Positions 1 through 64,000 of a stretch of 64,000 bases of DNA are shown here, piece after piece; the first letter of the stretch is position 1, and every line of letters begins with the position of its first letter. Position numbers and translations under genes: made by a program. The stretch lies in NCBI RefSeq assembly GCF_900220985.1, contig NZ_OCPC01000002.1, forward strand, positions 62,001 through 126,000. Reading direction: 5' to 3'. Source of the stretch: Parahoeflea halophila. GTDB taxonomy: Bacteria; Pseudomonadota; Alphaproteobacteria; Rhizobiales; Rhizobiaceae. Below the pieces are notes generated by a model. The model saw only the letters and a program-made list of their open reading frames with translations. It had not been told where the DNA came from and made no database searches.

Positions 1-1627
1 AAATCATCATCAGGATCTTGCGCTGCTCGGGACGCCGCGACAACCGCGAATGCGCCCAGATCAGGGCTTCGCCGTCGATGTTTTCCTTGAGCAGGCCTTC
101 GCGCATCATCAGCCCGAGATTGCGCCTGGCACGGCGCCATGGCGCATCCGCTGACTTGTAAATGATGTGCCGCAGATCGTTCAGGCGGCCCGGCGTAGCC
201 GGCTTGCCACCGGCAAGCCACTTCTCGCGGCTCTGCCCGCCCTTCCACGCCTTTGTGGTGAAGCCGAGAAGCTCCACCTTGACGCCGCTGCGCTCCAGCG
301 TCCGGGCCAGGATGTCCGCGCAGGTGGCAGCAACCGTGATCGGCCGGCCGCGCATCGAGCCCGAATTGTCGATCAGCAGCGTCACTACCGTATCGCGGAA
401 ACTGGTGTCGCGCTCCATCTTGAACGACAGCGGCTGCATCGGATCGATGATCATCCGCGTCAGGCGGGCGCTGTCGAGATAGCCTTCCTCGAGATCGAAA
501 TCCCAAGCCCTGTTCTGCTGTGCCATCAGCCGGCGCTGGAGCCGGTTGGCAAGCCGTCCGACGACGCCCTGCAGATGCGCCAGCTGCTTGTCGAGAAAGG
601 ACCGCAGCCGGTCGAGCTCTGCCTCGTCGCAGAGCTCTTCGGCTGAAATTTCCTCATCGAACTCGGTGGCAAAGACGTGATAGTCGACCTTTTCGTTGAG
701 ATCGGCGAAGGGATCGCTCGGCTTCCGGGTCTCGCCTGGCGTTTCAGCGTCTTCGTCGCTGTCGTCGACGGTGTCATCGTCGCCGGTTTCCGCGCCGTCC
801 ATTTCACCAGAGTCCATCTGCTCGTCGGAGGTCTCGCTTTCCTCCGCCGGTGCAGCATCCGAGCCTGCTTCTTCCTGAGAGGACTTGTCGTTGTCTTCCT
901 CGCTGCGCGGCTGATCCTCGTCGGAAACCTCGTCCTGCTCGTCCTGTTCGCTGTCGTCGTCGCCGTAATCCTCGGCCATATCCATGGCCGAAAGCATCTC
1001 GCGCACCACCCTGGCAAAGGCCTGCTGGTCCTCGAGCGACCCTTCAAGCGTATCGAGCGCGCTGCCGGCCTTGTCTTCGATGAATTCACGCCACAGTTCG
1101 ACCACCTGGCCTGCCGACTTCGGCGGCTTGCGGCCGGTCAGCTTCTCGCGCACCATCAGCGCCACGGCTTCCTCGAGCGGCGCATCCTCGCGCGTGATAA
1201 TGCCCTGGTAATTGGCCCGCTGGTACTTGTCTTCCAGCATCGAGGTCAGGTTGTCACCGACTCCGGTCATACGCCGTGCACCGATCGATTCGACCCGCGC
1301 CTGCTCGACCGCGTCATAGACGGCACGCGCATCAGCGCCGGATGGCGCCATGCGCGCATGAACCGCATCATCATGACAGGCCTTGCGCAGGGCCATGGAA
1401 TCGCCAAGGCCGCGGGTGACTGAAAAATCGGCCTGCGTCGGCCGCTTTGGCAGGTCCGGCAGCCGCGCCCTGTCACCGGAGATCCCGGGTCGGTCATTGC
1501 CAAACGCGACTTCCAGTTCATGGTCGCCTGCAATCGCCCGCACACAGCCCGTCAGCGCCCGCCGGAACGGCTCGGCGTCCACGCTGCCGCTTGGTCTTGA
1601 TCGCGAATTGTCGCCGCGTCCAGCCAT
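1..1627 (-). CDS. cobT: Aerobic cobaltochelatase subunit CobT (C-terminus cut by window edge)
   Basis: CobT is the large subunit of the ATP-dependent cobaltochelatase that, with CobS and CobN, inserts cobalt into hydrogenobyrinate a,c-diamide in aerobic cobalamin synthesis. I read the frame directly on the minus strand from the ATG at 1627; it stays open to the window edge, so the C-terminus is missing. Visible features are an N-terminal CobT domain, a long Asp/Glu-rich linker (roughly 690-990) and a C-terminal von Willebrand A domain with the MIDAS motif DNSGSMRG near 345-370. It starts 11 bp after cobS, so the two are co-transcribed. The acidic linker followed by a VWA domain is diagnostic of CobT. 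High confidence. Confidence 0.95.
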
Positions 1628-1638
1628 GGATATACCCG

Positions 1639-2637
1639 TCAGGCGGTTGCGCTGAGAACGATGTTGGCGGCGCTTTCCTTCAACTCGACGCCGAAGGCGC
1701 GTTGATAGTGCTCGGCCACCAGCGCACGCTCCAGCTCATCGCACTTGTTGAGGAAGGTCAGCCGGAAGGCAAAGGCCACGTCACCGAAGATGGCGGCGTT
1801 TTCCGCCCAGGTGATCACGGTCCGCGGGCTCATCACTGTCGAAAGATCACCATTGATGAACGACGACCGGGTCATGTCGGCCACCCGCACCATTTTCGAC
1901 ACCGCGTCGCGGCCCTCGCCCTCGGCAAAGTCCTTGACCTTGGCAGCGACGATATCGACTTCCTGGTCATGCGGCAGATAGTTGAGCGTGGTGACGATCG
2001 ACCAGCGGTCCATCTGAGCCTGGTTGATCTGCTGGGTGCCGTGATAAAGGCCGGTCGTGTCGCCCAGGCCGACGGTGTTGGCCGTTGCGAACAGGCGGAA
2101 CGCCGGATGCGGCCTGATGACTCGGCTCTGGTCGAGCAGCGTCAGGCGTCCTGAGGATTCGAGCACCCGCTGGATCACGAACATGACGTCCGGGCGGCCG
2201 GCATCATACTCGTCAAACACCAGCGCTACGTTGTGCTGGTACGCCCAGGGCAAAATGCCGTCCTTGAACTCGGTCACCTGCATGCCTTCGCGGACAACGA
2301 TCGCATCCTTGCCGACGAGATCGATACGGCTGACATGGCTGTCGAGATTGACGCGCACGCACGGCCAGTTGAGGCGCGCCGCGACCTGCTCGATATGGGT
2401 CGACTTGCCGGTGCCGTGATAGCCCGAGACCATCACCCGGCGGTTGTGGGCAAAGCCTGCCAGGATGGCGAGCGTGGTGTCACGGTCAAACAGGTAATCC
2501 GGATCAAGGTCGGGCACATAGGCGTCCCGCTCCTTGTAGGCCGGGACAGTGATGTCCGAATCTATGCCAAACACATCGCGTACCTTGACGGTCGTGTCTG
2601 GAAGGTTGGTGATATCGAGGTCGATCTTGCTCATCAT
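1639..2637 (-). CDS. cobS: Aerobic cobaltochelatase subunit CobS (MoxR-type AAA+ ATPase)
   Basis: CobS (332 aa) is the AAA+ motor of the CobNST cobalt chelatase; it forms a ring with CobT and couples ATP hydrolysis to cobalt insertion. The protein shows a Walker A motif (GYHGTGKST), a Walker B motif (LVFDEYDAG) and a sensor-1-like FATANTVG, all typical of MoxR-family ATPases. The length matches Hyphomicrobiales CobS. It lies between the J-domain gene and cobT on the same strand, the usual order in this bacterial order. cobN is not in the window. Confidence 0.96.
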
Positions 2638-2703
2638 GTCTCCAAGGCCTGGCTGATCCGCCCGCGGGCCGCTCTCCTGTCCGGTCCTGCTTAGACTGTT
2701 CGC

Positions 2704-3321
2704 TTAGCAGAAACCAGACTGCTTTAACAATTGATAGGCCTGGATGACGGCGCGAAAACGGTCCTCGGAACCGCGGTCGCCGCCATTGGCATCGGGGTGG
2801 TGCTGTTTGACCAGTTCCTTGTAACGGGTCTTGATCTCTGTCGACGTCGCATTTGCAGCGAGACCGAGCGTGTCAAACGCCTTGCCCTCGAGAGTCTTGA
2901 CCTTACGCGCCCGGGCCGGACGGTGGGGTCGGGTCTCGTTGAAAAACCCGTGCGGGTCGCGCATCCGCGCGTGGGCCCCGGCTGACCCGGAGCGGGCTTT
3001 CGACTGCGTCGGACCGCTGGCCGCAGAGCGGTCGACACCCATCTTCCAGGTCGGGCGGTTTCCCGTCAGCGCCTCTTTCTGATAGCGCGCAATTTCGCCG
3101 TCGGACAGACCGGAAAAGTAGTTGTAACCCTTGTTGTATTCGCGTGCGTGATCAACGCAGAACATGAAGTACTGCCCCTCGGCATCCCGTCCCACGGGCG
3201 CACGGTGGGTACCGGGCTTGCTGCAGCCGTCCCACTGGCATTCAGGCGCCGTTGGCTCAGCCGGTTTTGCGCCCTTGCGGCGGACCCGGATGCGATCAAA
3301 ATATTTGGAATCCAGTTTCAT
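2704..3321 (-). CDS. DnaJ (J-domain) protein upstream of cobS
   Basis: A 205-aa cytosolic protein with a J domain at its C-terminal end (about residues 148-203) that includes the HPD tripeptide in KQHHPDANGG, which stimulates Hsp70 ATPase activity. It lacks the Gly/Phe and zinc-finger regions of true DnaJ. The N-terminal half has two paired cysteines (CQWDGCSKPG and FCVDHA) that could form a small zinc-binding site. It is encoded immediately upstream of cobS-cobT, a recurrent arrangement in Hyphomicrobiales. A role in chelatase assembly is possible but is inference from position only. Confidence 0.88.
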   Translation of the reverse strand: MKLDSKYFDRIRVRRKGAKPAEPTAPECQWDGCSKPGTHRAPVGRDAEGQYFMFCVDHAREYNKGYNYFSGLSDGEIARYQKEALTGNRPTWKMGVDRSAASGPTQSKARSGSAGAHARMRDPHGFFNETRPHRPARARKVKTLEGKAFDTLGLAANATSTEIKTRYKELVKQHHPDANGGDRGSEDRFRAVIQAYQLLKQSGFC

Positions 3322-3468
3322 AGCGACAATTATGGTGCTCTACAGGTTAGCGAACAAGGATTGACAGGGGTGATTCAAGCTGCGTACCCCGTCTCGACTT
3401 CGAATGCCACCATGCAAATCGCAACAGTCGAATTTTGTGACCGCGCACCCTACACCAGGAGCATCCTC

Positions 3469-3771
3469 ATGTCCCGCCAGAACCGCATTGAAACAGCGCT
3501 GACTGAAAAATTTGAACCTGAACGGCTGGTGGTGATCAACGAAAGCCACCTGCACGCCGGTCATCATCATTCCGGCAGCGATCACCACGAAACCTTCGAC
3601 GGGACCGGCGAAACTCATTTTCGCATCCGTATCGTTTCGCCCGCCTTTACCGGCCTGAGCCGGATCCAGCGTCATCGCGCCGTCAACGAACTGCTCAAGG
3701 CTGAACTCGACGGCGGCCTCCACGCCATGGCGATCGAGGCGAGCGCACCGGGCGAGCCGACGCGCTGGTAA
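3469..3771 (+). CDS. bolA: BolA family protein
   Basis: A 100-aa BolA-like protein. Family members bind monothiol glutaredoxins through a [2Fe-2S] cluster and act in iron-sulfur trafficking or as stress-linked DNA-binding proteins. The class II KH-like fold is suggested by the conserved ESHLHAGH stretch, the FRIRIVSPAF strand and the RHRAVNELLK helix. I chose the ATG at 3469, the family-standard N-terminus; the same frame runs open further upstream but across the divergent promoter region. It is divergently transcribed from the J-domain gene, with 147 bp between the start codons. Confidence 0.93.
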   Translation: MSRQNRIETALTEKFEPERLVVINESHLHAGHHHSGSDHHETFDGTGETHFRIRIVSPAFTGLSRIQRHRAVNELLKAELDGGLHAMAIEASAPGEPTRW

Positions 3772-3812
3772 TCGCTTACAGCCGAACCGTCAAACAGCAA
3801 TCTAGGTGCTGG

Positions 3813-5108
3813 TCACGCTTTTTCCATAGGGCGAATGCGCAGCCTGGTAATTCTGTTGCGGTCACGCTTCATGACGATGAATCGCTTGCCGTGGAATGTG
3901 AAGGCCTGCTTCTCCTCGGGAATGGTCTGGGATTCGTGAATCACCAGCCCCGCCACTGTGGTGGCTTCATCATCGGGCAGTGACCAGTCGAGCGCCCGGT
4001 TGAGATCGCGGATAGGAACCGAACCATCGACCACGATCGAGCCGTCGGCCTCCTGCCGGACACCCTGAACCTCGGTGTCATGCTCGTCGGCGATGTCACC
4101 GACGATCTCTTCGAGAATGTCTTCAAGCGTCACCAGCCCTTCAACCTCGCCATATTCGTCAACGACGATGGCAATATGCGCTTTGCGTCTGAGGAAGGCG
4201 TTGAGCTGGTCGGGCACGCTGGTCGTATCTGGCACGAACCACGGCTTCTGGGCGATCTTGACCACATCCATCCGATGCGGCTCGGTCGGGTTGTCCGCGA
4301 GCACGCGCAGCACGTCCTTGGCATGAACGATGCCAATGATGTTGTCGGTCGAACCACGCCAGATCGGCATCCGTGTATAGGGGCTTTCAAGAACTGCCCG
4401 CACATTGGTTTCCGGCGTCTCGTCGGCATTGAGCATGCGCATCGAGGTGCGGTGGATCATCACATCCGAGACTTCCAGCTCGCCCAGATCCAGGACCCCG
4501 CCGAGCCGGTCTCGGTCCGCCTTGACCACCGAACCTTCGCGGTGCAGCAGGTCCACCGCGCCGCGGATTTCCTCGTGTGCCGACAGCATCGAGGTTTCAG
4601 ACGCAAACGTCACGCCGAACACGGACATGATCTTGCGCACGATCCAGTTGATGATACTCGACAACGGACCAACGACCACGACAAAGACCCTGACCAGCGG
4701 GGCAACGAACATGGCGAAACGGTCAGGTGTGGAGATTGCCCAGCTCTTGGGCAACACTTCGGCAAAGATCACCAGCAACAGGGTCATGGTCAGCGTCGCC
4801 ACAGCCACGCCGGAATCGCCGAAAATCGACAACAGCACACTCGTCGCCAGTGCCGAGGCGAGAATATTGACCAGGTTGTTGCCGATCAACAGCGCCCCGA
4901 TCAAGCGGTCCTTGCGCTCGATGAGCGTGTTGACCGTGCCGGCGCGCGCATCCCCATTGGTCTCGAGCGAATGCATCCGGGCCCGCGAGGCAGCTGTCAG
5001 CGCGGTCTCGGAGCCCGAAAAGAATCCCGACAATCCGATCAACGCCAGGATCGCCAGAATGGTCAGGCCGTGCTCAGCCAGGATTGCGCCGATTGTTTCC
5101 AGGATCAT
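3813..5108 (-). CDS. CNNM/CorC-type (HlyC/CorC) membrane protein with CBS domains
   Basis: A 431-aa inner-membrane protein of the hemolysin C/CorC (CNNM-like) family, often linked to magnesium or cobalt efflux. The N-terminal 200 residues form a DUF21 module with several hydrophobic segments (for example LTILAILALIGLSGFF). They are followed by a tandem CBS pair with the typical HAKDVL and VDEYGEVEGLVTLEDILEE sequences, and a C-terminal CorC_HlyC domain ending in RLRIRP. It follows aroB with a 4-bp overlap (ATGA), so it is translationally coupled as the last gene of aroK-aroB-corC. The transported ion cannot be told from sequence. Confidence 0.92.
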   Translation of the reverse strand: MILETIGAILAEHGLTILAILALIGLSGFFSGSETALTAASRARMHSLETNGDARAGTVNTLIERKDRLIGALLIGNNLVNILASALATSVLLSIFGDSGVAVATLTMTLLLVIFAEVLPKSWAISTPDRFAMFVAPLVRVFVVVVGPLSSIINWIVRKIMSVFGVTFASETSMLSAHEEIRGAVDLLHREGSVVKADRDRLGGVLDLGELEVSDVMIHRTSMRMLNADETPETNVRAVLESPYTRMPIWRGSTDNIIGIVHAKDVLRVLADNPTEPHRMDVVKIAQKPWFVPDTTSVPDQLNAFLRRKAHIAIVVDEYGEVEGLVTLEDILEEIVGDIADEHDTEVQGVRQEADGSIVVDGSVPIRDLNRALDWSLPDDEATTVAGLVIHESQTIPEEKQAFTFHGKRFIVMKRDRNRITRLRIRPMEKA

Positions 5109-6229
5109 GATGCCCGCTTTTCCTCCAGAAATCGAAACACTTCATCTGCCGGTACGTCATCGGCTACAAAGGACTGGCCGATACCGCGCGTCAGGACGAA
5201 GGTCAGCGCACCGCGCCGGACCTTCTTGTCCTGCGCGATGTGTTTCATCAGTATATCGGTCGGTGGCAGCTCACCTTCAATATCCGACATTACGGTTGGC
5301 AGTCCGACTTCCCTGAGATGATGGCCGACCCTTCGGGCATCATCGGGACTGGCAAGGTTCATCCGCGCAGAAAACTCGTGCGCCAGCACCATTCCGATCG
5401 CAACACCCTCGCCATGCACAAGCCGCCGCCCGTCATAATCCGTGGCCGCTTCCAGCGCGTGGCCGAATGTATGGCCGAGATTGAGAAGCGCGCGAGACCC
5501 GTGTTCACGCTCATCGGCAGCCACCGCATCGGCTTTTGCCTGACATCCCGTGGCAATCGCCCGTATCCGCGCCTCGCCGCCGGAAAACACGTCACGCCAG
5601 TTTTTCTCAAGCCAGGCAAAGAATTCCGGCCGGTCGATCAGGCCATATTTAGCCACTTCGGCATAACCGGCCCGAAACTCCCGGATAGGCAACGTATCCA
5701 GCACATCGGTATCCGCCAGCACCAGATCCGGCTGGTGGAACACGCCGATCAGGTTCTTGCCATGCGATGAGTTTATTCCGGTCTTGCCGCCGACTGAGGA
5801 ATCCACCTGCGCCAGCAGGCTGGTCGGAACCTGGATGAACCCCATGCCGCGCCTCACGATGCCGGCGGCAAAGCCCGAAAGGTCGCCGATCACGCCGCCG
5901 CCCAGCGCCAGCACCGCATCGCCACGCTCGAGCCGGGCCCCGAGCACATGGTCGCACACATGCACCAGTTCGTCGAAACGCTTGGTTTTCTCGCCTGGCT
6001 CAAGCACCAGCGGCGCGGCCTCGATTCCGCTTGCAGCAAGGCTTCCAAGCAGCGCATCGAGATGTGCGGCGGCGACATTGCGGTCGGTTACGACTGCGCA
6101 CCTTATGCCCGGCTCGCGGGCCGCTATCTGAGCACCCGCTTCTGCAATCAGCCCGGGTCCGATGACAATGTCATAGCTGCGGTCGCCGAGGTCGACGCGG
6201 ACGGTTTCACGCAGAGAGTTCTGGGTCAT
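5105..6229 (-). CDS. aroB: 3-dehydroquinate synthase
   Basis: AroB (374 aa) converts DAHP to 3-dehydroquinate, the second step of the shikimate pathway, using NAD and a divalent metal. Visible hallmarks are the Gly-rich NAD-binding ALGGGVIGDLSGF, the substrate loop QVDSSVGGKTGIN, and the metal-binding LGHTFGHALE and VHGEGVAIGM. It overlaps both aroK upstream and the CorC-type gene downstream by 4 bp, so all three are probably read from one transcript starting before aroK. Confidence 0.97.
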   Translation of the reverse strand: MTQNSLRETVRVDLGDRSYDIVIGPGLIAEAGAQIAAREPGIRCAVVTDRNVAAAHLDALLGSLAASGIEAAPLVLEPGEKTKRFDELVHVCDHVLGARLERGDAVLALGGGVIGDLSGFAAGIVRRGMGFIQVPTSLLAQVDSSVGGKTGINSSHGKNLIGVFHQPDLVLADTDVLDTLPIREFRAGYAEVAKYGLIDRPEFFAWLEKNWRDVFSGGEARIRAIATGCQAKADAVAADEREHGSRALLNLGHTFGHALEAATDYDGRRLVHGEGVAIGMVLAHEFSARMNLASPDDARRVGHHLREVGLPTVMSDIEGELPPTDILMKHIAQDKKVRRGALTFVLTRGIGQSFVADDVPADEVFRFLEEKRAS

Positions 6230-6825
6230 GGTATTGGCACCGTATCCTGGCCCCTGCCCAGCCGGGCCAGCGCCATGACTGTTTCAGAGGCAATAATGTC
6301 CTTGTCTTCATCACGTGACCAAACCGTCAGGTCCGCCTTGGCATAGACCGGGTAACGCTTGTCTAGAAGATCCGACAGCGTCTGCCGGGGATTGGCAGTC
6401 TTCAGCAACGGTCTGGAATCCCGCTTCGAGACCCGCGCCCACAGCACGTCGAGATCCGCCTTCAACCAAACCGACAGGCCGTCGTTCAGTACCATCGTCC
6501 GGATCGTGTCATTCATGAACGCCCCACCGCCGGTCGACAGCACCCTGGGGCCGGTCTTCAGAAGGCGCTTGATCACCCGCCCCTCCAGAGCCCGGAATTC
6601 CGGCTCTCCATAGGCCTCGAACAGCTCCGGGATGCTCATCCGCGAAACCCGTTCGATCTCGTGGTCGGAATCGACGAAAGGGATGTCGAGCATCTGCGCC
6701 ACCAGCCGGCCTATAGCCGATTTGCCGGCGCCCATCAGCCCGACAAACACCAGATTGCGTTGGCCGAGCACACGCCGCGCCATCTCGATATCCTGTTCCG
6801 GCGCGAATGTCTGCGGTTCAGTCAA
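6226..6825 (-). CDS. aroK: Shikimate kinase
   Basis: AroK (199 aa) phosphorylates shikimate at O3. The Walker A motif [11 protein letters not shown] is near residue 35, the shikimate-binding Asp lies in FVDSDHEIE, and the substrate loop STGGGAFM follows. An N-terminal extension of about 25 residues before the core is common in Hyphomicrobiales. It is the first gene of the aroK-aroB-corC operon and overlaps aroB by 4 bp. Confidence 0.96.
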
Positions 6826-6973
6826 CTGTCTCCCCCGCCCCTAGGGCCAATGATCCGCGCCTTCTATTGGCCATGTCCGGCGGCGCGTCAAGCGCGGCCG
6901 GGTTTCCCTATCGCGCTTGAAACGGCGCGCGTGCTGCCGCATAACATGTCGACACCAGTTCGCCGGAGTGCCC

Positions 6974-7117
6974 ATGCCTTCCCTGTTTCGGTTCCTTTTC
7001 CTGTGCGCCGTGCTTGCCGGCATCGTCTACGGCGCCATGTTTGCATTGATCATCTATGTCGAGCCGGTGGACCGCGAGGTTACCATTCGCGTCCCCACCG
7101 AAAAACTCAACAACTGA
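6974..7117 (+). CDS. Small conserved single-pass membrane protein
   Basis: A 47-aa protein starting at ATG 6974, preceded by a purine-rich GGAG. It consists of a short basic N-terminus (MPSLFRF), one hydrophobic helix of about 20 residues ([17 protein letters not shown]) and a hydrophilic tail, [18 protein letters not shown]. It sits 17 bp upstream of xerD on the same strand and is probably co-transcribed. I recall similar tiny proteins in this position in other Rhizobiales. Its function is unknown. Confidence 0.72.
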
Positions 7118-7134
7118 CAGGATCCGGCCCTATC

Positions 7135-8076
7135 ATGCGCGATCTCAGCGCCGCCAATGCCGAAGCCTTCCTCGAAATGATGAGTGCCGAGCGTGGCGCT
7201 GCCGAAAATACGCTTGAAGCCTATCGCCGCGATCTTGACGATGCTTCCGATGTTCTGGGCGCGTTCGGAACCTCGCTTCTCAAGGCCCAGGCCGACGACA
7301 TCCGGCGCTTTGTCGCCGATCTGGCTGCCCGCGGATTTTCGCCGGCCTCCCAGGCGCGGCGCCTGTCAGCCTTGCGGCAGTTCTACAAGTTTCTCCACGC
7401 CGAAGGCTTGCGCAATGACGATCCCACCGGGGTGATCGATTCCCCGCGAAAGACCCGCGCCCTGCCGAAAGTGCTTAGCATCGACGATGTCTCGCGTCTG
7501 CTGGCACAGGCGGAAACCGATATCGCCACGGCCCAGGACGAGGAAGAGGCATCGCGCCGCATCCGCTTCCGCGCGCTGCTCGAGCTGCTCTACGCTACCG
7601 GCATGCGGGTCAGTGAACTGGTCAGCCTGCCTTTTCGGGTGCTCGCTGATGACGGACGGTTTCTGGTCATTCGCGGCAAGGGCGCCAAGGAGCGCATGGT
7701 GCCGATGTCGCGTCCCTCACGCGCAGCGCTTGATGCCTGGCTGGCAACGATCGGCGACGCTGCCGAGGACGCCGGCTTCCTGTTTCCGGCCAACTCCGCC
7801 GAGGGACATCTCTCCCGCCAGGTCTTCGCGCGCGAGCTCAAGGAAGTTGCCGGCCGCGCCGGAATTCCCGTTGCGAAAGTCTCGCCGCATGTCCTGCGCC
7901 ATGCCTTTGCAAGCCATCTGCTTGCCGGAGGTGCCGATCTGCGTGCCGTCCAGGAACTGCTTGGCCATGCCGACATTTCCACCACCCAGATCTACACCCA
8001 TGTGCTAGACGAACGCCTGCGACAACTGGTCAATGAACATCACCCCCTTGCAAAAGCCACAAAAAGCCGCGATTAA
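7135..8076 (+). CDS. xerD: Site-specific tyrosine recombinase XerD
   Basis: XerD (313 aa) acts with XerC at dif to resolve chromosome dimers. It has an N-terminal SAM-like core-binding domain (residues 5-95) and a C-terminal catalytic domain. The catalytic residues are visible: Arg158 in TGMRVSEL, Lys in RGKGAKER, the HxxR of [11 protein letters not shown], His in [10 protein letters not shown] and the nucleophile Tyr in QIYTHV. The start at ATG 7135 gives the family-standard length; the open frame upstream runs through the small membrane gene. This is a housekeeping recombinase, not a sign of a mobile element. Confidence 0.94.
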
Positions 8077-8177
8077 GCCCGCTCGCAACACGGCAAATGA
8101 ATGCGTGACAGACATGTCAGACTAGGCTTGACTGGTCTTGGCGACGAAAAATGCGATGGCCTGCGTGGAAAAACTCA

Positions 8178-9134
8178 ATGCACAACTATCTTGATTTCGA
8201 AAAACCGATCTCCGACCTGGAAGGCAAGATCCTCGAATTGAGGAAGCTCGCGAGCGAGGACGAGAGCATCGACACAGGCGATGAAATTGCCCGGCTCGAA
8301 ACCAGGGCCCGCGACGCCATGGCCGAAATCTACGCCAAGCTCAATCCCTGGCAGAAGACCCAGGTTGCGCGCCATCCGGACCGTCCGCATTTCAATGACT
8401 ACGCCAAGACCTTGTTCGACGAATTCACACCGCTGGCCGGAGACCGCAAATTTGCCGAGGACGCTGCGATTCAGGCAGGTTTCGCCCGCTTCCGCGGCCA
8501 GCCTGTGGTCGTTATCGGCCAGGAAAAAGGCCACGACACCAAGACCCGCATCAAACACAATTTCGGCTCAGCCCGGCCCGAAGGCTATCGCAAGGCTATC
8601 CGTATCATGGAGATGGCTGACCGCTTCCGGCTTCCCGTCATCACGCTCGTCGACACCGCAGGCGCCTATCCCGGCGTCGGCGCGGAGGAACGCGGCCAGG
8701 CTGAAGCCATTGCCCGTTCGACCGAAGCGTGCCTCAATCTCCGTTCTCCGCTGATTTCGATCATCATCGGCGAGGGCGGGTCGGGCGGCGCCATCGCCAT
8801 TGCCACCGGCAACAAGGTCTACATGCTCGAGCATTCGATCTATTCCGTCATCTCGCCCGAGGGCGCCGCCTCTATCCTGTGGCGCGATGCAACGCGAGCA
8901 CGCGATGCTGCCACTTCGATGAAGATCACTGCCGAGGACTTGCTTGATCTCGGCGTCATCGACGGCATCATCGCCGAACCCGTCGGCGGCGCCCACCGCG
9001 ATCCCGAAAGCGTGTTCTCGCGCGCCGGCGACCTGATCGCCTCGGCTCTTGAGGAAATGTCCAGCCGCTCCGGCGAAGAGTTGCGCGCTGATCGCCGCAA
9101 GAAGTTTCTCGAGATTGGCCGTCACATCGGGTGA
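8178..9134 (+). CDS. accA: Acetyl-CoA carboxylase carboxyltransferase subunit alpha
   Basis: AccA (318 aa) forms the carboxyltransferase with AccD and makes malonyl-CoA for fatty-acid synthesis. Typical sequence includes the N-terminal [15 protein letters not shown], the [21 protein letters not shown] loop region (shown here only in part) and [12 protein letters not shown]. The ATG at 8178 fits the family N-terminus ([10 protein letters not shown]); an in-frame ATG 27 bp upstream is less likely. It stands alone, about 100 bp after xerD. Confidence 0.96.
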
Positions 9135-9430
9135 TTTTCGCCCCATTGGGGCCACATTTGGAACGCCAATAGGGCGTCTGGCGCATCCAGGTAGCAACAT
9201 CCGGCGGGTTTCCGCCGGCGGCGGGACGACGGAAGCGGCCCGTACGGCAGTGGCTGCTTTGCCACTTCTCCCTCGATACCGTTCAGATGACCTGGAGCGG
9301 CACCATCGGATTGGTAATGCTTCATGAACCATGTTTGTAGTAGTGTTGCGTTGAAATGCCCGACCGGGGATCACCCCGAAGACGATCCGACTGGCCCCAG
9401 AACTTGCCACTGCAACGTCCAAGAGACCCC
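9135..9430. other. Intergenic region with two small hairpins after accA
   Basis: This 296-bp gap between accA and the L,D-transpeptidase holds no convincing gene. Two perfect inverted repeats are visible: GCCCC-ATT-GGGGC at 9140-9152, directly after the accA stop, and CCGGCGG-GTTT-CCGCCGG at 9201-9218. Neither is followed by a T-run, so they may be weak or Rho-assisted termination or mRNA-stability structures. The last 100 bp probably holds the promoter of the downstream lipoprotein gene. Confidence 0.5.
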
Positions 9431-10678
9431 ATGATTCCGACCCGCACGCTGCGTTTCCTCCCTGTTCTTCTCCTGGGTCTGTCCGGATGTCAGGATGCGC
9501 TCGATTCCGTTTCCAACAAGGTCGAACACCCGCTGCCTGCCAAGCTCGTCAACAAGATGAAGGCGCAGGACATGAGCACGCGCTCGCCGATCATGATGCG
9601 GATCTTCAAGGAAGAGGGCGTACTCGAAGTCTGGAAGCAGAAGGGCAATGGCCGCTACGACATCATCGCGTCCTACGATATCTGCAAATGGTCAGGCGAT
9701 CTTGGTCCCAAGTTCAAGGAGGGTGACCGTCAGGCGCCCGAAGGTTACTACCGGATCTATCCCCACCAGATGAATCCGAATTCGAGCTACTACCTGTCGT
9801 TCAACATGGGGTTCCCCAACAGCTACGACCGCGCACACAACCGGACCGGCTCGAACCTGATGGTGCATGGCGCCTGCTCTTCGGCCGGCTGTTACTCGAT
9901 GACCGATGAACAGGTCCTCGAGTTCTACGGTTTTGCCCGCGACGCCTTCAAGGGCGGCCAGGAATACTTTATCGTCGAGGCACTGCCTTTCCGCATGACG
10001 CCGGAAAACATGGCCAGGCATCGCGACAGCGAACATTTCGAATTCTGGAAGATGCTGAAGGTCGGCTATGACCATTTCGAACTGACCAAGCGGCCTCCGA
10101 AGGTGGAGGTCTGCGAACGCCGGTATGTCTTCAACCAGGTTCCTCAGGTCGAAAACGCCAGCTTCCAGGCCAGCGCAGCCTGCCCTCCGGCAAGCGTGCC
10201 GAGCACGCTGGCGGTTGCCAATGCCGCTTTCGAGAAGGACTGGAACCGGAACTTCATCGAGGCAGTCGCCAGGTTCGACAACGAGGAGGCCAGGCAGATC
10301 GCCGCCAATGAAGCCAAGGCTGAAGCCGAAGCCAGGCGTGCCGAGCGGGAAGCCGAAAAGGCGGCCCGGATCGCTGCCAATGAAGGGCAGTCCGCCTCGG
10401 TTCCGGTTCTCAGCCTTTTTTCGACCGGCAACCCCCTCAAGGCCCTTGCGCCCGGAACCGCACCCGCGGCACCGCCGGCCAGCCCCGCCGCCGCTGCGGT
10501 GACCGTGACCGATCAGGCGGACATTGAGGCCGGACAGGCCGCGCCGGCAGCCGCCAGCGCCGGCATTCCCGTGCCGACTCCCAATCCCGCCGTCCCGTCT
10601 CAGACCGCCAACGCAGGACAGGCGGCGCAACCGGACCAGTCCGACAAGCCGTTCTGGAAGATCTGGAGCAGCAAATGA
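9431..10678 (+). CDS. L,D-transpeptidase (YafK-like) lipoprotein
   Basis: A 415-aa predicted lipoprotein: the N-terminal MIPTRTLRFLPVLLLGLSGC ends in a lipobox with Cys20. Residues 50-200 carry a YkuD-type L,D-transpeptidase domain of the YafK kind, with the catalytic HGACSSAGCYSM motif. Such enzymes form or cut 3-3 peptidoglycan cross-links or links to outer-membrane proteins. The C-terminal 120 residues are a low-complexity Ala/Glu/Lys helix followed by an Ala/Pro-rich stretch, perhaps a flexible periplasmic spacer. I chose ATG 9431 because it puts the signal peptide at the N-terminus. It overlaps the TusA-like gene by 4 bp. Confidence 0.85.
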   Translation: MIPTRTLRFLPVLLLGLSGCQDALDSVSNKVEHPLPAKLVNKMKAQDMSTRSPIMMRIFKEEGVLEVWKQKGNGRYDIIASYDICKWSGDLGPKFKEGDRQAPEGYYRIYPHQMNPNSSYYLSFNMGFPNSYDRAHNRTGSNLMVHGACSSAGCYSMTDEQVLEFYGFARDAFKGGQEYFIVEALPFRMTPENMARHRDSEHFEFWKMLKVGYDHFELTKRPPKVEVCERRYVFNQVPQVENASFQASAACPPASVPSTLAVANAAFEKDWNRNFIEAVARFDNEEARQIAANEAKAEAEARRAEREAEKAARIAANEGQSASVPVLSLFSTGNPLKALAPGTAPAAPPASPAAAAVTVTDQADIEAGQAAPAAASAGIPVPTPNPAVPSQTANAGQAAQPDQSDKPFWKIWSSK

Positions 10679-10908
10679 GCGGCACAGACGACAGTGCGCT
10701 GGATCTCCGGGGCCTGAAATGTCCGCTTCCCGTGCTCAAGACCCGCAAGCATATGCGCGGCCTCGCCTCGGGCACCCGGCTGCGCATCGAAACCACTGAT
10801 CCGCTGGCCGTCATTGACGTGCCGCATTTCTGCCACGAGGACGGGCATCAGTTGCTCGACAGCGCCACGGTGGAGGGCGGCCATGTCTTTCTCATCGAAA
10901 AAGGCTGA
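10675..10908 (+). CDS. TusA/SirA-like sulfurtransferase
   Basis: A 77-aa TusA/SirA/YedF-family protein with the defining CPxP motif in LRGLKCPLPVLKTRK; the Cys carries a persulfide in this family (sulfur relay for tRNA thiolation, molybdenum cofactor or sulfur metabolism). It is translationally coupled (ATGA overlap) to the L,D-transpeptidase lipoprotein. It is not next to tusBCDE or rhodanese genes, so its sulfur acceptor is unknown. The first copy of the two-hairpin repeat follows 10 bp after its stop codon. Confidence 0.9.
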   Translation: MSGTDDSALDLRGLKCPLPVLKTRKHMRGLASGTRLRIETTDPLAVIDVPHFCHEDGHQLLDSATVEGGHVFLIEKG

Positions 10909-10918
10909 CCGGTTCTTC

Positions 10919-11019
10919 AGCGCCGCGCATCCGATCGGATGTGCAAAGGTCGCTGTAACACTTTGAAATCATGCATGTACGTTATCGTTCAAATGAATCC
11001 ATTTGAACGCGACATGCAT
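10919..11019. repeat. Two-hairpin intergenic repeat, copy 1
   Basis: A 100-bp element between the convergent tusA-like and cobW-like genes, ending at the cobW stop codon. Hairpin 1 is GCGCATCC-GATC-GGATGTGC (10925-10944, one G-U pair). A conserved spacer around CGCTGTAACACTTTGAAA follows, then a large palindrome at 10971-11019 whose arms contain ATGCATGT/ACATGCAT and CGTTCAAATG/CATTTGAACG. A second copy with the same layout is at 54882-54976. From memory it resembles the mosaic intergenic repeats common in Rhizobiales. Its position suggests bidirectional termination or mRNA 3'-end protection. Confidence 0.8.
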
Positions 11020-12182
11020 TAGCGCCGTGCCGGCATTCCCGGGATGGCCAGTGGATTGGCTGTCAGCGCCTCGCGGTCGGGCCGCCCCACCCCCGGCACA
11101 TTGGCGAAGGACGAGAACAGCTCCGCAACAAATCCCTCCGGCATGTCTCGCGTGATCACCACCAGCCTGGTTTCTTCCCTGGACCCCTCCGGCCAGGCCT
11201 TGAGCCGCACGGGCTCGGACATCAGCGACTGGACGGCATGCAGCACGAGCGGCCGCGACGGATCATCCGCAAGCTTGATGAGGCCCTTCATTCGCAAAAG
11301 CTTCGGCCCGTGTGCCGAGCGCACCAGGTCGAGAAACATTCCCAGCGCTTCGGGCGTGATCGGTTTTTCGAACACCAGCGAATCCGACCTGATATGCTCA
11401 TCATGCCGGTTCACATCATGGGCATGGTGATGATCGTGGCCGTGGTGATGATGGCCGCCATGACCATGTCCATGGTCTGCGTGATCTTGCTCTGTACTCA
11501 GCCACCGGGCCACATCGAGAGAGCGGCGATCGGGATCATAGGCGCCGCTGTCAAACAGGCTCTGCGCGCTGAGATCCGGCTCATCGGCCAGGAACACCCG
11601 TGACAGCGGATTGAGCGCTTCGAGACTTGTCCGCAGCGCAACGCAATTCTCGACGAGCGCAGTCTTGGACAGCACCAGCGTGTCCGCCACCGCCACCTGC
11701 CTGCGCGCTTCCTCGTGGGATTCCAGCGTCGCCATACCATTGACCGCGTCGACCACCGTGACCAGGCCCTCCAGCCGGTAGGACTGACCAAGCGCCGGAT
11801 GCCCAATCACCGACTGCATCACCGGCACCGGGTCGGCAAGGCCTGTGGTCTCGATCACCACCCGCGAAAACGGCCTGATCTTGCCAGTCTGCATCCGGTC
11901 CATCAGGTCGGCCAATGTGTCGACCAACTCGCCCCGCACCGTGCAGCACAAGCAACCATCCGACAGTTCGATCACCCCGTCGCCCGAACTCTCGACCAGC
12001 AGGTGATCGATGCCCACATCACCGAACTCATTGATGATCAGCGCCGCATCGCTGAGCCAGGGATCGCCGATCAGCCGGTTCAGCAAGGTCGTTTTCCCGG
12101 CGCCGAGGAATCCGGTCAGAATGGAAACAGGCACGCCGTTCGGGACGCTCCAGCTGCGCTCGGATTGGATTTCCGCTGTCAT
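11019..12182 (-). CDS. CobW/ZNG-family metallochaperone GTPase
   Basis: A 387-aa G3E GTPase of the CobW/COG0523 family. It has the P-loop GFLGAGKTTLLNRL, the metal-binding CxCC motif in DGCLCCTVRG, an ESSG switch and an SKTAL guanine-specificity motif. A His-rich linker (HGHGHGGHHHHGHDHHHAHD, about residues 242-261) separates it from the CobW C-terminal domain. His-rich members usually handle zinc; CobW proper serves cobalamin synthesis. No cob genes are adjacent, so a zinc-chaperone role is the better guess. I saw no clear Zur box upstream. Confidence 0.9.
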   Translation of the reverse strand: MTAEIQSERSWSVPNGVPVSILTGFLGAGKTTLLNRLIGDPWLSDAALIINEFGDVGIDHLLVESSGDGVIELSDGCLCCTVRGELVDTLADLMDRMQTGKIRPFSRVVIETTGLADPVPVMQSVIGHPALGQSYRLEGLVTVVDAVNGMATLESHEEARRQVAVADTLVLSKTALVENCVALRTSLEALNPLSRVFLADEPDLSAQSLFDSGAYDPDRRSLDVARWLSTEQDHADHGHGHGGHHHHGHDHHHAHDVNRHDEHIRSDSLVFEKPITPEALGMFLDLVRSAHGPKLLRMKGLIKLADDPSRPLVLHAVQSLMSEPVRLKAWPEGSREETRLVVITRDMPEGFVAELFSSFANVPGVGRPDREALTANPLAIPGMPARR

Positions 12183-12202
12183 GTGCAGGACTCTTTCGCA
12201 GA

Positions 12203-13396
12203 TCAGATCTGGGGGCGCGGAACCGGAATCGGAACGCCTCCCGCAAAGGGAAGCATTTCCGCAGCCTGGGCCGGCGCGGTAAAGGCCGAGGCAGCAAACG
12301 GCTCCACCTGCCCCGCCAGTATGCCGCCAGGCCGGGGTACCGGAATCGGAACCCGCGACAGCGCAACCTCGACATTGGCACGCGGCAGCCCGGCAGGAGC
12401 CTGTACCAGCCGTGGCTCGCGCTCCATCTTCGCGAGATAGGGCGAATTGAGCACGATCTTGCCCTCGTCATCTCGCCCCTCATAGCGAGCGGCGCGCGCC
12501 TCGGCGGTGCAGATCTCGCCGGAGATATCGACCACCCGGTCACGTCCGTCGCCATAGGGCGCCAGGCTCTGCAGTCTGGTGCCACCCCAGGCTGTTGTCG
12601 TCAGCGCCTTGTGCAGCAGCTCTGCCGACACCTCGGCCCGCGTCTTCTGCGAGGGCGCGCCCAGAACCACGCTGATGACCGACTTCCCGTTGCGTGTCGC
12701 CGAGGAAACCTGATTGAATCCGGAGGCGCAGATGTACCCGGTTTTCATGCCGTCGGCGCCGGCAAAGCGGCCCATCAGCAAATTGTAATTCGTGTAGTTC
12801 TTCTTGCCGGTGGTAAACCCTTCATAGCTGAAATAATGCGCGAATTCGGGAAACTCGCGTTTCAGCGCGACCGCCAGCAGTGCCATGTCGCGCGCGGTCG
12901 TGTACTGACCGTCGCCGGGCAAGCCGTGGGGATTGATGAAGCGTGTCGAATTCATGCCAAGCTGCCGCGCGGCCGCGTTCATGTCGGCGACAAAGGCTTC
13001 CTCGGTCCCCGACACGGCTTCGCCGATGGCCACGGCGACATCGTTGGCCGATTTGACCATCAGATATTTTAGCGCCGAATCGAGCGGGAACCGCTCTCCA
13101 GGCTTGAAATACATCTTGCTCGGCGGCTCCTTGGCCGCTTGAACCGACATGGTAACCGGCGTCTGCATGCTCATCCGGCCGGCCTTGACCGCCTTGAAGA
13201 CCACGTAGATCGTCATCAGCTTGGTCAGCGACGCCGGATACCAGCGCTGGAACGCCTCCTCGTGTTCGATCACACGGCCCGATCCCACATCCACGGCGAT
13301 CACCGGATTGGCTGACGCGCCACCTGGAAACATGGCCGCAAGAGTTGCGATCGCCACTCCGGCGACCATCTGGCGCGATTGTAACTTCAAGCTCAT
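12203..13396 (-). CDS. D-alanyl-D-alanine carboxypeptidase (class A low-molecular-weight PBP)
   Basis: A 397-aa periplasmic penicillin-binding protein that trims the terminal D-Ala from peptidoglycan pentapeptides. It has a signal peptide (hydrophobic stretch VAGVAIATLAAMFPGGASA). The three active-site motifs of the SxxK peptidases are present: SLTK, SAND and KTG in DGMKTGYICASGFN. The C-terminal region contains repeated short RVPIPVPRP-type segments (proline-rich) instead of the usual amphipathic anchor helix. It lies 20 bp downstream of the CobW-like start on the same strand side, oriented tail-to-head with it. Confidence 0.92.
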   Translation of the reverse strand: MSLKLQSRQMVAGVAIATLAAMFPGGASANPVIAVDVGSGRVIEHEEAFQRWYPASLTKLMTIYVVFKAVKAGRMSMQTPVTMSVQAAKEPPSKMYFKPGERFPLDSALKYLMVKSANDVAVAIGEAVSGTEEAFVADMNAAARQLGMNSTRFINPHGLPGDGQYTTARDMALLAVALKREFPEFAHYFSYEGFTTGKKNYTNYNLLMGRFAGADGMKTGYICASGFNQVSSATRNGKSVISVVLGAPSQKTRAEVSAELLHKALTTTAWGGTRLQSLAPYGDGRDRVVDISGEICTAEARAARYEGRDDEGKIVLNSPYLAKMEREPRLVQAPAGLPRANVEVALSRVPIPVPRPGGILAGQVEPFAASAFTAPAQAAEMLPFAGGVPIPVPRPQI

Positions 13397-13595
13397 TCCC
13401 GGCTTCCGATTTTCCAGTTTCCAACGGTGTTCGATGCAAATTCAACGATTGGCACGATGCCCGCGTCTGCCAACGCGCCGCTTTTCGCTCGTCACGGTCT
13501 CCTACTTAGCCTATATGGCAGTCAGATGGCAAAAGGCGACACCAAGTTATACCCGTTTGCCCGACATAACGATCACCAAGCCACAGAGGTGTAAA

Positions 13596-14762
13596 ATGCA
13601 GCTTGTCGAAGACGTTGTCTCCATGAAGGATGAAGTCGCGCAATGGCGCCGGACGCTTCACGCCGACCCCGAACTGCTGTTTGACGTGCACAACACCGCA
13701 GCCTTCGTCGCCGAAAAGCTCAAGTCCTTCGGATGCGACGAAGTCGTCACCGGCATTGGCCGCACCGGCGTTGTCGGCATCATCCACGGCCGTCCCGGCG
13801 GCAACGGGCCGGCCATCGGCCTGCGCGCCGATATGGACGCTCTTCCGATCAACGAGATCACCGGTGTTCCCTGGGCCTCGCGAACCCCCGGCAAGATGCA
13901 TGCCTGCGGCCATGACGGCCACACCGCAATGCTTCTGGGCGCCGCACGCCATCTTGCGGCAACCCGCAATTTCACCGGCTCCGTGGCGGTGATCTTCCAG
14001 CCTGCCGAAGAAGGCGGTGGCGGCGGCCGTGAGATGGTCAATGACGGCATGATGGAGCGTTTCGGCATCACCAAGGTCTTCGGCATGCACAATCTGCCAG
14101 GCCTGCCGGTCGGCGAATTCGCCATCTGCAAGGGCCCGATCATGGCTGCGACCGACATCTTCGATGTCACCATCACCGGACGCGGCGGCCATGCAGCCAT
14201 GCCGCACCAGACCATCGATCCTATTGTGGCAGGCTCCGCTGTTGTCACGGCGCTGCAGTCGATCGCTTCGCGCAACGCCGACCCGCTCGCCTCGGTGGTG
14301 GTCTCGGTCACCAAGTTCATCGCCGGCTCGGCCTACAACGTCATTCCCGACAAAGTGGAGATGGCCGGCACCGTCCGCACCCTGTCGCCTGAAATGCGCG
14401 ACATGGCCGAGACCCGGATCGGTGAGATCGTCCGCAGCGTCGCCGCAGCCCATGGCGCTGAAGGCAGCTTCAACTACATCCGCAACTATCCCGTCACCTT
14501 CAACCATGCCGACGAGACCGATTTCGCCGCCGACATCGCAGAAAGCGTCGCCGGGGAGGGCAAGGTCGAACGCCAGCAGCCTCCGACCATGGGCGGCGAG
14601 GATTTCTCCTTCATGCTCGAGGCCCGGCCCGGCGCCTTCATTTTCATGGGCAATGGCGACACCGCGAGCCTGCACCACCCTGCCTACGACTTCAACGACG
14701 ACGCCATCCCCGTCGGCGTCTCCTACTGGGTGAAGCTCGCCGAAAAGGCGCTCGCCGCCTGA
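13596..14762 (+). CDS. M20 family amidohydrolase (hippurate/N-acyl amino acid hydrolase type)
   Basis: A 388-aa zinc or cobalt amidohydrolase of peptidase family M20D. Metal-binding motifs are visible: MHACGHDGHTAML (His, Asp), PAEEGGGGG (Glu) and a late His in LHHPAYDFND. Relatives hydrolyse N-acyl amino acids, hippurate or indole-3-acetyl amino acids. The start at ATG 13596 gives the usual MxLVEDV...WRRTLH N-terminus. It is divergent from the carboxypeptidase gene, with a 199-bp promoter region between them, and is followed by tRNA-Arg. The substrate cannot be assigned. Confidence 0.9.
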   Translation: MQLVEDVVSMKDEVAQWRRTLHADPELLFDVHNTAAFVAEKLKSFGCDEVVTGIGRTGVVGIIHGRPGGNGPAIGLRADMDALPINEITGVPWASRTPGKMHACGHDGHTAMLLGAARHLAATRNFTGSVAVIFQPAEEGGGGGREMVNDGMMERFGITKVFGMHNLPGLPVGEFAICKGPIMAATDIFDVTITGRGGHAAMPHQTIDPIVAGSAVVTALQSIASRNADPLASVVVSVTKFIAGSAYNVIPDKVEMAGTVRTLSPEMRDMAETRIGEIVRSVAAAHGAEGSFNYIRNYPVTFNHADETDFAADIAESVAGEGKVERQQPPTMGGEDFSFMLEARPGAFIFMGNGDTASLHHPAYDFNDDAIPVGVSYWVKLAEKALAA

Positions 14763-14847
14763 CCGGCGATCCCGCACCGGAAGATGACAACCGGATGGTT
14801 CTTCGTATTGAAGAGCCACCCGGTTTTCTGTATGCACTCTCTCGCGT

Positions 14848-14923
14848 GGTCCCGTAGCTCAGGGGATAGAGCACAGGATTCCTAATCCTGGTGTCGCAGG
14901 TTCGAATCCTGCCGGGATCACCA
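14848..14923 (+). tRNA. tRNA-Arg (anticodon CCU), CCA encoded
   Basis: A complete cloverleaf can be drawn. The acceptor stem GGTCCCG pairs with CGGGATC (one G-U). The D arm is GCTC-AGGGGATA-GAGC. The anticodon stem CAGGA/TCCTG encloses the loop TTCCTAA with anticodon CCT. The T arm GCAGG-TTCGAAT-CCTGC follows, then discriminator A and an encoded CCA. It reads the AGG arginine codon. No duplicated 3'-end sequence typical of an integration site was seen nearby. Confidence 0.97.
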
Positions 14924-14952
14924 ATCTCCACGCTTTGCCTACGTGTCATGCC

Positions 14953-16173
14953 TCACGCCGGCACCGCATCCCCGCGCCGGGACCGGGACTTGATGAGGAT
15001 CATCATCATGAGGCCGATATTGAGGAAGTTCCAGGCGATGCCGTTCAGGAAGGCGGCCCGGTAAGACCCGGTCAGGTCGTAGATCCAGCCTGACATCCAG
15101 CCTCCGAGCGCCATGCCCACGATGGTTGCCATGATGACGAAACCGACCCGCGCGCCGGCTTCCTTCGCAGGCATATATTCCCGCACCACCAGCGCATAGC
15201 TCGGCACGATCCCGCCCTGCGACAGGCCGAAGATCAGGCTGACGATGTAAAGCGGCGCCAGCCCGTCAAACGGCAGGTACAGAAACAGCGCGATGCATTG
15301 CAGCGTCGATCCGATCAGAAGCGTGATCACCCCGCCCAGCCGGTCGGCGACCAGCCCCGAGATCAGCCGCGAAACAACGCCGCCCATCAGCATCAGCGAC
15401 AGCATCTCGGCGCCCACCGTCGGGCCGTAGCCGAGATCGGCGCAGTAGGAGACGATATGGACCTGCGGCATCGACATCGCCACGCAGCAGCCGATCCCGG
15501 CAAGGCCCAGCATCCATTGCAGCGCTGTGGGCGAAAACTGCACCGAACGCGCATTGCTGAGCGACATCCGGTTGGCATGCGCCGTGGCTTCTTCGGGAAC
15601 CCGGGTTCGCAACAGCAGCGACAACGGGATGATCAGAACCACCGGTACGATGGCCAGCACCAGATAGGCGGTGCGCCAGCCATGTTCGCTCAGCACGCCG
15701 CTCAAAAGCAGCGGCCAGATCGCGCCCGACAGGTAATTGCCGCTGGCCGCGATCGCCACCGCGATGCCGCGCCGCCGGTAAAACCAGTGCGAGATATCCG
15801 CAATCAGCGGGCCGAACCCCACTGCCGTTCCAAAGCCGATGACAAACTGCATCAGCGACAGTGCCACAATCGATCCGCTGACCGCCGCAAGCCCGAAGCC
15901 TGCCGCCATGGTCAGCGCGGAACCGATCAGGGCGGCGGTGACACCGAACCGGTCGACCGCCCGCCCGATCACCAGATTTCCAAGCGCAAAGCCAACCATG
16001 GTCAGGGTATAGGGCAGCGCCGCGTCGGCGCGGGCGACGGCGAATTCCGCCTGCACCGCCGGCATGATGACGATGATCGACCACATGCCGACATTGCCGA
16101 GCACGGCAATTGCCAGCGTGATGCCAAGCCGTGTCCAGGAATAGCGGCTGTCGAGGGTTTCAGACTCACTCAT
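14953..16173 (-). CDS. Major facilitator superfamily transporter
   Basis: A protein of about 406 aa with roughly 12 hydrophobic segments and the MFS layout of two six-helix halves; GFALGNLVIGRAVDRFG is the loop 2-3 signature. It resembles the oxalate/formate and monocarboxylate antiporter branch in general appearance, but the substrate is unknown. I prefer ATG 16173 over a TTG seven codons upstream. It is convergent with tRNA-Arg and divergent from the dehydrogenase gene at 16334. Confidence 0.85.
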   Translation of the reverse strand: MSESETLDSRYSWTRLGITLAIAVLGNVGMWSIIVIMPAVQAEFAVARADAALPYTLTMVGFALGNLVIGRAVDRFGVTAALIGSALTMAAGFGLAAVSGSIVALSLMQFVIGFGTAVGFGPLIADISHWFYRRRGIAVAIAASGNYLSGAIWPLLLSGVLSEHGWRTAYLVLAIVPVVLIIPLSLLLRTRVPEEATAHANRMSLSNARSVQFSPTALQWMLGLAGIGCCVAMSMPQVHIVSYCADLGYGPTVGAEMLSLMLMGGVVSRLISGLVADRLGGVITLLIGSTLQCIALFLYLPFDGLAPLYIVSLIFGLSQGGIVPSYALVVREYMPAKEAGARVGFVIMATIVGMALGGWMSGWIYDLTGSYRAAFLNGIAWNFLNIGLMMMILIKSRSRRGDAVPA

Positions 16174-16333
16174 GCCGCGCACGTTATGGGGCAAATCGAT
16201 GATTGTATAGGCAATTGCGCTCGGTGACGCTGACGGCGATGTTGACGGCTTGGTCCGCTATTGGAAATTGCCACGCGGCTTTCACCCCTGTACTGCTTGC
16301 CCGCAAGATCGACCGCGGAGGAGGACACCGGAC

Positions 16334-17227
16334 ATGAAGACAAAGATTGCATTTCTCGGCACCGGATTGATGGGCCTGCCGATGGCGCGGCGACTGCTCG
16401 GTGCCGGTTACCAGCTAACGGTCTGGAACCGGGACCAATCGAAAGCCCGGCCGCTTGAAGCCGGAGGCGCGCACCTGGCAGCCAGTGCTGCCGAGGCGGT
16501 GAAAGACGCCACCCACGTCATCACTATGCTGACCGATGGCGATGTCGTCGAGAACGTCCTGTTCGCAACCGGCGTTGCCGAAGCGCTGAGCCGCGGCGTC
16601 ATTGTCATCGACATGAGTTCGATCCAGCCACGCCAAGCCCGCGCCCATGCCGATCGCCTGTCCGCGCTGGGTATCTTCCACCTCGATGCGCCGGTGAGTG
16701 GCGGCACAGGGGGAGCCGAAGCCGGTACACTGGCCATCATGGCTGGCGGCGACGAGCAGGTGTTCGAGGATGCCAAATCCGTGCTCGCGCCGATGGGGCG
16801 CGCCATCCGCGTCGGCCCCAGCGGCGCAGGCCAGCTTGCCAAGCTCGCCAACCAGGCCATTGTCGCCATCGCTATCGGCGCGGTCTCAGAAGCAACACTG
16901 CTGGTTTCGGAAGGCGGCGGCGACCTGGCGGCTTTCCGCGCAGCCCTTGCCGGCGGCTTTGCCGATTCGACCATCCTGCAGGTGCATGGTCAGCGGATGC
17001 AGCAAGACGACTTCGTCGCCCGCGGCCGTGCTTCGGTGCAGATCAAGGATCTCGACAATGTGCTCATCGAGGCCCGCAGCCTCGGCATCAGGCTACCGAT
17101 GGTTGAGGCTGTGCGTGACCGTTTCGTACGGCTGGTCGAAGAGCTGGATGGCGGCGATCTTGACCATTCTGCCCTGTTTGTCGAATTGCTTGATCTCAAC
17201 GGGCGGTCTAGAAGTCCGCTCGCCTGA
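16334..17227 (+). CDS. NAD(P)-dependent beta-hydroxyacid dehydrogenase (GarR/MmsB-like)
   Basis: A 297-aa enzyme of the 3-hydroxyisobutyrate/tartronate-semialdehyde reductase family. It has the N-terminal dinucleotide fold GTGLMGLPMARRL, the substrate motif DAPVSGGTGGAEAGTL and the catalytic Lys in GQLAKLANQ. The SGG substrate loop is that of carboxylate-binding members, not the altered loop of the sulfolactaldehyde reductase YihU, so I do not assign it to the sulfonate pathway. The start is ATG 16334. It is monocistronic, followed by dxr about 120 bp later. Confidence 0.86.
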   Translation: MKTKIAFLGTGLMGLPMARRLLGAGYQLTVWNRDQSKARPLEAGGAHLAASAAEAVKDATHVITMLTDGDVVENVLFATGVAEALSRGVIVIDMSSIQPRQARAHADRLSALGIFHLDAPVSGGTGGAEAGTLAIMAGGDEQVFEDAKSVLAPMGRAIRVGPSGAGQLAKLANQAIVAIAIGAVSEATLLVSEGGGDLAAFRAALAGGFADSTILQVHGQRMQQDDFVARGRASVQIKDLDNVLIEARSLGIRLPMVEAVRDRFVRLVEELDGGDLDHSALFVELLDLNGRSRSPLA

Positions 17228-17349
17228 GCCACGCCCGGACAGCCAGATCAGAAAGTGTCCTACTGTCCTGATGAACTGACCAACCGGGTGCGAGGCCATC
17301 CGGCAATTCAGGCGGCTCGACCGCAAACTCCAAGTTCCGATTGCAAGCC

Positions 17350-18537
17350 ATGAACAGCTGCCCAGAGACATCCAAACGCCGCATCTCGATCCTCGGATCC
17401 ACCGGTTCCATCGGCTGCAACACGCTTGATGTCATGACCCATCTCGGTGGCCGCGAGGCGTTTGACGTACCCGCAATTACCGGCATGGGCAATATCGAGC
17501 TGTTGGCAGCCCAGGCGCGGCAGACCGGCGCGAAATTCGCCGTCACCGCCGACCCCGCACGCTATGACGATCTCAAATCCGCCCTTGCCGGAACCGGTAT
17601 TGAGGTCGGTGCCGGGCCTTCGGCTCTGATCGAGGCCGGCGCGCGCGAAACCGATCTGCTGATGGCCGGCATTGTCGGCATTGCCGGTCTCGCCCCGACC
17701 CTGGCGGCAGTGGCCCAGGGCGCGGATATCGCACTTGCCAACAAGGAATGCCTGGTTTCCGCCGGCGACCTGTTCCAGGACGCCATTGACAGCGGCGGCG
17801 GTAAGTTGCTGCCGGTCGACAGCGAGCACAACGCCATCTTCCAGGTGCTGGAACAGGACCAGCGCCATGCCGTCGACCGCATCATCCTGACCGCATCGGG
17901 TGGCCCGTTCCGCGATTTCACCCGCGACCAGATGGCCGCCGTCACGCCGGAAACCGCGGCCGCCCATCCCAACTGGTCGATGGGTCTGAAGATCTCCATC
18001 GACAGCGCCTCGATGTTCAACAAGGCGCTCGAGATGATCGAGGCGCGGCATCTCTTCGGCATGCGGCCCGACCAGATCGAGGTAATCGTGCATCCGCAAT
18101 CGATCATCCATTCCATGGTCGGCTACAGCGACGGTTCTGTCCTCGCCCAGCTCGGCGCGCCCGACATGCGCCACGCCATCGGCTACGCCATTGCCCATCC
18201 AAGGCGCGCCGGCCTGCCGGTCGAACGGCTCGATTTCGCCAGGCTGGCGAAGCTCGAGTTCTACGCCCCCGACGAGGCTCGCTTCCCTGCCCTTGGCCTC
18301 GCCCGCACCGCCATGCAGCGCGGCGGGCTTCAGGGCGCGGTGCTCAACGGCGCCAAGGAGATCGCACTGGAGGCGTTCATCAACGGCAAGCTCGGGTTTC
18401 TACAAATGGCCGACATCGTCGCCACCACAATGGACAAGCTCGATGATGGCCGCGTGGCGCACTCGATTGAAGATGTCTATGCGGCCGACCGGGACGCCCG
18501 TGACGTGGCGGCTTCGCTCCTACGCCAGTCCGACTGA
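17350..18537 (+). CDS. dxr: 1-deoxy-D-xylulose-5-phosphate reductoisomerase
   Basis: DXR (395 aa) catalyses the committed step of the MEP isoprenoid pathway, DXP to MEP, with NADPH. The NADPH-binding ILGSTGSIGCNTLDV is at the N-terminus, followed by NKECLVSAG, the metal-site VDSEHNAIFQ, the flexible-loop region ASGGPFRDF and MGLKISIDSASMFNKALE. The start is ATG 17350; a TTG 9 bp upstream is an alternative. It is not in the usual cdsA-dxr-rseP cluster; some Rhizobiales carry such a stand-alone dxr. Confidence 0.95.
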   Translation: MNSCPETSKRRISILGSTGSIGCNTLDVMTHLGGREAFDVPAITGMGNIELLAAQARQTGAKFAVTADPARYDDLKSALAGTGIEVGAGPSALIEAGARETDLLMAGIVGIAGLAPTLAAVAQGADIALANKECLVSAGDLFQDAIDSGGGKLLPVDSEHNAIFQVLEQDQRHAVDRIILTASGGPFRDFTRDQMAAVTPETAAAHPNWSMGLKISIDSASMFNKALEMIEARHLFGMRPDQIEVIVHPQSIIHSMVGYSDGSVLAQLGAPDMRHAIGYAIAHPRRAGLPVERLDFARLAKLEFYAPDEARFPALGLARTAMQRGGLQGAVLNGAKEIALEAFINGKLGFLQMADIVATTMDKLDDGRVAHSIEDVYAADRDARDVAASLLRQSD

Positions 18538-18549
18538 CTCAATTGAAAA

Positions 18550-18571
18550 GGGCGGCCCCGAAAGACCGCCC
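18550..18571 (-). terminator. Hairpin terminator for the cox-like operon (and dxr 3' end)
   Basis: Between the convergent dxr and coxM-like genes, the inverted repeat GGGCGG...CCGCCC has a 10-nt loop. Read on the minus strand, the stem is followed directly by TTTT, as in an intrinsic terminator for the coxS-coxL-coxM transcript. On the plus strand the trailing sequence is CGTTAT, so termination of dxr would be weaker. Confidence 0.6.
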
Positions 18572-18602
18572 CGTTATCAACATTGCAGTCAGCGGTTTCG
18601 CA

Positions 18603-19403
18603 TCAGCCTGCGGCGGCAACCGCCCGTCTGGCCATCACCTTGACCAGGTTGGCCCGGTAGGCCGACGAGGCGTGAATGTCCGACATCAGGTCGGCATCAT
18701 CGACCGTGACGCTATCGAGCGCTTCGGCGGAAAAATTCGAGGCCAGCGCCTGCTCCATGCCCTCATGCCGGAACACGCCGTCCGAACCCGCACCGGTCAC
18801 AGCCACCCGCACTGATCCGTCACCATGCTTGGCGACGAAAACGCCGGTCATTGCATAGCGCGAGGCCGGATTGGGGAACTTGGCATAGCCGCACTTGGAT
18901 GGCGCGGTGATTTCCACCGCCACCACCAGTTCGCCATCCTCAAGCGCGGTGTCGAACATGCCGGTGAAGAAATCATCCGCGGAAATCGAGCGCTTGTTGG
19001 TGACGATGGTAGCATTGAGTGCCATCAGCCCCGCCGGGTAATCCGCCGCAGGGTCGTTGTTGGCGATAGAACCACCGATCGTGCCCATGTGCCGCACATG
19101 CGGATCCCCGATATGGGCTGCCAGATGGGCAAGTCCCGGGCAGGCGGATGCGACCTCCTTCGAGTTCGCGACATCCGCATGCGGCGTGGCTGCACCGATG
19201 CGGATCGTCCCGCCGTTGACCGAAATTCCCTTCATCGACGCGATGTGGCGAAGATCAACGAGATCCGAAGGTGCTGCGAGCCGCTGCTTCATGGTTGGCA
19301 ACAGGGTCTGTCCGCCGGCGAGGTACTTGGTTTCGTCGTTCGCTGTTGCCAGCTTGACTGCGTCCTCGACCGAGGAGGCGCGGTGATAATTGGTTGCATA
19401 CAT
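18603..19403 (-). CDS. FAD-binding medium subunit of a molybdenum hydroxylase (CoxM-like)
   Basis: A 266-aa flavoprotein subunit of the xanthine dehydrogenase/CO dehydrogenase family. The FAD-binding motifs AGGQTLLP and TIGGSIANNDPAADYP are present, followed by the CO-dehydrogenase flavoprotein C-terminal domain. It is the last gene of the minus-strand operon coxS-coxL-coxM, 18 bp after the large subunit. Electrons from the molybdenum site would pass through the CoxS-like clusters to this FAD. Confidence 0.93.
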   Translation of the reverse strand: MYATNYHRASSVEDAVKLATANDETKYLAGGQTLLPTMKQRLAAPSDLVDLRHIASMKGISVNGGTIRIGAATPHADVANSKEVASACPGLAHLAAHIGDPHVRHMGTIGGSIANNDPAADYPAGLMALNATIVTNKRSISADDFFTGMFDTALEDGELVVAVEITAPSKCGYAKFPNPASRYAMTGVFVAKHGDGSVRVAVTGAGSDGVFRHEGMEQALASNFSAEALDSVTVDDADLMSDIHASSAYRANLVKVMARRAVAAAG

Positions 19404-19421
19404 GACGTCTGCCTCCCTTTC

Positions 19422-21770
19422 CTATTGTGCCGATGCGAGCGCTGCCCAGACCCGTTGCGGGGTCGCAGGCATCGTCAGGTCATTGTTGCCGATGGCGTCG
19501 GTGATGGCGTTGATCAGTGCCGGTGGTGACCCGATCGCGCCGGCCTCGCCGCAGCCCTTGATGCCAAGCGGGTTGCCCGGGCATGGCGTGTTCTGGTGCG
19601 AGACGTTGAAGGACGGCAGATCGTCGGCGCGCGGCATGGTGTAGTCCATGTAGCTTGCTGTCAGCAGCTGGCCGGTATCCGCATCGTAATGCGTGCCTTC
19701 CAAGAGCGCCTGTCCGATGCCTTGCGCCACCCCGCCATGCACCTGCCCCTCGACGATCATCGGGTTGATGATGTTGCCGAAATCGTCGGCGGCCACGAAC
19801 TGGATGATCTCGGTCTTGCCTGTTTCGGGGTCGACCTCGACTTCGCAGATGTAGCATCCAGCGGGGAAGGTGAAGTTGGACGGATCGTAGAACGCGCCCT
19901 CCTTCAGGCCCGGCTCCATGCCTTCGGGCATGTTGTGCGCGGTATAGGCCGCCAGCGCCATCTGGAACCAAGGCACGCTCTTGTCGGTGCCGGCAACCTT
20001 GAGCTCGCCATTTTCGATGACGATGTCGCCTTCATCGGCCTCCATCAGGTGTGCCGCAAGCTTCTTGGCCTTCAGTTCCACTTTGTCGAGCGCCTTGACG
20101 ATCGCCGACATGCCGACCGCACCCGAGCGCGAGCCATAGGTACCCATGCCCATCTGCACCTTGTCGGTATCGCCATGAACAATGGAGACCGTATCGAGAC
20201 CGACGCCGAAGCGTTCCGCCACCAGCTGAGCAAAGGTGGTCTCATGGCCCTGGCCATGGCTGTGCGAGCCGGTCAGCACCTCGATCGTGCCCACCGCATT
20301 GACCCGCACTTCCGCCGATTCCCAGAGCCCGACACCGGCTCCCAGCGAGCCAACCGCGGCCGACGGCGCGATGCCGCAGGCCTCGATGTAGCAGCTCATG
20401 CCGATGCCGCGCAGCTTGCCGCGGCTCTTGGCTTCGGCCTTGCGCGCCTCGAACCCGGCATAATCGGCAGCCTCCATGGAGGCATCGAGCGAGGCTTCGA
20501 AATTACCGGCGTCATAACACATGATCACCGGCGTCTGGTGCGGGAACTCGCGCACGAAGTTGGTCCTGCGCAGCTCCGCCGGCGAGATGCCGAGCTCGCG
20601 CGCCGCCGTTTCCATGGTCCGCTCGACCAGATAGGTGGCCTCCGGACGGCCGGCACCACGATAGGCGTCCACCGGCACGGTGTTGGTGTAGACCGTGCGC
20701 ACATTGGCGTGGATGTTGGGGATGTTGTACTGGCCCGAGAGCAGCGTTGCATAGAGATAGGTCGGGACAGAACTGGAAAACAGCGACATGTAGGCGCCGA
20801 GATTTGCAATCGTGTCGACCTTGAAGCCGGTAATCCGGTTTTCGGAATCAAACGCCATTTTCACCGTCGAGACATGGTCGCGGCCATGTGCGTCGGTCAG
20901 AAATGCCTCGGTGCGGTCTGACGTCCACTTGACCGGGACGCCGGTACGCTTCGAGGCCCAGAGACAGACGATTTCTTCGGGGTAGATATAGATCTTCGAA
21001 CCGAAGCCACCACCGACGTCGGGCGCGATCACCCGAAGCTTGTTTTCCGGCGCCACATTGTAGAACGCGCTCAGCACCAGCCGAGCCACATGCGGGTTCT
21101 GCGAGGTGGTCCAGAGCGTGTAGTGATCCTCACCCTCGTCATAGACGCCAAGTGCGGCGCGCGGTTCCATCGGGTTGGGAACCAGGCGGTTGTTGACAAT
21201 CTTCATCTCGGTCACATGCGCGGCCGAGGCAATGGCCGCATCGACGGCGGCACTGTCGCCGATCTCCCAGTCGAAGATCTGGTTGTTCTTGGCTTCCGGA
21301 TGAAGCTGTGGTGCGCCGTCCTTCAGCGCCTCGACCGCCGAAGTCACCACCGGCAGTTCTTCGTAGTCGATAACCACGGCTTCAGCCGCATCCCGCGCCT
21401 GCGCCTTGGTGTCGGCCACCACGATGAGCACCGCATCACCGACATAGCGCACCGTATCCTGTGCCAGTGGGCGCCAGGCGCCCATGTTCATCGGCGAGCC
21501 ATCCTTGGAATGGATCATCCAGCCGCAGATGATGTTGCCGACCGCGTCTTCGGCCAGTTGGTTGCCGTTGAGAATGCCGATCACGCCCGGCATCTTCTCG
21601 GCTTCGGACGTGTCGATGCTCTTGATCTTGGCATGGGCATGCGGCGAGCGGACGAAATGCGCCTGCTTCATGCCCGGTACGACCATGTCGTCTGTGTATT
21701 TGCCCTTGCCGGTGATGAACCGCTTGTCTTCCTTGCGCGCCACGCGGGCGCCTACGCCTTCCATTCCCAT
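19422..21770 (-). CDS. Molybdopterin-binding large subunit of a form-II CoxL-like hydroxylase
   Basis: A 782-aa catalytic subunit of the aldehyde oxidase/xanthine dehydrogenase family. The active-site loop reads AYRGAGR (in VDAYRGAGRPEATY), the signature of form-II CoxL-like enzymes. True carbon-monoxide dehydrogenases carry AYxCSFR, so CO oxidation is unlikely. The molybdenum-cofactor regions PDVGGGFGSK and GSHSHGQGHETTFAQ, and the catalytic-Glu neighbourhood KGCGEAGAIGSPPA near the C-terminus, are intact. The substrate is probably an aldehyde or N-heterocycle. The nearest neighbours are a TRAP transporter and sulfolactate genes; see findings. Confidence 0.93.
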   Translation of the reverse strand: MGMEGVGARVARKEDKRFITGKGKYTDDMVVPGMKQAHFVRSPHAHAKIKSIDTSEAEKMPGVIGILNGNQLAEDAVGNIICGWMIHSKDGSPMNMGAWRPLAQDTVRYVGDAVLIVVADTKAQARDAAEAVVIDYEELPVVTSAVEALKDGAPQLHPEAKNNQIFDWEIGDSAAVDAAIASAAHVTEMKIVNNRLVPNPMEPRAALGVYDEGEDHYTLWTTSQNPHVARLVLSAFYNVAPENKLRVIAPDVGGGFGSKIYIYPEEIVCLWASKRTGVPVKWTSDRTEAFLTDAHGRDHVSTVKMAFDSENRITGFKVDTIANLGAYMSLFSSSVPTYLYATLLSGQYNIPNIHANVRTVYTNTVPVDAYRGAGRPEATYLVERTMETAARELGISPAELRRTNFVREFPHQTPVIMCYDAGNFEASLDASMEAADYAGFEARKAEAKSRGKLRGIGMSCYIEACGIAPSAAVGSLGAGVGLWESAEVRVNAVGTIEVLTGSHSHGQGHETTFAQLVAERFGVGLDTVSIVHGDTDKVQMGMGTYGSRSGAVGMSAIVKALDKVELKAKKLAAHLMEADEGDIVIENGELKVAGTDKSVPWFQMALAAYTAHNMPEGMEPGLKEGAFYDPSNFTFPAGCYICEVEVDPETGKTEIIQFVAADDFGNIINPMIVEGQVHGGVAQGIGQALLEGTHYDADTGQLLTASYMDYTMPRADDLPSFNVSHQNTPCPGNPLGIKGCGEAGAIGSPPALINAITDAIGNNDLTMPATPQRVWAALASAQ

Positions 21771-21964
21771 GTCTCAAACTCCTCCGGTTGGATGATGGAG
21801 AAAGGCTGGTGCGGATTGCCCCGGCAGCAGTGCCGGTCCAGGGACTTGAGCGAACCGTCGGGCGGGATCTCGTACCCGGCCAAAGCCCCTCAGACTCCAG
21901 TGTTTATTGTCTTTCGCTCATCCGCATGTCTTCGGCCTTTCGCCATTGCCTTGATCAGGCATGC

Positions 21965-22456
21965 CTATTCAGCTGCGACCTTTGCTCCGTCGCCCATCTT
22001 GGACGCCGCATCGAGCACGGCCTTGACGATGTTGTGGTAACCCGTGCAGCGGCAAATATTGCCTTCGAGTTCCGCGCGGACGGTTTTCTCGTCCAGTTGG
22101 CCACCATGTCGTTCGATCATGTCGACAGCCGACATGATCATGCCCGGGGTGCAGAATCCGCACTGCAGGCCATGATGCTCACGGAACGCCGCCTGTACCG
22201 GGTGCAGTTCGCCACCCGAGGCCAGGCCTTCGATCGTCACAACCTCCGAGCCGTCCGCCTGCGCGGCCAGCATTGTGCACGATTTCACGGCCTTGCCGTC
22301 GACATGGACCACGCAGGCCCCGCACTGGGACGTGTCGCATCCGACATGGGTTCCCGTCAGTCCGAGATTTTCCCGGATGAATTGAACCAGAAGAGTCCGG
22401 TCCTCGCATTGGCCGGAAACGGAGCGCCCGTTCACGGTCATAGATACATTCGCCAT
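21965..22456 (-). CDS. [2Fe-2S] small subunit of a molybdenum hydroxylase (CoxS-like)
   Basis: A 163-aa iron-sulfur subunit with two [2Fe-2S] sites: a plant-type ferredoxin cluster ([21 protein letters not shown], quoted as two parts CDTSQCGAC and KSC) and the C-terminal CGFCTPGM...CRC helical cluster. I chose ATG 22456 because an AGGGAGGAA ribosome-binding site precedes it; the open frame runs 71 codons further upstream without a better start. It is the first gene of the operon. A 194-bp gap separates it from the large subunit, unusually wide for this gene set. Confidence 0.92.
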
Positions 22457-22975
22457 AAATTCCTCCCTGGGTGCACAGACCTCACTCACCCTGAGGGCAT
22501 CATTTTCCTTTTTTTGAAAAGGATCAACCGCTAAACTCTGTTTTATCTTCACCCTACAATGTCGGGTTCTGTGGCATTGGTGTTCGTGCTCAAGCCGCTT
22601 TTTCCCAACCGCGCAGCTGTGCGGCCACAATGCGGTCGGACGTCTTTTCCGACACGACGGTGCTGCCATCCGCTGCCAGACCAGCGTCGCACGGGTCGTT
22701 TGTCAGTACAAACCGGTTGCCGGCAACGATGTCCCTACCTATAAACTGACCGGACGGTCGGTTAATCTCGCCACAAGGCTTTGGGGGGATACTATCCGAA
22801 AGACTAACACGGCCAATCCGGGACCAGCTTTCCGATGCCGACTGGAACTGGCATACACTCTGCGCAGCACGGTCATGTTGAAGAGGTGCGGCGGACGCTA
22901 TGCAGCGACCAAAAATGCCCCTATTTTCCGGGGGAGCCGTGATTTCGACCGGCAAGTTCAAACTGGGAGGACAAT
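22457..22975. promoter_or_regulatory. Divergent promoter region (cox-like operon / TRAP operon) with TetR-type palindrome
   Basis: A 519-bp gene-free region between coxS-like (minus) and dctP1 (plus). It contains a near-perfect 20-bp palindrome at 22744-22763, AACTGACCGGACGGTCGGTT, with 8 of 9 arm positions matching around a 2-bp centre, which looks like a TetR-family operator. No TetR gene is in the window. The 14-bp palindrome of the neighbouring sulfonate regulon is absent here. A GGGAGGA ribosome-binding site precedes dctP1. Confidence 0.5.
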
Positions 22976-24025
22976 ATGAAGAAACGAAATTTCCTGAAAT
23001 CCGCTGCCGTTGCAGCCCTCGCCCTGTCTGCAATGGGCGCATCTTCAATAGGTGCTGCCGCGCAGGAAGTGACACTGCGCATGCATCAGTTCCTGCCCCC
23101 GCAGGCCAATGTGCCTGCCGGCATTCTGATTCCCTGGGCTGAAAAGATCGGCACGGAATCGGGGGGCCGCATCAAGGTCGAAGTCTTCTCGGCAATGTCG
23201 CTTGGCGGCACTCCACCGCAGCTGATGGACCAGGCCCGTGATGGTGTGGTCGACATCGTCTGGACCCTGCCGGGCTATACGCCGGGCCGTTTCCCCAGCG
23301 TCGAAGTGTTTGAACTTCCCTTCACCATGACCAATGCGGAGGCCACCTCCCGCGCCTATTGGGAACTGTTCAAGTCCGACATGGAAGAAACCGAGTTCAA
23401 GGGCGTCAAGATTCTCGGCACCTGGGTTCACGGCCCCGGCGTCATCCACTCCAAGGGCGAAGGTGTCCGCAAGCTCGAAGACATGCAGGGCAAGAAGGTG
23501 CGCGGTCCGACCCGCGTCATCAACGGCTTGCTGGCCGAACTCGGCGCCGAGCCTGTGGGCATGCCCGTTCCCGCGATCCCGGAAGCGCTCTCCAAGGGCG
23601 TGATCGACGGCACCGTTATCCCGTGGGAAGTCACTCCCGCGCTCAAGGTTGCTGAACTCGTCGACACCCACACCGAGTTCTCCGGCGACACCGCGCTCTA
23701 CACCGCGGCCTTCGTGCTTGCCATGAACCAGGCCAAATACGACAGCATGCCTGACGATCTCAAGAAGATCCTCGACGACAACACCGGCGCCGACTTCTCC
23801 GCCCATGCCGGCAAGACCATGGCAGGCTACGACGCCAGCGGCCGCGCCATCGCCGAGGCCACCGACAACGAGATTGTTGTTCTCGATGAAGCTGAAGTGG
23901 CGCGCTGGAAATCAGCTGCCGAGACCGTGCTCGACAACTGGTTCACGGAAATGGACGCCAAGGGCATCGACGGCAAGGCGCTGTATGAAAAGGCCCAGGC
24001 ACTGATCGCGAAACACTCCAACTGA
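22976..24025 (+). CDS. TRAP transporter substrate-binding protein (DctP family), system 1
   Basis: A 349-aa periplasmic solute receptor. The signal peptide is clear (KKRNFLKSAAVAALALSAMG, cleaved near GAAAQE). The DctP fold is indicated by VRGPTRVINGLLAELGAEPV, in which the conserved Arg usually binds a carboxylate. It starts the plus-strand operon dctP-dctQ-dctM, which is convergent with the sulfolactate genes. A carboxylate or sulfonated carboxylate ligand is likely; sulfolactate is a reasonable guess from context only. Confidence 0.92.
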   Translation: MKKRNFLKSAAVAALALSAMGASSIGAAAQEVTLRMHQFLPPQANVPAGILIPWAEKIGTESGGRIKVEVFSAMSLGGTPPQLMDQARDGVVDIVWTLPGYTPGRFPSVEVFELPFTMTNAEATSRAYWELFKSDMEETEFKGVKILGTWVHGPGVIHSKGEGVRKLEDMQGKKVRGPTRVINGLLAELGAEPVGMPVPAIPEALSKGVIDGTVIPWEVTPALKVAELVDTHTEFSGDTALYTAAFVLAMNQAKYDSMPDDLKKILDDNTGADFSAHAGKTMAGYDASGRAIAEATDNEIVVLDEAEVARWKSAAETVLDNWFTEMDAKGIDGKALYEKAQALIAKHSN

Positions 24026-24043
24026 CGCGGCCGGTATGAAAAC

Positions 24044-24078
24044 CCCGGCGGGCCAGGCTGCAGGCCGTGCCCGCCGGG
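24044..24078 (+). terminator. Intercistronic hairpin between dctP1 and dctQ1
   Basis: A perfect 10-bp inverted repeat (CCCGGCGGGC / GCCCGCCGGG) with a 15-nt loop lies 18 bp after the dctP stop. No T-run follows. Such hairpins in TRAP operons can act as attenuators or 3' stabilisers that keep binding-protein mRNA above that of the membrane subunits. Confidence 0.6.
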
Positions 24079-24189
24079 AAACAATGGGTCAAGATGACAA
24101 CGGGTCGGCGGACCGGATCGGCAGGCTGAACAAGATGCCCAAAACGATCCGCAGCAAACCGCCTTCGTGGCCACACCCGGAGATATCAG

Positions 24190-24720
24190 ATGTTTGACCG
24201 GATTGACCGCTTGATGCGGTTGCTTGCAGCTTTACTGGCCATTGTTGGCGGGCTGGCACTGATTGTGGTTATCCTGTCAACCGTCGCCTCGGTCTCCGGC
24301 CGCGCCCTGCTCTGGGCAGGGCTTGGGCCGATCCGCGGTGACTTCGAGCTTGTCGAGCTTGGCACCGGCTTCGCTGTCTTTGCGTTTCTGCCCTGGGTTC
24401 AGATCAACCGCCAGCATGCAGCGGTGGAAATCCTGACCATGCACCTGGGCGCCACCGCCAATCGCGTGATCGATATGGTGTCCGACCTTCTGATGCTGAC
24501 CATCGCCGTACTTCTGACCTGGAAGCACTGGGAGGGCACACTCGACAAATTGGCCTACGGCGAAACCACTTTCATCATCCAGTATCCGATCTGGTGGGCC
24601 TATGCCTCCGGACTTGTGGGGGCAATCGGATTTGTGCTGGTCAGCGCCTGGTGCGTGATCCTGAGCGCACGGGCGTTGATGAGCGGCCGGAGCTGGCCGA
24701 ATGGAGAGACGGTACATTGA
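24190..24720 (+). CDS. TRAP transporter small permease (DctQ family), system 1
   Basis: A 176-aa inner-membrane protein with four hydrophobic helices, as expected for the TRAP small subunit (for example LLAALLAIVGGLALIVVIL near the N-terminus and the late VGAIGFVLVSAWCVILSA). It contains the family-typical FAFLPWVQINRQHAAVEI loop. It ends in TGA overlapping the TTG start of dctM, so the two are translationally coupled. Confidence 0.88.
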   Translation: MFDRIDRLMRLLAALLAIVGGLALIVVILSTVASVSGRALLWAGLGPIRGDFELVELGTGFAVFAFLPWVQINRQHAAVEILTMHLGATANRVIDMVSDLLMLTIAVLLTWKHWEGTLDKLAYGETTFIIQYPIWWAYASGLVGAIGFVLVSAWCVILSARALMSGRSWPNGETVH

Positions 24721-26039
24721 GCAATATCGACATCGCACTTCTCTCCTTTCCCGTCCTTCTGCTGATGATTTTCCTGCGGGTACCGATCGGACTGGCGATG
24801 CTGCTCGCCGGCATCGGCGGCAGCTATTTCATCAACGGCTCGTTCCTGATGATCTTCGCTCAGCTCAAGAACCTGACCTGGGGCACATTTTCCAGCTATT
24901 CGCTTTCCATCATCCCGCTGTTTCTGCTGATGGGGCAATTCGCCACCCTCGGCGGCATGTCCCAGGCCCTGTTCAAGGCGGCCGAAACCTGGATGGGCCA
25001 CAAGAAGGGCGGCGTGGCCATGGCCGCCGTCGGCGCCTGTGCGGGCTTTGGCGCGATTTGCGGCTCGTCGCTGGCGACCGCAGCCACAATGGGCCAAGTC
25101 GCCCTGCCCGAACTCAAGCGCTATGGCTATTCCGGCGAGCTCGCCACCGGTGCGCTGGCGGCCGGCGGCACCCTGGGCATTCTGATCCCGCCCTCGGTGA
25201 TCCTGGTCATCTATGCCATCCTGACCGAACAGAACATTGCCAAGCTCTTCGTCGCCGCCTTCATTCCGGGCATCCTGGCGGCGATCGGCTACATGATCGC
25301 CATTGCGATCTATGTCAGGTTCAAGCCCGGCTCTGCCGGTCAGCGTGAGCGCGCGCCCTATTCCGAGCGCTTCCGCAGCCTGATCCACGTCTGGCCGGTG
25401 CTTTTGGTTTTCATTGCCGTTGTCGGCGGCATTTACGGCGGCATCTTCACCCCGACCGAGGCTGCCGCAATCGGCGCCTTCGGCACCGGGCTGATCGCGC
25501 TCGTCAATGGTGGCCTGAACAGAACGACGCTGAAATCCTCGATACTGGCCACCGCCAGCGCCACCGGCATGATCTTTCTCATCGTTTTCGGCGCCGGCGT
25601 CTACAACGCCTTTCTGGCGCTGAGCCAGCTGCCGCAGACCGCCGCCGCCTATGTCGGCAACCAGGGCTTCAACCCGTGGCTGGTCATGGTGGTTGTGCTG
25701 ATGCTTTACCTGGTTTTCGGCTGCATCATGGACTCGCTGTCGATGATCCTGCTCACCGTGCCGATCTTCTTCCCGATCATGTCGGCGCTCGATTTCGGCC
25801 TGACGCCGGAGGAATTCGCCCTCTGGTTCGGCATCATCGTGCTGATCGTGGTCGAGGTCGGGCTGATAACGCCCCCGGTGGGGATGAACCTGTTTGTCAT
25901 CAACTCGATGGCCGACAACACCCCGCTCTCGGCAACCTACCGCGGCGTGTTCCCCTTCGTCGTCACCGACATTGTCCGCGTCGCCATCCTGACCATGTTC
26001 CCGGCCATCACCCTCGTCGCCGTCAGATTGCTCTACTGA
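24717..26039 (+). CDS. TRAP transporter large permease (DctM family), system 1
   Basis: A 440-aa, roughly 12-helix permease that carries the sodium-coupled transport step. DctM hallmarks are FLRVPIGLAMLLAGIGG, SSLATAATMGQVALPEL and GILIPPSVILVIYAILTEQ. I set the start at TTG 24717, preceded by GGAGAG and overlapping the dctQ stop. An open frame running back to 24594 lies inside dctQ and is not expected to be translated. The gene ends 47 bp from the convergent comC. Confidence 0.92.
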   Translation: MSNIDIALLSFPVLLLMIFLRVPIGLAMLLAGIGGSYFINGSFLMIFAQLKNLTWGTFSSYSLSIIPLFLLMGQFATLGGMSQALFKAAETWMGHKKGGVAMAAVGACAGFGAICGSSLATAATMGQVALPELKRYGYSGELATGALAAGGTLGILIPPSVILVIYAILTEQNIAKLFVAAFIPGILAAIGYMIAIAIYVRFKPGSAGQRERAPYSERFRSLIHVWPVLLVFIAVVGGIYGGIFTPTEAAAIGAFGTGLIALVNGGLNRTTLKSSILATASATGMIFLIVFGAGVYNAFLALSQLPQTAAAYVGNQGFNPWLVMVVVLMLYLVFGCIMDSLSMILLTVPIFFPIMSALDFGLTPEEFALWFGIIVLIVVEVGLITPPVGMNLFVINSMADNTPLSATYRGVFPFVVTDIVRVAILTMFPAITLVAVRLLY

Positions 26040-26085
26040 CGCCGGCGGGCATGCCGGGCAGGCACGGCACGGCGGATAATGGGAT

Positions 26086-27090
26086 TCAACCGCCGATCGC
26101 GCGGATGGAAGCTTCCAGCTCCGCATCCACCGGAATGCCGTGCTCGAGATAATCGGCGCGGATCTGCTGCCGCCGCCGTCCGGGCACACGTGCGCCGTCT
26201 GTACCGGCAACCATATCGGCCATAAGCGCCATGCGCGCCTCGCCGCCGGCTCCGAACGCGTCCGGGTCAATCGCGATGATTGCCTGGCCGGTACCCGGCG
26301 GATCACCCTTGTCGTCAAAGAACGATGTCGCCTGCCAGGCATAGTTCGCCCCGGTCAGCCCGGCGCAGAGAAGCTCCACCATCAGGGCCAGGGCCGTTCC
26401 CTTGGCGTCCCCGAGCGGGATCATCGTGCCGGCCATCGCCGCCTTGGCATCCGTCGTCGGCTGACCATCTGGATCCAGCGCCCATCCTTCAGGGATCGGA
26501 TCGCCTCTCTGCGAGGCCGCCATGATCTTGCCGCGCGCAACCTTCGACAGAGAAATGTCCACCACCACTGGTGCTCCATTGGAAACCGGAGCAGCAAAGG
26601 CAATCGGATCTGTCCCAAACAACGCTCGGTTCCCACCCCAAGGCGCCATTGCCGCCGGTGCATTGGCCACCATCAGCGCGGCGACACCACGTTCGGCCAA
26701 CGCCTCGACTATCACCCCGGCAACCCCGCAATGATGCGAGCGGCGAATGCCGGCAATGGCAATGCCCTGCGCCCTTGCTGCCCCAGGCAGCCAGTCGAGC
26801 GCCAGATCCATCGCCGGATAGGCAAAGCCGTTGCCCGCGTCGATTGCCAGTGCGCCGGGCCGTGTCTGTTCGGATGATGGCTCCGCAAAACCATCCACCT
26901 TTCCGGCCTGCGCCTGGGCCGCGTAGGCCGCCACACGCCGCAAGCCATGGCCGTTCTGCCCGGCCAGCTCGGCCGCAAGCAATGCCCGCGCCACTGAGGC
27001 GGCATTGGCGTCCGATGTCCGGTTCCGGGTCAGCGCCCCCATTATCAGATCGGTGACCGCCTCCGGTGTCATTGTCAGCATGCCGCTCAC
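26086..27090 (-). CDS. comC: (R)-sulfolactate dehydrogenase ComC-like (malate/L-lactate dehydrogenase family)
   Basis: A 334-aa NAD(P)-dependent oxidoreductase of the Ldh_2 (malate/ureidoglycolate/sulfolactate dehydrogenase) family. Typical sequence includes the N-terminal NGHGLRRVAAYA, the catalytic-His region RRSHHCGVAG and the cofactor-domain VVDISLSKVARGK. In sulfolactate metabolism ComC interconverts (R)-sulfolactate and sulfopyruvate; with SlcC it isomerises sulfolactate so that SuyAB can use it. It overlaps slcC by 4 bp and is last in suyA-suyB-slcC-comC. The family assignment is secure; the sulfolactate specificity is inferred from the operon. Confidence 0.82.
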   Translation of the reverse strand: MSGMLTMTPEAVTDLIMGALTRNRTSDANAASVARALLAAELAGQNGHGLRRVAAYAAQAQAGKVDGFAEPSSEQTRPGALAIDAGNGFAYPAMDLALDWLPGAARAQGIAIAGIRRSHHCGVAGVIVEALAERGVAALMVANAPAAMAPWGGNRALFGTDPIAFAAPVSNGAPVVVDISLSKVARGKIMAASQRGDPIPEGWALDPDGQPTTDAKAAMAGTMIPLGDAKGTALALMVELLCAGLTGANYAWQATSFFDDKGDPPGTGQAIIAIDPDAFGAGGEARMALMADMVAGTDGARVPGRRRQQIRADYLEHGIPVDAELEASIRAIGG

Positions 27091-28019
27091 GCCTTGCTCC
27101 CCAGCACTTCAAGCACCTTGTCGGCGATCAGATGGCTGACCCGCTCGTTCGATTCATCCGTTACCCCGGCGATATGCGGTGTCAGCACAAGATTGCTCAG
27201 CCCCTTGAATTTCGCGCCCGCCTCCGCCGTCAGCGGCTCGGTCTCGAACACGTCAAGAGCGGCGCCGGCCAGCTTGCCGGCCTTCAGCGTCTCAGCCAAC
27301 GCCGCCTCATCGACGATGCCGCCACGTGCCGCATTGATCAGCACCGCCCCCGGCTTCATGCTCGAAAGCGCTCTGGCATCAATCATGTTGCGCGTCGCAT
27401 CGGTCAGCGGCGTATGCAGCGAAACCACGTCGGAGAGTTCGAGCACCGCATCCAGTGATACATTGCGGGCGATCTGCCAGCCGGGATGGTCGGCCATCAG
27501 GTAAGGATCACAGGCGACGATCTGCATGCCCATCATGTGTGCCCGCCACGCCACCTCGCGGGCAATCGAGCCATAGCCGACCAGCCCGATGGTCTTGCCG
27601 GCAAGTTCGCGGCCCATCATTGATTGCCGCGGCCAGTCACCCGCAGCCACCTCGGCCGAGCGCAGAAACGCGCCACGCAACAACATCAGTGCCGACGTGA
27701 TGACGTATTCGGCCACCGACAGATCATTGGCCCCGGTCGCCGGGATCACCTTGACCGAGCGCGCCTTGCAGGCCGCCACATCGATATTGTCGAGCCCGAC
27801 ACCCAGCCGCCCGACCACACGCAGTTTCGGGCCCATGCCGAGAAGCGTCTCGTCCACCTGGGTGCGGTTGCGCACGATCAACGCCCGCGCCGACGCCAGA
27901 TGCTCGTGCAAAGCCGCAGGGTCATCGACGAGCTTCGGATCATAGACCGTGTCATGGGCCTGGACGAGGCGGCCGACTGCCGCCTCGTCCATGAATTCGG
28001 TAATGACGATGTCTGCCAT
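27087..28019 (-). CDS. slcC: (S)-sulfolactate dehydrogenase SlcC-like (D-2-hydroxyacid dehydrogenase family)
   Basis: A 310-aa NAD-dependent dehydrogenase of the phosphoglycerate-dehydrogenase family. It has the Rossmann motif GLVGYGSIAREV, the active-site Arg in LINAARGGIVDE, the Glu in VFETEPL and the His in LTPHIAGVT. In characterised sulfolactate clusters SlcC oxidises (S)-sulfolactate to sulfopyruvate, which ComC reduces to the (R)-form. Its location between suyB and comC, with a 4-bp overlap with comC, is the reason for the assignment. Generic phosphoglycerate dehydrogenase activity is unlikely because the ACT/ASB domains are absent. Confidence 0.82.
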   Translation of the reverse strand: MADIVITEFMDEAAVGRLVQAHDTVYDPKLVDDPAALHEHLASARALIVRNRTQVDETLLGMGPKLRVVGRLGVGLDNIDVAACKARSVKVIPATGANDLSVAEYVITSALMLLRGAFLRSAEVAAGDWPRQSMMGRELAGKTIGLVGYGSIAREVAWRAHMMGMQIVACDPYLMADHPGWQIARNVSLDAVLELSDVVSLHTPLTDATRNMIDARALSSMKPGAVLINAARGGIVDEAALAETLKAGKLAGAALDVFETEPLTAEAGAKFKGLSNLVLTPHIAGVTDESNERVSHLIADKVLEVLGSKA

Positions 28020-28044
28020 GATGAACCTTTATTGTTTCGCCGGG

Positions 28045-29226
28045 TTAAGCGGAACGATAGAGCTTTGTCATGGAGAATTCGCGATGCCCGAGGGCTTCTG
28101 CTGCCGTGGCGCGGCCATTCGATGTGCGCACAATCATCTCGATCAGCGCATCGCCCGCCTCGTCGATGGTCATGTCGCGCCTGAGGATGCCCGAGACATC
28201 GACATCGACATGCTCGCCCATGGTCCGAACCGTGCGCGGATTGGCCGTGATCTTGATCACCGGCACGATCGGGTTGCCAATCACATTGCCCTGACCGGTC
28301 GGGAAAGTGTGCACCACGTAACCGCCAGCGGCCATCAGCGTCACGCATTCCGCTGCCGCCGAAGACGAATCCATGAAATACAGGCCCTTGCCCGATTGCG
28401 GCGCTTCGGCCGGCTCGAGAATGTCGATGTATTTCGAGCTCCGGCCGATCTTCTCGAGATTGCCCAGCGCCTTCTCCTCGATCGTGGTCAGCCCGCCCTC
28501 GATATTGCCCTTGGTCGGCTGGCTGTCTGATAGATCGTCCGTCTGGTGCGCGAAGATGACGTCGTCCTGATAGGCCTTCCACATCTTGTACCAGCGCTCA
28601 CCGACTTCCTCATTGATCGCGCGGGCCTTGCAGATATGCTCGGCGCCGGTGATCTCGGAGGTCTCGCCAAAGCAGCCGTAAATGCCTTCCGGCAACAGCT
28701 TGTCGTACATGTTGCCAACTGTCGGGCAGGAGCCGAGACCGGTCGTGGTGTCGCTCTCGCCGCACTTGGTCGAGACCCACAGTTCCGAGATCGAGCACTC
28801 TTCCCGCTGCAGCTCGGAAGCGAAATGCACATATTCCTTGGCCACCCGTGACGCATCCATGATGGTCTTGAGATCGCCATTCTGCTCGATTGAGAGGCCC
28901 GTCACCGGCTTGCCGGTGGCAGCGATCCCGTCCACGATCTTCTTGGTCCAGCCCGGCTCGATACCGATCACCACGACAGCCGCCACGTTCGGATTCGACC
29001 CGGTGCCGATCATGGTGCGGAAGTGCAGATCCAGGTCTTCGCCGAACTGCAACCTGCCATAGGCATGCGGCAGGGCCAGCGTCCCCTTGATATTGTTCGC
29101 CACCGCTTCGCAAGCCGCATTGGAGATATCGTCCACCGGCAGGATGACGACATGATTGCGGACGCCGACACGGCCATTCTCACGCCGGTAGCCTTGAAAC
29201 GTCATGTTGGAATATTTCGATGCCAT
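28045..29226 (-). CDS. suyB: (R)-sulfolactate sulfo-lyase subunit beta SuyB
   Basis: A 393-aa UxaA-family lyase. From memory, long stretches match SuyB closely, such as [37 protein letters not shown] and [13 protein letters not shown]. SuyAB cleaves (R)-3-sulfolactate to pyruvate and sulfite, releasing the C3-bound sulfonate. Altronate and galactarate dehydratases share the family but are normally fused to or paired with uronate genes, none of which is here. It follows suyA by 11 bp. An iron site is expected in the family. Confidence 0.86.
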
Positions 29227-29237
29227 GATCAGGGCTC

Positions 29238-29525
29238 CTACCAGCGCTTGGTTTTGAGGTTGTGTGTATGGACGTGGGCGCCCTTCTCCACATCGGCGAC
29301 AAACTTGCCAATGTCCTCACCGTATTTGATCGCGGTGTCGCCGGACTTGATGTCTTTCAGCGCGATCTTGTGGCCAATCGGTACATCTGCCTTTGACGCC
29401 AACTCAAAGCTCGAATTGTCATGCGTGACGACACAGAGCATCGTGGTTCCAGCCGTCAGGCCCTCGACAACGACGACGCCGACATTGTCTGCGTGATCAT
29501 GGACTAGCAAATGAGGTGCGGTCAC
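29238..29525 (-). CDS. suyA: (R)-sulfolactate sulfo-lyase subunit alpha SuyA (SAF domain)
   Basis: A 95-aa SAF-domain protein, the small subunit of SuyAB. It has the typical [16 protein letters not shown] and the C-terminal YVHTHN-like signature here as [12 protein letters not shown]. Separate small and large subunits match sulfolactate sulfo-lyase. It is the first gene of the minus-strand operon. Its promoter region, shared with the divergent GntR gene, carries the 14-bp regulon palindrome 52 bp before its start. Confidence 0.86.
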
Positions 29526-29555
29526 GTTTGTCCTCCAATGTGGATAAGGTGTATT

Positions 29556-29568
29556 CTGATGACATCAG
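29556..29568. promoter_or_regulatory. 13-bp palindrome in the suyA-gntR promoter region
   Basis: CTGATG-A-CATCAG is a perfect palindrome centred 9 bp from the conserved regulon operator. It could be a second operator or an activator site. It was not found at the other three operator locations. Confidence 0.4.
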
Positions 29569-29576
29569 CTATTTGA

Positions 29577-29590
29577 GTCTTATATAAGAC
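29577..29590. promoter_or_regulatory. Regulon operator copy 1 (GTCTTATATAAGAC)
   Basis: A perfect 14-bp palindrome between suyA (minus) and the GntR regulator (plus), 41 bp before the gntR start. Identical copies occur at 35542, 38793 and 40803, always upstream of genes for sugar or sulfonate use. Its AT-rich centre could overlap a -10 region. The probable ligand-responsive binder is the adjacent GntR/UTRA protein, which would also regulate itself. Confidence 0.85.
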
Positions 29591-29630
29591 ATAAGATATG
29601 GTATGAACCAAAAGTCAACCGGGGCGACGC

Positions 29631-30392
29631 ATGGAAAACAAGAAACGGCTGCCGGAAGGCACTGAAACCGCAGCTGGCGATGCGATCGGCTTCAAACCGC
29701 TCTATGCCCAGGTCCGCGAAAGGCTGATGCGGCGTCTCGTTGAAGGTGAATGGGTGCCGGGCATGCTGCTGCCAAGCGAGATGGTTCTGGCGCGCCAGCT
29801 CAATGTCAGCCAGGGCACGGTTCGCAAGGCCCTGGACTCAATGACGGCGGACAATTTGCTCTTGCGCCGACAGGGCCGCGGCACCTATGTGGCCGAGCCC
29901 GAGGAAAGCCGCATTCTGTTCCAGTTTTTCAGGCTCTCACCGGATGAAGGCAGCCCCAGCTTTCCCGATTCCAGGGTCCTGAGCACCAGCGCCGCCGCCC
30001 CGACGAACACGGAAAAACAGCAGCTCGGTCTCGATGACACCGATGAGGTCATCCGCATCGAGCGCATCCGCTCGCTGGCCGGAGAACCGATCCTGATCGA
30101 AACCCTCACGCTGCCGTCAAACCGGTTTCCCGATTTCGATCATCTGACGATCATCCCGAACAATGTCTACAGGCTCTATTCCGAGCGCTGGGGCATCACC
30201 ATCGGCAGCGCCGAGGAACGGCTCAAGGCGATTGCCGCCAGTGCCCGCGATGCCGCCAAGCTGGGATGCGACCCGGGAGAGCCGCTGCTGCTGATCAGCC
30301 GTGTCGCCCGCGATCTGGAAAACCGCCCGGTCGAACTTCGCTGGTCGCGCTGCATCAGCCGCAACATCCATTATTCAGTCAATCTTCGGTGA
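29631..30392 (+). CDS. GntR family regulator with UTRA domain (HutC subfamily)
   Basis: A 253-aa transcription factor. An N-terminal winged helix-turn-helix (residues 24-90, PLYAQVRERL...LPSEMVLARQLNVSQGTVRKA, quoted in parts) is followed by a UTRA effector domain (about 105-250; IRIERIRSLAGEPI, LLLISRVARD). HutC-type members usually repress and are released by a pathway intermediate. It is divergent from suyAB-slcC-comC and its stop is 3 bp from the convergent Gfo/Idh gene. The four identical palindromes nearby are the likely operators. A sugar phosphate or sulfonate intermediate is the probable effector. Confidence 0.9.
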   Translation: MENKKRLPEGTETAAGDAIGFKPLYAQVRERLMRRLVEGEWVPGMLLPSEMVLARQLNVSQGTVRKALDSMTADNLLLRRQGRGTYVAEPEESRILFQFFRLSPDEGSPSFPDSRVLSTSAAAPTNTEKQQLGLDDTDEVIRIERIRSLAGEPILIETLTLPSNRFPDFDHLTIIPNNVYRLYSERWGITIGSAEERLKAIAASARDAAKLGCDPGEPLLLISRVARDLENRPVELRWSRCISRNIHYSVNLR

Positions 30393-30395
30393 AAC

Positions 30396-31481
30396 TCATA
30401 AGCTGATCGCAGTACCGGTCTTGGCTGACTGCTCTGCCGCCAGACCGATCCGCACGGCCTTCATGCCATCCTCGAGAGAGACCTCGGGCACGCCATTGCT
30501 GCGGACCATCTCGAGAAACTTCCGGTGCTGGAAATAGGTCGATCCATGGTGATCGCCCACCGCCAGGATGGCGGCATCGACATCGACAATCTCGCGCTGT
30601 TCAAGCTTGCTGGCGCGCGGAGACAGCACAAATTCCGAGTGCCTTTCCTTTCCGTCGGGCGAAAACCGCGAAGGCCCGGGCACGAACGCCTCCGCCTTGG
30701 CGACATCGCCGGTCACGGCGATGGCTTCCTGCCAGCCCGAGCCTTCGGCAAACATGCATAGATCCAGCAGGGCGCGCACGCCATTGGCGAAATCGACCAC
30801 CACAAAGGCATTGTCGAGGATGTCAGGACGCTGCCCGTCATATTCTTCATCGAGAAAGTTCACATCCGCCCCACCCGAGGCGTAGACCCGGACCGGCTCC
30901 GACTCGGCGATCAGCCGCATCAGATCGAAGAAATGGCAGCATTTCTCCACCATGGTGCCACCGGTCTTGGCCGCAAATCGGTTCCAGTCGCCGACTTTCT
31001 TCAGGAACGGGAACCGGTGTTCGCGGATCGAGATCATCCGTGGCACCCCGGTCTCGCCCGACCGGACGGCCTCAAGCAGCCGCTCCACCGGCGGCATGTA
31101 GCGATACTCCATCGCCACCCAGACTGGCGATGCCCGCCCGGCAGCGCGGTCCAGGATATCTTCGCAATCAGCCAGCGTCGTGCACAATGGCTTTTCCACC
31201 AGCATCGGCAGGTCCGCCGGCAGCACATCCTTCAGGATGGGGTAGTGCAGATGGTTGGGCGCTGCGATCACCAGCGCGTCACACAGACCGGAATTCAGCA
31301 GAGCGGCATGATCGCCGAACTGGGCGCAGCCCGCACCGGCCATGAACGCGGCGCTCGTGCGCATGCCCTCGTCCGGATCGCAGACCGCTGTCACCCGGGC
31401 CCCCTCTAGGATCCCGAGGGTCCTTATGTGCTCTTGCCCCATCATGCCCGAGCCGATGATGCCGTATCTGAGTTCTGTCAT
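30396..31481 (-). CDS. Gfo/Idh/MocA family protein, possible NAD-dependent sulfoquinovosidase
   Basis: A 361-aa protein with an N-terminal Rossmann fold (YGIIGSGMMGQEHIRTLG), the family EKPL motif (LVEKPLCTT) and a C-terminal beta-sheet domain. Conserved YRYMPP and HRFPFLKKVGDWNRF segments line the probable active site. Most relatives are sugar dehydrogenases. Recently described NAD-dependent sulfoquinovoside hydrolases (family GH188, from memory) belong to the same fold and occur with EMP-type sulfoglycolysis genes. That role fits the context but is inference. It is co-transcribed with the isomerase, 27 bp upstream. Confidence 0.75.
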   Translation of the reverse strand: MTELRYGIIGSGMMGQEHIRTLGILEGARVTAVCDPDEGMRTSAAFMAGAGCAQFGDHAALLNSGLCDALVIAAPNHLHYPILKDVLPADLPMLVEKPLCTTLADCEDILDRAAGRASPVWVAMEYRYMPPVERLLEAVRSGETGVPRMISIREHRFPFLKKVGDWNRFAAKTGGTMVEKCCHFFDLMRLIAESEPVRVYASGGADVNFLDEEYDGQRPDILDNAFVVVDFANGVRALLDLCMFAEGSGWQEAIAVTGDVAKAEAFVPGPSRFSPDGKERHSEFVLSPRASKLEQREIVDVDAAILAVGDHHGSTYFQHRKFLEMVRSNGVPEVSLEDGMKAVRIGLAAEQSAKTGTAISL

Positions 31482-31508
31482 GGCCAGGCCCTGAAGTTCG
31501 AAAATTGT

Positions 31509-32903
31509 CTAGAGATGCACCACCGGCAACCCGGCGGCGGCGGCGAAGCTTTCGAGCGCCGCGACATGATCGCCATAGGCCAGCGCCATGTGGTGCTCGA
31601 GCCCGCTGTCGATCACCCGCTCAAGCATCTGCTGCGCCGGGCGCTCGAATTTCACCACGCCGGAGGTGCCGGTAAAGGCCATCTCGCGCTTGAGCATCTC
31701 GCCGCGGGCGATGATCAGGCTCTGTTGCCCGCGCGCTTGGCTCAATCGCACGAAGGTCACCGGTCCCGGCTTGAGCGGGAACTCGAACAGGAGCGGCATC
31801 TTGCGGTTGGTGTGGATCGTCGCCCGCGCCACCACGTCCGGATCCGCCATCGAGACCGGCGCCTGACCGCAATGCCAGACAACGCCGGTGTCGTCGCTTG
31901 CATCGAGATCGACCAGATCGACCAGGAAAACCGGCTGATCGCTCGCCGCCTGCAGCAGCAGTTGCGTTGCCGCCCCGTAGACATCGGCTTCGCAGGCGCA
32001 AGGCACCCGGCCCTCGCCCATCATCGAGGCCGGTCCGCAGACAGCGCCGCCATACTCGGTGAATGTTTCCGGCCAGCAACGGATGGCAAAGGCATCGAAG
32101 CCGCCATCTGCCTTCATTCCATCGAGCGCCAGCTTGAGCCGCAACGAGCGGTCGAGTTCCGCCTGATCAACCTTGTCCATGCCCGAAAGATGATCGCCGA
32201 CCTCGGCCTTCAGCGCCCGGGCAGCACTCTCGGGGGTCGACCGTGCCCGCGCGAACAGCTCCGGCAGCTCGAACCCGCTTACCTTCATGCCTGTTAGCCT
32301 TGCCAGTTCCGCGCTGTCATAGGCGCAGGTGTCAAACCCGTCCGGATGCGCACCGATCCGCGCAATGCTTTTGCCCGAAAGCCCGGCCAGCAAGGTTGCA
32401 CCGGCTGAGGGATCGGCCTGCGAAGCCTCAGGAACAAGCGGAACAACCATCGGCGTCTCGGCAAGCATCGTCTCGATACCCGGAGTATGGGGGGCGGCAT
32501 ATCTCCAGGAAAACAGCCGGTCGCGCAGCCCCAGCGCGTGCGAGGCCAGATTGAGACCGCAGAAGGCATTCAGCCGGAGCCGCCCGCCGAGCCGCGGCTC
32601 CGGAACCGCCCAGATCGACAGCGGCTCGGCAAAAGCATCCGCGATCCGGCAGGTCATCGCGGCGTCGGTGAACGTCACCTGCAGAATGATGATGCGGTCC
32701 GGATTCTTGACCTTGATGTCCGCCATCGCGGCCTCGGTCGAGGCCGCATCCATCAAAAGCTTTTCGGGTCCCACCAGATGGTGCCCGGTGGCCTTGAGAT
32801 CGGCCATCATGCCGGCCAGCATCTCTTCAGCGAAGGCCACATCGAAGGTTGGCCGGCCCAGCGGCAGAACGCCCAGGGTCAGAGTTTCACCGGACATCGA
32901 CAT
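31509..32903 (-). CDS. L-fucose/L-arabinose isomerase-like sugar isomerase
   Basis: A 464-aa protein resembling the L-fucose isomerase fold. It has an N-terminal Rossmann-like part (TLGVLPLGRPTFD; VKNPDRIIILQVTF), a central region with the metal-ligand candidates Glu in RCWPETF and Glu/Asp in CEADVYGA, and a late His pair in LEHHMALAYGDH. Metal-dependent aldose-ketose isomerisation is expected. In this neighbourhood the substrate may be sulfoquinovose (to sulfofructose). It is followed by the Gfo/Idh gene; upstream lies an oppositely oriented gene with only 40 bp between the starts and no regulon palindrome. Confidence 0.75.
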   Translation of the reverse strand: MSMSGETLTLGVLPLGRPTFDVAFAEEMLAGMMADLKATGHHLVGPEKLLMDAASTEAAMADIKVKNPDRIIILQVTFTDAAMTCRIADAFAEPLSIWAVPEPRLGGRLRLNAFCGLNLASHALGLRDRLFSWRYAAPHTPGIETMLAETPMVVPLVPEASQADPSAGATLLAGLSGKSIARIGAHPDGFDTCAYDSAELARLTGMKVSGFELPELFARARSTPESAARALKAEVGDHLSGMDKVDQAELDRSLRLKLALDGMKADGGFDAFAIRCWPETFTEYGGAVCGPASMMGEGRVPCACEADVYGAATQLLLQAASDQPVFLVDLVDLDASDDTGVVWHCGQAPVSMADPDVVARATIHTNRKMPLLFEFPLKPGPVTFVRLSQARGQQSLIIARGEMLKREMAFTGTSGVVKFERPAQQMLERVIDSGLEHHMALAYGDHVAALESFAAAAGLPVVHL

Positions 32904-32943
32904 GCCCCCTTACATCATCTGGTAAAAACACTAGATTGCAGTC

Positions 32944-33531
32944 ATGAACCTGAACCTGCGACGTTGGCCTGCGGCCCTCATCCTTGCAGTGGCACTGTTT
33001 GCCGTTGCCCCGATAAAACAGAGTGCAGCCACCGAGGCCGCCTGGGCCCGTCTGGCGCAAGGCGGCTACACCATCCTGCTCGGCTATGCCCGCACGCCGG
33101 GCGGCGAGCCGCTCAGGCCCGATCTCGGCGACTGCGAGAACCGCAAGAGCCTGACTGACCGGGGCATCCAGGAAGCCCGTCGCATCGGCATGCGCTTTGC
33201 CGCCCGCGCCGTGGCGATCAGTGCGGTCTATTCCGGAGAATTCTGCCGTGCGCTGGAGACAGCGCAACTGGCCTTCGGCAGATCCAACGTCGAAACCGCC
33301 CCATTTCTCAATTCGATTGTCGACGGCGCCGACCCGGCCATCATCCCGCCTGAGCTGATCGTTGCCGTCGAGGAGTTTTTTGGCGCCGGCAATCAGCTGA
33401 TGGTCACCCATCCGGCTCTGATTGCGGCCATCTCCGGCAGCGTACCGCGTAAAGGCGAAGCCGTGATCATTGCACCGGGCCTCGAACCCGGCGACAAGCC
33501 GCGCGTCGTCAACCGGCTGCTTCTCGACTGA
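32944..33531 (+). CDS. Secreted histidine-phosphatase-like protein lacking the catalytic RH pair
   Basis: A 195-aa protein with a signal peptide (PAALILAVALFAVAPIKQSAA). The body follows the histidine phosphatase layout: DCENRKSLTDRGIQEA, YSGEFCRALETAQLAF, and the second His in LMVTHPALIAAISG. Where active enzymes have LxRHAET, this protein reads LLGYARTPG, so both the catalytic Arg and His of the RHG motif appear replaced (codons GGC TAT). It may be an inactive binding protein. It lies antisense between the aldolase and isomerase genes, splitting an otherwise co-directional sugar operon. Confidence 0.75.
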   Translation: MNLNLRRWPAALILAVALFAVAPIKQSAATEAAWARLAQGGYTILLGYARTPGGEPLRPDLGDCENRKSLTDRGIQEARRIGMRFAARAVAISAVYSGEFCRALETAQLAFGRSNVETAPFLNSIVDGADPAIIPPELIVAVEEFFGAGNQLMVTHPALIAAISGSVPRKGEAVIIAPGLEPGDKPRVVNRLLLD

Positions 33532-33545
33532 GCAAGGCGCCCGTC

Positions 33546-34580
33546 TCATCCGAAATCTCCATAGCTGTGCCGGAAGCTCTGGTCCGCGGGCGCGAACCGG
33601 GCGCCATCCGCGCCGAACATCTCGTGCTTGTTCCAGGGCTTTGCCGCACGGTCGGTCAAGGCGTTGAGATCGCGCATATACTCTACCGACCCGGTTTCCA
33701 GCCCATTGCGCATCCCCTCCCAGTCCGGGTAGAGCGCGAAGGGCTCGAGCCAGATCGCGCGGCCTGCGAGATAACCTGATGCGCCCGCCCTGTAGGCGTG
33801 GCTGAGGATATTTCGGAACTCGGCCTTGCCGGCGCCGGCTGAAAGCATCACCCAAGGCCGGCCGGCAAGCCGGCCCATCTCGTCAAATGCCGCCTGCACC
33901 TGCCCGTCCTCCGCTTCGGGAACATCCTTGGCCGCAACCGGGCTCTCCAGCTTGAACACGTCGATACCGAACTCAGGCGCAGCGAAATCCGCAACCGACT
34001 GCAACACGTGGTCGGTGCGCTTGCCGGTCATCTCGACATAGTCCGTGGTCTGGTGCGTGTCATTGGCCAGCGGGTAGACCAGCAGTTCGAACAGGAACGG
34101 GATGTCATGGCGCGCGCAGGCCTCGCCGATCCGCTTGGTGAAGTCCTTCTGCTTCTGCCGGATGTGTTCCGCAGCATCGGGCCGGTACCACGCCAGCACC
34201 TTGACCGCGTCACCTCCCATCCGCTTGATCTTGGCCACCGACCAGTCATCGATCTCGCTCGACAGCCGCCCATCCGGTGTTTCCTCGAACACCGAATCCT
34301 CCAGCGTCACGATCAGCCCCTTGGCCGGAGACAATTTGCCGATCCCGCGCGGGATGGCGAAATGCGGATCGAGCAGCATCGCCGAGGATTGCCCCTGCAG
34401 CGTTTCAATAAGCAGGGTCTTGAAGTCCGCCACTTCCTGCCACGGCGCTTCGGCAACCCCATGGTGCCTGGCAATCGGCCCCTTGATCGGCGGCCGCTGG
34501 TCCACCGCCGTCATTTTGAACAGCCCCTTTTCATCGGCCATGCGGCGCATGCCCCATAGCTTTCCCGCGCTTAGCTGCAT
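33546..34580 (-). CDS. Class I aldolase, LacD/YihT-like (probable 6-deoxy-6-sulfofructose-1-phosphate aldolase)
   Basis: A 344-aa TIM-barrel aldolase related to tagatose-1,6-bisphosphate aldolase LacD and the sulfofructose-phosphate aldolase YihT. Schiff-base region IDVFKLESPV puts the catalytic Lys near residue 210. Further conserved parts are TAVDQRPP, DAVKVLAWY (Lys127) and MLSAGAGKAEF, followed by GASGYLAGRAIW. It overlaps the YihV-like kinase by 10 bp, so the kinase product is almost certainly its substrate. Cleavage would give DHAP plus sulfolactaldehyde (or glyceraldehyde phosphate if the substrate were tagatose bisphosphate). The sulfonate substrate is inferred from the kinase and the nearby suyAB. 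Confidence 0.82.
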   Translation of the reverse strand: MQLSAGKLWGMRRMADEKGLFKMTAVDQRPPIKGPIARHHGVAEAPWQEVADFKTLLIETLQGQSSAMLLDPHFAIPRGIGKLSPAKGLIVTLEDSVFEETPDGRLSSEIDDWSVAKIKRMGGDAVKVLAWYRPDAAEHIRQKQKDFTKRIGEACARHDIPFLFELLVYPLANDTHQTTDYVEMTGKRTDHVLQSVADFAAPEFGIDVFKLESPVAAKDVPEAEDGQVQAAFDEMGRLAGRPWVMLSAGAGKAEFRNILSHAYRAGASGYLAGRAIWLEPFALYPDWEGMRNGLETGSVEYMRDLNALTDRAAKPWNKHEMFGADGARFAPADQSFRHSYGDFG

Positions 34581-35476
34581 GGCTGGGCCTCTTTCATGAA
34601 TGTTTCGGTTTCTGCACGTGTCGGATAACCGTCACGGCCATTGGTCCGGGTGCACTTGATGGCGGCGACAGCACTGGCAAAGCGGATCGCCTCGGGCGGT
34701 GATGCCCCTTCCCCTAGCAGCAGGGCGAAGGCGCCGTGCCAGACATCGCCCGCCCCCAGCGTATCAAGCGGCGTGATCGCAAAGGCAGGCTCGAAGCCCG
34801 ACGCTGAGCCATGCCGCCAATTCACGCCGTTTCCGCCATCGGTAACGCACACAAACGCGCCGGTTTCCGCCGCAACATCGTTGAGCGCTGTGTCGAGATC
34901 CTCGTGCTCAGCCCAGTCGCGCAGCCCTTGCGCCGAAAACGCGATATGGCTCGCCAGTTGCAGCGCGGTTTCCGCCTCGCGTATCGGTGCTTCGCCATCC
35001 AGTACGCCGGGTACCCCACGCTCGCGTGCTGCCCGCATCAGGACCTCGGCCCCATCCGGCCACCGAGTGTCCGCCAGCGCCGCGTTGAAATCCTCCGGCA
35101 ACGCGGCCAGTAGCCAGTCTGCATCCATCGGCAGTTCGGGATCACGGAAATTGACGATCTGGCGTTCTCCTGCCTGATCGATAAACACCGAGGAAAACGA
35201 GGACCGCCGCCCCTCGAACTGCTTCAGCATAAAGCAATCGACACCGTCGGCTTCAAGCCCGGCGGCAATCATCTCTGCCACCTGGTCCGAGCCGAGCCGG
35301 CTCGCCAGCATCGCATGACCGCCCAGCCGTGCAATTGCAGCCGCCGCATTGGCTGCGCCGCCGCCTCCGGTGATTTCAGCACCCTTCGCCCGGTATTTTT
35401 CAGCCAGCCTCGGCATCTCGTCGAGATGAAAAACGAAATCCATCACGGCGACCCCGGTGGTCACGATCTTTGTCAT
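34571..35476 (-). CDS. PfkB-family sugar kinase, YihV-like (probable sulfofructose kinase)
   Basis: A 301-aa ribokinase-fold kinase. The N-terminal GGGGAANAAAAIARLGG and the catalytic DTLGAGDVWHGAF (base Asp near 244) are intact. From memory it resembles the E. coli sulfofructose kinase YihV more than other PfkB proteins, for example LADTRWPDGAE, VLDGEAP and FASAVAAIKCTRTNGRDGYP. YihV phosphorylates 6-deoxy-6-sulfofructose at C1. It is the first gene of the kinase-aldolase unit, with regulon operator copy 2 located 66 bp before its start. Confidence 0.85.
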   Translation of the reverse strand: MTKIVTTGVAVMDFVFHLDEMPRLAEKYRAKGAEITGGGGAANAAAAIARLGGHAMLASRLGSDQVAEMIAAGLEADGVDCFMLKQFEGRRSSFSSVFIDQAGERQIVNFRDPELPMDADWLLAALPEDFNAALADTRWPDGAEVLMRAARERGVPGVLDGEAPIREAETALQLASHIAFSAQGLRDWAEHEDLDTALNDVAAETGAFVCVTDGGNGVNWRHGSASGFEPAFAITPLDTLGAGDVWHGAFALLLGEGASPPEAIRFASAVAAIKCTRTNGRDGYPTRAETETFMKEAQPCS

Positions 35477-35541
35477 TGCAAGCTAGTATCCCTGGCGCAT
35501 CGAGGTTGCGAAAAGCACCCTCCGCGGCACGACTCTATCAA

Positions 35542-35555
35542 GTCTTATATAAGAC
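35542..35555. promoter_or_regulatory. Regulon operator copy 2 (GTCTTATATAAGAC)
   Basis: The second perfect copy of the 14-bp palindrome, upstream of the YihV-like kinase gene and just downstream of the di-haem peroxidase stop codon. Placement in the kinase promoter suggests that GntR represses kinase, aldolase and possibly the distal isomerase and Gfo/Idh genes. Confidence 0.85.
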
Positions 35556-35604
35556 ACAAGAGCTAATCGCCCGCCGTAGACCGCTGAAAGGGATGAACTT
35601 GATC

Positions 35605-36990
35605 TCAATCCACCGGAAGACCACTCGGCACTGCGGCCGGCCGCCCAAGCCGGCCTTTGGCTTCACCCGTCAAGGCCTCGAGAAAAGCGATGAGATCCGA
35701 GACTTCGCGATCGGAAAGCGTCACCGGCTCGATATCGACCCTCGCCCGCAGCCGCTCCCGTTCCCGTTTGTCGTCGAAGGAGATGAAATCCACGCGGGCG
35801 AAGCGCTCGTCGGGCGGCAGTTTTACCAATTCCGGCGTCCAGCCGTCCAGCGCTGTCACCGGATCGAGGTGATGCCGGACAATACCTTCGAGCGTGGCAT
35901 AGGCCCCGTTATGGCCCCATGGCCCGGTCAACGCCACATTGCGCAGCATCGGCGTGCGGAAACTGTAGGCGTCCTCCAGCCGGTCCGATTCCGCCATCCG
36001 CCCTACATCACGCACATAGGGATCAAACCGCCGGGTCCGGCCCGGACCGAAATGCGGCAGCGCCAGCGCATGGAACTCCTGGTCCGACATCAGCTTGCCC
36101 GCGTGGCAGCTTGCGCATTGCGCCTTGCCGTAAAACAGCTCCATCCCGGCCAGCGCCGCAGGATCAAGCGCTGCGTTATCGCCTGCAAGATAGCGGTCGA
36201 ACGCGCTGTCCATGCTGCGCCACTCGGAATTGACGAAATCTCCCAGCGCATTGGCAATATGGGTAATGGTGAGATCTCCCGGCCCGCGGAGGTCGGGATC
36301 CGCCTCGCGGAACTGCTCGACATAGGTGTCAATACCACGCACCCGCTCGACCAGCAGCGGCCAGACATAGTCGATCCGGTCATAGGCCGCCCCCGCGACC
36401 TTGTTTTCCTCCGGGTTGCCGGCCATCTCGGTTTCCGACGTCAGCGGGAACAGCGCCTGCGCCGCCAGTATCCCCTTGAGGCCTTCCGGCAGGTATTCCT
36501 CCGCCGGAGAGTTGAACCCGTTGCCGAAGATGTCGTCGATGCTCAGCCGGCCGTCGTGAAACAGCACCCGGATCTCGCGGGCGCCGAGATTGAACAGCGC
36601 CGATGCGTTGCGCGGCACCCGCTTTTCGATCCGGTCCGCGCCCTCACCGGTCGTCCGCTTGAGCCCCAGGCCCATGCCGCCTTCTCCCACACCCAGCGGC
36701 AGGCCGTCACCTGAGGCGAGATCGTGGTGATGACAGGTGCCGCAGGAGATATTGCGATTGCCCGACAGCACTGGATCGTAAAACAGCAACTGGCCGATCT
36801 TCGCGAGTCGCGGATCGTAGTCATGAAAATCCGCCTCGCGCAGCGGTTCGGGGAATGGGGTGACACTGTCAGCTTTGGCCGGCGCAACGAGCCCAGCCAA
36901 GCCGAACAGGATAGCCGCAAGCAGGGTGCGGCCAGCGGCAAGGTGGCGCAGCACATCACTTCGCCAGTCAGGCAGTTCCTCTCCGCTCAT
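35605..36990 (-). CDS. Di-haem cytochrome c peroxidase / MauG-like protein
   Basis: A 461-aa periplasmic protein with a signal peptide (LLAAILFGLAGLVAPAKA). It has two c-type haem motifs, CGTCHH in the N-terminal half and CASCHA in the C-terminal half, in the di-haem CCP/MauG arrangement; LFNLGAREIRVLFHDGRLS is typical. I chose ATG 36990 because a GGGAGGAACGGGAG ribosome-binding region precedes it, 18 codons inside the longest frame. It sits between operator copy 2 and the Sel1 gene. A role in peroxide removal or in oxidising a periplasmic partner is possible; a sulfite link is speculation. Confidence 0.87.
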   Translation of the reverse strand: MSGEELPDWRSDVLRHLAAGRTLLAAILFGLAGLVAPAKADSVTPFPEPLREADFHDYDPRLAKIGQLLFYDPVLSGNRNISCGTCHHHDLASGDGLPLGVGEGGMGLGLKRTTGEGADRIEKRVPRNASALFNLGAREIRVLFHDGRLSIDDIFGNGFNSPAEEYLPEGLKGILAAQALFPLTSETEMAGNPEENKVAGAAYDRIDYVWPLLVERVRGIDTYVEQFREADPDLRGPGDLTITHIANALGDFVNSEWRSMDSAFDRYLAGDNAALDPAALAGMELFYGKAQCASCHAGKLMSDQEFHALALPHFGPGRTRRFDPYVRDVGRMAESDRLEDAYSFRTPMLRNVALTGPWGHNGAYATLEGIVRHHLDPVTALDGWTPELVKLPPDERFARVDFISFDDKRERERLRARVDIEPVTLSDREVSDLIAFLEALTGEAKGRLGRPAAVPSGLPVD

Positions 36991-37108
36991 CTCCCGTTCC
37001 TCCCAAAACCGGTGACGCACCGCCAACACCCGTTGCCACATCATCTTGCCACCCCGGACACGAGGCCCCTATTGTCGGCATCACGAATGAATATCGAGAG
37101 AATGGCAA

Positions 37109-37606
37109 ATGAACCTTCCGCTTGCAAATGCCAAAACCCGCCTCATGGCCCTGGGCCTCGCGCTGGCCATCGCCGCTCCTGCACAGGCCGAAATCGAGAA
37201 GGGCCGCGTGCTGATGGAAAGCCACAAATTCGAGGAAGCCATGGCCGAGTTCCTGCCGGCCGCCCGCTCCGGCAATGCCGACGCTGAGGAACTGATCGGC
37301 GTCATGTACGCCATGGGCCTTGGCGTCGAACGCGATGATGAACGCGCCTTCGAATGGTATCTGCGCGCCTCGATGAAAGGCCATCCCGGTGCGCAATCGG
37401 GTGTCGGCTGGTATTTTGAAGTCGGCCGCGGCACCGCGGTCGATCTGGTACGCGCCTATCTCTGGTACGGCCTTTCCGCCATCGGCGGCGATCCGGATGC
37501 AGCCATTTCGATCGAGGAAGTCGCAAAGAAAATGACGGCAGAGCAGATCCGCCGCGCCGAAGTGCTGATCAACGATTACCGTCCCTGGATGTACCCGTTC
37601 CGCTAA
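37109..37606 (+). CDS. Sel1-repeat secreted protein
   Basis: A 165-aa protein with a signal peptide (RLMALGLALAIAAPAQA) and about two to three Sel1-like TPR repeats, for example GNADAEELIGVMYAMGLGVE and HPGAQSGVGWYFEVGRGTAV. Such repeats form helical scaffolds for protein binding in the periplasm. It is divergent from the di-haem peroxidase and is followed by a strong bidirectional terminator. Its specific function is unknown. Confidence 0.83.
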   Translation: MNLPLANAKTRLMALGLALAIAAPAQAEIEKGRVLMESHKFEEAMAEFLPAARSGNADAEELIGVMYAMGLGVERDDERAFEWYLRASMKGHPGAQSGVGWYFEVGRGTAVDLVRAYLWYGLSAIGGDPDAAISIEEVAKKMTAEQIRRAEVLINDYRPWMYPFR

Positions 37607-37625
37607 ACCGGTCATCAACGAAAAA

Positions 37626-37647
37626 CCGCCCGGTGTGAACCGGGCGG
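37626..37647. terminator. Bidirectional terminator between the Sel1 gene and dctP2
   Basis: A perfect 8-bp stem, CCGCCCGG-TGTGAA-CCGGGCGG, lies between convergent genes. An A-run precedes it (AAAAA at 37621-37625), giving a T-run on the minus strand for dctP2, and a short CCTTGT follows on the plus strand for the Sel1 gene. Confidence 0.8.
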
Positions 37648-37677
37648 CCTTGTCATCGCGGCTATGGCACCACGGCC

Positions 37678-38757
37678 TTATTGCATGTCCTTCATCGCGC
37701 CGCTGTCGATCATTTCGGAGGCCTTTGCGGCTTCCGCGACCAGCAGGTCATAGAAGGTTGCGCCGCCCTGGACATTGGACTTGAACCATTCGAACACTGG
37801 CGCTGCGGCTTCCTTGAACTGGGCTTTTTCTTCCATTGTCGGCACATAGACCGAACCACCGTCCTCGGCGAAGGCCTTGTAGGCCTCGATCGACTTGCGC
37901 TTCGGCGAGGCGAATGTTGCCTGCTGCAGCGCCGCAAAACCATCGACCACCACCCGGCGCAGGTTCTCGTCCATGCTCATGAAGCGGTCATTGTTCATGT
38001 ACCACAGCGCGCCCATGTAGGAGTGTCCGTCGAGCGTCAGGTATTTCAAGCCGGCATCAGGGAACTTCATGCCCATGATGTCGGTGATACCGTTCTGGGT
38101 GCCTTCAACCACGCCGGTCTGGAACGAGGTGAACAGTTCCGGCCACGGAATCGGGGTCGGCGAAGCGCCCATCGAGCGCACCAGTTCCTGTGGCAGATCG
38201 GCCACCACGGTGCGGATCTTCAGCCCCTCCATGTCGGCCGGCGAGCGGATTTCCCGCTTGGTGTTGGCAAAATTGCGCCAGCCACCGGTGTTGCCGATCG
38301 TCATCAGCCGGATCATGCCGCCCGAATCGGCCAGCATTTGCTCGCGCAGCGCCCGGGTAAAGGTGCCCTCGGTCAGCACGGCTTCGGCAATCCGGTCGTC
38401 GCGCAAGAGGTAAGGCAGATCCAGAACCTGCACGTAAGGGAAGATCCCCGAAGCGCCGCCGGATGTGGAAATGTAGATGTCGATCGAGCCGTCAGCGATG
38501 CCCTGCAGGCATTCAGCCCCGGTCGAACAGAGCTGCGTTCCGATAAACAGCTCCACCTCGATGGCGCCGTTCGAAGCCTTTTCGACATAATCCTTGAACA
38601 CGATCAGACCATCATAGTCCTCGTCGTTCTCATTCGAGTTCGCCGTCGCCCGCAGCTTGATGTCGGCAGCCTGGGCGGCCGATATCATGCCCCCCGACAG
38701 AACCGCCAGCCCCAGTGCAGCCGCCGTCAGTGTTTTCATTGCCCTGTTCAAGATCAT
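37678..38757 (-). CDS. TRAP transporter substrate-binding protein (DctP family), system 2
   Basis: A 359-aa periplasmic receptor with a signal peptide (LTAAALGLAVLSGGMISAAQA). DctP-fold sequence includes SPADMEGLKIRTVVADLPQE and PWPELFTSFQTGVVEGTQNG. The start at 38757 is supported by a GGGAGGG ribosome-binding site. It is the last gene of a dctQ2-dctM2-dctP2 set and has its own operator copy (38793), so binding protein can be made separately from the permease. In context the ligand may be sulfoquinovose, a sulfoquinovosyl glycoside or sulfolactate. Confidence 0.9.
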   Translation of the reverse strand: MILNRAMKTLTAAALGLAVLSGGMISAAQAADIKLRATANSNENDEDYDGLIVFKDYVEKASNGAIEVELFIGTQLCSTGAECLQGIADGSIDIYISTSGGASGIFPYVQVLDLPYLLRDDRIAEAVLTEGTFTRALREQMLADSGGMIRLMTIGNTGGWRNFANTKREIRSPADMEGLKIRTVVADLPQELVRSMGASPTPIPWPELFTSFQTGVVEGTQNGITDIMGMKFPDAGLKYLTLDGHSYMGALWYMNNDRFMSMDENLRRVVVDGFAALQQATFASPKRKSIEAYKAFAEDGGSVYVPTMEEKAQFKEAAAPVFEWFKSNVQGGATFYDLLVAEAAKASEMIDSGAMKDMQ

Positions 38758-38792
38758 CGATAACCCTCCCGTTGAGATCTATTTTCCTTCTT

Positions 38793-38806
38793 GTCTTATA
38801 TAAGAC
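38793..38806. promoter_or_regulatory. Regulon operator copy 3 (GTCTTATATAAGAC)
   Basis: A perfect 14-bp palindrome in the dctM2-dctP2 gap, 36 bp before the dctP2 start. The flank ATAAGAT that follows on the plus strand is shared with copy 1, giving an extended match. It indicates an internal, separately regulated promoter for the binding protein. Confidence 0.85.
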
Positions 38807-38878
38807 ATAAGATTGATGACGCATCCGGACTTGTCAACCACAACACTTGTCCGGCCTTCGATGTCGCCCGCATGACAG

Positions 38879-40168
38879 TCACCGGGCAAAACCGAACAAT
38901 TGCGGCATGAACAGCGAAATCTGCGGGATGAAGGTGATCAGGAAGATCACGATGACTTCGACCAGCAGAAACGGCAGTATTGCCTTGGCAATGGTTTCCA
39001 CCCGTTCGCCCGACACACTTGAAGTGACAAACAGCACCAGCCCCATCGGCGGCGTCGCCAGCCCCACCGTCAAGTTGACGCTCATGATGATGGCGAAATG
39101 CACCGGATGAACCCCGAGATCGGTAAAGATCGGCCCCAGGATCGGCCCCAGGATGATGATCGCCGGCCCCGCGTCGAGAAACATCCCGACGATGAACAGG
39201 AGCACATTGATCAGGAATAGCAGGATATAGGGATTGTCCGACAGGCCGAGAATGAAATTGGCCAGGATCTCCGGCGTGTGCGACAGGCTGACCACGGTCT
39301 TGAATGCCATCGCCGCCCCCACCAGGAGCAGCACCACCGAAGTCGTCATTGCAGCCTTGGTCAAAACCCTCGGCAGGTCTGCCCATGCCATGGTCTTGAG
39401 GATGAACATCGCCACGATCAGGGCATAGACCGCGGCCACCGCGGAGGCCTCCGTCGGCGTGAACACCCCGCCCAGGATGCCGCCCAGAATGATGACCGGC
39501 GTCAGCAGAGGGAAGAAGGCTTTCAGGCTCGCCTGCCCGCGCTCAGGCCAGCTCGCCTTGCGCGCGGCAACGGGAAAGCCGTGCCGCCGGGCAAGCAAGG
39601 CTACCACGCTCATCAATCCGACGCCGACGAGAATGCCCGGAACGATGCCGGCTAGGAACAGCGCCGCCACCGATTCGCCCATCACATAGGCATAGATGAT
39701 CATGATCCCCGACGGCGGGATGATCGGCCCGATCACCGAAGAGGCCGCGGTCACAGCCGCCGCGAACTTGCGGCTATAGCCGTTCTTTTCCATCGCCGGA
39801 ATCAGCATTGAGCCCAATGCAGAAACATCCGCGACAGCCGACCCGGACAGACCGGCAAACAGCATCGATGACAGGATGTTGACATGCGCCAGCCCGCCCT
39901 TGAGATGCCCGATCATTGCCTGGCTGAACTCGACGATCCGCATGGTGATGCCGCCACGGTTCATCAGCTCGCCGGCTAGCATAAAAAACGGAATCGCCAT
40001 CAGCGGGAACGAATCCATGCCCGTGTAGACATTGCGATAGAGCAGCGCCAGGTCGCGCTCCTGGCCATTGAGCCAGAGCAGGAAGCCAGGGGCTGCCAAC
40101 ATGCCGAAGAACACCGGCAGGCCGATCATCAGGAAGATCAGGAACAGGGGAAGGAAGAAGAACAGCAT
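38879..40168 (-). CDS. TRAP transporter large permease (DctM family), system 2
   Basis: A 429-aa DctM permease with about 12 hydrophobic helices. Family signatures are PLMAIPFFMLAGELMNRGG, GLSGSAVADVSALGSMLIPAM and IIPPSGIMIIYAYVMGES. It is encoded 3 bp after dctQ2 and is therefore coupled to it. It pairs with dctQ2 and dctP2. Confidence 0.92.
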   Translation of the reverse strand: MLFFFLPLFLIFLMIGLPVFFGMLAAPGFLLWLNGQERDLALLYRNVYTGMDSFPLMAIPFFMLAGELMNRGGITMRIVEFSQAMIGHLKGGLAHVNILSSMLFAGLSGSAVADVSALGSMLIPAMEKNGYSRKFAAAVTAASSVIGPIIPPSGIMIIYAYVMGESVAALFLAGIVPGILVGVGLMSVVALLARRHGFPVAARKASWPERGQASLKAFFPLLTPVIILGGILGGVFTPTEASAVAAVYALIVAMFILKTMAWADLPRVLTKAAMTTSVVLLLVGAAMAFKTVVSLSHTPEILANFILGLSDNPYILLFLINVLLFIVGMFLDAGPAIIILGPILGPIFTDLGVHPVHFAIIMSVNLTVGLATPPMGLVLFVTSSVSGERVETIAKAILPFLLVEVIVIFLITFIPQISLFMPQLFGFAR

Positions 40169-40171
40169 GAC

Positions 40172-40759
40172 CTATTCCACCGCCACGATAACGCGGTCAC
40201 GGTCATCGGGCAGGTGGGCCTCCGGGTCGATGACATGGGCACAGGCCTTCAGACACAGCTCGACATTGACCAGGCACATCAGCAGCAGACCGACCGGCAA
40301 CGACATGTACATCCAGGCGAGCTTGATCCGCACCAGCCCCAGCCCGAGAAACTCCAGCGGCAGCTTCAGGGAGCTCGAATTGAACAGCCAGCCCGATTTG
40401 ACGTGATTGAGTCCGAGCTGAAAACCGTAAACCAGCACGCTCAGCGAAACCGCAAGCAGGATAAGCCCCAGGAAAGAGCCGATCCGCGCCGGCAGCAGGT
40501 CTTTGACCATCTCGATCGAGACGAACCCGCCCCAGCGATAGGCGGAGGGTGCGATCAAGGCCGTCATCCACAGCATCAGGAAGCGCGCACCCTCATCTGG
40601 CCATGCCAGGGCACTGCCAACGATGTAGCGAAAGAACACCTGCAGGATGATGATCAGGACCATCAGACCCATGGCCACCCAGGCAAAGGTCCGGCCCAGG
40701 CGCAAGAGCAGCGTGTTGAAAGCCGCCAGCGGCTTGAGCAACGCCAGTATAACCGTCAT
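40172..40759 (-). CDS. TRAP transporter small permease (DctQ family), system 2
   Basis: A 195-aa membrane protein with four predicted helices (WVAMGLMVLIIILQVFFRYI; FLGLILLAVSLSVLVYGF; a late WMYMSLPVGLLLMCLV). DctQ family sequence YIVGSALAWPDEGARFLM is present. It is the first gene of TRAP system 2, with operator copy 4 located 44 bp upstream of its start. Confidence 0.88.
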   Translation of the reverse strand: MTVILALLKPLAAFNTLLLRLGRTFAWVAMGLMVLIIILQVFFRYIVGSALAWPDEGARFLMLWMTALIAPSAYRWGGFVSIEMVKDLLPARIGSFLGLILLAVSLSVLVYGFQLGLNHVKSGWLFNSSSLKLPLEFLGLGLVRIKLAWMYMSLPVGLLLMCLVNVELCLKACAHVIDPEAHLPDDRDRVIVAVE

Positions 40760-40802
40760 GGTCTTGGTCCTCCCCAGGCCCTACCCCGAAACTCGCTCCG
40801 CA

Positions 40803-40816
40803 GTCTTATATAAGAC
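40803..40816. promoter_or_regulatory. Regulon operator copy 4 (GTCTTATATAAGAC)
   Basis: The fourth perfect copy of the palindrome, between the aldose 1-epimerase stop (40870) and dctQ2. It controls the dctQ2-dctM2 promoter and completes the set of four identical sites within about 11.2 kb. Confidence 0.85.
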
Positions 40817-40869
40817 TTCTGACATGGGCTTCTATTTCACAGCCTCTGTCAAGTCTTTGCTGAAGCATT

Positions 40870-41880
40870 TCAGCTGCGGATGAACACATGTTCGGTGTGC
40901 TGAACCCGTTTTTCGCCCGGCCGCAGAACTGCGCCGGCAAAGCCCGCATGGTTAGGGCTGTCGGGCCAGCTCTGGGTTTCGAGACACAGCCCGGCGCAGG
41001 CGGAATAGGGTTTCCCGGTCAGGCCGGCAACCGGCGTCGCGATCTTGAAGCCGGTATAGAGCTGCAGACCCGGTTCGGTCGAGCGAAGCTCCATGGCGAG
41101 ACCCGAGCGCATCGACCGCAGCAGTGCAATCGTGCGGACCGCTTGGCGCTCATGCGACAGGCAGAAATTGTGGTCGTAAGCCACCTGCTGACCATCGGAA
41201 CCCTCGCGACGGATCGGGCGCAGCTCACGGAAATCGTGGTCCGTGCCTGCCACCGCACGGATCTCGCCCGTCGGAATAAGATCCTCGTCAACCGGCAGAT
41301 AATGATCGGCCGCCATCATAAGTTCGTGATCGAGGATATCGCCGGCATCATCGAGCGTGAAATAGCTGTGATGGGCGACATTGACGAGCGTCGGCCGGTC
41401 GGTGACGCTGGTATAGGTGATCGCCAGACAGCCGCCGGGACGCAACTCGTACCGCGCCTCGGTCTTCGCAGTGCCGGGATATCCCGACTGGCCGTCGGGA
41501 TCGACGATCGAGAACACGGCGAAATCGCTGCCGTGGCTTTCCAGTGTCCACAGCCGCTTGCCGATGCCGGCGCTGCCGCCATGCAGATGGGTCACGCCGC
41601 GCTCGTTGCACTCAAGCTGATAGGTTGTTGCATCCAGCACGAAACGACCCTTGGCAATCCGGTTGGCATGCCGGCCCGCGGTCTGGCCGAAATAGGGCGA
41701 ATGCGCGGGATAGCTGTCAAAATCCGGAAACCCGAGCGTCAGCGGCGCGCCGTGGCCTTCGAGCCGCAGATCCTGCAGCGTGGCGCCCCAGGTCATGATC
41801 TTCGCGCTCAACCCGCCGCCCGCGATCGTCACCCGGTGTACGGTCTGGCCGTCCGCCGTCTGGCCGAATGGTTCAATCAT
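40870..41880 (-). CDS. Aldose 1-epimerase (galactose mutarotase-like)
   Basis: A 336-aa galactose-mutarotase-fold enzyme. The substrate-binding His in NVAHHSYFTLDD, the early HLHGGSAGIGKRLW and the late Glu in CLETQSWPDSPNH correspond to GalM active-site regions. ATG 41880 is chosen for its GGGGAGA ribosome-binding site; the longer frame reaches into the VWA gene. It is encoded directly upstream of TRAP system 2. Sulfoglycolysis clusters often include a sulfoquinovose mutarotase of this family, so it may serve the same pathway. Confidence 0.88.
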   Translation of the reverse strand: MIEPFGQTADGQTVHRVTIAGGGLSAKIMTWGATLQDLRLEGHGAPLTLGFPDFDSYPAHSPYFGQTAGRHANRIAKGRFVLDATTYQLECNERGVTHLHGGSAGIGKRLWTLESHGSDFAVFSIVDPDGQSGYPGTAKTEARYELRPGGCLAITYTSVTDRPTLVNVAHHSYFTLDDAGDILDHELMMAADHYLPVDEDLIPTGEIRAVAGTDHDFRELRPIRREGSDGQQVAYDHNFCLSHERQAVRTIALLRSMRSGLAMELRSTEPGLQLYTGFKIATPVAGLTGKPYSACAGLCLETQSWPDSPNHAGFAGAVLRPGEKRVQHTEHVFIRS

Positions 41881-41960
41881 CCTGGCAGTCTCCCCGTCGA
41901 TCAGTTTGCGCTGTCCCAATGAAAGCCATGCCCGGCTTTCGGGTGCGGCGCAAGCCTTTG

Positions 41961-43145
41961 TCAGCGGGTCAGCTGACGCGTCGCCGCTTCCAGCCCGGCC
42001 AGCGTCATCGGAAACATCCGGTCGCTGAAGAGCTGCCGGATCAGGGCGGTGGAATGGGTGTGCTGCCAATAGGCTTCCGGTGTCGGATTAAGCCAGGCCA
42101 CCTTGTGGAAATGGTTGAGCACGCGTGTCAGCCACACCTGACCGGGTTCATCGTTCCAGTGCTCCACCGATCCGCCGGCAGAGACGATCTCGTAGGGGCT
42201 CATGGCCGCATCGCCGACAAAGATCACCCGGTAATCCGAACCGTAGGTGCGCAACAACTCCGCCGTCGGCAGCAATTCCTGCCGCCGCCGTCGATTGTCA
42301 CGCCAGACTCCCTCATAGAGGCAATTATGGAAGTAGAAATATTCCATGTGCCGGAATTCGGCCCGTGCCGCCGAGAACAGCTCCTCGACGACCTTGACAT
42401 GGTCATCCATCGACCCGCCGATATCGAAAAACATCAGAAGCTTGACCGCGTTGCGTCGCTCCGGCCGTGTCTTGACGTCGAGCCAGCCATGCTCAGCCGT
42501 CGACTGGATGGTGCCCGGAAGATCGAATTCTTCGGCAGCCCCCTCGCGCACCCAGCGCCGTAGACGCCGCAAGGCCACCTTGATGTTGCGGGTACCGAGT
42601 TCGACCTTGTCGTCGAGATTTCTGAACTCCCGCTTGTCCCAGACCTTGACCGCCCGTCGGTGACGACTTTCCTTCTGCCCGATCCGCACACCTTCGGGAT
42701 TGTAGCCATAGGCGCCAAAGGGCGAGGTACCGGCGGTGCCAATCCATTTTGAGCCGCCCTGGTGCCGTTTCTGCTGTTCCTCGAGCCGTTGTTTCAGCGT
42801 CTCCATCAACTTGTCGAAGCCACCAAGCGATTCGATCAGCTTCTTTTCGTCTTCGCTGAGGTGCTTCTCCGCCATCCGCCGGAGCCATTCCTCGGGCAGG
42901 TTCTGGGCATCGACGCCGCTCTCGCCGCTGACCGCCTCGACCCCGCGGAAGTAATGCGAAAACACCCGGTCGAAGCGGTCGATGTGGCGCTCGTCCTTCA
43001 CCAGCGCCGCTCGCGCGAGGTAATAGAAGCCTTCCACGTCATAAAGCGACAGTCCCGCGTCCAGCCCCTCCATCAGGGTGAGGTATTCGCGCAGCGAGAC
43101 CGGTACTTTTGCGGCTTTGAGCTCAAGAAAAAACGGCAGAAACAT
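41961..43145 (-). CDS. VWA-domain protein, CoxE-like
   Basis: A 394-aa protein with a CoxE-type von Willebrand A domain at the C-terminal half. The MIDAS motif reads FDIGGSMDDH where DxSxS is usual, so the first Ser is Gly. The N-terminal half is helical (LREYLTLMEGLDAGLSLYDV) and contains a basic linker. CoxE-like proteins act with MoxR-type AAA+ ATPases as metal-centre maturases or chaperones. Its usual MoxR partner is encoded at 45653-46495 on the same strand, separated here by four genes. I chose ATG 43145 to match the family start (MFLPFFLELK). Confidence 0.87.
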   Translation of the reverse strand: MFLPFFLELKAAKVPVSLREYLTLMEGLDAGLSLYDVEGFYYLARAALVKDERHIDRFDRVFSHYFRGVEAVSGESGVDAQNLPEEWLRRMAEKHLSEDEKKLIESLGGFDKLMETLKQRLEEQQKRHQGGSKWIGTAGTSPFGAYGYNPEGVRIGQKESRHRRAVKVWDKREFRNLDDKVELGTRNIKVALRRLRRWVREGAAEEFDLPGTIQSTAEHGWLDVKTRPERRNAVKLLMFFDIGGSMDDHVKVVEELFSAARAEFRHMEYFYFHNCLYEGVWRDNRRRRQELLPTAELLRTYGSDYRVIFVGDAAMSPYEIVSAGGSVEHWNDEPGQVWLTRVLNHFHKVAWLNPTPEAYWQHTHSTALIRQLFSDRMFPMTLAGLEAATRQLTR

Positions 43146-43239
43146 GCGCGCGACATTAGCCGCAATGCGCATCAGTTGCCAACCGCTTTGACTGCCGTTT
43201 GGCTTCAGCCTCAAAATAGGCTTGCGGCCTTCGCTCGCT

Positions 43240-43620
43240 TCACGAGCCGACTGTATTTGCCCTTAGCCAAGTATCAAGATTGTCCTTGGTAAAGCTACCG
43301 GTTTCGATGCTTCGGATAATGAAGCTGAGAGTTTCGGCTTCAGATGCGGCAATGCGCACTCCATTCAGACGCAGGAACACGTAGACACTTGCAAAGCCGA
43401 CCCGCTTGTTGCCGTCAACGAAACAATGGTTCATCGTCAGGCTTTCCCAAAGCGCTGCCGCCTGCTCAAAAATATTGGAATAATAGCCTGATTGCGGGCG
43501 GTTTATTTCAGCATCCAGCAATCCCGCATCGCGAATGCCGTCAGCGCCACCAAATCTTTCGGCCTGCCGGGCGTGAAGAGCGAGCACGTCGGCCATATCA
43601 AGATAGAGTATCTCGCCCAT
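43240..43620 (-). CDS. doc: Doc-type toxin (Fic fold)
   Basis: A 126-aa Doc-family toxin with the motif NHCFVDGNKRVGFAS, matching the Fic/Doc HxFx(D/E)GNxR catalytic loop. Doc phosphorylates elongation factor Tu and stops translation. It is encoded 9 bp after its antitoxin gene. Base composition is visibly lower in GC than the flanking genes, which suggests acquisition. Confidence 0.92.
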   Translation of the reverse strand: MGEILYLDMADVLALHARQAERFGGADGIRDAGLLDAEINRPQSGYYSNIFEQAAALWESLTMNHCFVDGNKRVGFASVYVFLRLNGVRIAASEAETLSFIIRSIETGSFTKDNLDTWLRANTVGS

Positions 43621-43629
43621 CGTCTGAGG

Positions 43630-43860
43630 CTACTTGGCCAGTTCTTCGTAGAGGCCGCCGAATTCCTCGATACTTTCCTCGTGATAGCGGCGCACAAGCT
43701 CCTGCTTGGAAACCTGAGCAACCCTGCGGTCGTACTCGGCTTTTGACACGACGACAGCCACATCTCGGCCATTCTTGCGAATCATAACAGGCTCCGATGC
43801 AGAGCTTTCCAGCAGCTCACCGAAACGGTTCTTGGCTTCACTTGCCTGCATGACTTTCAT
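43630..43860 (-). CDS. phd: Phd/YefM-type antitoxin
   Basis: A 76-aa antitoxin: an N-terminal Phd/YefM DNA-binding fold (MKVMQASEAKNRFGELLE, then PVMIRKNGRDVAVVVSKAEY) and a charged C-terminal tail that would block Doc. ATG 43860 has a GGAGAAC ribosome-binding site. It is the first gene of the phd-doc pair and is expected to repress its own promoter, where a GTTGTACAAC palindrome is present. Confidence 0.9.
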   Translation of the reverse strand: MKVMQASEAKNRFGELLESSASEPVMIRKNGRDVAVVVSKAEYDRRVAQVSKQELVRRYHEESIEEFGGLYEELAK

Positions 43861-43888
43861 CGCCGTTCTCCAGTCAACAACCTGTCGC

Positions 43889-43927
43889 GTTGTACAACTT
43901 AGCCAAAATAGCCAATTCAGCCAAAAT
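43889..43927. promoter_or_regulatory. phd operator palindrome and 9-bp tandem repeats
   Basis: GTTGTACAAC (43889-43898) is centred on TGTACA, the core recognised by Phd/YefM-type repressors, 29 bp before the phd start. Directly upstream of phd transcription lie three 9-bp units beginning AGCCAA at 43901, 43910 and 43919. These could be extra binding sites or a slippage-prone tract. Confidence 0.6.
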
Positions 43928-43952
43928 TCTCGAGCAGCCATCGCATCACGCG

Positions 43953-44417
43953 TCAGCGGCTGTACTTGATGAAAGGCGTCAGCGTTGCGATCCGGTCGTA
44001 GAGCTTGCGCGCGGTAGCGTTGAATTCCTGCGTCATCCAGTAGACGCTCGGGCAGCCATCGGCATCGGCCTGCGCATAAACTGCCTCGATCAGTGCACGG
44101 CCAACGCCGGTGCCACGGACGTCAGGCGATGCATAAAGGTCCTGGAGATAGCAGACCGGCTCTATCTTCCAGCCATGCCGGTGGTAGATGTAATGCACCA
44201 GTCCCTGGGGTTTTCCATCGACCAGTGCCAGCATGCCGCGCGGCTCGTAAAACGAAGCCTGGCCAACCTCATGCTCCCCGGCAATTCGTGACAAGGTGCT
44301 CCGGTAGACCTCCTCGGGAACACGCGACTCGTAGAATTCGAGATAGAGCGTCCAGAGCCGCCGCCATTCGGACTCGTCGGCTGAGGTGATCGGCCGAATT
44401 TCCATGGTCCCGGTCAT
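43953..44417 (-). CDS. GNAT family N-acetyltransferase
   Basis: A 154-aa GCN5-related acetyltransferase. The acetyl-CoA-binding motif A is YASPDVRGTGVGRALIEAV, preceded by the CYLQDL strand and followed by VYWMTQEFNATARKLYDRI. ATG 44417 is preferred because GGGGGAC lies just upstream. The substrate is unknown. It lies between metA and the phd-doc pair on the same strand. Confidence 0.88.
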   Translation of the reverse strand: MTGTMEIRPITSADESEWRRLWTLYLEFYESRVPEEVYRSTLSRIAGEHEVGQASFYEPRGMLALVDGKPQGLVHYIYHRHGWKIEPVCYLQDLYASPDVRGTGVGRALIEAVYAQADADGCPSVYWMTQEFNATARKLYDRIATLTPFIKYSR

Positions 44418-44529
44418 TTCAGTCCCCCAAAATCCCCACGCGTCCACTGCTCCGCGCGCTAAAGTGAGTTAATCTGTAATCACACGCGCCGATGATGGGT
44501 CAAATCAAACTCCGTGATCGCTTCACCGG

Positions 44530-45462
44530 TCAGCCCGCGGCAGTCAGACGATCCGTGCCGATCTCCTGGATGTCGAAAGGCGTGGTCTGGTAAACCTGGT
44601 TGATCCAGTTGCCGAACAGCAGGAAGGCATGGCTGCGCCAGCGGTTCGACGGTTTCTTCTGCGGGTCGTCATCGGGAAAATAATGATGCGGCGGCTTGAT
44701 CGGCTTGCCGGCCTCGACATCCCGAAAATACTCTTCCGCCAATGTGCCGGAATCATATTCGATGTGATTGAAAATATACAGCCGGTTGGCAAAGGCTTCA
44801 TGCAACAGGCAGAGCCCGGTCTGCTCACTTTCCATCAGGACTTCGAAATCCGGGGTCAGATCCTCGCGCCGGACTTCTGTCCAACGCGATACCGAGACCT
44901 GGAAATCGTCCGAAAAGCCCATCAGGTAGGGCGAGGCGGGATTGAGATTGCGGTGACGGTAGATCCCGAACGCCTTTTCGTCGAGCGACCATTTGGGCAC
45001 CTTGTGAAAGTGCCACGCGGCCGCCATCGCACCCCAGCAGACAAAGAAGCTTGAATGCACATGGGTGGTCGTCCAGTCCAGGATCTGTTCCATCTCCTGC
45101 CAATAGGTCACATCCTCAAACGGCATGGTCTCAATCGGCGCCCCGGTGATGATGAAACCGTCGAATTTCCGGTGCTTCACCTCGTCCCAGGTGTTGTAGA
45201 AATTGATCAGGTGCTCTTCCGAGGTGTTCTTGGCTCTGTGTGAGCCGATCCGCACGAGTGTCAGTTCCACCTGCAAGGGTGACGCGCCGATAAGTCGGGC
45301 AATCTGGGTTTCCGTAGCGACCTTGTTGGGCATCAGGTTCAACAGCCCGATATGCAACGGGCGAATATCCTGCCTGATGGCAATCGATTCATCCATGATT
45401 TGCACGCCCTCGCGCACCAGCGCATCACGGGCGGGAAGACCATCAGGAATACGGATCGGCAT
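44530..45462 (-). CDS. metA: Homoserine O-acyltransferase (MetA)
   Basis: MetA (310 aa) acylates homoserine at the start of methionine synthesis. The catalytic Cys lies in [14 protein letters not shown], with the family regions [33 protein letters not shown] and the late ILMFGNW-like [12 protein letters not shown]. Many bacterial MetA proteins use acetyl-CoA rather than succinyl-CoA; this cannot be settled here by eye. ATG 45462 is the family start. It is under a SAM-II riboswitch with a following terminator. Confidence 0.95.
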
Positions 45463-45478
45463 GTCACTTTGCTCCAAC

Positions 45479-45510
45479 AAAAAACCGGCCGCGAAAAAAA
45501 CGCTACCGGT
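45479..45510 (-). terminator. Terminator between SAM-II aptamer and metA
   Basis: On the minus strand an imperfect stem (ACCGG..GCG with CGC..CCGGT, loop of seven T) is followed by six T residues, about 16 bp before the metA start. It looks like an intrinsic terminator in the metA leader and suggests that the aptamer can act by transcription attenuation. Confidence 0.65.
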
Positions 45511-45530
45511 CCGGTGGGAACATGCCCGTC

Positions 45531-45591
45531 GGCCATTTAGCGAGTTGTTTAACGTGGCTGCAAGCCGGCCGGCCAAATCACCACGGGCACC
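45531..45591 (-). ncRNA. SAM-II riboswitch (metA leader)
   Basis: Read on the minus strand, the leader contains the SAM-II core blocks GTGATTTGGCCGGCCGGCTT, GCAGCCACGTTAAACAA and CGCTAAA, in the order and spacing of the H-type pseudoknot that binds S-adenosylmethionine. It lies about 70-130 bp upstream of metA, the classical alphaproteobacterial location. High SAM would switch metA off. Confidence 0.93.
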
Positions 45592-45652
45592 AATCTAGTC
45601 ACGCGCGCCACCGAGGTCAATCTTGTCAGGCAGCCCCACGGCACGGATGGAA

Positions 45653-46495
45653 TTAGGCGCCCCGCTGCCGCGCCAGAAACGCCAGCCGCTCGAACAGATG
45701 CACGTCCTGTTCGTTCTTCAGCAAGGCTCCGTGCAGTTTCGGCAAGGCGTTCTTCGCATCGCCGCGCAATGTTTCCGGTTCTACATCATCGGAGACCAGA
45801 AGCCTGATCCAGTCGAGCGCTTCCGAGGTCGACGGCTTTTTCTTCAGTCCCGCCGTCTCGCGGACCTCATAGAACTGGGTCAGGGCTTCACGTACCAGCG
45901 CCTGCTTGATGCCGGGATAATGCACATCGACGATACGCTGCAGCGTGTCCATGTCCGGGAAGCGGATATAGTGGAAGAAACACCGGCGCAGAAACGCGTC
46001 GGGCAGCTCCTTCTCGTTATTGGATGTGATGATGACGATCGGCCGGTGACGGGCGCGGATGGTTTCGCCGGTCTCGTAGACAAAGAACTCCATCCTATCG
46101 AGTTCCTGCAGCAGATCGTTTGGAAACTCGATGTCGGCCTTGTCGATCTCGTCGATCAGCAGCACGGTTTTCTTCTCTGCAACGAAGGCTTCCCACAGCT
46201 TGCCACGGCGGATGTAGTTGGAAACATCATTGACCCGCTCGTCGCCGAGCTGGCTGTCGCGCAACCGGCTGACCGCATCATATTCGTAGAGGCCCTGCTG
46301 CGCCTTGGTGGTGGATTTCACCGACCATTCGATCAGGTTCAGGCCAAGCGCCCGGGCAATCTGGATGGCAAGTTCGGTTTTCCCGGTCCCCGGCTCGCCC
46401 TTGACCAATAGTGGCCGTTCGAGCTTGATGGCCGCATTGACCGCTACGGTGAGATCCTTTTCCGCCACATAGGCCGAAGTGCCTTCAAACTGCAT
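45653..46495 (-). CDS. MoxR-family AAA+ ATPase (CoxD-like)
   Basis: A 280-aa AAA+ ATPase of the MoxR family. Walker A is KGEPGTGKTELA, Walker B is VLLIDEIDKAD, and sensor 1 is VIITSNNEKELP. These proteins partner with CoxE-like VWA proteins in metal-enzyme maturation; the likely partner is at 41961-43145. It is transcribed upstream of metA but separated from it by the riboswitch leader. Confidence 0.92.
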   Translation of the reverse strand: MQFEGTSAYVAEKDLTVAVNAAIKLERPLLVKGEPGTGKTELAIQIARALGLNLIEWSVKSTTKAQQGLYEYDAVSRLRDSQLGDERVNDVSNYIRRGKLWEAFVAEKKTVLLIDEIDKADIEFPNDLLQELDRMEFFVYETGETIRARHRPIVIITSNNEKELPDAFLRRCFFHYIRFPDMDTLQRIVDVHYPGIKQALVREALTQFYEVRETAGLKKKPSTSEALDWIRLLVSDDVEPETLRGDAKNALPKLHGALLKNEQDVHLFERLAFLARQRGA

Positions 46496-46664
46496 GTACC
46501 CTCCATGTGCCGCATCATAGGCAGCTTGGTTTCATGGGGTCTTCAACACCATACTCGGGCCCGGGACGCAACCCGCTGACACGGTTTGCGCCAGATCAAA
46601 GCATCATCGCCGTCAATGGCACAGGATGGGCGTGAGCTTGGAACTTCGCTTATGGGAGAACGAG

Positions 46665-47039
46665 ATGACGCTTTACCACATTCATCTGGTCATGGCCCGC
46701 AACAAGGATTTCCCCGATGGCAACGTTCATCGCGGTTACGACATCCATGCGCCGCTCGACGCAGACGGCCGTCTCGACAGGGAAGCCTGGGAAAAGGTGC
46801 CATCGGCATGCACGGTGATCCGCTTCTGGGATGGAGAACGCTCCGAGCTGGGCTATCTGGTCCATCATCCGAAAGGCGGCTGGGCCTTCGATTATGATCC
46901 CGCCGACGACAATGACGACGAAACCGGTTACCGGCTTTCCAACCACGTCTTCAAGACCGGGGAATACATCTCTGTTCGCGACCACGGGGCGGATGAACTC
47001 CACACCTTCGTCATCGCCTCTGTGACACAGGCCGACTGA
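46665..47039 (+). CDS. Conserved hypothetical protein
   Basis: A 124-aa soluble, acidic protein starting at ATG 46665 with a GGGAGAA ribosome-binding site. It shows no motif I recognise; visible features are an N-terminal YHIHLVMARNKDFPDGN strand region, FWDGERSELGYLVHHPKGGW and an Asp-rich loop, DYDPADDNDDETGY. It is divergent from the MoxR gene and convergent with the ABC-F gene. The function is unknown. Confidence 0.75.
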   Translation: MTLYHIHLVMARNKDFPDGNVHRGYDIHAPLDADGRLDREAWEKVPSACTVIRFWDGERSELGYLVHHPKGGWAFDYDPADDNDDETGYRLSNHVFKTGEYISVRDHGADELHTFVIASVTQAD

Positions 47040-47077
47040 CGGAAGCCGGGCGCGGAAATGCGGCCGCGCCTGCAGCC

Positions 47078-48919
47078 TTAGCCGCCTTCGATTTCCTCGC
47101 GGATCATTTCAAGTTCCAGCCATTCACCTTCCATCGCCTCGATCTCGGCCTTGAGGGCATCGTGGGTCTTGGCGCGAGTGGCAAACCCGTTCGGGTCCTT
47201 GGCAAACAGGGCAGGATCAGCCATCTCCGCCTCGACCTTGGCGAGCTTGGCTTGCGCTTCCTCGATCTTTGCGGGCAGCGATTCCAGCGCGAATTTCTGC
47301 TTGTAGGAGAGCTTTCGCGTGTTGTCCCGGCCTCCAGCCTGTGACTTGGTGGCAGCTGCAGGACGGCTGGCCGCTTCCTGCGCAGCCCGCGCCTTCTTTT
47401 CCTTCGCCTCGGTTCCGCGTTGGGTCAGCATGTCGGAGTAGCCGCCGGCATAGGCAATCCAGCGTCCGTCGGGGTCCACGGGATCGGCCGGCGCCAGCGT
47501 CGAATTCACCGTGCGGTCGAGAAAATCACGGTCATGGCTGATCAGGATCACCGTGCCGGAATAGGAGGCAACGACCTCCTGCAGCAGGTCCAGCGTCTCC
47601 ATGTCGAGATCGTTGGTCGGTTCGTCAAGGATCAGCAGGTTGGACGGACGTGACAGGATCCGCGCCAGCACCAGCCGGGCCTTCTCGCCGCCCGACAAAT
47701 TTCGGATCGGCGTCCGTGCCTGCTCCGGCTGGAACAGGAAATCCTTCATGTAGCCGGTGACATGCTTGGCCTCGCCATTGACAATCAGGCTGTCACCGCG
47801 CCCATCGGTAAGATAATGCGCCAGTGTCTCGTCCGGATTGAGTACGTCCCGGCGCTGGTCCAGCACCGCGATGTCGAGCTTCGAGCCATGCCGCACGAAG
47901 CCGGTGTCGGTTTCGAGTTCGCCGATCAGCATCTTCAGGAGCGTCGTCTTGCCCGCACCATTCGGGCCGATGATACCGATACAATCGCCGCGATTGATTC
48001 GGATCGAGAAGTCGCGCACTACCGGATCCGCCCCGTCAAAGCGCTTGGAGATGCCTTCGGCCTCGATCACCAGCTTGCCGGAATCACGGCCCTCGGCCAC
48101 TTGCGCATTGATCCGCCCTTGCGGGCCCTTGTGGCCGCGATGCTCGGCCCGCATGGTCTTGAGATCCGACAGCCGCCGCATGTTGCGCTTGCGCCGCGCC
48201 GTCACGCCGTAGCGCAGCCAGTGTTCCTCGCGCTCGATCTGGCGGCCCAGCTTGTGCTGTTCCAGCTCCTCGGCTTCCAGCACCGTATCGCGCCAGGCCT
48301 CGAAATGTTCAAAGCCGCGGTCGAGCCGCAGCGACCGGCCGCGGTCGAGCCAGATCGTGATCCGGCTGACCCGTTCGAGGAAGCGCCGGTCATGCGAAAT
48401 CACCAGAAGCGCGCTGCGGGTTCGCAGCAATTCCTCTTCCAGCCATTCGATCGTCGGCAGATCAAGATGGTTGGTCGGCTCGTCAAGCAGAAGGATATCG
48501 GGCTCCGGCGCCAGCACCCGCGCCAGCGCCGCCCGCCGGGCTTCCCCGCCCGAGAGCGTCTGCGGATCGGCGTCTCCGTCGAGCCCCAGATGCTCAAGCA
48601 GATAAGTGACACGATAGACATCATCATTGGGGCCGAGCCCGGCTTCCGCATAGGCCTGAACCGTGTCGAACCCCTCGAAATCCGGTGCCTGCGGCAGGTA
48701 GCGGACAGTCGAGGACGGATGCCGGAAGATCTCGCCCGACTGCGGCTCGACCTGTCCGGCGGCAATCTTCAGAAGCGTCGATTTGCCCGAGCCGTTGCGG
48801 CCGACAAGGCAGATCCGGTCGCCGGGCTCGACCTGCAGCTCGGCCCCGTCAAGCAGCGGCGTGCCGCCAAAGGAAAGGCCGATATCGTCAAGTTTGAGAA
48901 TGGGAGGCGCCATGCTCAT
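47078..48919 (-). CDS. ABC-F family ATPase (Uup-like)
   Basis: A 613-aa protein with two ABC ATPase domains and no membrane segments: Walker A motifs GRNGSGKST and GPNGAGKTT, signatures LSGGEARR and LSGGEKAR, and Walker B in LLLDEPTNHLD and LILDEPTNDLD. A C-terminal coiled coil (about 540-613, KIEEAQAKLAKVEAEMADPA) resembles the DNA-binding tail of Uup. ABC-F proteins act on stalled ribosomes or, for Uup, in DNA transactions. It overlaps the thiamine pyrophosphokinase gene by 4 bp. Confidence 0.93.
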   Translation of the reverse strand: MSMAPPILKLDDIGLSFGGTPLLDGAELQVEPGDRICLVGRNGSGKSTLLKIAAGQVEPQSGEIFRHPSSTVRYLPQAPDFEGFDTVQAYAEAGLGPNDDVYRVTYLLEHLGLDGDADPQTLSGGEARRAALARVLAPEPDILLLDEPTNHLDLPTIEWLEEELLRTRSALLVISHDRRFLERVSRITIWLDRGRSLRLDRGFEHFEAWRDTVLEAEELEQHKLGRQIEREEHWLRYGVTARRKRNMRRLSDLKTMRAEHRGHKGPQGRINAQVAEGRDSGKLVIEAEGISKRFDGADPVVRDFSIRINRGDCIGIIGPNGAGKTTLLKMLIGELETDTGFVRHGSKLDIAVLDQRRDVLNPDETLAHYLTDGRGDSLIVNGEAKHVTGYMKDFLFQPEQARTPIRNLSGGEKARLVLARILSRPSNLLILDEPTNDLDMETLDLLQEVVASYSGTVILISHDRDFLDRTVNSTLAPADPVDPDGRWIAYAGGYSDMLTQRGTEAKEKKARAAQEAASRPAAATKSQAGGRDNTRKLSYKQKFALESLPAKIEEAQAKLAKVEAEMADPALFAKDPNGFATRAKTHDALKAEIEAMEGEWLELEMIREEIEGG

Positions 48920-49569
48920 GCTCCGGAAAAATCATGGGGACGGGCGATGATCAGGGCGCGACCGGCATTTAGTCTGACGGTCACAGGCCCTTGGGCCACA
49001 TTGGAGATGGTGCGCGAGGCGCCGAATGCAATATCGGCCTGGTCGAGCGGATACTTCGCCCCTCTCAGGCTCAACCCTGTCAGGGCACTGAACGCGATGA
49101 CGGAAAACAGCGAACCGGCGGGCAGATCGAGTTCCCGCAAGCCCGGCAGCAGCGGTACCGCCTCTTCCTGCCCGGATGTCAGCACCACCTCAAAGCCACG
49201 CTCGGCCAGCGTTACTGCCAGCAGCAGGTGAGACAGCGCATGGTCGGTGCGTTCACCGCCGAAGGAGCCGATCAGCACCAGCCGGGTGGCCCCGCGCTCG
49301 ATTGCCTGTTCGATTGCCAGTTCACCGTCGGTGAAGTTCTTCTCGGCCGGGAACGGCATCCGCGGCGTAGCGGCATGAAACTCGGACAGCCCGTCGGGCG
49401 TCGAATCGAAATCCCCGACCCACACTTCTGGCAGTACGCCGAGAGCCTGGGCATGGCGCATACCGCCATCGGCAGCGATCACCCGTGCCCCCTGTATCAA
49501 TTCCAGAACACGGTCATCGATCTCGAGCGTCCCGCCAAGCAGGACTGCGAATGTTGAATTGGATCTCAT
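48916..49569 (-). CDS. thiN: Thiamine pyrophosphokinase
   Basis: A 217-aa enzyme that transfers pyrophosphate from ATP to thiamine, giving the active cofactor. Family motifs are VIAADGGMRHAQ, VGDFDST and the acidic KNFTDGELAIE, followed by GGERTDHAL. It is divergent from the TPP-riboswitch-controlled thiamine transporter, so import and activation genes sit back to back. ATG 49569 is chosen over a start ten codons upstream. It is co-transcribed with the ABC-F gene. Confidence 0.92.
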   Translation of the reverse strand: MRSNSTFAVLLGGTLEIDDRVLELIQGARVIAADGGMRHAQALGVLPEVWVGDFDSTPDGLSEFHAATPRMPFPAEKNFTDGELAIEQAIERGATRLVLIGSFGGERTDHALSHLLLAVTLAERGFEVVLTSGQEEAVPLLPGLRELDLPAGSLFSVIAFSALTGLSLRGAKYPLDQADIAFGASRTISNVAQGPVTVRLNAGRALIIARPHDFSGA

Positions 49570-49637
49570 GGCGCAAGCCAATAGCAGTTTTGGCCGCACT
49601 TGCCAGCGTCTGGAAGAAATTCTATGTCTGATCCTGC

Positions 49638-49729
49638 TCTAACGGGGTGCCGGGTGTCTGCGCCAGGCTGAGAGACCGCATGGTCAACCCGAAGAACCTG
49701 ATCCGGTTTGTACCGGCGGAGGGATTAGA
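49638..49729 (+). ncRNA. TPP riboswitch (THI element)
   Basis: The leader of thiBPQ contains the conserved THI-box blocks GGGGTGCC, GCTGAGA, ACCCGAAGAACCTGATCCGG and GGCGGAGGGATTA. The outer stem P1 is closed by TCTAA (49638) with TTAGA (49725). Thiamine pyrophosphate binding would reduce expression of the transporter. Confidence 0.95.
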
Positions 49730-49780
49730 CGTGCCCATCGCGCCTATTCCTGTCATTTCTGAGAAAAGGAGGCGCAATCC

Positions 49781-50791
49781 ATGCGCATATCTCGTTTCAT
49801 TCCCGCTGCTCTTGCAGCTGTTGTCCCGTTTATCGCAGGTCCCGCCAGCAGCGCCGACAGGGCGTTGACGGTCTTCACCTATGAAAGCTTCATCGCCGAG
49901 TGGGGCCCCGGCCCGAAAATCGAGGCCGCCTTTGAGGCCGAGTGTGGTTGCGATCTCACCTGGGTCGGCGTCGCCGATGGCGTGGCGCTGCTCAATCGTC
50001 TCAAGCTGGAAGGCGACAACGCCGAGGCCGGCGTGGTGCTCGGCCTCGACACAAATCTCGTCGCAGAAGCCAAGGCCACCGGTCTTTTTGAGGCCCATGG
50101 CCTCGACACCAAGGCTGTCACTGTTCCGGGCGGCTTCAGCGATGACACCTTCATCCCCTATGACTACGGCCATTTCGCCGTCGTCTACGACACCGAGACG
50201 GTTGCCAATCCACCCGCAAGCCTCAAGGACCTGGTCGATGGTGAGCCGGAGCAGAAGATCGTTATTCAGGATCCACGCACCTCGACACCGGGCCTGGGCC
50301 TGCTGCTCTGGGTGAAGTCGGTCTATGGCGACGATGCGCCCGAGGCTTGGGAGAAGCTCGCCAGCCGCGTGCTGACAGTGACACCGGGCTGGTCGGAAGC
50401 CTATGGCCTGTTCACTTCGGGCGAGGCGCCGATGGTTCTGTCCTATACCACCTCGCCCGCCTACCATATGGTGGCGGAAGAAACCGACCGTTACCAGGCA
50501 GCCGAGTTCTCCGAGGGCCACTATCTACAGATCGAGGTTGCCGGCCTGCTGGCCAATGCGCCGGACAAGGATCTGGCACGGGAATTCCTCGACTTCGTGA
50601 TGACGCCAGGCTTCCAGAACGTGATTCCCACCAACAACTGGATGCTGCCAGCTGCGGCCATCACCATGGAGCTTCCCGAAGCTTTCGGCAAACTGGTCGA
50701 GCCCAAGAAGACCTTCCTCTACACACCGGAAGAAGTCGCGGAAAACCGGGCAGCCTGGATCGACGAATGGCTCGGCGCCATGAGCCGCTGA
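49781..50791 (+). CDS. thiB: Thiamine ABC transporter substrate-binding protein
   Basis: A 336-aa periplasmic binding protein with a signal peptide ([20 protein letters not shown]). ThiB-typical segments are [19 protein letters not shown] and [21 protein letters not shown] strong AAGGAGG ribosome-binding site and the TPP riboswitch precede it. It captures thiamine or its phosphates for ThiPQ. Confidence 0.95.
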
Positions 50792-50807
50792 TCCGGATCT
50801 CGCCACC

Positions 50808-52430
50808 ATGCTGACCCGGGGCGAGCATCGCGCATCACGCGCGGCAGGACTTGCCGCGCTGATGGCGATTGGCCTGGCTCTCGCTGTGCCGATCGCAGTT
50901 CTCCTCACCCATGGCGAGTCTACCGGAGTGACTTCTAACCAGGGTGATTATCTCATCAGGATCACCCGCTTCACGCTGATGCAGGCAGGCCTGTCGACAC
51001 TGCTCAGCCTTGTCTTCGCGGTGCCGCTCGCCCGCGCTCTTGCCCGCCGCCCAGACTTTGCCGGGCGGCGCTGGCTGATCAAACTCTTTGCCGTCCCGCT
51101 CGGCTTGCCGCCGCTGGTTGCCGCACTTGGCCTGATTGAGGTCTGGGGCCGCAATGGTGTTGCCAACAAGGGGCTTGGGCTCATGGGCGCCGAAACCCCT
51201 TTCTCGATCTACGGCCTGAGCGGAATTCTTCTCGCCCATGTCTTCTTCAACCTGCCGCTTGCCGTCCGGCTGATTCTGCCGGCGCTCGAACGCCTGCCGC
51301 CGGAATACTGGAAGACCGCCGCCAACCTGGGCATGAGCGGGCTCTCGCTGTTCCGGCGGGTCGAATGGCCGGCGATGCGCCGGTCCGCAGCAAGTGCCGC
51401 CGGGCTGGTCTTCATGCTCTGCGCCACCTCGTTCACGCTGGTACTGGTGCTTGGCGGCGGACCGGCGGCCACCACGCTCGAAGTCGCGATCTACCAGGCG
51501 CTGCGCTTTGACTTTGATCCCGGCCGCGCCGTGCTATTGTCTCTCATCCAGATCAGCATGACACTGATTGTGATGCTGGTTCTCAAATTCCTCGGCACAC
51601 CGGCAGAGGAGGGCGAGACCAAGGGCGGCGGCACCAACCGCCCCGACGTCCAGGGCGGGCTGCACCTTCTGCCTGACGCGGTGTTGATTGGTCTGGGCGG
51701 GCTATTCGTCGGTGCACCCATGGCAGCCGTGGTCGTCTCCGGGTTGAGCGCCGACCTCTCCCGTTTGCTCACCGACGCGCTGTTCTGGCGCGCGGCCGGC
51801 ACAAGCCTTTCGATCGGCATTTCTGCTGCGGCCCTGTCAGTGTTGCTTGCAGCATGTCTGGTACGTGCCCGTTACTCTGCCGGACACCGGCCCCGTTCCG
51901 TTCCGCTGGGGCTGCTGGCCGGACTGTCCGGCGCTGCAGGCTCTCTGACCTTGCTGGTTCCCCCGGTCGTGCTTGGCGCAGGATGGTTCCTCCTGCTCGG
52001 CGGCGGCGCAGGCCAGCTGCTCGCCCCGCTGATGGTCATCGTGCTGATCAACGCGCTGATGGCGCTGCCCTTCGTCATGCGGGTTCTCGAGCCCGCGCAC
52101 CAGAATACGCTTGAACGCAACGGGCGGCTGGCCGTGTCGCTCGGCGTGGTCGGCAGACACCGACTATCACAGATCGACATTCCGGCCATGCTGCCAGCCT
52201 TTGCCACCGGCTTTGTCTTTGCAGTGGCCCTGTCGCTCGGTGATCTGGGCGCCATCGCGCTGTTTGGCAGCGATCGTATTGTGACCCTGCCCTGGCTCTT
52301 GTACCAGAAACTGGGAAGCTACCGCACGGCCGATGCTGCTGGCCTTGCATTGTTGCTGGGCGCAATCACCATGGCGCTGATGATTGTCGCCGAGAAACTT
52401 GGCACCCGGAATGGAAGCGTGGACCGATGA
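50808..52430 (+). CDS. thiP: Thiamine ABC transporter permease
   Basis: A 540-aa fused permease with two homologous binding-protein-dependent transport domains and about 12 hydrophobic segments, as expected for ThiP. Each half has an EAA-like loop (EYWKTAANLGMSGLSLFRRV and the later RLAVSLGVVGRHRLSQIDI). It begins 17 bp after thiB and overlaps thiQ by 4 bp (ATGA). Confidence 0.94.
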   Translation: MLTRGEHRASRAAGLAALMAIGLALAVPIAVLLTHGESTGVTSNQGDYLIRITRFTLMQAGLSTLLSLVFAVPLARALARRPDFAGRRWLIKLFAVPLGLPPLVAALGLIEVWGRNGVANKGLGLMGAETPFSIYGLSGILLAHVFFNLPLAVRLILPALERLPPEYWKTAANLGMSGLSLFRRVEWPAMRRSAASAAGLVFMLCATSFTLVLVLGGGPAATTLEVAIYQALRFDFDPGRAVLLSLIQISMTLIVMLVLKFLGTPAEEGETKGGGTNRPDVQGGLHLLPDAVLIGLGGLFVGAPMAAVVVSGLSADLSRLLTDALFWRAAGTSLSIGISAAALSVLLAACLVRARYSAGHRPRSVPLGLLAGLSGAAGSLTLLVPPVVLGAGWFLLLGGGAGQLLAPLMVIVLINALMALPFVMRVLEPAHQNTLERNGRLAVSLGVVGRHRLSQIDIPAMLPAFATGFVFAVALSLGDLGAIALFGSDRIVTLPWLLYQKLGSYRTADAAGLALLLGAITMALMIVAEKLGTRNGSVDR

Positions 52431-53149
52431 GGCAACACCGTGCAATCGCGTTTGACGGCGTCGCCTATGGCATGGGAGAGCTGAGCGCTGCATTCGACTT
52501 CCGCCGGCAGTCGGGAACGGTGACAGCCATACTCGGCCCGTCTGGCGCCGGAAAGTCGACCCTTCTAAATCTCGCCGCCGGCTTCCTGACACCGGCCAGC
52601 GGCAGGATAATCCTCGATGGACGCGACGTCACCGGTCTCGCGCCGTCCGAACGCGGCATTTCCATGGTGTTTCAGGATAACAACCTGTTTGCCCATCTCG
52701 ACATCCGGACCAATATCGGCCTTGGCCTCGATCCCGCACTGAAACTGGACAGAGCCGCCTGGACGCAGGTCGACAAGGCGCTCGAGCGCGTCGGCCTCGC
52801 AGGCTTCGGCAAGCGCATGCCAGCCACTCTGTCGGGCGGCGAAAGGCAGCGTGTGGCGCTCGCCCGTGCCTTCGCCCGCCGGCGTCCGCTTCTCCTGCTC
52901 GACGAACCCTTCGATGGTCTCGGCCCCGGCCTGGCCGCCGATATGCTTGGACTGATGCTGGAGATCCGGGCCGAGGTCGGCGCAACCGTGCTGATGGTCA
53001 CCCATGACCCCGATGAAGCCCGGGCTGCCTCCGACCAGATCCTGTTCATCGCCAAGGGGCGCATAGCCGCAGATGCGCCTGCAGACGGTTTTTTTGAGCG
53101 TCGAGACCTGCCGGATCTGCAGGCCTATCTGGGTTCGGGACCTGTTTAG
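52427..53149 (+). CDS. thiQ: Thiamine ABC transporter ATP-binding protein
   Basis: A 240-aa ABC ATPase: Walker A GPSGAGKST, signature LSGGERQR, Walker B LLLLDEPFDGL and the switch His in VTHDPDEA. It is the last gene of the TPP-controlled thiBPQ operon and overlaps thiP by 4 bp. Confidence 0.95.
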   Translation: MRQHRAIAFDGVAYGMGELSAAFDFRRQSGTVTAILGPSGAGKSTLLNLAAGFLTPASGRIILDGRDVTGLAPSERGISMVFQDNNLFAHLDIRTNIGLGLDPALKLDRAAWTQVDKALERVGLAGFGKRMPATLSGGERQRVALARAFARRRPLLLLDEPFDGLGPGLAADMLGLMLEIRAEVGATVLMVTHDPDEARAASDQILFIAKGRIAADAPADGFFERRDLPDLQAYLGSGPV

Positions 53150-53344
53150 GTCTTCCCTTCCCTATGAGTTCGACAGGGCCTGACCCCTTGGCGGTACGGG
53201 CAGAAATCTGCACAGCGCCACAATTTCGACGTGAGTGTTTGTCACTGGAGAAGTGGCGCGAATTGGGATAGACCGGTGCCACATGCTTCGGCTTGTTTTC
53301 AGCTTTCCTCCCGGCATCATTATGACAGAACAATAGACCGGATC

Positions 53345-54856
53345 ATGGCCAAGACAGCAGCGCCACATACTAATATGACTATCTCCATCCGCAGCAAGCT
53401 TCGCATCGCGTTGATTGCCGCTGGTGGCGCAGCGTTGCTCTCCGGTTGCCAGACACTGGGCGTCGATGTCTACGAGCCTTCGGTCAAGCCGTCATCCACA
53501 CCGCAGACCGCAGAAAAGGCCGCCGCTTCCGATCCGCGCACGCGCATAGGCGCCAATGAGCATCCCCGCATCATCGCCAGCTATGGCGGTGAATTCCGCG
53601 ATGCCAAGACCGAACGCCTGGTGGCGCGCATTGTCGGCGCGTTGACGCTGGTGTCAGAAAACCCGAGCCAGGCCTATCGCATCACGGTGCTCAACTCCCC
53701 CGCCGTCAATGCTTTCGCCCTGCCAGGCGGCTATCTCTACGTCACCCGCGGTCTGCTGGCCCTGGCCAATGACGCCTCGGAAGTCGCAGCCGTGCTGTCG
53801 CACGAGATGGCCCACGTCACCGCCAACCATGGCCTCGAGCGGCAGCGCCGCGAACAGGAAGTCGAGCTTGCAGGCCAGGTCGCGGAAGAGCTGTTCGCCA
53901 ATTCCATCGACGGTCGCCGGGCGGTGGCGCGCGGAAAGCTGTCGCTGGCTGCCTTTTCCCGCAACCAGGAACTGCAGGCCGATGTCATTGGCGTGAGAAT
54001 GCTCGGTGAAGCCGGCTACGACCCCTATGCGGCACCACGTTTTCTCGAATCGATGAGTGCCAACCAGCGATTCAGTTCGGACGATCCGGAATCCGACGCC
54101 AGCCTCGACTTTCTTGCCAGTCACCCCAATGCTCCACAACGGGTCGAGCTCGCCAGGAACCACGCCAGGGCATTCGGTCAGGAAGGTGTCGGCGACCGCG
54201 GTCGCGATTACTATCTTGAAGGCATTGATGGCTTGCTGTTCGGCGACAGCCCGAACGAGGGGTATGTCCGAGGAACAGAGTTCCTGCATCCGGTTCTGGG
54301 TATAAAATTCCGGGTGCCGTCAGGTTTCCGCATCGACAACAATGCCGACGCCGTGCTTGCCACAGGACCGAACGACCTCGCCATCCGCTTTGATGGAGTG
54401 ACCGATGACAGCCGCCAGTCGCTTGCCGATTACATAGCATCCGGCTGGGTAACAGGCCTCGACCCCAATTCCATTCGGGAAACCCGCATTGACGACCTGC
54501 CCGCGGCCACGGCCCGCGCCAGCGCGGACCGTTGGGACTTTGACATCACCGTAATTCGGGTGAAGGACCGTATTTACCGGTTCCTGACGGCAGCCGAGAG
54601 GGGTAGCAGCCAGCTCGACGCAACGGCCTCGGTGGTGCGCGCCGGGTTCAAGCGGATGTCGGCTCGGGAGATCCGCGAGATTCAGCCTTTGCGCATCCGC
54701 ATAGTCACGGTCGCACCCGGCGACACCGTCGCTTCTCTGGCCGCACAGATGAGTGGCGTCGAACGCCGGGACGACCTGTTCAGGCTGCTGAACGCGATTG
54801 CGCCGGGAACGGCCCTGTCACCGGGCCAGAAGGTCAAGATCGTCAGCGACAGGTGA
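53345..54856 (+). CDS. M48 family metalloprotease lipoprotein with LysM-like C-terminus
   Basis: A protein of about 503 aa. The N-terminus has a lipobox (LIAAGGAALLSGC), so it is probably a periplasm-facing lipoprotein. The zinc protease motif HEMAH (in LSHEMAHVTANHG) and a downstream QELQAD are typical of M48/BepA-like enzymes that maintain outer-membrane assembly. The C-terminal 55 residues (VTVAPGDTVASLAAQMSG...LSPGQKVKIV) resemble a LysM module. The start is uncertain: ATG 53345 or ATG 53375, neither with a strong ribosome-binding site. Repeat copy 2 follows its stop. Confidence 0.86.
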   Translation: MAKTAAPHTNMTISIRSKLRIALIAAGGAALLSGCQTLGVDVYEPSVKPSSTPQTAEKAAASDPRTRIGANEHPRIIASYGGEFRDAKTERLVARIVGALTLVSENPSQAYRITVLNSPAVNAFALPGGYLYVTRGLLALANDASEVAAVLSHEMAHVTANHGLERQRREQEVELAGQVAEELFANSIDGRRAVARGKLSLAAFSRNQELQADVIGVRMLGEAGYDPYAAPRFLESMSANQRFSSDDPESDASLDFLASHPNAPQRVELARNHARAFGQEGVGDRGRDYYLEGIDGLLFGDSPNEGYVRGTEFLHPVLGIKFRVPSGFRIDNNADAVLATGPNDLAIRFDGVTDDSRQSLADYIASGWVTGLDPNSIRETRIDDLPAATARASADRWDFDITVIRVKDRIYRFLTAAERGSSQLDATASVVRAGFKRMSAREIREIQPLRIRIVTVAPGDTVASLAAQMSGVERRDDLFRLLNAIAPGTALSPGQKVKIVSDR

Positions 54857-54881
54857 CCACCCGCCGGCCACCGCCGCTGCG

Positions 54882-54976
54882 GCGCCGCGCATCCATTGGG
54901 ATGCGCAAAAGTCGGCTTAACATCGTGAAGCAATGCCTATCGCGTTCAAATGAAACCGTTTGAACGCGATAGGCAT
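54882..54976. repeat. Two-hairpin intergenic repeat, copy 2
   Basis: The second copy of the element first seen at 10919. Hairpin 1 is GCGCATCC-ATTG-GGATGCGC (54887-54906, perfect). The spacer GTCGGCTTAACATCGTGAAG corresponds to that of copy 1. The large palindrome at 54933-54976 has perfect 18-bp arms (ATGCCTATCGCGTTCAAA and its complement) around TGAAACCG. It sits between the convergent M48 and rpoH genes. The arm sequence differs from copy 1 but pairing is preserved, which supports a structural role. Confidence 0.85.
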
Positions 54977-55003
54977 CTGGTGTTGGCGCGAAACCGCTGA
55001 GCC

Positions 55004-55867
55004 TTACAGACTGGCAATCTCCGGCGTCTCCGCGGTGAGCACGGTCCGGAGCTTCTCGAGCGCCCGGTTTTCGATCTGCCGCACCCGTTCCTTGGAAATC
55101 CCGAGTTCCGACCCCAGCGATTCGAGCGTCGCCCCCTCCTCGCTCAACCGTCGTTCACGGATAATCCGCAGTTCGCGTGGGTTGAGCGTGTTGAGTGCAT
55201 CGTCGAGCCAGACATTCCGGCGCTCTTCGTCGATCATCATCGAGACTTGCTCGTCAGGCAGGGGATCCTCGCTCTTGAGAAAGTCCATGCGGTCTGACGA
55301 CGATCCATCATCGCCGGCCGACATCGGCGCGTTAAGAGAGGAATCCGATCCTGACAGGCGCGCATCCATCACTGCAACGTCCTTGGCGTGGACGCCAAGA
55401 GAATTGGCAATCTGGGACTGGATCGCACTCTCGGAGAGGGATGGGTCATCTTGGGCAATCTTCGCCCGCAACCGCCGCAGATTGAAAAACAGGCTTTTCT
55501 GCGCCGAACTGGTACCCCCACGCACGATGGACCAGTTCCGCAGAACGTAGTCCTGGATTGACGCCCGAATCCACCATGTTGCATAGGTCGAAAACCGTAC
55601 GTCGCGTTCCGGATCAAACCGGGCGGCGGCTTCCAGCAGCCCGACATGGCCTTCCTGGATCAGATCGTTCATCGGCAGGGCGAAGTTCCGGAACTTGGCC
55701 GCCATGGAGATCACCAGCCGCATATGCGCCATGGTAATGCGGTGAAGCGCATCCTGGTCCTTCTTGTCTTTCCAGCGAACAGCCAGATCGTGCTCTTCAT
55801 CGCGTTCAAGATAGGGCGCGGCCATTGCTGCGCGAACCATCTGCCTGTTTGCGGATATCGCTTTCAT
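55004..55867 (-). CDS. rpoH: RNA polymerase sigma factor RpoH (RpoH2 type)
   Basis: A 287-aa sigma-32-family factor. Region 2 is RFSTYATWWIRASIQDYVLR with the upstream NDLIQEGHVGLLEAA. The RpoH box lies in AQKSLFFNLRRLRAKI. Region 4 is LGISKERVRQIENRALEKLR. Rhizobiales usually have two RpoH proteins; the length and the neighbouring carD-fdxA block suggest RpoH2, tied to oxidative and photo-oxidative stress. ATG 55867 has a GGAGGA ribosome-binding site; longer frames upstream are not needed. Confidence 0.92.
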   Translation of the reverse strand: MKAISANRQMVRAAMAAPYLERDEEHDLAVRWKDKKDQDALHRITMAHMRLVISMAAKFRNFALPMNDLIQEGHVGLLEAAARFDPERDVRFSTYATWWIRASIQDYVLRNWSIVRGGTSSAQKSLFFNLRRLRAKIAQDDPSLSESAIQSQIANSLGVHAKDVAVMDARLSGSDSSLNAPMSAGDDGSSSDRMDFLKSEDPLPDEQVSMMIDEERRNVWLDDALNTLNPRELRIIRERRLSEEGATLESLGSELGISKERVRQIENRALEKLRTVLTAETPEIASL

Positions 55868-56224
55868 CACATCCTCCGGCCTAATTTGCTCTTCGCTTAG
55901 TTCTACGCGCGCCAAACGAGAACAGATCACCACGCCCGACGAGAAGCTTTGACAGCGCCACACACAATAAGACTAGGCACAGCCCTGAAGACAAAAGTTG
56001 CGAGAGCCGGAATGGTTCCGAAAAAACGTGAAAAGACTGCAATAGCCTGCGAATACCAGCATACTTCAAGTATGCAGCAAAAGTATCGAAGTCCGCTCCA
56101 GGTCATCGCAGCGAGGGAAGCGCTATGCGCGCCGGTGGGTCCTGCAGGCCATCGTGCCGAACCGGAGTGATCGCTTCCCCGACACCGCGACGGCTCCGGC
56201 AGTCAGGAGCCCGCACAACGAAAA
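55868..56224. promoter_or_regulatory. rpoH upstream region with a 17-bp palindrome
   Basis: A gap of about 360 bp between rpoH and the carD terminator holds no credible gene. It contains the perfect palindrome GCATACTT-C-AAGTATGC at 56059-56075, about 190 bp before the rpoH start, a possible regulator site or short hairpin. I did not find a convincing match to the EcfG consensus in front of rpoH. Confidence 0.4.
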
Positions 56225-56252
56225 AGCCCGGGCGCGTCAGACGGCCCGGGCT
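56225..56252 (-). terminator. Intrinsic terminator of carD
   Basis: Perfect 9-bp arms (AGCCCGGGC / GCCCGGGCT) with a 10-nt loop lie 28 bp after the carD stop. Read on the minus strand, the stem is followed by a T-run of five. It is a strong Rho-independent terminator. Confidence 0.88.
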
Positions 56253-56280
56253 CAAATGTCAGGGTGACGATGGCAGAAGA

Positions 56281-56850
56281 TCAGGCAGCTTCTTCCTGGG
56301 CACCATCTTCATCATTGGCTTTGCCGCGCTTGGGCCCCTTGTTGAGGTTGACCTCGATCAGGCGCACCGCTTCAGTGTCGGACATCTTGTTAACGGCACC
56401 CAGTTCGCGGGCCATCCGGTCAAGTGCCGCTTCGTAAAGCTGACGCTCCGAATAGGACTGCTCGGGCTGGTTTTCGGCGCGATAGAGATCCCGAACCACT
56501 TCCGCGATCGAAATCAGATCGCCGGAATTGATCTTCGCATCGTATTCCTGCGCACGGCGCGACCACATGGTCCGCTTGACCCGGGCCCGGCCCTGGACGA
56601 CCTTCAGGGCGCGCTCGACGAAGTCTGTCTCCGACAGTTTGCGCATGCCGATGGACAGAGCCTTTGCAACTGGCACCTTGAGGCGCATCTTGTCTTTTTC
56701 AAAATCAATCACAAACAGTTCGAGTTTGTGGCCTGCGACTTCCTGTTCTTCGATGGCAACGATCTGTCCAACGCCATGGGCTGGATAAACAATCGATTCA
56801 CCGGTCTTGAAACCCTGTCTCTGTGAAGGCTTTTTCTGCTGGGTTGTCAT
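56281..56850 (-). CDS. carD: CarD/CdnL family transcription regulator
   Basis: A 189-aa CarD_CdnL_TRCF protein: the N-terminal RNA-polymerase-interaction domain (FKTGESIVYPAHGVGQIVAI) and a helical C-terminal domain (VVRDLYRAENQPEQSYSERQ) that contacts promoter DNA. It stabilises open complexes at rRNA and stress promoters. It lies downstream of fdxA in the conserved helicase-S4-fdxA-carD-rpoH order. Confidence 0.95.
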   Translation of the reverse strand: MTTQQKKPSQRQGFKTGESIVYPAHGVGQIVAIEEQEVAGHKLELFVIDFEKDKMRLKVPVAKALSIGMRKLSETDFVERALKVVQGRARVKRTMWSRRAQEYDAKINSGDLISIAEVVRDLYRAENQPEQSYSERQLYEAALDRMARELGAVNKMSDTEAVRLIEVNLNKGPKRGKANDEDGAQEEAA

Positions 56851-57266
56851 GCGTTCTCAAAACTCCCTGTTACGGAAACGGACACTGGGAGCCGGACATG
56901 GGTTGCCCGGACCGGTCCTGCGACTGCCGACAGGCGCATCGCGCTGACAACGCTTTCGAGAGCTGGACAAGGCAAAACCAGAGGCAATCATCGCGCGGAG
57001 AATGTCAAACCGACAGCGTGGAGCTGCAAGGAGAGGGCTACCGCTATGAGGGACGTTTGCTTCCGTTTTTTGCTTCTTGTTTCGCCCTGACGGCGCCTTG
57101 AAGATGTCAGTAATATAATGTGTATCACAAAAAATGGTGTAAATCAATGATTTGCGCGAGCGGCGAAAAGTGGCGAGTCGCAACAAGTTACGATTTGGTT
57201 AATCATGCGGCAGCGCACAGTTGAATCCACCGCATTGCAGCAATATCAATCTGGAATTGGCTCCGC
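56851..57266. other. Intergenic region between fdxA and carD
   Basis: A 416-bp gap with no supported gene. It becomes AT-rich near 57105-57145 (GTAATATAATGTGTATCAC), a likely carD promoter on the minus strand with a leader of about 250 nt. No clear fdxA terminator hairpin was seen. A small RNA cannot be excluded. Confidence 0.4.
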
Positions 57267-57605
57267 TCAGTCGCCTTCGCCGGGCTCGGCAGAGAAGTAC
57301 AGCTCGAACTTGTTGTCCTTGCCGTCATACTCCTTGGCGTCGGCAGGGGCATCACGCTTGATGGTGATATTGGGCCACTTGTCGGCAAACTCTGTGTTGA
57401 CTTCGAGCCATTTCTCGAGCCCCGGCTCGGTATCCGGCTTGATCGCTTCTGCCGGGCATTCCGGCTCGCAAACACCGCAATCGATGCACTCGTCAGGATG
57501 GATGACCAGCATGTTTTCGCCCTCGTAGAAACAATCTACCGGGCAGACTTCAACGCAATCCATGTATTTGCAGCGAATGCAATTATCAGTCACCACATAG
57601 GTCAT
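57267..57605 (-). CDS. fdxA: 7Fe ferredoxin FdxA
   Basis: A 112-aa ferredoxin with one [3Fe-4S] and one [4Fe-4S] cluster. Cluster-binding cysteines are in [20 protein letters not shown] and [17 protein letters not shown], followed by the long C-terminal arm typical of FdxA. ATG 57605 is the family start (MTYVVTDNC). It belongs to the helicase-S4-fdxA-carD series. Confidence 0.96.
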
Positions 57606-57879
57606 ACGTCTCTCCTGGGGCTCCATGCATGCCACGTACAGCACTTGTCTCGTGCCGGCCGGTTGTGCATCACTTCAGAGCGTTACAGCGTCCGTGACGA
57701 CCGGTGCAAGACGCCACGTGCAATAGCAAACAACGGCGCTGAGGTACCGGCTTTGACCGCGCATTGCAAGACTTCAGATTTTGCCAAAGCGCCGCAGCCG
57801 TACAGGGCTGGGCAAACCTCGCGGCCACATCCGGTTTCGGCGAATGAGCTTCTCAAGACCGCCCGGGGTCAAGGGATTT

Positions 57880-58269
57880 TCATGCATCGTCATCGGGATG
57901 GCGGAACTGATCTATTTTTCGCCTGTCCCGCTTGGTCGGCCGCCCCGACCCGGGCTCTCTTCGTGCTGCGACGGGCTTGGCCTCGCCGGCTGCCACCGGC
58001 TTGGGCGTGATGTCCTCATAAAGCAACTGGGCTTCAGGCGCCGGCCCACGCCGATTCCCGCATCCCAGCACCCTGAGCACCAGGATGCGCCGCTCCTGGG
58101 TAAGGGTGAGAACGTCCCCCGGCTTGATCTGAACGCTGGCCTGGTCGATCTTTTCGCTGTTGACCCTGACATTGCCGGCAGCCGCGAACTTCCCCGCCAG
58201 GGTCCGTGACTTGATGATCCGCGCAAAGAACAGCCATTTGTCGATCCGTTGTCGCGCCGTCGGTTCCAC
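57880..58269 (-). CDS. S4-domain RNA-binding protein (HslR/Hsp15-like)
   Basis: A 129-aa protein with an N-terminal S4 RNA-binding domain (RIDKWLFFARIIKSRTLAGK, then GNVRVNSEKIDQASVQIKPGD). Its C-terminal tail is basic (PTKRDRRKIDQF). Hsp15-type proteins bind free 50S subunits carrying nascent chains. It is encoded 11 bp after the Suv3-like helicase, so the two are co-transcribed RNA-binding proteins. Confidence 0.9.
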   Translation of the reverse strand: MEPTARQRIDKWLFFARIIKSRTLAGKFAAAGNVRVNSEKIDQASVQIKPGDVLTLTQERRILVLRVLGCGNRRGPAPEAQLLYEDITPKPVAAGEAKPVAARREPGSGRPTKRDRRKIDQFRHPDDDA

Positions 58270-58280
58270 CAGACAGAAGC

Positions 58281-61200
58281 CTATTTCTTCAGCTGGTCAC
58301 GAAGGGCCGCAAGCGCTGCGAAAGGCGAATCCGGATCTAGCGGCTTTTCCTTGCGCTGTGGCCGCTCGTTGCGACCACCGCGATTGGCCTCACCCTGACC
58401 GCCCTTGCCGCCGCGTCCCGGTGCACCCTTGCCGGCGCCGCCCTTGCCGGGATGCCCCGGCTTTCCGCGATGTCCCCTGCCTTGCCGGCCCTCGCCCTCC
58501 TGCTGTTCGCCGGAGCGGGCATTGCGTTGTCCGCCATCGCGGCGTCCCCGGCCCTCGCCGGGCGCATTGCGCGGCCCGCGCTGCGCATCCTGACGTCCGC
58601 CGGGACGCCACAGCAGTACCGGACGCGGTGCTTCCGTCTCTTCCGTGCTTTCCGCGGCAGCATCCGTCTCGGGCGCCTCGATGCCGGTGCTCTCGCTGGA
58701 TCCTGCGGCACCCGCCTCGGTGGCCTCGGAATGCTCAGCAGCCTCAGCAGGCGCGGCGCCCGCTTCCTCGGCCGTCACGGGCAGTTCGCTCGCTGTCGGC
58801 GTTTCGCTAGCGGCCGAAGATGCGGCATTGCCTGCCGGCACGGCAGCCTGGTCTCCGTCGGCGGCGGCGGCAGGCTTGTGCGGCCGGTCGGCGGCAGTGC
58901 GCGAGACCACGACCTCGACCACCGGCCCGTTCCCATCCTTGCTGCCCGCATCCGGCTGCAACGCATCCAGACCGGCAATATGCGCCTGCGCTTCCTCTGC
59001 AGGTACCGAGTCGGCACGGTAGCCGAGACCCTTGAGAATCTCCTCGATGTCGTCCTGGGTGGCGCCGAGGATGGAGAGCATTCCGGTCGTGGTGATGAAG
59101 CGCCGGCCGTCATAGGCCGCCTCGGGACGCGCGCCCTGCGTGCCGGGCTTCCACTGCAGCGCGGGCCGGATCAGGTCGGCCAGCCGCTCGAGAATATCGA
59201 TCCGGACCGCGCGCTTGCCGAGGAACCTGAACCCGGCGAGGCGATAGAATTCGCGGTCGATTGCCGGGTCGGTGGCCACCGATGTTCGGCCAGCCGCCAG
59301 CAATGGCGTCACGTCGCCATAGCCCGGTTTCGAGAAGCCGTCATTGGCAAGCGCCCAGAGCAGGGTCACCAGTTCCGCCGGTGCCGGCTTGAGCAGCGCC
59401 GGCATGAAAATATGGTAGGCGCCGAAGCGAATGCCGTATTTGCGCAGGCTTGCGCGCGCCGACTGGTCGAGATCCTTGATCATCTCGGCAACGTCACGCC
59501 GGAACAGCACGCCGAGATTTTCCGCAAGCCGGAACGCGAGGCCACGCGCCAGACCGTCGAGATCCTCGGCCCGTGTCAGGTCGTCGAGCGGCTTGAGCAC
59601 GGTGGCGATATGATGATTGACGAATCGGTCGACGCGCGCCGCGACGAGATCCCTTGCGCCGCCGGTCAGCTGTTCGTCGGCCAGCAGGATCGTCCGCGGC
59701 TTTAGAATGTGATCGCCGCTGGCAAGCTTGGCCACCGGATCGCCGAGCCAGCGCACGGTTCCGTCCGTGCCGATGGCGAAATCGGAATTGCCGGACGCAT
59801 GCAGCCGCGCTGCGCGCGCTTCGAATTCCAGCGCCAGTGCCTTTTGCGCAGCCGCTAGCACGGCCTTGGCATCCGGCCCGTCAGCCGATGTATCCGCCAT
59901 GAATCGGAATCCGGCCAATTGTCCAATGTGATGTCCTTCGACAAAGACATCACCGTTTACACTGATTTCAGCTTCGAGCATCGCGTTCTCTCTCAGGCGC
60001 CTCATGAGCACAGATGTCCTGCGGTCAACAAAGCGTTTCGTCAACCTTTCATGCAACGCATCGGACAATCGGTCCTCAATTTCGCGCGTCTTTTCCTGCC
60101 AGTGTGTCGGATCGGCAAGCCATTCAGGTCTGTTGGAAATGTAAGTCCAGGTCCGGATCTGTGAAATCCGGGCGGACAAGGTGTCGATTTCTCCATGCGT
60201 GGAATCGGTTCTGCGAACCTGTTCTGCCAGAAAATCCTCGTTGACTTCGCCTTTCCGGATCAGGTCGCGGTAAATTGTGGCAATCAGATCGGCATGTTGC
60301 GCAGGCGCAATTCGCCGGTAATCAGGCAAAGAGCAGACATCCCACAGTGTGGCAACATTTTTCGGCGTGCTGGCCAGGTCACGAACTTCGAAATCATTGA
60401 CCAGGTGCTCGAGCGCGCGCTGATCCACCGCCGGCACCGCCCTTGTCAGCCCCTGGACCGCTGGAACCTGATCCAGACTGGCCTGCAGGTTTCTCAGCGT
60501 TGAAAAGTCCAGCTGCTTGGAGCGCCACTGCAGGATCTTCACCGGCTCGAACACATGGCTTTCAAGCCGCTGCACCAGCTCTTCCGGCAAGGGCTGGACC
60601 TGTCCGGTGACGCCGAAGGTTCCGTCCCGCAAATGCCGCCCTGCCCGTCCGGCGATCTGGCCGAACTCGGAGGCCGTCAACTGCCGGTAGGAATAGCCGT
60701 CGAACTTCCGGTCCTGGGCAAATGCCACGTGATCGACATCGAGATTGAGTCCCATGCCGATGGCGTCGGTGGCCACCAGGTAATCGACATCGCCGTTCTG
60801 GTAGAGCGCGACCTGGGCATTGCGGGTGCGCGGGCTCAGCGCGCCCAGCACCACCGCAGCACCGCCGCGCTGCCGCCTCACCAGCTCGGCAATCGCGTAA
60901 ACCTCGTCGGCCGAAAAGGCCACGATCGCAGAGCGCCTCGGCAGCCGGGTAATCTTCTTTGATCCGGCATAATGCAGCTCCGACAAGCGCGGGCGCTCGA
61001 CAATGGTGAGTCCGGGCAGCAATTGTTCGAGGATGCCCCGCACCGTCGCCGATCCCAAAAGCAGGGTTTCCTCCCGCCCGCGCAGCGACAGGATCCGGTC
61101 CGTGAACACATGCCCGCGCTCGAGATCTCCGGCGATCTGGACCTCGTCGATGGCGACGAAAGCGGCGCTGGTTTCCTGCGGCATCGCTTCCACGGTGCAG

Positions 61201-61484
61201 ACCGAATAGCGCGCGCCCGGCGGCGTGATCTTCTCTTCGCCGGTAATCAGCGACACGTGGCTCACCCCGACCTTCTCCACCATCCGGCCATAGACCTCGC
61301 GCGCCAGAAGCCTGAGCGGAAGCCCGATGACACCGGAGGAGTGTGCCGCCATCCGCTCGATGGCGAAATGGGTCTTTCCGGTATTGGTCGGCCCCAGCAC
61401 GGCGGTGACACCGCGTCCGGACAGGATCAGGGGCTTTGGAGAATGGCTAGGGGAAGCGGGCATCGGTGTCCGTATACAGGTCAA
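58281..61484 (-). CDS. Suv3-like DEAD/DEAH-box RNA helicase with long disordered C-terminus
   Basis: A 1067-aa superfamily 2 helicase of the Suv3-like type common in Alphaproteobacteria. Motif I is LGPTNTGKTHFAIE, motif II is AIDEVQ, and the C-terminal helicase domain has ATDAIGMGLNLDVD and GQIAGRAGRHLRDG. From about residue 870 on it is low-complexity: an Ala/Glu/Ser-rich acidic part, then a Gly/Arg/Lys-rich RNA-binding tail with RGG-like repeats. The start is ATG 61484 or ATG 61463. It leads the operon; its upstream region holds the triple LexA-type elements. Confidence 0.9.
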   Translation of the reverse strand: MTCIRTPMPASPSHSPKPLILSGRGVTAVLGPTNTGKTHFAIERMAAHSSGVIGLPLRLLAREVYGRMVEKVGVSHVSLITGEEKITPPGARYSVCTVEAMPQETSAAFVAIDEVQIAGDLERGHVFTDRILSLRGREETLLLGSATVRGILEQLLPGLTIVERPRLSELHYAGSKKITRLPRRSAIVAFSADEVYAIAELVRRQRGGAAVVLGALSPRTRNAQVALYQNGDVDYLVATDAIGMGLNLDVDHVAFAQDRKFDGYSYRQLTASEFGQIAGRAGRHLRDGTFGVTGQVQPLPEELVQRLESHVFEPVKILQWRSKQLDFSTLRNLQASLDQVPAVQGLTRAVPAVDQRALEHLVNDFEVRDLASTPKNVATLWDVCSLPDYRRIAPAQHADLIATIYRDLIRKGEVNEDFLAEQVRRTDSTHGEIDTLSARISQIRTWTYISNRPEWLADPTHWQEKTREIEDRLSDALHERLTKRFVDRRTSVLMRRLRENAMLEAEISVNGDVFVEGHHIGQLAGFRFMADTSADGPDAKAVLAAAQKALALEFEARAARLHASGNSDFAIGTDGTVRWLGDPVAKLASGDHILKPRTILLADEQLTGGARDLVAARVDRFVNHHIATVLKPLDDLTRAEDLDGLARGLAFRLAENLGVLFRRDVAEMIKDLDQSARASLRKYGIRFGAYHIFMPALLKPAPAELVTLLWALANDGFSKPGYGDVTPLLAAGRTSVATDPAIDREFYRLAGFRFLGKRAVRIDILERLADLIRPALQWKPGTQGARPEAAYDGRRFITTTGMLSILGATQDDIEEILKGLGYRADSVPAEEAQAHIAGLDALQPDAGSKDGNGPVVEVVVSRTAADRPHKPAAAADGDQAAVPAGNAASSAASETPTASELPVTAEEAGAAPAEAAEHSEATEAGAAGSSESTGIEAPETDAAAESTEETEAPRPVLLWRPGGRQDAQRGPRNAPGEGRGRRDGGQRNARSGEQQEGEGRQGRGHRGKPGHPGKGGAGKGAPGRGGKGGQGEANRGGRNERPQRKEKPLDPDSPFAALAALRDQLKK

Positions 61485-61564
61485 GACCGGTGTTACCTAA
61501 CACATCAAGCCTGGCGAAACAGGGGCAAATATCGAGCCATCCGATAGCTTGCATTTTAACGATT

Positions 61565-61627
61565 GGAACAGTGGCGGAACGAATCAGCGACGAATCAATG
61601 ACTCGCCCTGATTCCGGCTTTGTTCAC
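61565..61627. repeat. SOS-box/GANTC element, copy A
   Basis: It begins GGAACA and holds GAAC-AGTGGCG-GAAC (61566-61580), matching the alphaproteobacterial LexA box GTTC-N7-GTTC. Two GAATC sites 10 bp apart and two further GANTC sites follow, which are CcrM methylation targets. It ends in TTGTTCACC. GAACA to TGTTC is exactly 55 bp start to start. It lies 81 bp upstream of the helicase start. Confidence 0.8.
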
Positions 61628-61825
61628 CGCAACATCTATTCCGATACGCCATCGCCGGCACCAGATGCTGAATCGATCCCGTAATGGTCACAGGCGGTTT
61701 GCGCTTGCCCGTTAACCTTTGAAGGGTTCACCTGTCCGGGATGCTCGTGCAGAGCGTCTATGGTAATAGTTTGTCAATAATTCCAAAGACTTCGTAAACG
61801 CATTCGGCGCCATTAGAGCGTTCCG

Positions 61826-61898
61826 GTTAACCTTCGGAACAGCGGCGGAACGAATCGGCGACGAATCACCGACCTCACCCGGTTGGCCTTTTGTTCAC
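61826..61898. repeat. SOS-box/GANTC element, copy B
   Basis: It is preceded by GTTAAC and holds GAAC-AGCGGCG-GAAC (61837-61851), two GAATC sites 10 bp apart, and TTGTTCACC at the end, again with the 55-bp GAACA-TGTTC spacing. It starts 271 bp from copy A. Confidence 0.8.
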
Positions 61899-62112
61899 CA
61901 CTATATATGGATTTAGGACCGCCCCGGTGCCACTAGAAACGGCTGACGAAACGCACTGGATCGAGACGTGAGAGCGCACAAATTAACCTTCCCGGTCCAG
62001 CCGCGTTAATCGATGTTGATGCCGGACCCGTCAAACGCGATTTTCAGGGGCCCAGAAATCAGCTTGTGACCCGAACAAATTGCCAACGAAATCAGAGGCT
62101 TTTTACGGTTCC

Positions 62113-62186
62113 TGTTAACTTCCGGAACAGCGCTGGAACGAATCGGCGACGAATCAGCTTCAGGCAAAATTTCCCGGTTTGTTCCC
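62113..62186. repeat. SOS-box/GANTC element, copy C
   Basis: It is preceded by GTTAAC and holds GAAC-AGCGCTG-GAAC (62125-62139), two GAATC sites 10 bp apart, and TTGTTCCCC at the end, with the same 55-bp spacing. It starts 288 bp from copy B and lies about 130 bp beyond the GST-like stop codon. Confidence 0.8.
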
Positions 62187-62313
62187 CACAAGATCTTGTG
62201 CCGCGAGCCGCATCGCCACCTAAACTTCTGTGCGCAAGGGCCTGAAATGACAGGTTGACAGCCGGTTTCGTTAACCAGTTCGGCCCAAACAAGCCTCAAC
62301 CGCGCTACAACCT

Positions 62314-63009
62314 TTACAGCACTTGCCGTAACGATGCCTCGATCTGTCCGCCGCACCAGGCGTCGCCAAAGGCCTCATCGCTCCAGACCCTGAGGCCGCT
62401 CTGGCACGGAAGCGCAGCGATCCTGTCCGATAGCCCGGTGATGACCGGCGCCTGACGCTCAAGCACGGGTCTGAGCGCCGGCAGCTTTGCGGTCATCGTG
62501 CCCCAAAGCGTCGACGTCACCAGATCGGCCATCCCGGGCGCATCGCCACCGAGCATGAACCCGGCGTCAGCCGTCACGCCGTGGCGCAACGCTGTCTCCT
62601 CGAAAACCGCCATCCAGCGATGCAGCCGCGGCTCGAACTCCGACCAGGCCGCAGCGGTCCACATCTGGGCGCCGTTGTACCGGGTCATCTCGTAGAGCAC
62701 GTCATTGGCGTCACAGATCAGTTTGAGACACATCGCGCGTGCCCCCGGCTTGCCTCCCGTCAGTCCGTGCTTGTCACCGAGATAGGTCAGAATCGCTGGC
62801 ATCTGGGAAATGTGGATATTGCCCTGGTGATCCGTAAGTACCGGCGGCCCCATATGCGCAATCAGCTGTTTGTTCGGGGGCGAGGATTTTTGGACAAGTG
62901 TGGCTTCGTATCCTGCCTCTTCCCAGGCACAGCCGATGTGCGCAAGCGCAGACCTGACGAACTGGCCACGGAACTGGATGGGCCAATAATACAGTGTGTA
63001 ATCAGTCAC
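62314..63009 (-). CDS. Glutathione S-transferase-like protein
   Basis: A 231-aa protein with an N-terminal thioredoxin-like domain (YTLYYWPIQFRGQFVRSALA) containing the conserved MPAILTYLGDKHGL near 80, and an all-helical C-terminal GST domain. I chose GTG 63009 because GGGAGATATCC precedes it and the protein then begins at the fold (VTDYTLYYWP); an ATG 24 codons upstream would add a non-conserved tail. The substrate is unknown. Confidence 0.85.
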   Translation of the reverse strand: MTDYTLYYWPIQFRGQFVRSALAHIGCAWEEAGYEATLVQKSSPPNKQLIAHMGPPVLTDHQGNIHISQMPAILTYLGDKHGLTGGKPGARAMCLKLICDANDVLYEMTRYNGAQMWTAAAWSEFEPRLHRWMAVFEETALRHGVTADAGFMLGGDAPGMADLVTSTLWGTMTAKLPALRPVLERQAPVITGLSDRIAALPCQSGLRVWSDEAFGDAWCGGQIEASLRQVL

Positions 63010-63097
63010 TGCGGATATCTCCCTGCATCGCGCCTGCCCCGATGCCGTATCCTCGGCAGTAGATGCGGCCGGCCGGAACAATGATGCCCAAATGATA

Positions 63098-63123
63098 ACG
63101 CCCGGCAGTTATCCGCCGGGCGT
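63098..63123 (-). terminator. Terminator of phaB
   Basis: Perfect 9-bp arms (ACGCCCGGC / GCCGGGCGT) with an 8-nt loop lie about 25 bp after the phaB stop. On the minus strand TATCATTT follows, a weak T-run, so termination is likely but perhaps incomplete. Confidence 0.7.
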
Positions 63124-63148
63124 AGATCCTTCGGTTCAGCCACCGTGA

Positions 63149-63874
63149 TCAGCTGAAATACTGACCACCATTGGCCGAGATCGTCGAGCCGGTGATGAAA
63201 CCCGCATCTTCCGACGCAAGAAACACCACGCAGCGGGCAATTTCCTCAGGCTCCCCAAGGCGCCCGACCGGGATCTGCGGAATGATGCGCTCGTTGAGCA
63301 CCTTCTCGTCGATCGCCTTGACCATGTCAGTGCCGATATAGCCCGGGCAGATCGCATTGACGGTGATGCCCGCACGCGCGCCTTCCTGCGCCAGCGCCTT
63401 GGTAAAGCCGATATCGCCGGCCTTTGCGGCTGAATAGTTGACCTGCCCCGCCTGGCCCTTCTGGCCGTTGATCGAGGAGATGTTGATGATGCGGCCGTAT
63501 TTGCGTGTCCGCATGCCGCTCCACACCGGATTGGTCATGTTGAACAGGCCGGTGAGGTTGGTGTTGATCACCTCGCTCCACATCTGCGGCGTCATCTTGT
63601 GGAACATGCCATCGCGGGTAATGCCGGCATTGTTGACCAGCACATCCACCGGTCCAAGCTCTTCCTCCACCTGCTTGATCCCGGCTACGCAGACATCGTA
63701 ATCGGCCACCGACCATTTGTAGGTCTTGATCCCGGTTTCATCGGTAAACTTCGCCGCCGCCTCGTCATTGCCCGCATAGTTGGCGGCGACCGTGTAGCCC
63801 GCCTCCTTCAACGCGATCGAGATCGCTGCACCGATCCCGCGGGATCCTCCCGTCACGATTGCTACCTTGCTCAT
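63149..63874 (-). CDS. phaB: Acetoacetyl-CoA reductase (PHB synthesis)
   Basis: A 241-aa NADPH-dependent short-chain dehydrogenase. It has the cofactor motif VTGGSRGIGAAI, NNAGITRDG, the catalytic Ser in NISSINGQKG and YSAAKAG with the catalytic Tyr/Lys. It reduces acetoacetyl-CoA to (R)-3-hydroxybutyryl-CoA for polyhydroxybutyrate. ATG 63874 has an AGGAGGAG ribosome-binding site. It follows what appears to be the end of phaA at the window edge. Confidence 0.95.
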   Translation of the reverse strand: MSKVAIVTGGSRGIGAAISIALKEAGYTVAANYAGNDEAAAKFTDETGIKTYKWSVADYDVCVAGIKQVEEELGPVDVLVNNAGITRDGMFHKMTPQMWSEVINTNLTGLFNMTNPVWSGMRTRKYGRIINISSINGQKGQAGQVNYSAAKAGDIGFTKALAQEGARAGITVNAICPGYIGTDMVKAIDEKVLNERIIPQIPVGRLGEPEEIARCVVFLASEDAGFITGSTISANGGQYFS

Positions 63875-63985
63875 GCTGCTCCTCCTCAAAGAACACTTTT
63901 CATACGTTGCCGTCCGTCTTGAGCAGACTAGATCAACCGGCGCGCTGATTCATCCGGGACCAGCGCGCCCTCTTCTCTTTTGTTG

Positions 63986-64000
63986 TCAGTCGCGCTCGAC
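63986..64000 (-). CDS. phaA: Probable 3' end of phaA (acetyl-CoA acetyltransferase), cut by window edge
   Basis: Only four codons and a stop (V-E-R-D-TGA) are visible. They match the usual end of PhaA thiolases (CVER followed by one or two residues), and phaA normally precedes phaB in Rhizobiales. The call rests mostly on synteny. Confidence 0.4.
   Translation of the reverse strand, partial: VERD

Follow-up and report, generated by a model that had tools for sequence, protein, structure and literature searches.

The gene cluster described here appears, from the families of its proteins, to be a hybrid that joins a sulfo-EMP route to sulfolactate lysis, with substrates that we infer throughout, and it quite probably forms one GntR-controlled regulon that would convert sulfoquinovose (SQ) glycosides into central carbon and sulfite within one cell. 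The window, i.e., the whole stretch of 64,000 nucleotides analysed (C3:62001-126000), holds the set from sulfoquinovosidase to SuyAB at 26086-42069 according to Pfam and NCBIfam family scans, together with one TRAP transporter and one epimerase beside the pathway genes (Table 1). All gene kinds named in a preliminary description of this DNA were recovered by these scans.

In the proposed pathway, the TRAP system DctP2Q2M2 would take up SQ or sulfoquinovosyl glycerol, the GH188 enzyme would liberate SQ and the epimerase would assist mutarotation, while the SqvD-like isomerase would form sulfofructose, the YihV-like kinase sulfofructose 1-phosphate, and the LacD-type aldolase DHAP and (S)-sulfolactaldehyde. 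The next step, to (S)-sulfolactate, would fall to an aldehyde dehydrogenase encoded outside the cluster (the best candidate is of GabD type, on contig C11); SlcC and ComC would convert this product via sulfopyruvate to (R)-sulfolactate, and SuyAB would cleave the latter to pyruvate and sulfite. Acting on four GTCTTATATAAGAC sites, the GntR protein would switch jointly the upper, sulfosugar half and the lower half composed of ComC, SlcC and SuyAB.

Table 1. Features of the cluster and its surroundings (window positions).
Feature	Position	Strand	Evidence or remark
Second TRAP system: DctP1 (22976), DctQ1 (24190), DctM1 (24594)	22976..26039	+	family scans
ComC-type (R)-sulfolactate dehydrogenase	26086..27090	-	Pfam Ldh_2, 312 bits
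SlcC-type (S)-sulfolactate dehydrogenase, 2-hydroxyacid dehydrogenase family	27087..28019	-	Pfam 2-Hacid_dh_C
SuyB, sulfolactate sulfo-lyase large subunit	28045..29226	-	identity to SuyB homologues
SuyA, small subunit, GTG start	29238..29525	-	SAF domain, 22.2 bits (cut-off 21)
Operator between suyA and gntR	29577..29590		exact GTCTTATATAAGAC
GntR/UTRA protein, which probably acts on the operator sites	29631..30392	+	family scans; divergent from suyA
GH188-like NAD-dependent sulfoquinovosidase, SqgA type, Gfo/Idh family	30396..31481	-	PDB 8qc2/8qc3, 394-395 bits
SqvD/SftI-like sulfoquinovose isomerase, L-fucose-isomerase-like	31509..32903	-	NF048012, 262 bits; fold model
Histidine-phosphatase-like ORF between isomerase and aldolase	32944..33531	+	same region matched in 9/80 loci
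LacD/class-I aldolase (DeoC/LacD), probable sulfofructose-1-phosphate (sulfohexulose-1-phosphate) aldolase	33546..34580	-	8TNF, 318 bits
YihV-like sulfofructose kinase, PfkB family	34571..35476	-	best PDB match 7ag6
Operator upstream of kinase	35542..35555		exact copy
MauG-like di-haem c-type protein	35605..37044	-	CCP_MauG, 104 bits; two CxxCH motifs
Sel1-repeat protein	37109..37606	+	Pfam Sel1
TRAP substrate-binding DctP2, candidate sulfoquinovoside uptake	37678..38757	-	family scans; operator upstream
Operator upstream of dctP2	38793..38806		exact copy
TRAP large permease DctM2	38879..40168	-	Pfam and NCBIfam
TRAP small permease DctQ2	40172..40759	-	Pfam
Operator upstream of dctQ2	40803..40816		exact copy
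Aldose 1-epimerase, candidate sulfosugar mutarotase	40870..41880	-	family scans

Enzymes of the two halves

The Gfo/Idh protein, previously described only as sharing the fold of NAD-dependent sulfoquinovosidases, proved to be GH188-like with retained sulfonate-binding residues, and its match to 8qc2 (395 bits) points to kinship with SqgA. In the portions of PMC10755693 available, the ArSqgA sulfonate triad is R166, L170 and K172, with Y136, E189, H193 and H321 as further residues. The window protein carries Y126, R156, L160, K162, E179, H183 and H311 at these ligand or catalytic positions in an alignment mapped by hand, and ArSqgA Lys107 is also matched in the pairwise alignment. The seven checked positions are kept in 83/83 full-length homologues of at least 45% identity (a few genomes being counted twice), and we infer that this protein is a candidate for freeing SQ from its glycosides. 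In three relatives (L062-L064), a GH31 protein more closely related to YicI than to the sulfoquinovosidase YihQ stands in for GH188, and neither GH188 nor GH31 was found at locus L065.

The only NCBIfam match of the isomerase is SftI, at a score far below the equivalog cut-off of 700 bits, which denotes family kinship only. Foldseek places its fold model (mean pLDDT 92) with arabinose and fucose isomerases (best E 1.3e-21, TM 0.57), and a blastp comparison with YihS gave nothing at E <= 1e-3, i.e., it is not of the YihS type. In the fetched relative loci, the aldolase gene adjoins that of the isomerase in 17/17, and the kinase gene does so in 16/17. The epimerase, whose ORF spans 40870-42069 on the minus strand with an in-frame ATG at 41880, has homologues in 41 of the 80 named loci.

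The designation of the kinase as YihV-like is borne out by its 37% identity to YihV, by its best PDB match, the sulfofructose kinase 7ag6 (203 bits), and by a search of YihV against the PfkB kinases of the same genome, in which the window kinase scored 181 bits and the next one 68. The residues that we take to bind the sulfonate in YihV, K27, N109 and R138, are all matched in it; in an alignment of 18 kinases (A2), K27 and R138 are present in all 18 and N109 in 13, and K27 and R138 also occur in another sugar kinase, 2rbc. The aldolase, whose ORF overlaps that of the kinase by 10 bases, had been labelled LacD/YihT-like, and of this label the LacD part stands, while YihT shares only 28% identity and the protein is not of the YihT type. 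Since the nearest protein of solved structure is 8TNF (318 bits), which bears the title sulfohexulose-1-phosphate aldolase, it may nevertheless work like YihT. Grouping with tagatose- or fructose-type enzymes, named beforehand as a result that would speak against the assignment, is thus present in the letter, because LacD is a closer relative than YihT, but hardly in the spirit, 8TNF being closest of all.

In the lower half, pairwise comparison places SuyB with SuyB homologues (68% identity to the Cupriavidus pinatubonensis homologue and 80-81% to Paracoccus plasmid homologues) rather than with the altronate or galactarate dehydratases against which the preliminary description had cautioned (28-29% to UxaA/GarD). 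SuyA shares 44% identity over 91 residues with its C. pinatubonensis homologue (87 bits) and 46% over 83 residues with UxaA (58 bits). The best NCBIfam match of ComC is L-sulfolactate dehydrogenase (NF040650; 182 bits, below the equivalog cut-off of 500), and its gene adjoins those of SlcC and SuyAB in relatives too. The top NCBIfam names of SlcC are phosphoglycerate dehydrogenases, below cut-off, and of the 80 named loci that were kept, 53 contain a homologue. Both slcC and comC lie beside suyAB, here and in relatives, in the arrangement of a racemase pair.

The upper half could instead serve another sulfohexose (sulfofucose via sulfotagatose), or both epimers, with the lower half working as proposed, a reading that we consider unlikely. 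The aldolase relative 8TNF comes from the sulfofucose degrader Paracoccus strain Merri, under a title that covers sulfohexulose 1-phosphates generally, and PMC12421959 considers sulfotagatose kinase and aldolase roles for the PF00294 and PF01791 proteins of the Merri cluster. However, in that strain growth on sulfofucose did not significantly raise kinase or aldolase, and isomerase activity and sulfotagatose were undetected (PMC12421959), while the window GH188 protein keeps the SQ-binding residues of ArSqgA, including the glutamate at the C4-OH, and the sole curated match of the isomerase is an SQ isomerase.

Operator, regulator and linkage of the halves

The 14-bp palindrome GTCTTATATAAGAC occurs in four exact copies in the window, where shuffling gives an expectation of 0.01 at up to two mismatches, and these are the only exact copies in the 4.19-Mb genome, every one inside the cluster; the operator is therefore common to both halves, as had been claimed. 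The genes gntR and suyA diverge with an operator in between, here and in relatives, and the GntR protein is the probable regulator of these sites. Among the 80 named loci, 50 of the 51 sites with at most one mismatch lie no more than 600 bp upstream of dctQ2, dctP2, the kinase gene or gntR/suyA, the reversed control pattern gave 0 sites, and 61 loci had no site at this stringency. In part of the relatives the site stands upstream of the same genes, and among these relatives are three genomes in which the halves lie apart.

In a survey of 397 genomes of the order, an isomerase of at least 47% identity was present in 20, and SuyB accompanied it in 18 of these versus 66 of the 377 others (Fisher p = 2e-11, a value that overstates independence because the genomes are related). 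Among 49 searched genomes whose fetched locus held the upper half without SuyB, 20 had no SuyB at E <= 1e-100, so that the upper half can exist alone.

The two halves could represent separate pathways, namely a sulfosugar route excreting sulfolactate and an independent scavenging of sulfolactate fed from outside, e.g., via the second TRAP system, though this seems quite improbable. In many relatives the halves lie apart, and each is also found by itself; the second TRAP system adjoins the lower half, and in G166, G029, G283 and G205, four genomes whose halves are unlinked, a site, with at most two mismatches, was found in the fetched stretches only at the lower half. On the other hand, both halves bear the identical operator in the window, three genomes with unlinked halves carry a site or a two-mismatch near-copy on both, i.e., G217 (L056, L090), G145 (L062, L101) and G040 (L064, L100), and no operator copy was found at the second TRAP system in the window search. 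G145 also has one exact copy (C1:992686) outside both halves. DctP1/DctM1 are close to the isomerase in 6/80 loci, all from Hoeflea, and a DctP2 homologue is present in 63/80.

Sulfolactaldehyde oxidation and accompanying genes

The cluster had been called complete, and nearly all steps of the single-regulon pathway do appear to have genes; the exception is the conversion of sulfolactaldehyde to sulfolactate, as none of the 17 genome matches to the aldehyde dehydrogenase family PF00171 lies in the window. Several relatives carry a sulfolactaldehyde dehydrogenase in their cluster. The GabD-type protein on contig C11, unlinked to the cluster, is the best putative counterpart here, and it falls outside the clade of the cluster-linked enzymes. 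It is very improbable that the molybdenum aldehyde oxidoreductase at 18603-22669 performs this oxidation: its subunits best match those of glyceraldehyde dehydrogenase, it adjoins the cluster in the window and three Hoeflea loci (L110-L112), and two relatives carry a distant homologue (27% identity) within a few kb of the cluster (L074 of G378, L109 of G354), but it has no operator copy, and it appears to belong to the general gene stock of the order, since 13 of the 19 other isomerase genomes have close homologues (68-81% identity over at least 600 residues) and none that close was seen in the stretches retrieved around their isomerase or SuyB.

The MauG-like protein (TIGR03981, 258 bits, below the cut-off of 340) and the Sel1 protein are each present in 52/80 loci, and their genes occur together in 50 of the 63 transporter-bearing loci. 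The histidine-phosphatase-like ORF, matched in Hoeflea loci L110-L118, is probably outside the pathway. These three genes, like the missing PF00171 enzyme, did not figure in the preliminary description. A broader view, in which Hoeflea and many other alphaproteobacteria would mineralise sulfolipid sugar in one cell under one regulon that includes a hitherto undescribed, TRAP-tied periplasmic MauG/Sel1 step, oxidising or conditioning the sulfolipid-derived substrate, e.g., at its acyl or glycerol moiety, ahead of import, is improbable.

Comparison with known systems

The sulfo-EMP pathway of E. coli comprises YihS, YihV, YihT and YihQ. The cluster resembles the sulfo-EMP systems of E. coli and Arthrobacter in its YihV-like kinase and proposed intermediates, but differs in having an SqvD/SftI-family isomerase instead of YihS, a LacD-like aldolase, and a sulfolactaldehyde that would be carried on to sulfite. 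GH188 is also shared with Arthrobacter, as the available portions of PMC10755693 indicate. According to the accessible parts of PMC9594981, PMC10599462, PMC13372026 and PMC12890257, hybrid sulfo-EMP/EMP2 clusters of Proteobacteria likewise mix both enzyme sets, including SqvD in place of YihS, but end at DHPS or sulfolactate.

Both halves do lie side by side in one organism, as first noticed, but this has precedents in PMC12421959 and, as far as their available text goes, in PMC11465081 and the 'extended' pathways of PMC9594981. In Actinobacteria bacterium IMCC26103, a predicted GH188 'Y160' gene cluster unites GH188, a fucose isomerase, SF kinase, SFP aldolase, SuyAB and a D-3-phosphoglycerate-dehydrogenase gene; it differs in being actinobacterial, in its ABC transporter, in a tyrosine at the L170 position and in the presence of an SLA dehydrogenase, and the excerpted text lists a transcriptional regulator without operator or regulon (PMC11465081). 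Paracoccus wurundjeri Merri has a tandem sulfofucolytic-sulfolactate sulfolyase pathway whose complete use of the sugar is proven experimentally, with SuyAB, SlcC and ComC beside sulfosugar genes, a PF00294 kinase, a PF01791 aldolase and, as here, no SLA dehydrogenase; in contrast, it follows an Entner-Doudoroff route on sulfofucose, uses an ABC transporter, lacks an isomerase in the cluster and does not grow on SQ (PMC12421959). Thermotogae and Chloroflexi have extended sulfo-TAL clusters that combine SQ cleavage, an SqvD isomerase and SuyAB, but with a transaldolase instead of kinase and aldolase (PMC9594981, parts available).

SQ is a sulfur-containing sugar of plants and algae, and the available portions of PMC12890257 and PMC10755693 put its amount at roughly 10 billion tons per year. 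If the single-regulon reading is true, the set of genomes counted as sulfite producers would change. The SLA dehydrogenase gap is shared with the Paracoccus pathway. The breakdown of SQ is commonly drawn as a relay in which one species excretes C3 sulfonates and another cleaves them, and an alphaproteobacterial regulon uniting both steps would shorten this relay to one cell.

Enzyme assignments in the two halves of the cluster

In the 4.19-Mb genome of Parahoeflea halophila, of which the window is one part, the cluster proposed to convert sulfoquinovose (SQ) into pyruvate and sulfite lies mostly on the minus strand. It runs from comC, slcC, suyB and suyA through a divergent gntR to the genes for the GH188-like protein, the SqvD/SftI-like isomerase, the LacD-type aldolase and the YihV-like kinase, followed by a MauG-like gene, a Sel1 gene on the plus strand, dctP, dctM, dctQ and an aldose 1-epimerase gene.

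Positions of the cluster and of further features in the window
Feature	Positions	Strand	Remarks
Cluster from comC to aldose 1-epimerase	26086-42069	mostly -	
Second TRAP system	22976-26039	+	
Histidine-phosphatase-like ORF	32944-33531	+	between isomerase and aldolase; matched only in Hoeflea loci L110-L118 (80 named loci, best of 361)
MauG-like di-haem protein and Sel1-repeat protein	35605-37606		conserved with the cluster TRAP genes in Rhizobiaceae and Rhodobacteraceae alike (L110-L189)
Three-subunit molybdenum aldehyde oxidoreductase	18603-22669		adjoins the cluster; resembles glyceraldehyde dehydrogenase

In a PDB sequence search, the Gfo/Idh protein matches the solved structures 8qc2, 8qc3 and 8zn9 at 390-395 bits, while the next match reaches 69 bits; 8QC2 is a GH188 crystal structure, according to PMC11465081. 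The SQ contact residues of a GH188 enzyme, as given in PMC10755693, were mapped by hand from the alignment onto the window protein, where they fall at Y126, R156, L160, K162, E179, H183 and H311; these seven positions are conserved in 83 of 83 full-length homologues with at least 45% identity (100 loci searched, a few genomes being counted twice). The aldolase is matched best by 8TNF, entitled 'sulfohexulose-1-phosphate aldolase from Paracoccus onubensis strain Merri', with 318 bits; the highest-scoring LacD reaches 137 and the highest-scoring YihT 69, and Foldseek places eight 8TNF chains at the top for its predicted model (mean pLDDT 91). For the kinase, the top solved match is the sulfofructose kinase YihV (7ag6; 203 bits, with the two runners-up at 151 and 81), a placement made by BLAST scores, the kinase tree having long branches and unsettled forks. 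In YihV, the sulfonate is bound by residues K27, N109 and R138. The isomerase gave no match at E <= 0.001 in the PDB sequence search, and its single NCBIfam match is the sulfoquinovose isomerase SftI, at 262 bits under a cut-off of 700; its model (mean pLDDT 92) resembles arabinose and fucose isomerases, with a TM score by query of 0.5-0.6 and a large rmsd. Compared with Hoeflea isomerases, it is 92% identical to the one of sp. NORP7 and 83-85% to that of Hoeflea alexandrii, of which strain DSM 16655 (L112) carries the cluster too; by this one gene, the organism would most likely belong with Hoeflea.

In three genomes of one genus, a GH31 glycosidase occupies the place of GH188 (fetched loci L062, at 7141-9258, L063 and L064). 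Its substitution for GH188 as a YihQ-type sulfoquinovosidase is not supported: it scores 346 bits with YicI against 145 with YihQ, and the alignment shows that the WNW stretch of YihQ is not kept.

Regarding the lower half, SuyB shares 80-81% identity with homologues on Paracoccus plasmids and 68% with a homologue encoded close to hpsN and hpsO of Cupriavidus pinatubonensis HN-2, versus 28-29% with UxaA and GarD of E. coli. SuyA is a less telling pointer, as its identity is 44% with the Cupriavidus homologue (87 bits) and 46% with a portion of UxaA (58 bits); it is absent from the PF08666 matches over the whole genome and narrowly above the PF08666 cut-off when scanned alone. The genes slcC and comC adjoin suyAB, as they do in most Paracoccus genomes according to PMC9594981. 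ComC scores 182 bits against an NCBIfam equivalog cut-off of 500.

In some relatives, the gene for a PF03601 membrane protein (conserved hypothetical 698) separates suyB from slcC (L066:16133-17188 and L069:4256-5305); this YeiH-like protein is a candidate sulfite exporter. The genome of P. halophila holds one Mo-co_dimer match of the sulfite oxidase type, on contig C2 at 481926-482276, and its product is a candidate for oxidizing the freed sulfite.

Oxidation of sulfolactaldehyde

The preliminary description had presented the cluster as a candidate for a complete route from sulfosugar to pyruvate plus sulfite. The genes of both halves are indeed found together, but the window contains none of the 17 aldehyde dehydrogenase matches of the genome, which leaves the oxidation of sulfolactaldehyde (SLA) without a gene in the cluster. 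Among relatives, a GabD/SlaB-type aldehyde dehydrogenase adjoins SuyAB in three fetched loci (L104, L105 and L106), both halves in five (L069, at 707-2170, L109, L143, L152 and L165) and the upper half in others. The closest enzyme of P. halophila, a GabD-type one with 59% identity, is encoded on contig C11. In a quick tree of 38 rows built from tblastn pieces, with seven distant rows of this organism left out, the cluster-linked enzymes form one clade of 23 rows (SH-aLRT 98) that also takes in unlinked enzymes of two genomes (G230 and G040); the C11 enzyme falls outside it, grouped with enzymes of G041 and G217. Since GabD of Rhizobium leguminosarum is reported as an SLA dehydrogenase in PMC10599462, a GabD-type enzyme is a fair candidate for this step. 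The SLA oxidation step of Paracoccus wurundjeri is likewise without an assigned gene in PMC12421959.

A second locus of the same genome (L073, contig C5, 33000-52999) could have supplied the dehydrogenase as another sulfosugar cluster, as it encodes a SftI-like isomerase together with a GntR protein, a LacD-like aldolase, a DhaK-like kinase, an ABC transporter and an aldehyde dehydrogenase. However, its isomerase is distant (102 bits) and its aldehyde dehydrogenase is nearest to phenylacetaldehyde and betaine-aldehyde types; thus, given these features and its kinase and aldolase types, the locus probably serves some other sugar. The adjoining molybdenum oxidoreductase is unlikely to be the SLA dehydrogenase, because close homologues lie at other sites in 13 of the 19 other isomerase genomes.

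Accessory genes and related systems

The MauG-like and Sel1 genes accompany the TRAP genes of the cluster: among the best 80 of 361 loci, both occur in 50 of the 63 having TRAP genes and in one of the 17 others, a locus that starts at a contig end. In three loci (L158, L159 and L172), the orientation of the whole block MauG, Sel1, dctP, dctM and dctQ is reversed with respect to the kinase. At the thresholds used, the pair is absent from six Hoeflea loci in which the TRAP genes are present (L111, L113-L116 and L118). The papers retrieved that name both sulfoquinovose and MauG deal with other subjects, judging by titles and the beginnings of abstracts, and among the matches listed in a broader search none contained the word sulfoquinovose. 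Di-haem enzymes acting on fatty acids, described in PMC4496055, may serve as a lead to the role of the pair, rather than as evidence.

Sulfosugar cleavage and SuyAB have been predicted together before: in an actinobacterial GH188 cluster whose enzymes are nearly those of the window cluster (PMC11465081) and in sulfo-TAL clusters (PMC9594981). Hybrid sulfo-EMP clusters have been reported in Proteobacteria (PMC9594981, PMC12890257, PMC13372026, PMC10599462) and complete sulfofucose degradation has been demonstrated in Paracoccus (PMC12421959). In the literature searched, which covers subscription journals thinly, no account of this cluster turned up, either for sulfoquinovose in Hoeflea or for sulfoquinovose and TRAP transporters, where the match concerned a taurine-respiring gut bacterium.

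On plasmid pZZM402 of the ethanol producer Zymomonas mobilis ZM4 (L197:128-11361), a class II FBP aldolase, an aldose epimerase, a TonB receptor and an annotated succinate-semialdehyde dehydrogenase are encoded together with a SqvD-like isomerase (38% identity to the window isomerase) and a Gfo/Idh protein (48% to the window GH188 protein), a group that is possibly a sulfo-EMP2-like sulfoquinovose cluster.

Distribution of both halves and their shared operator

Genes in relatives were counted by tblastn with fixed identity thresholds. Of 397 genomes of the order, 54 have an isomerase match at E <= 1e-20, and 20, P. halophila included, have one of at least 47% identity. SuyB was found at E <= 1e-60 in 86, two of which show merely 35-36% identity, leaving 84, a few of them fragments. 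It is present in 18 of those 20 isomerase genomes and in 66 of the remaining 377 (Fisher p = 2e-11, the genomes not being independent); of the two isomerase genomes without it, G081 has its suyA cut off by the end of a contig and G089 is 84% complete. In 17 fetched loci (L054-L070), the isomerase is adjoined by the aldolase in all, by the kinase in 16 and by GH188 in 13. A scan of genome contigs confirmed 361 relatives, the best 80 of which were kept as named loci, mainly from Rhizobiaceae and Rhodobacteraceae, plus three gammaproteobacterial MAGs; some come from the same genomes as the loci of the order, and the two sets thus overlap (e.g., L165 of Maritalea porphyrae belongs to genome G093). 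These best 80 of 361 contain the kinase in 74, the aldolase in 74, GH188 in 71, SlcC in 53, a linked aldehyde dehydrogenase in 32 and SuyB in 15. Forty-nine genomes have no SuyB in the locus that was fetched; 29 of them encode it elsewhere and 20 lack it at E <= 1e-100.

The operator shared by the two halves, as proposed earlier, was borne out. The perfect palindrome GTCTTATATAAGAC occurs exactly four times in the genome, and all four copies lie in the cluster (29577, 35542, 38793 and 40803); by the base composition of the window, chance would give about 0.003 copies in the genome. At least one exact copy occurs in 11 of the 20 isomerase genomes, P. halophila included, and the reversed control pattern in none of the 20; one of the exact copies, at C1:992686 of G145, falls in neither half. 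Allowing up to one mismatch, 51 sites are spread over 19 of the 80 named loci (best of 361), with none in the other 61 and no site of the reversed pattern in all 80. Fifty of the 51 lie at most 600 bp upstream of a matched stretch, namely dctQ2 (8), dctP2 (13), the kinase gene (16) or gntR/suyA (13). In three genomes with unlinked halves, G217 (L056, L090), G145 (L062, L101) and G040 (L064, L100), exact copies precede suyA/gntR and near-copies with two mismatches precede the upper genes. The fetched stretches of G166, G029, G283 and G205 carry a site at the lower half only; the operator is not universal across relatives. In P. halophila itself, the strongest argument for joining both halves into one pathway comes from the operator.
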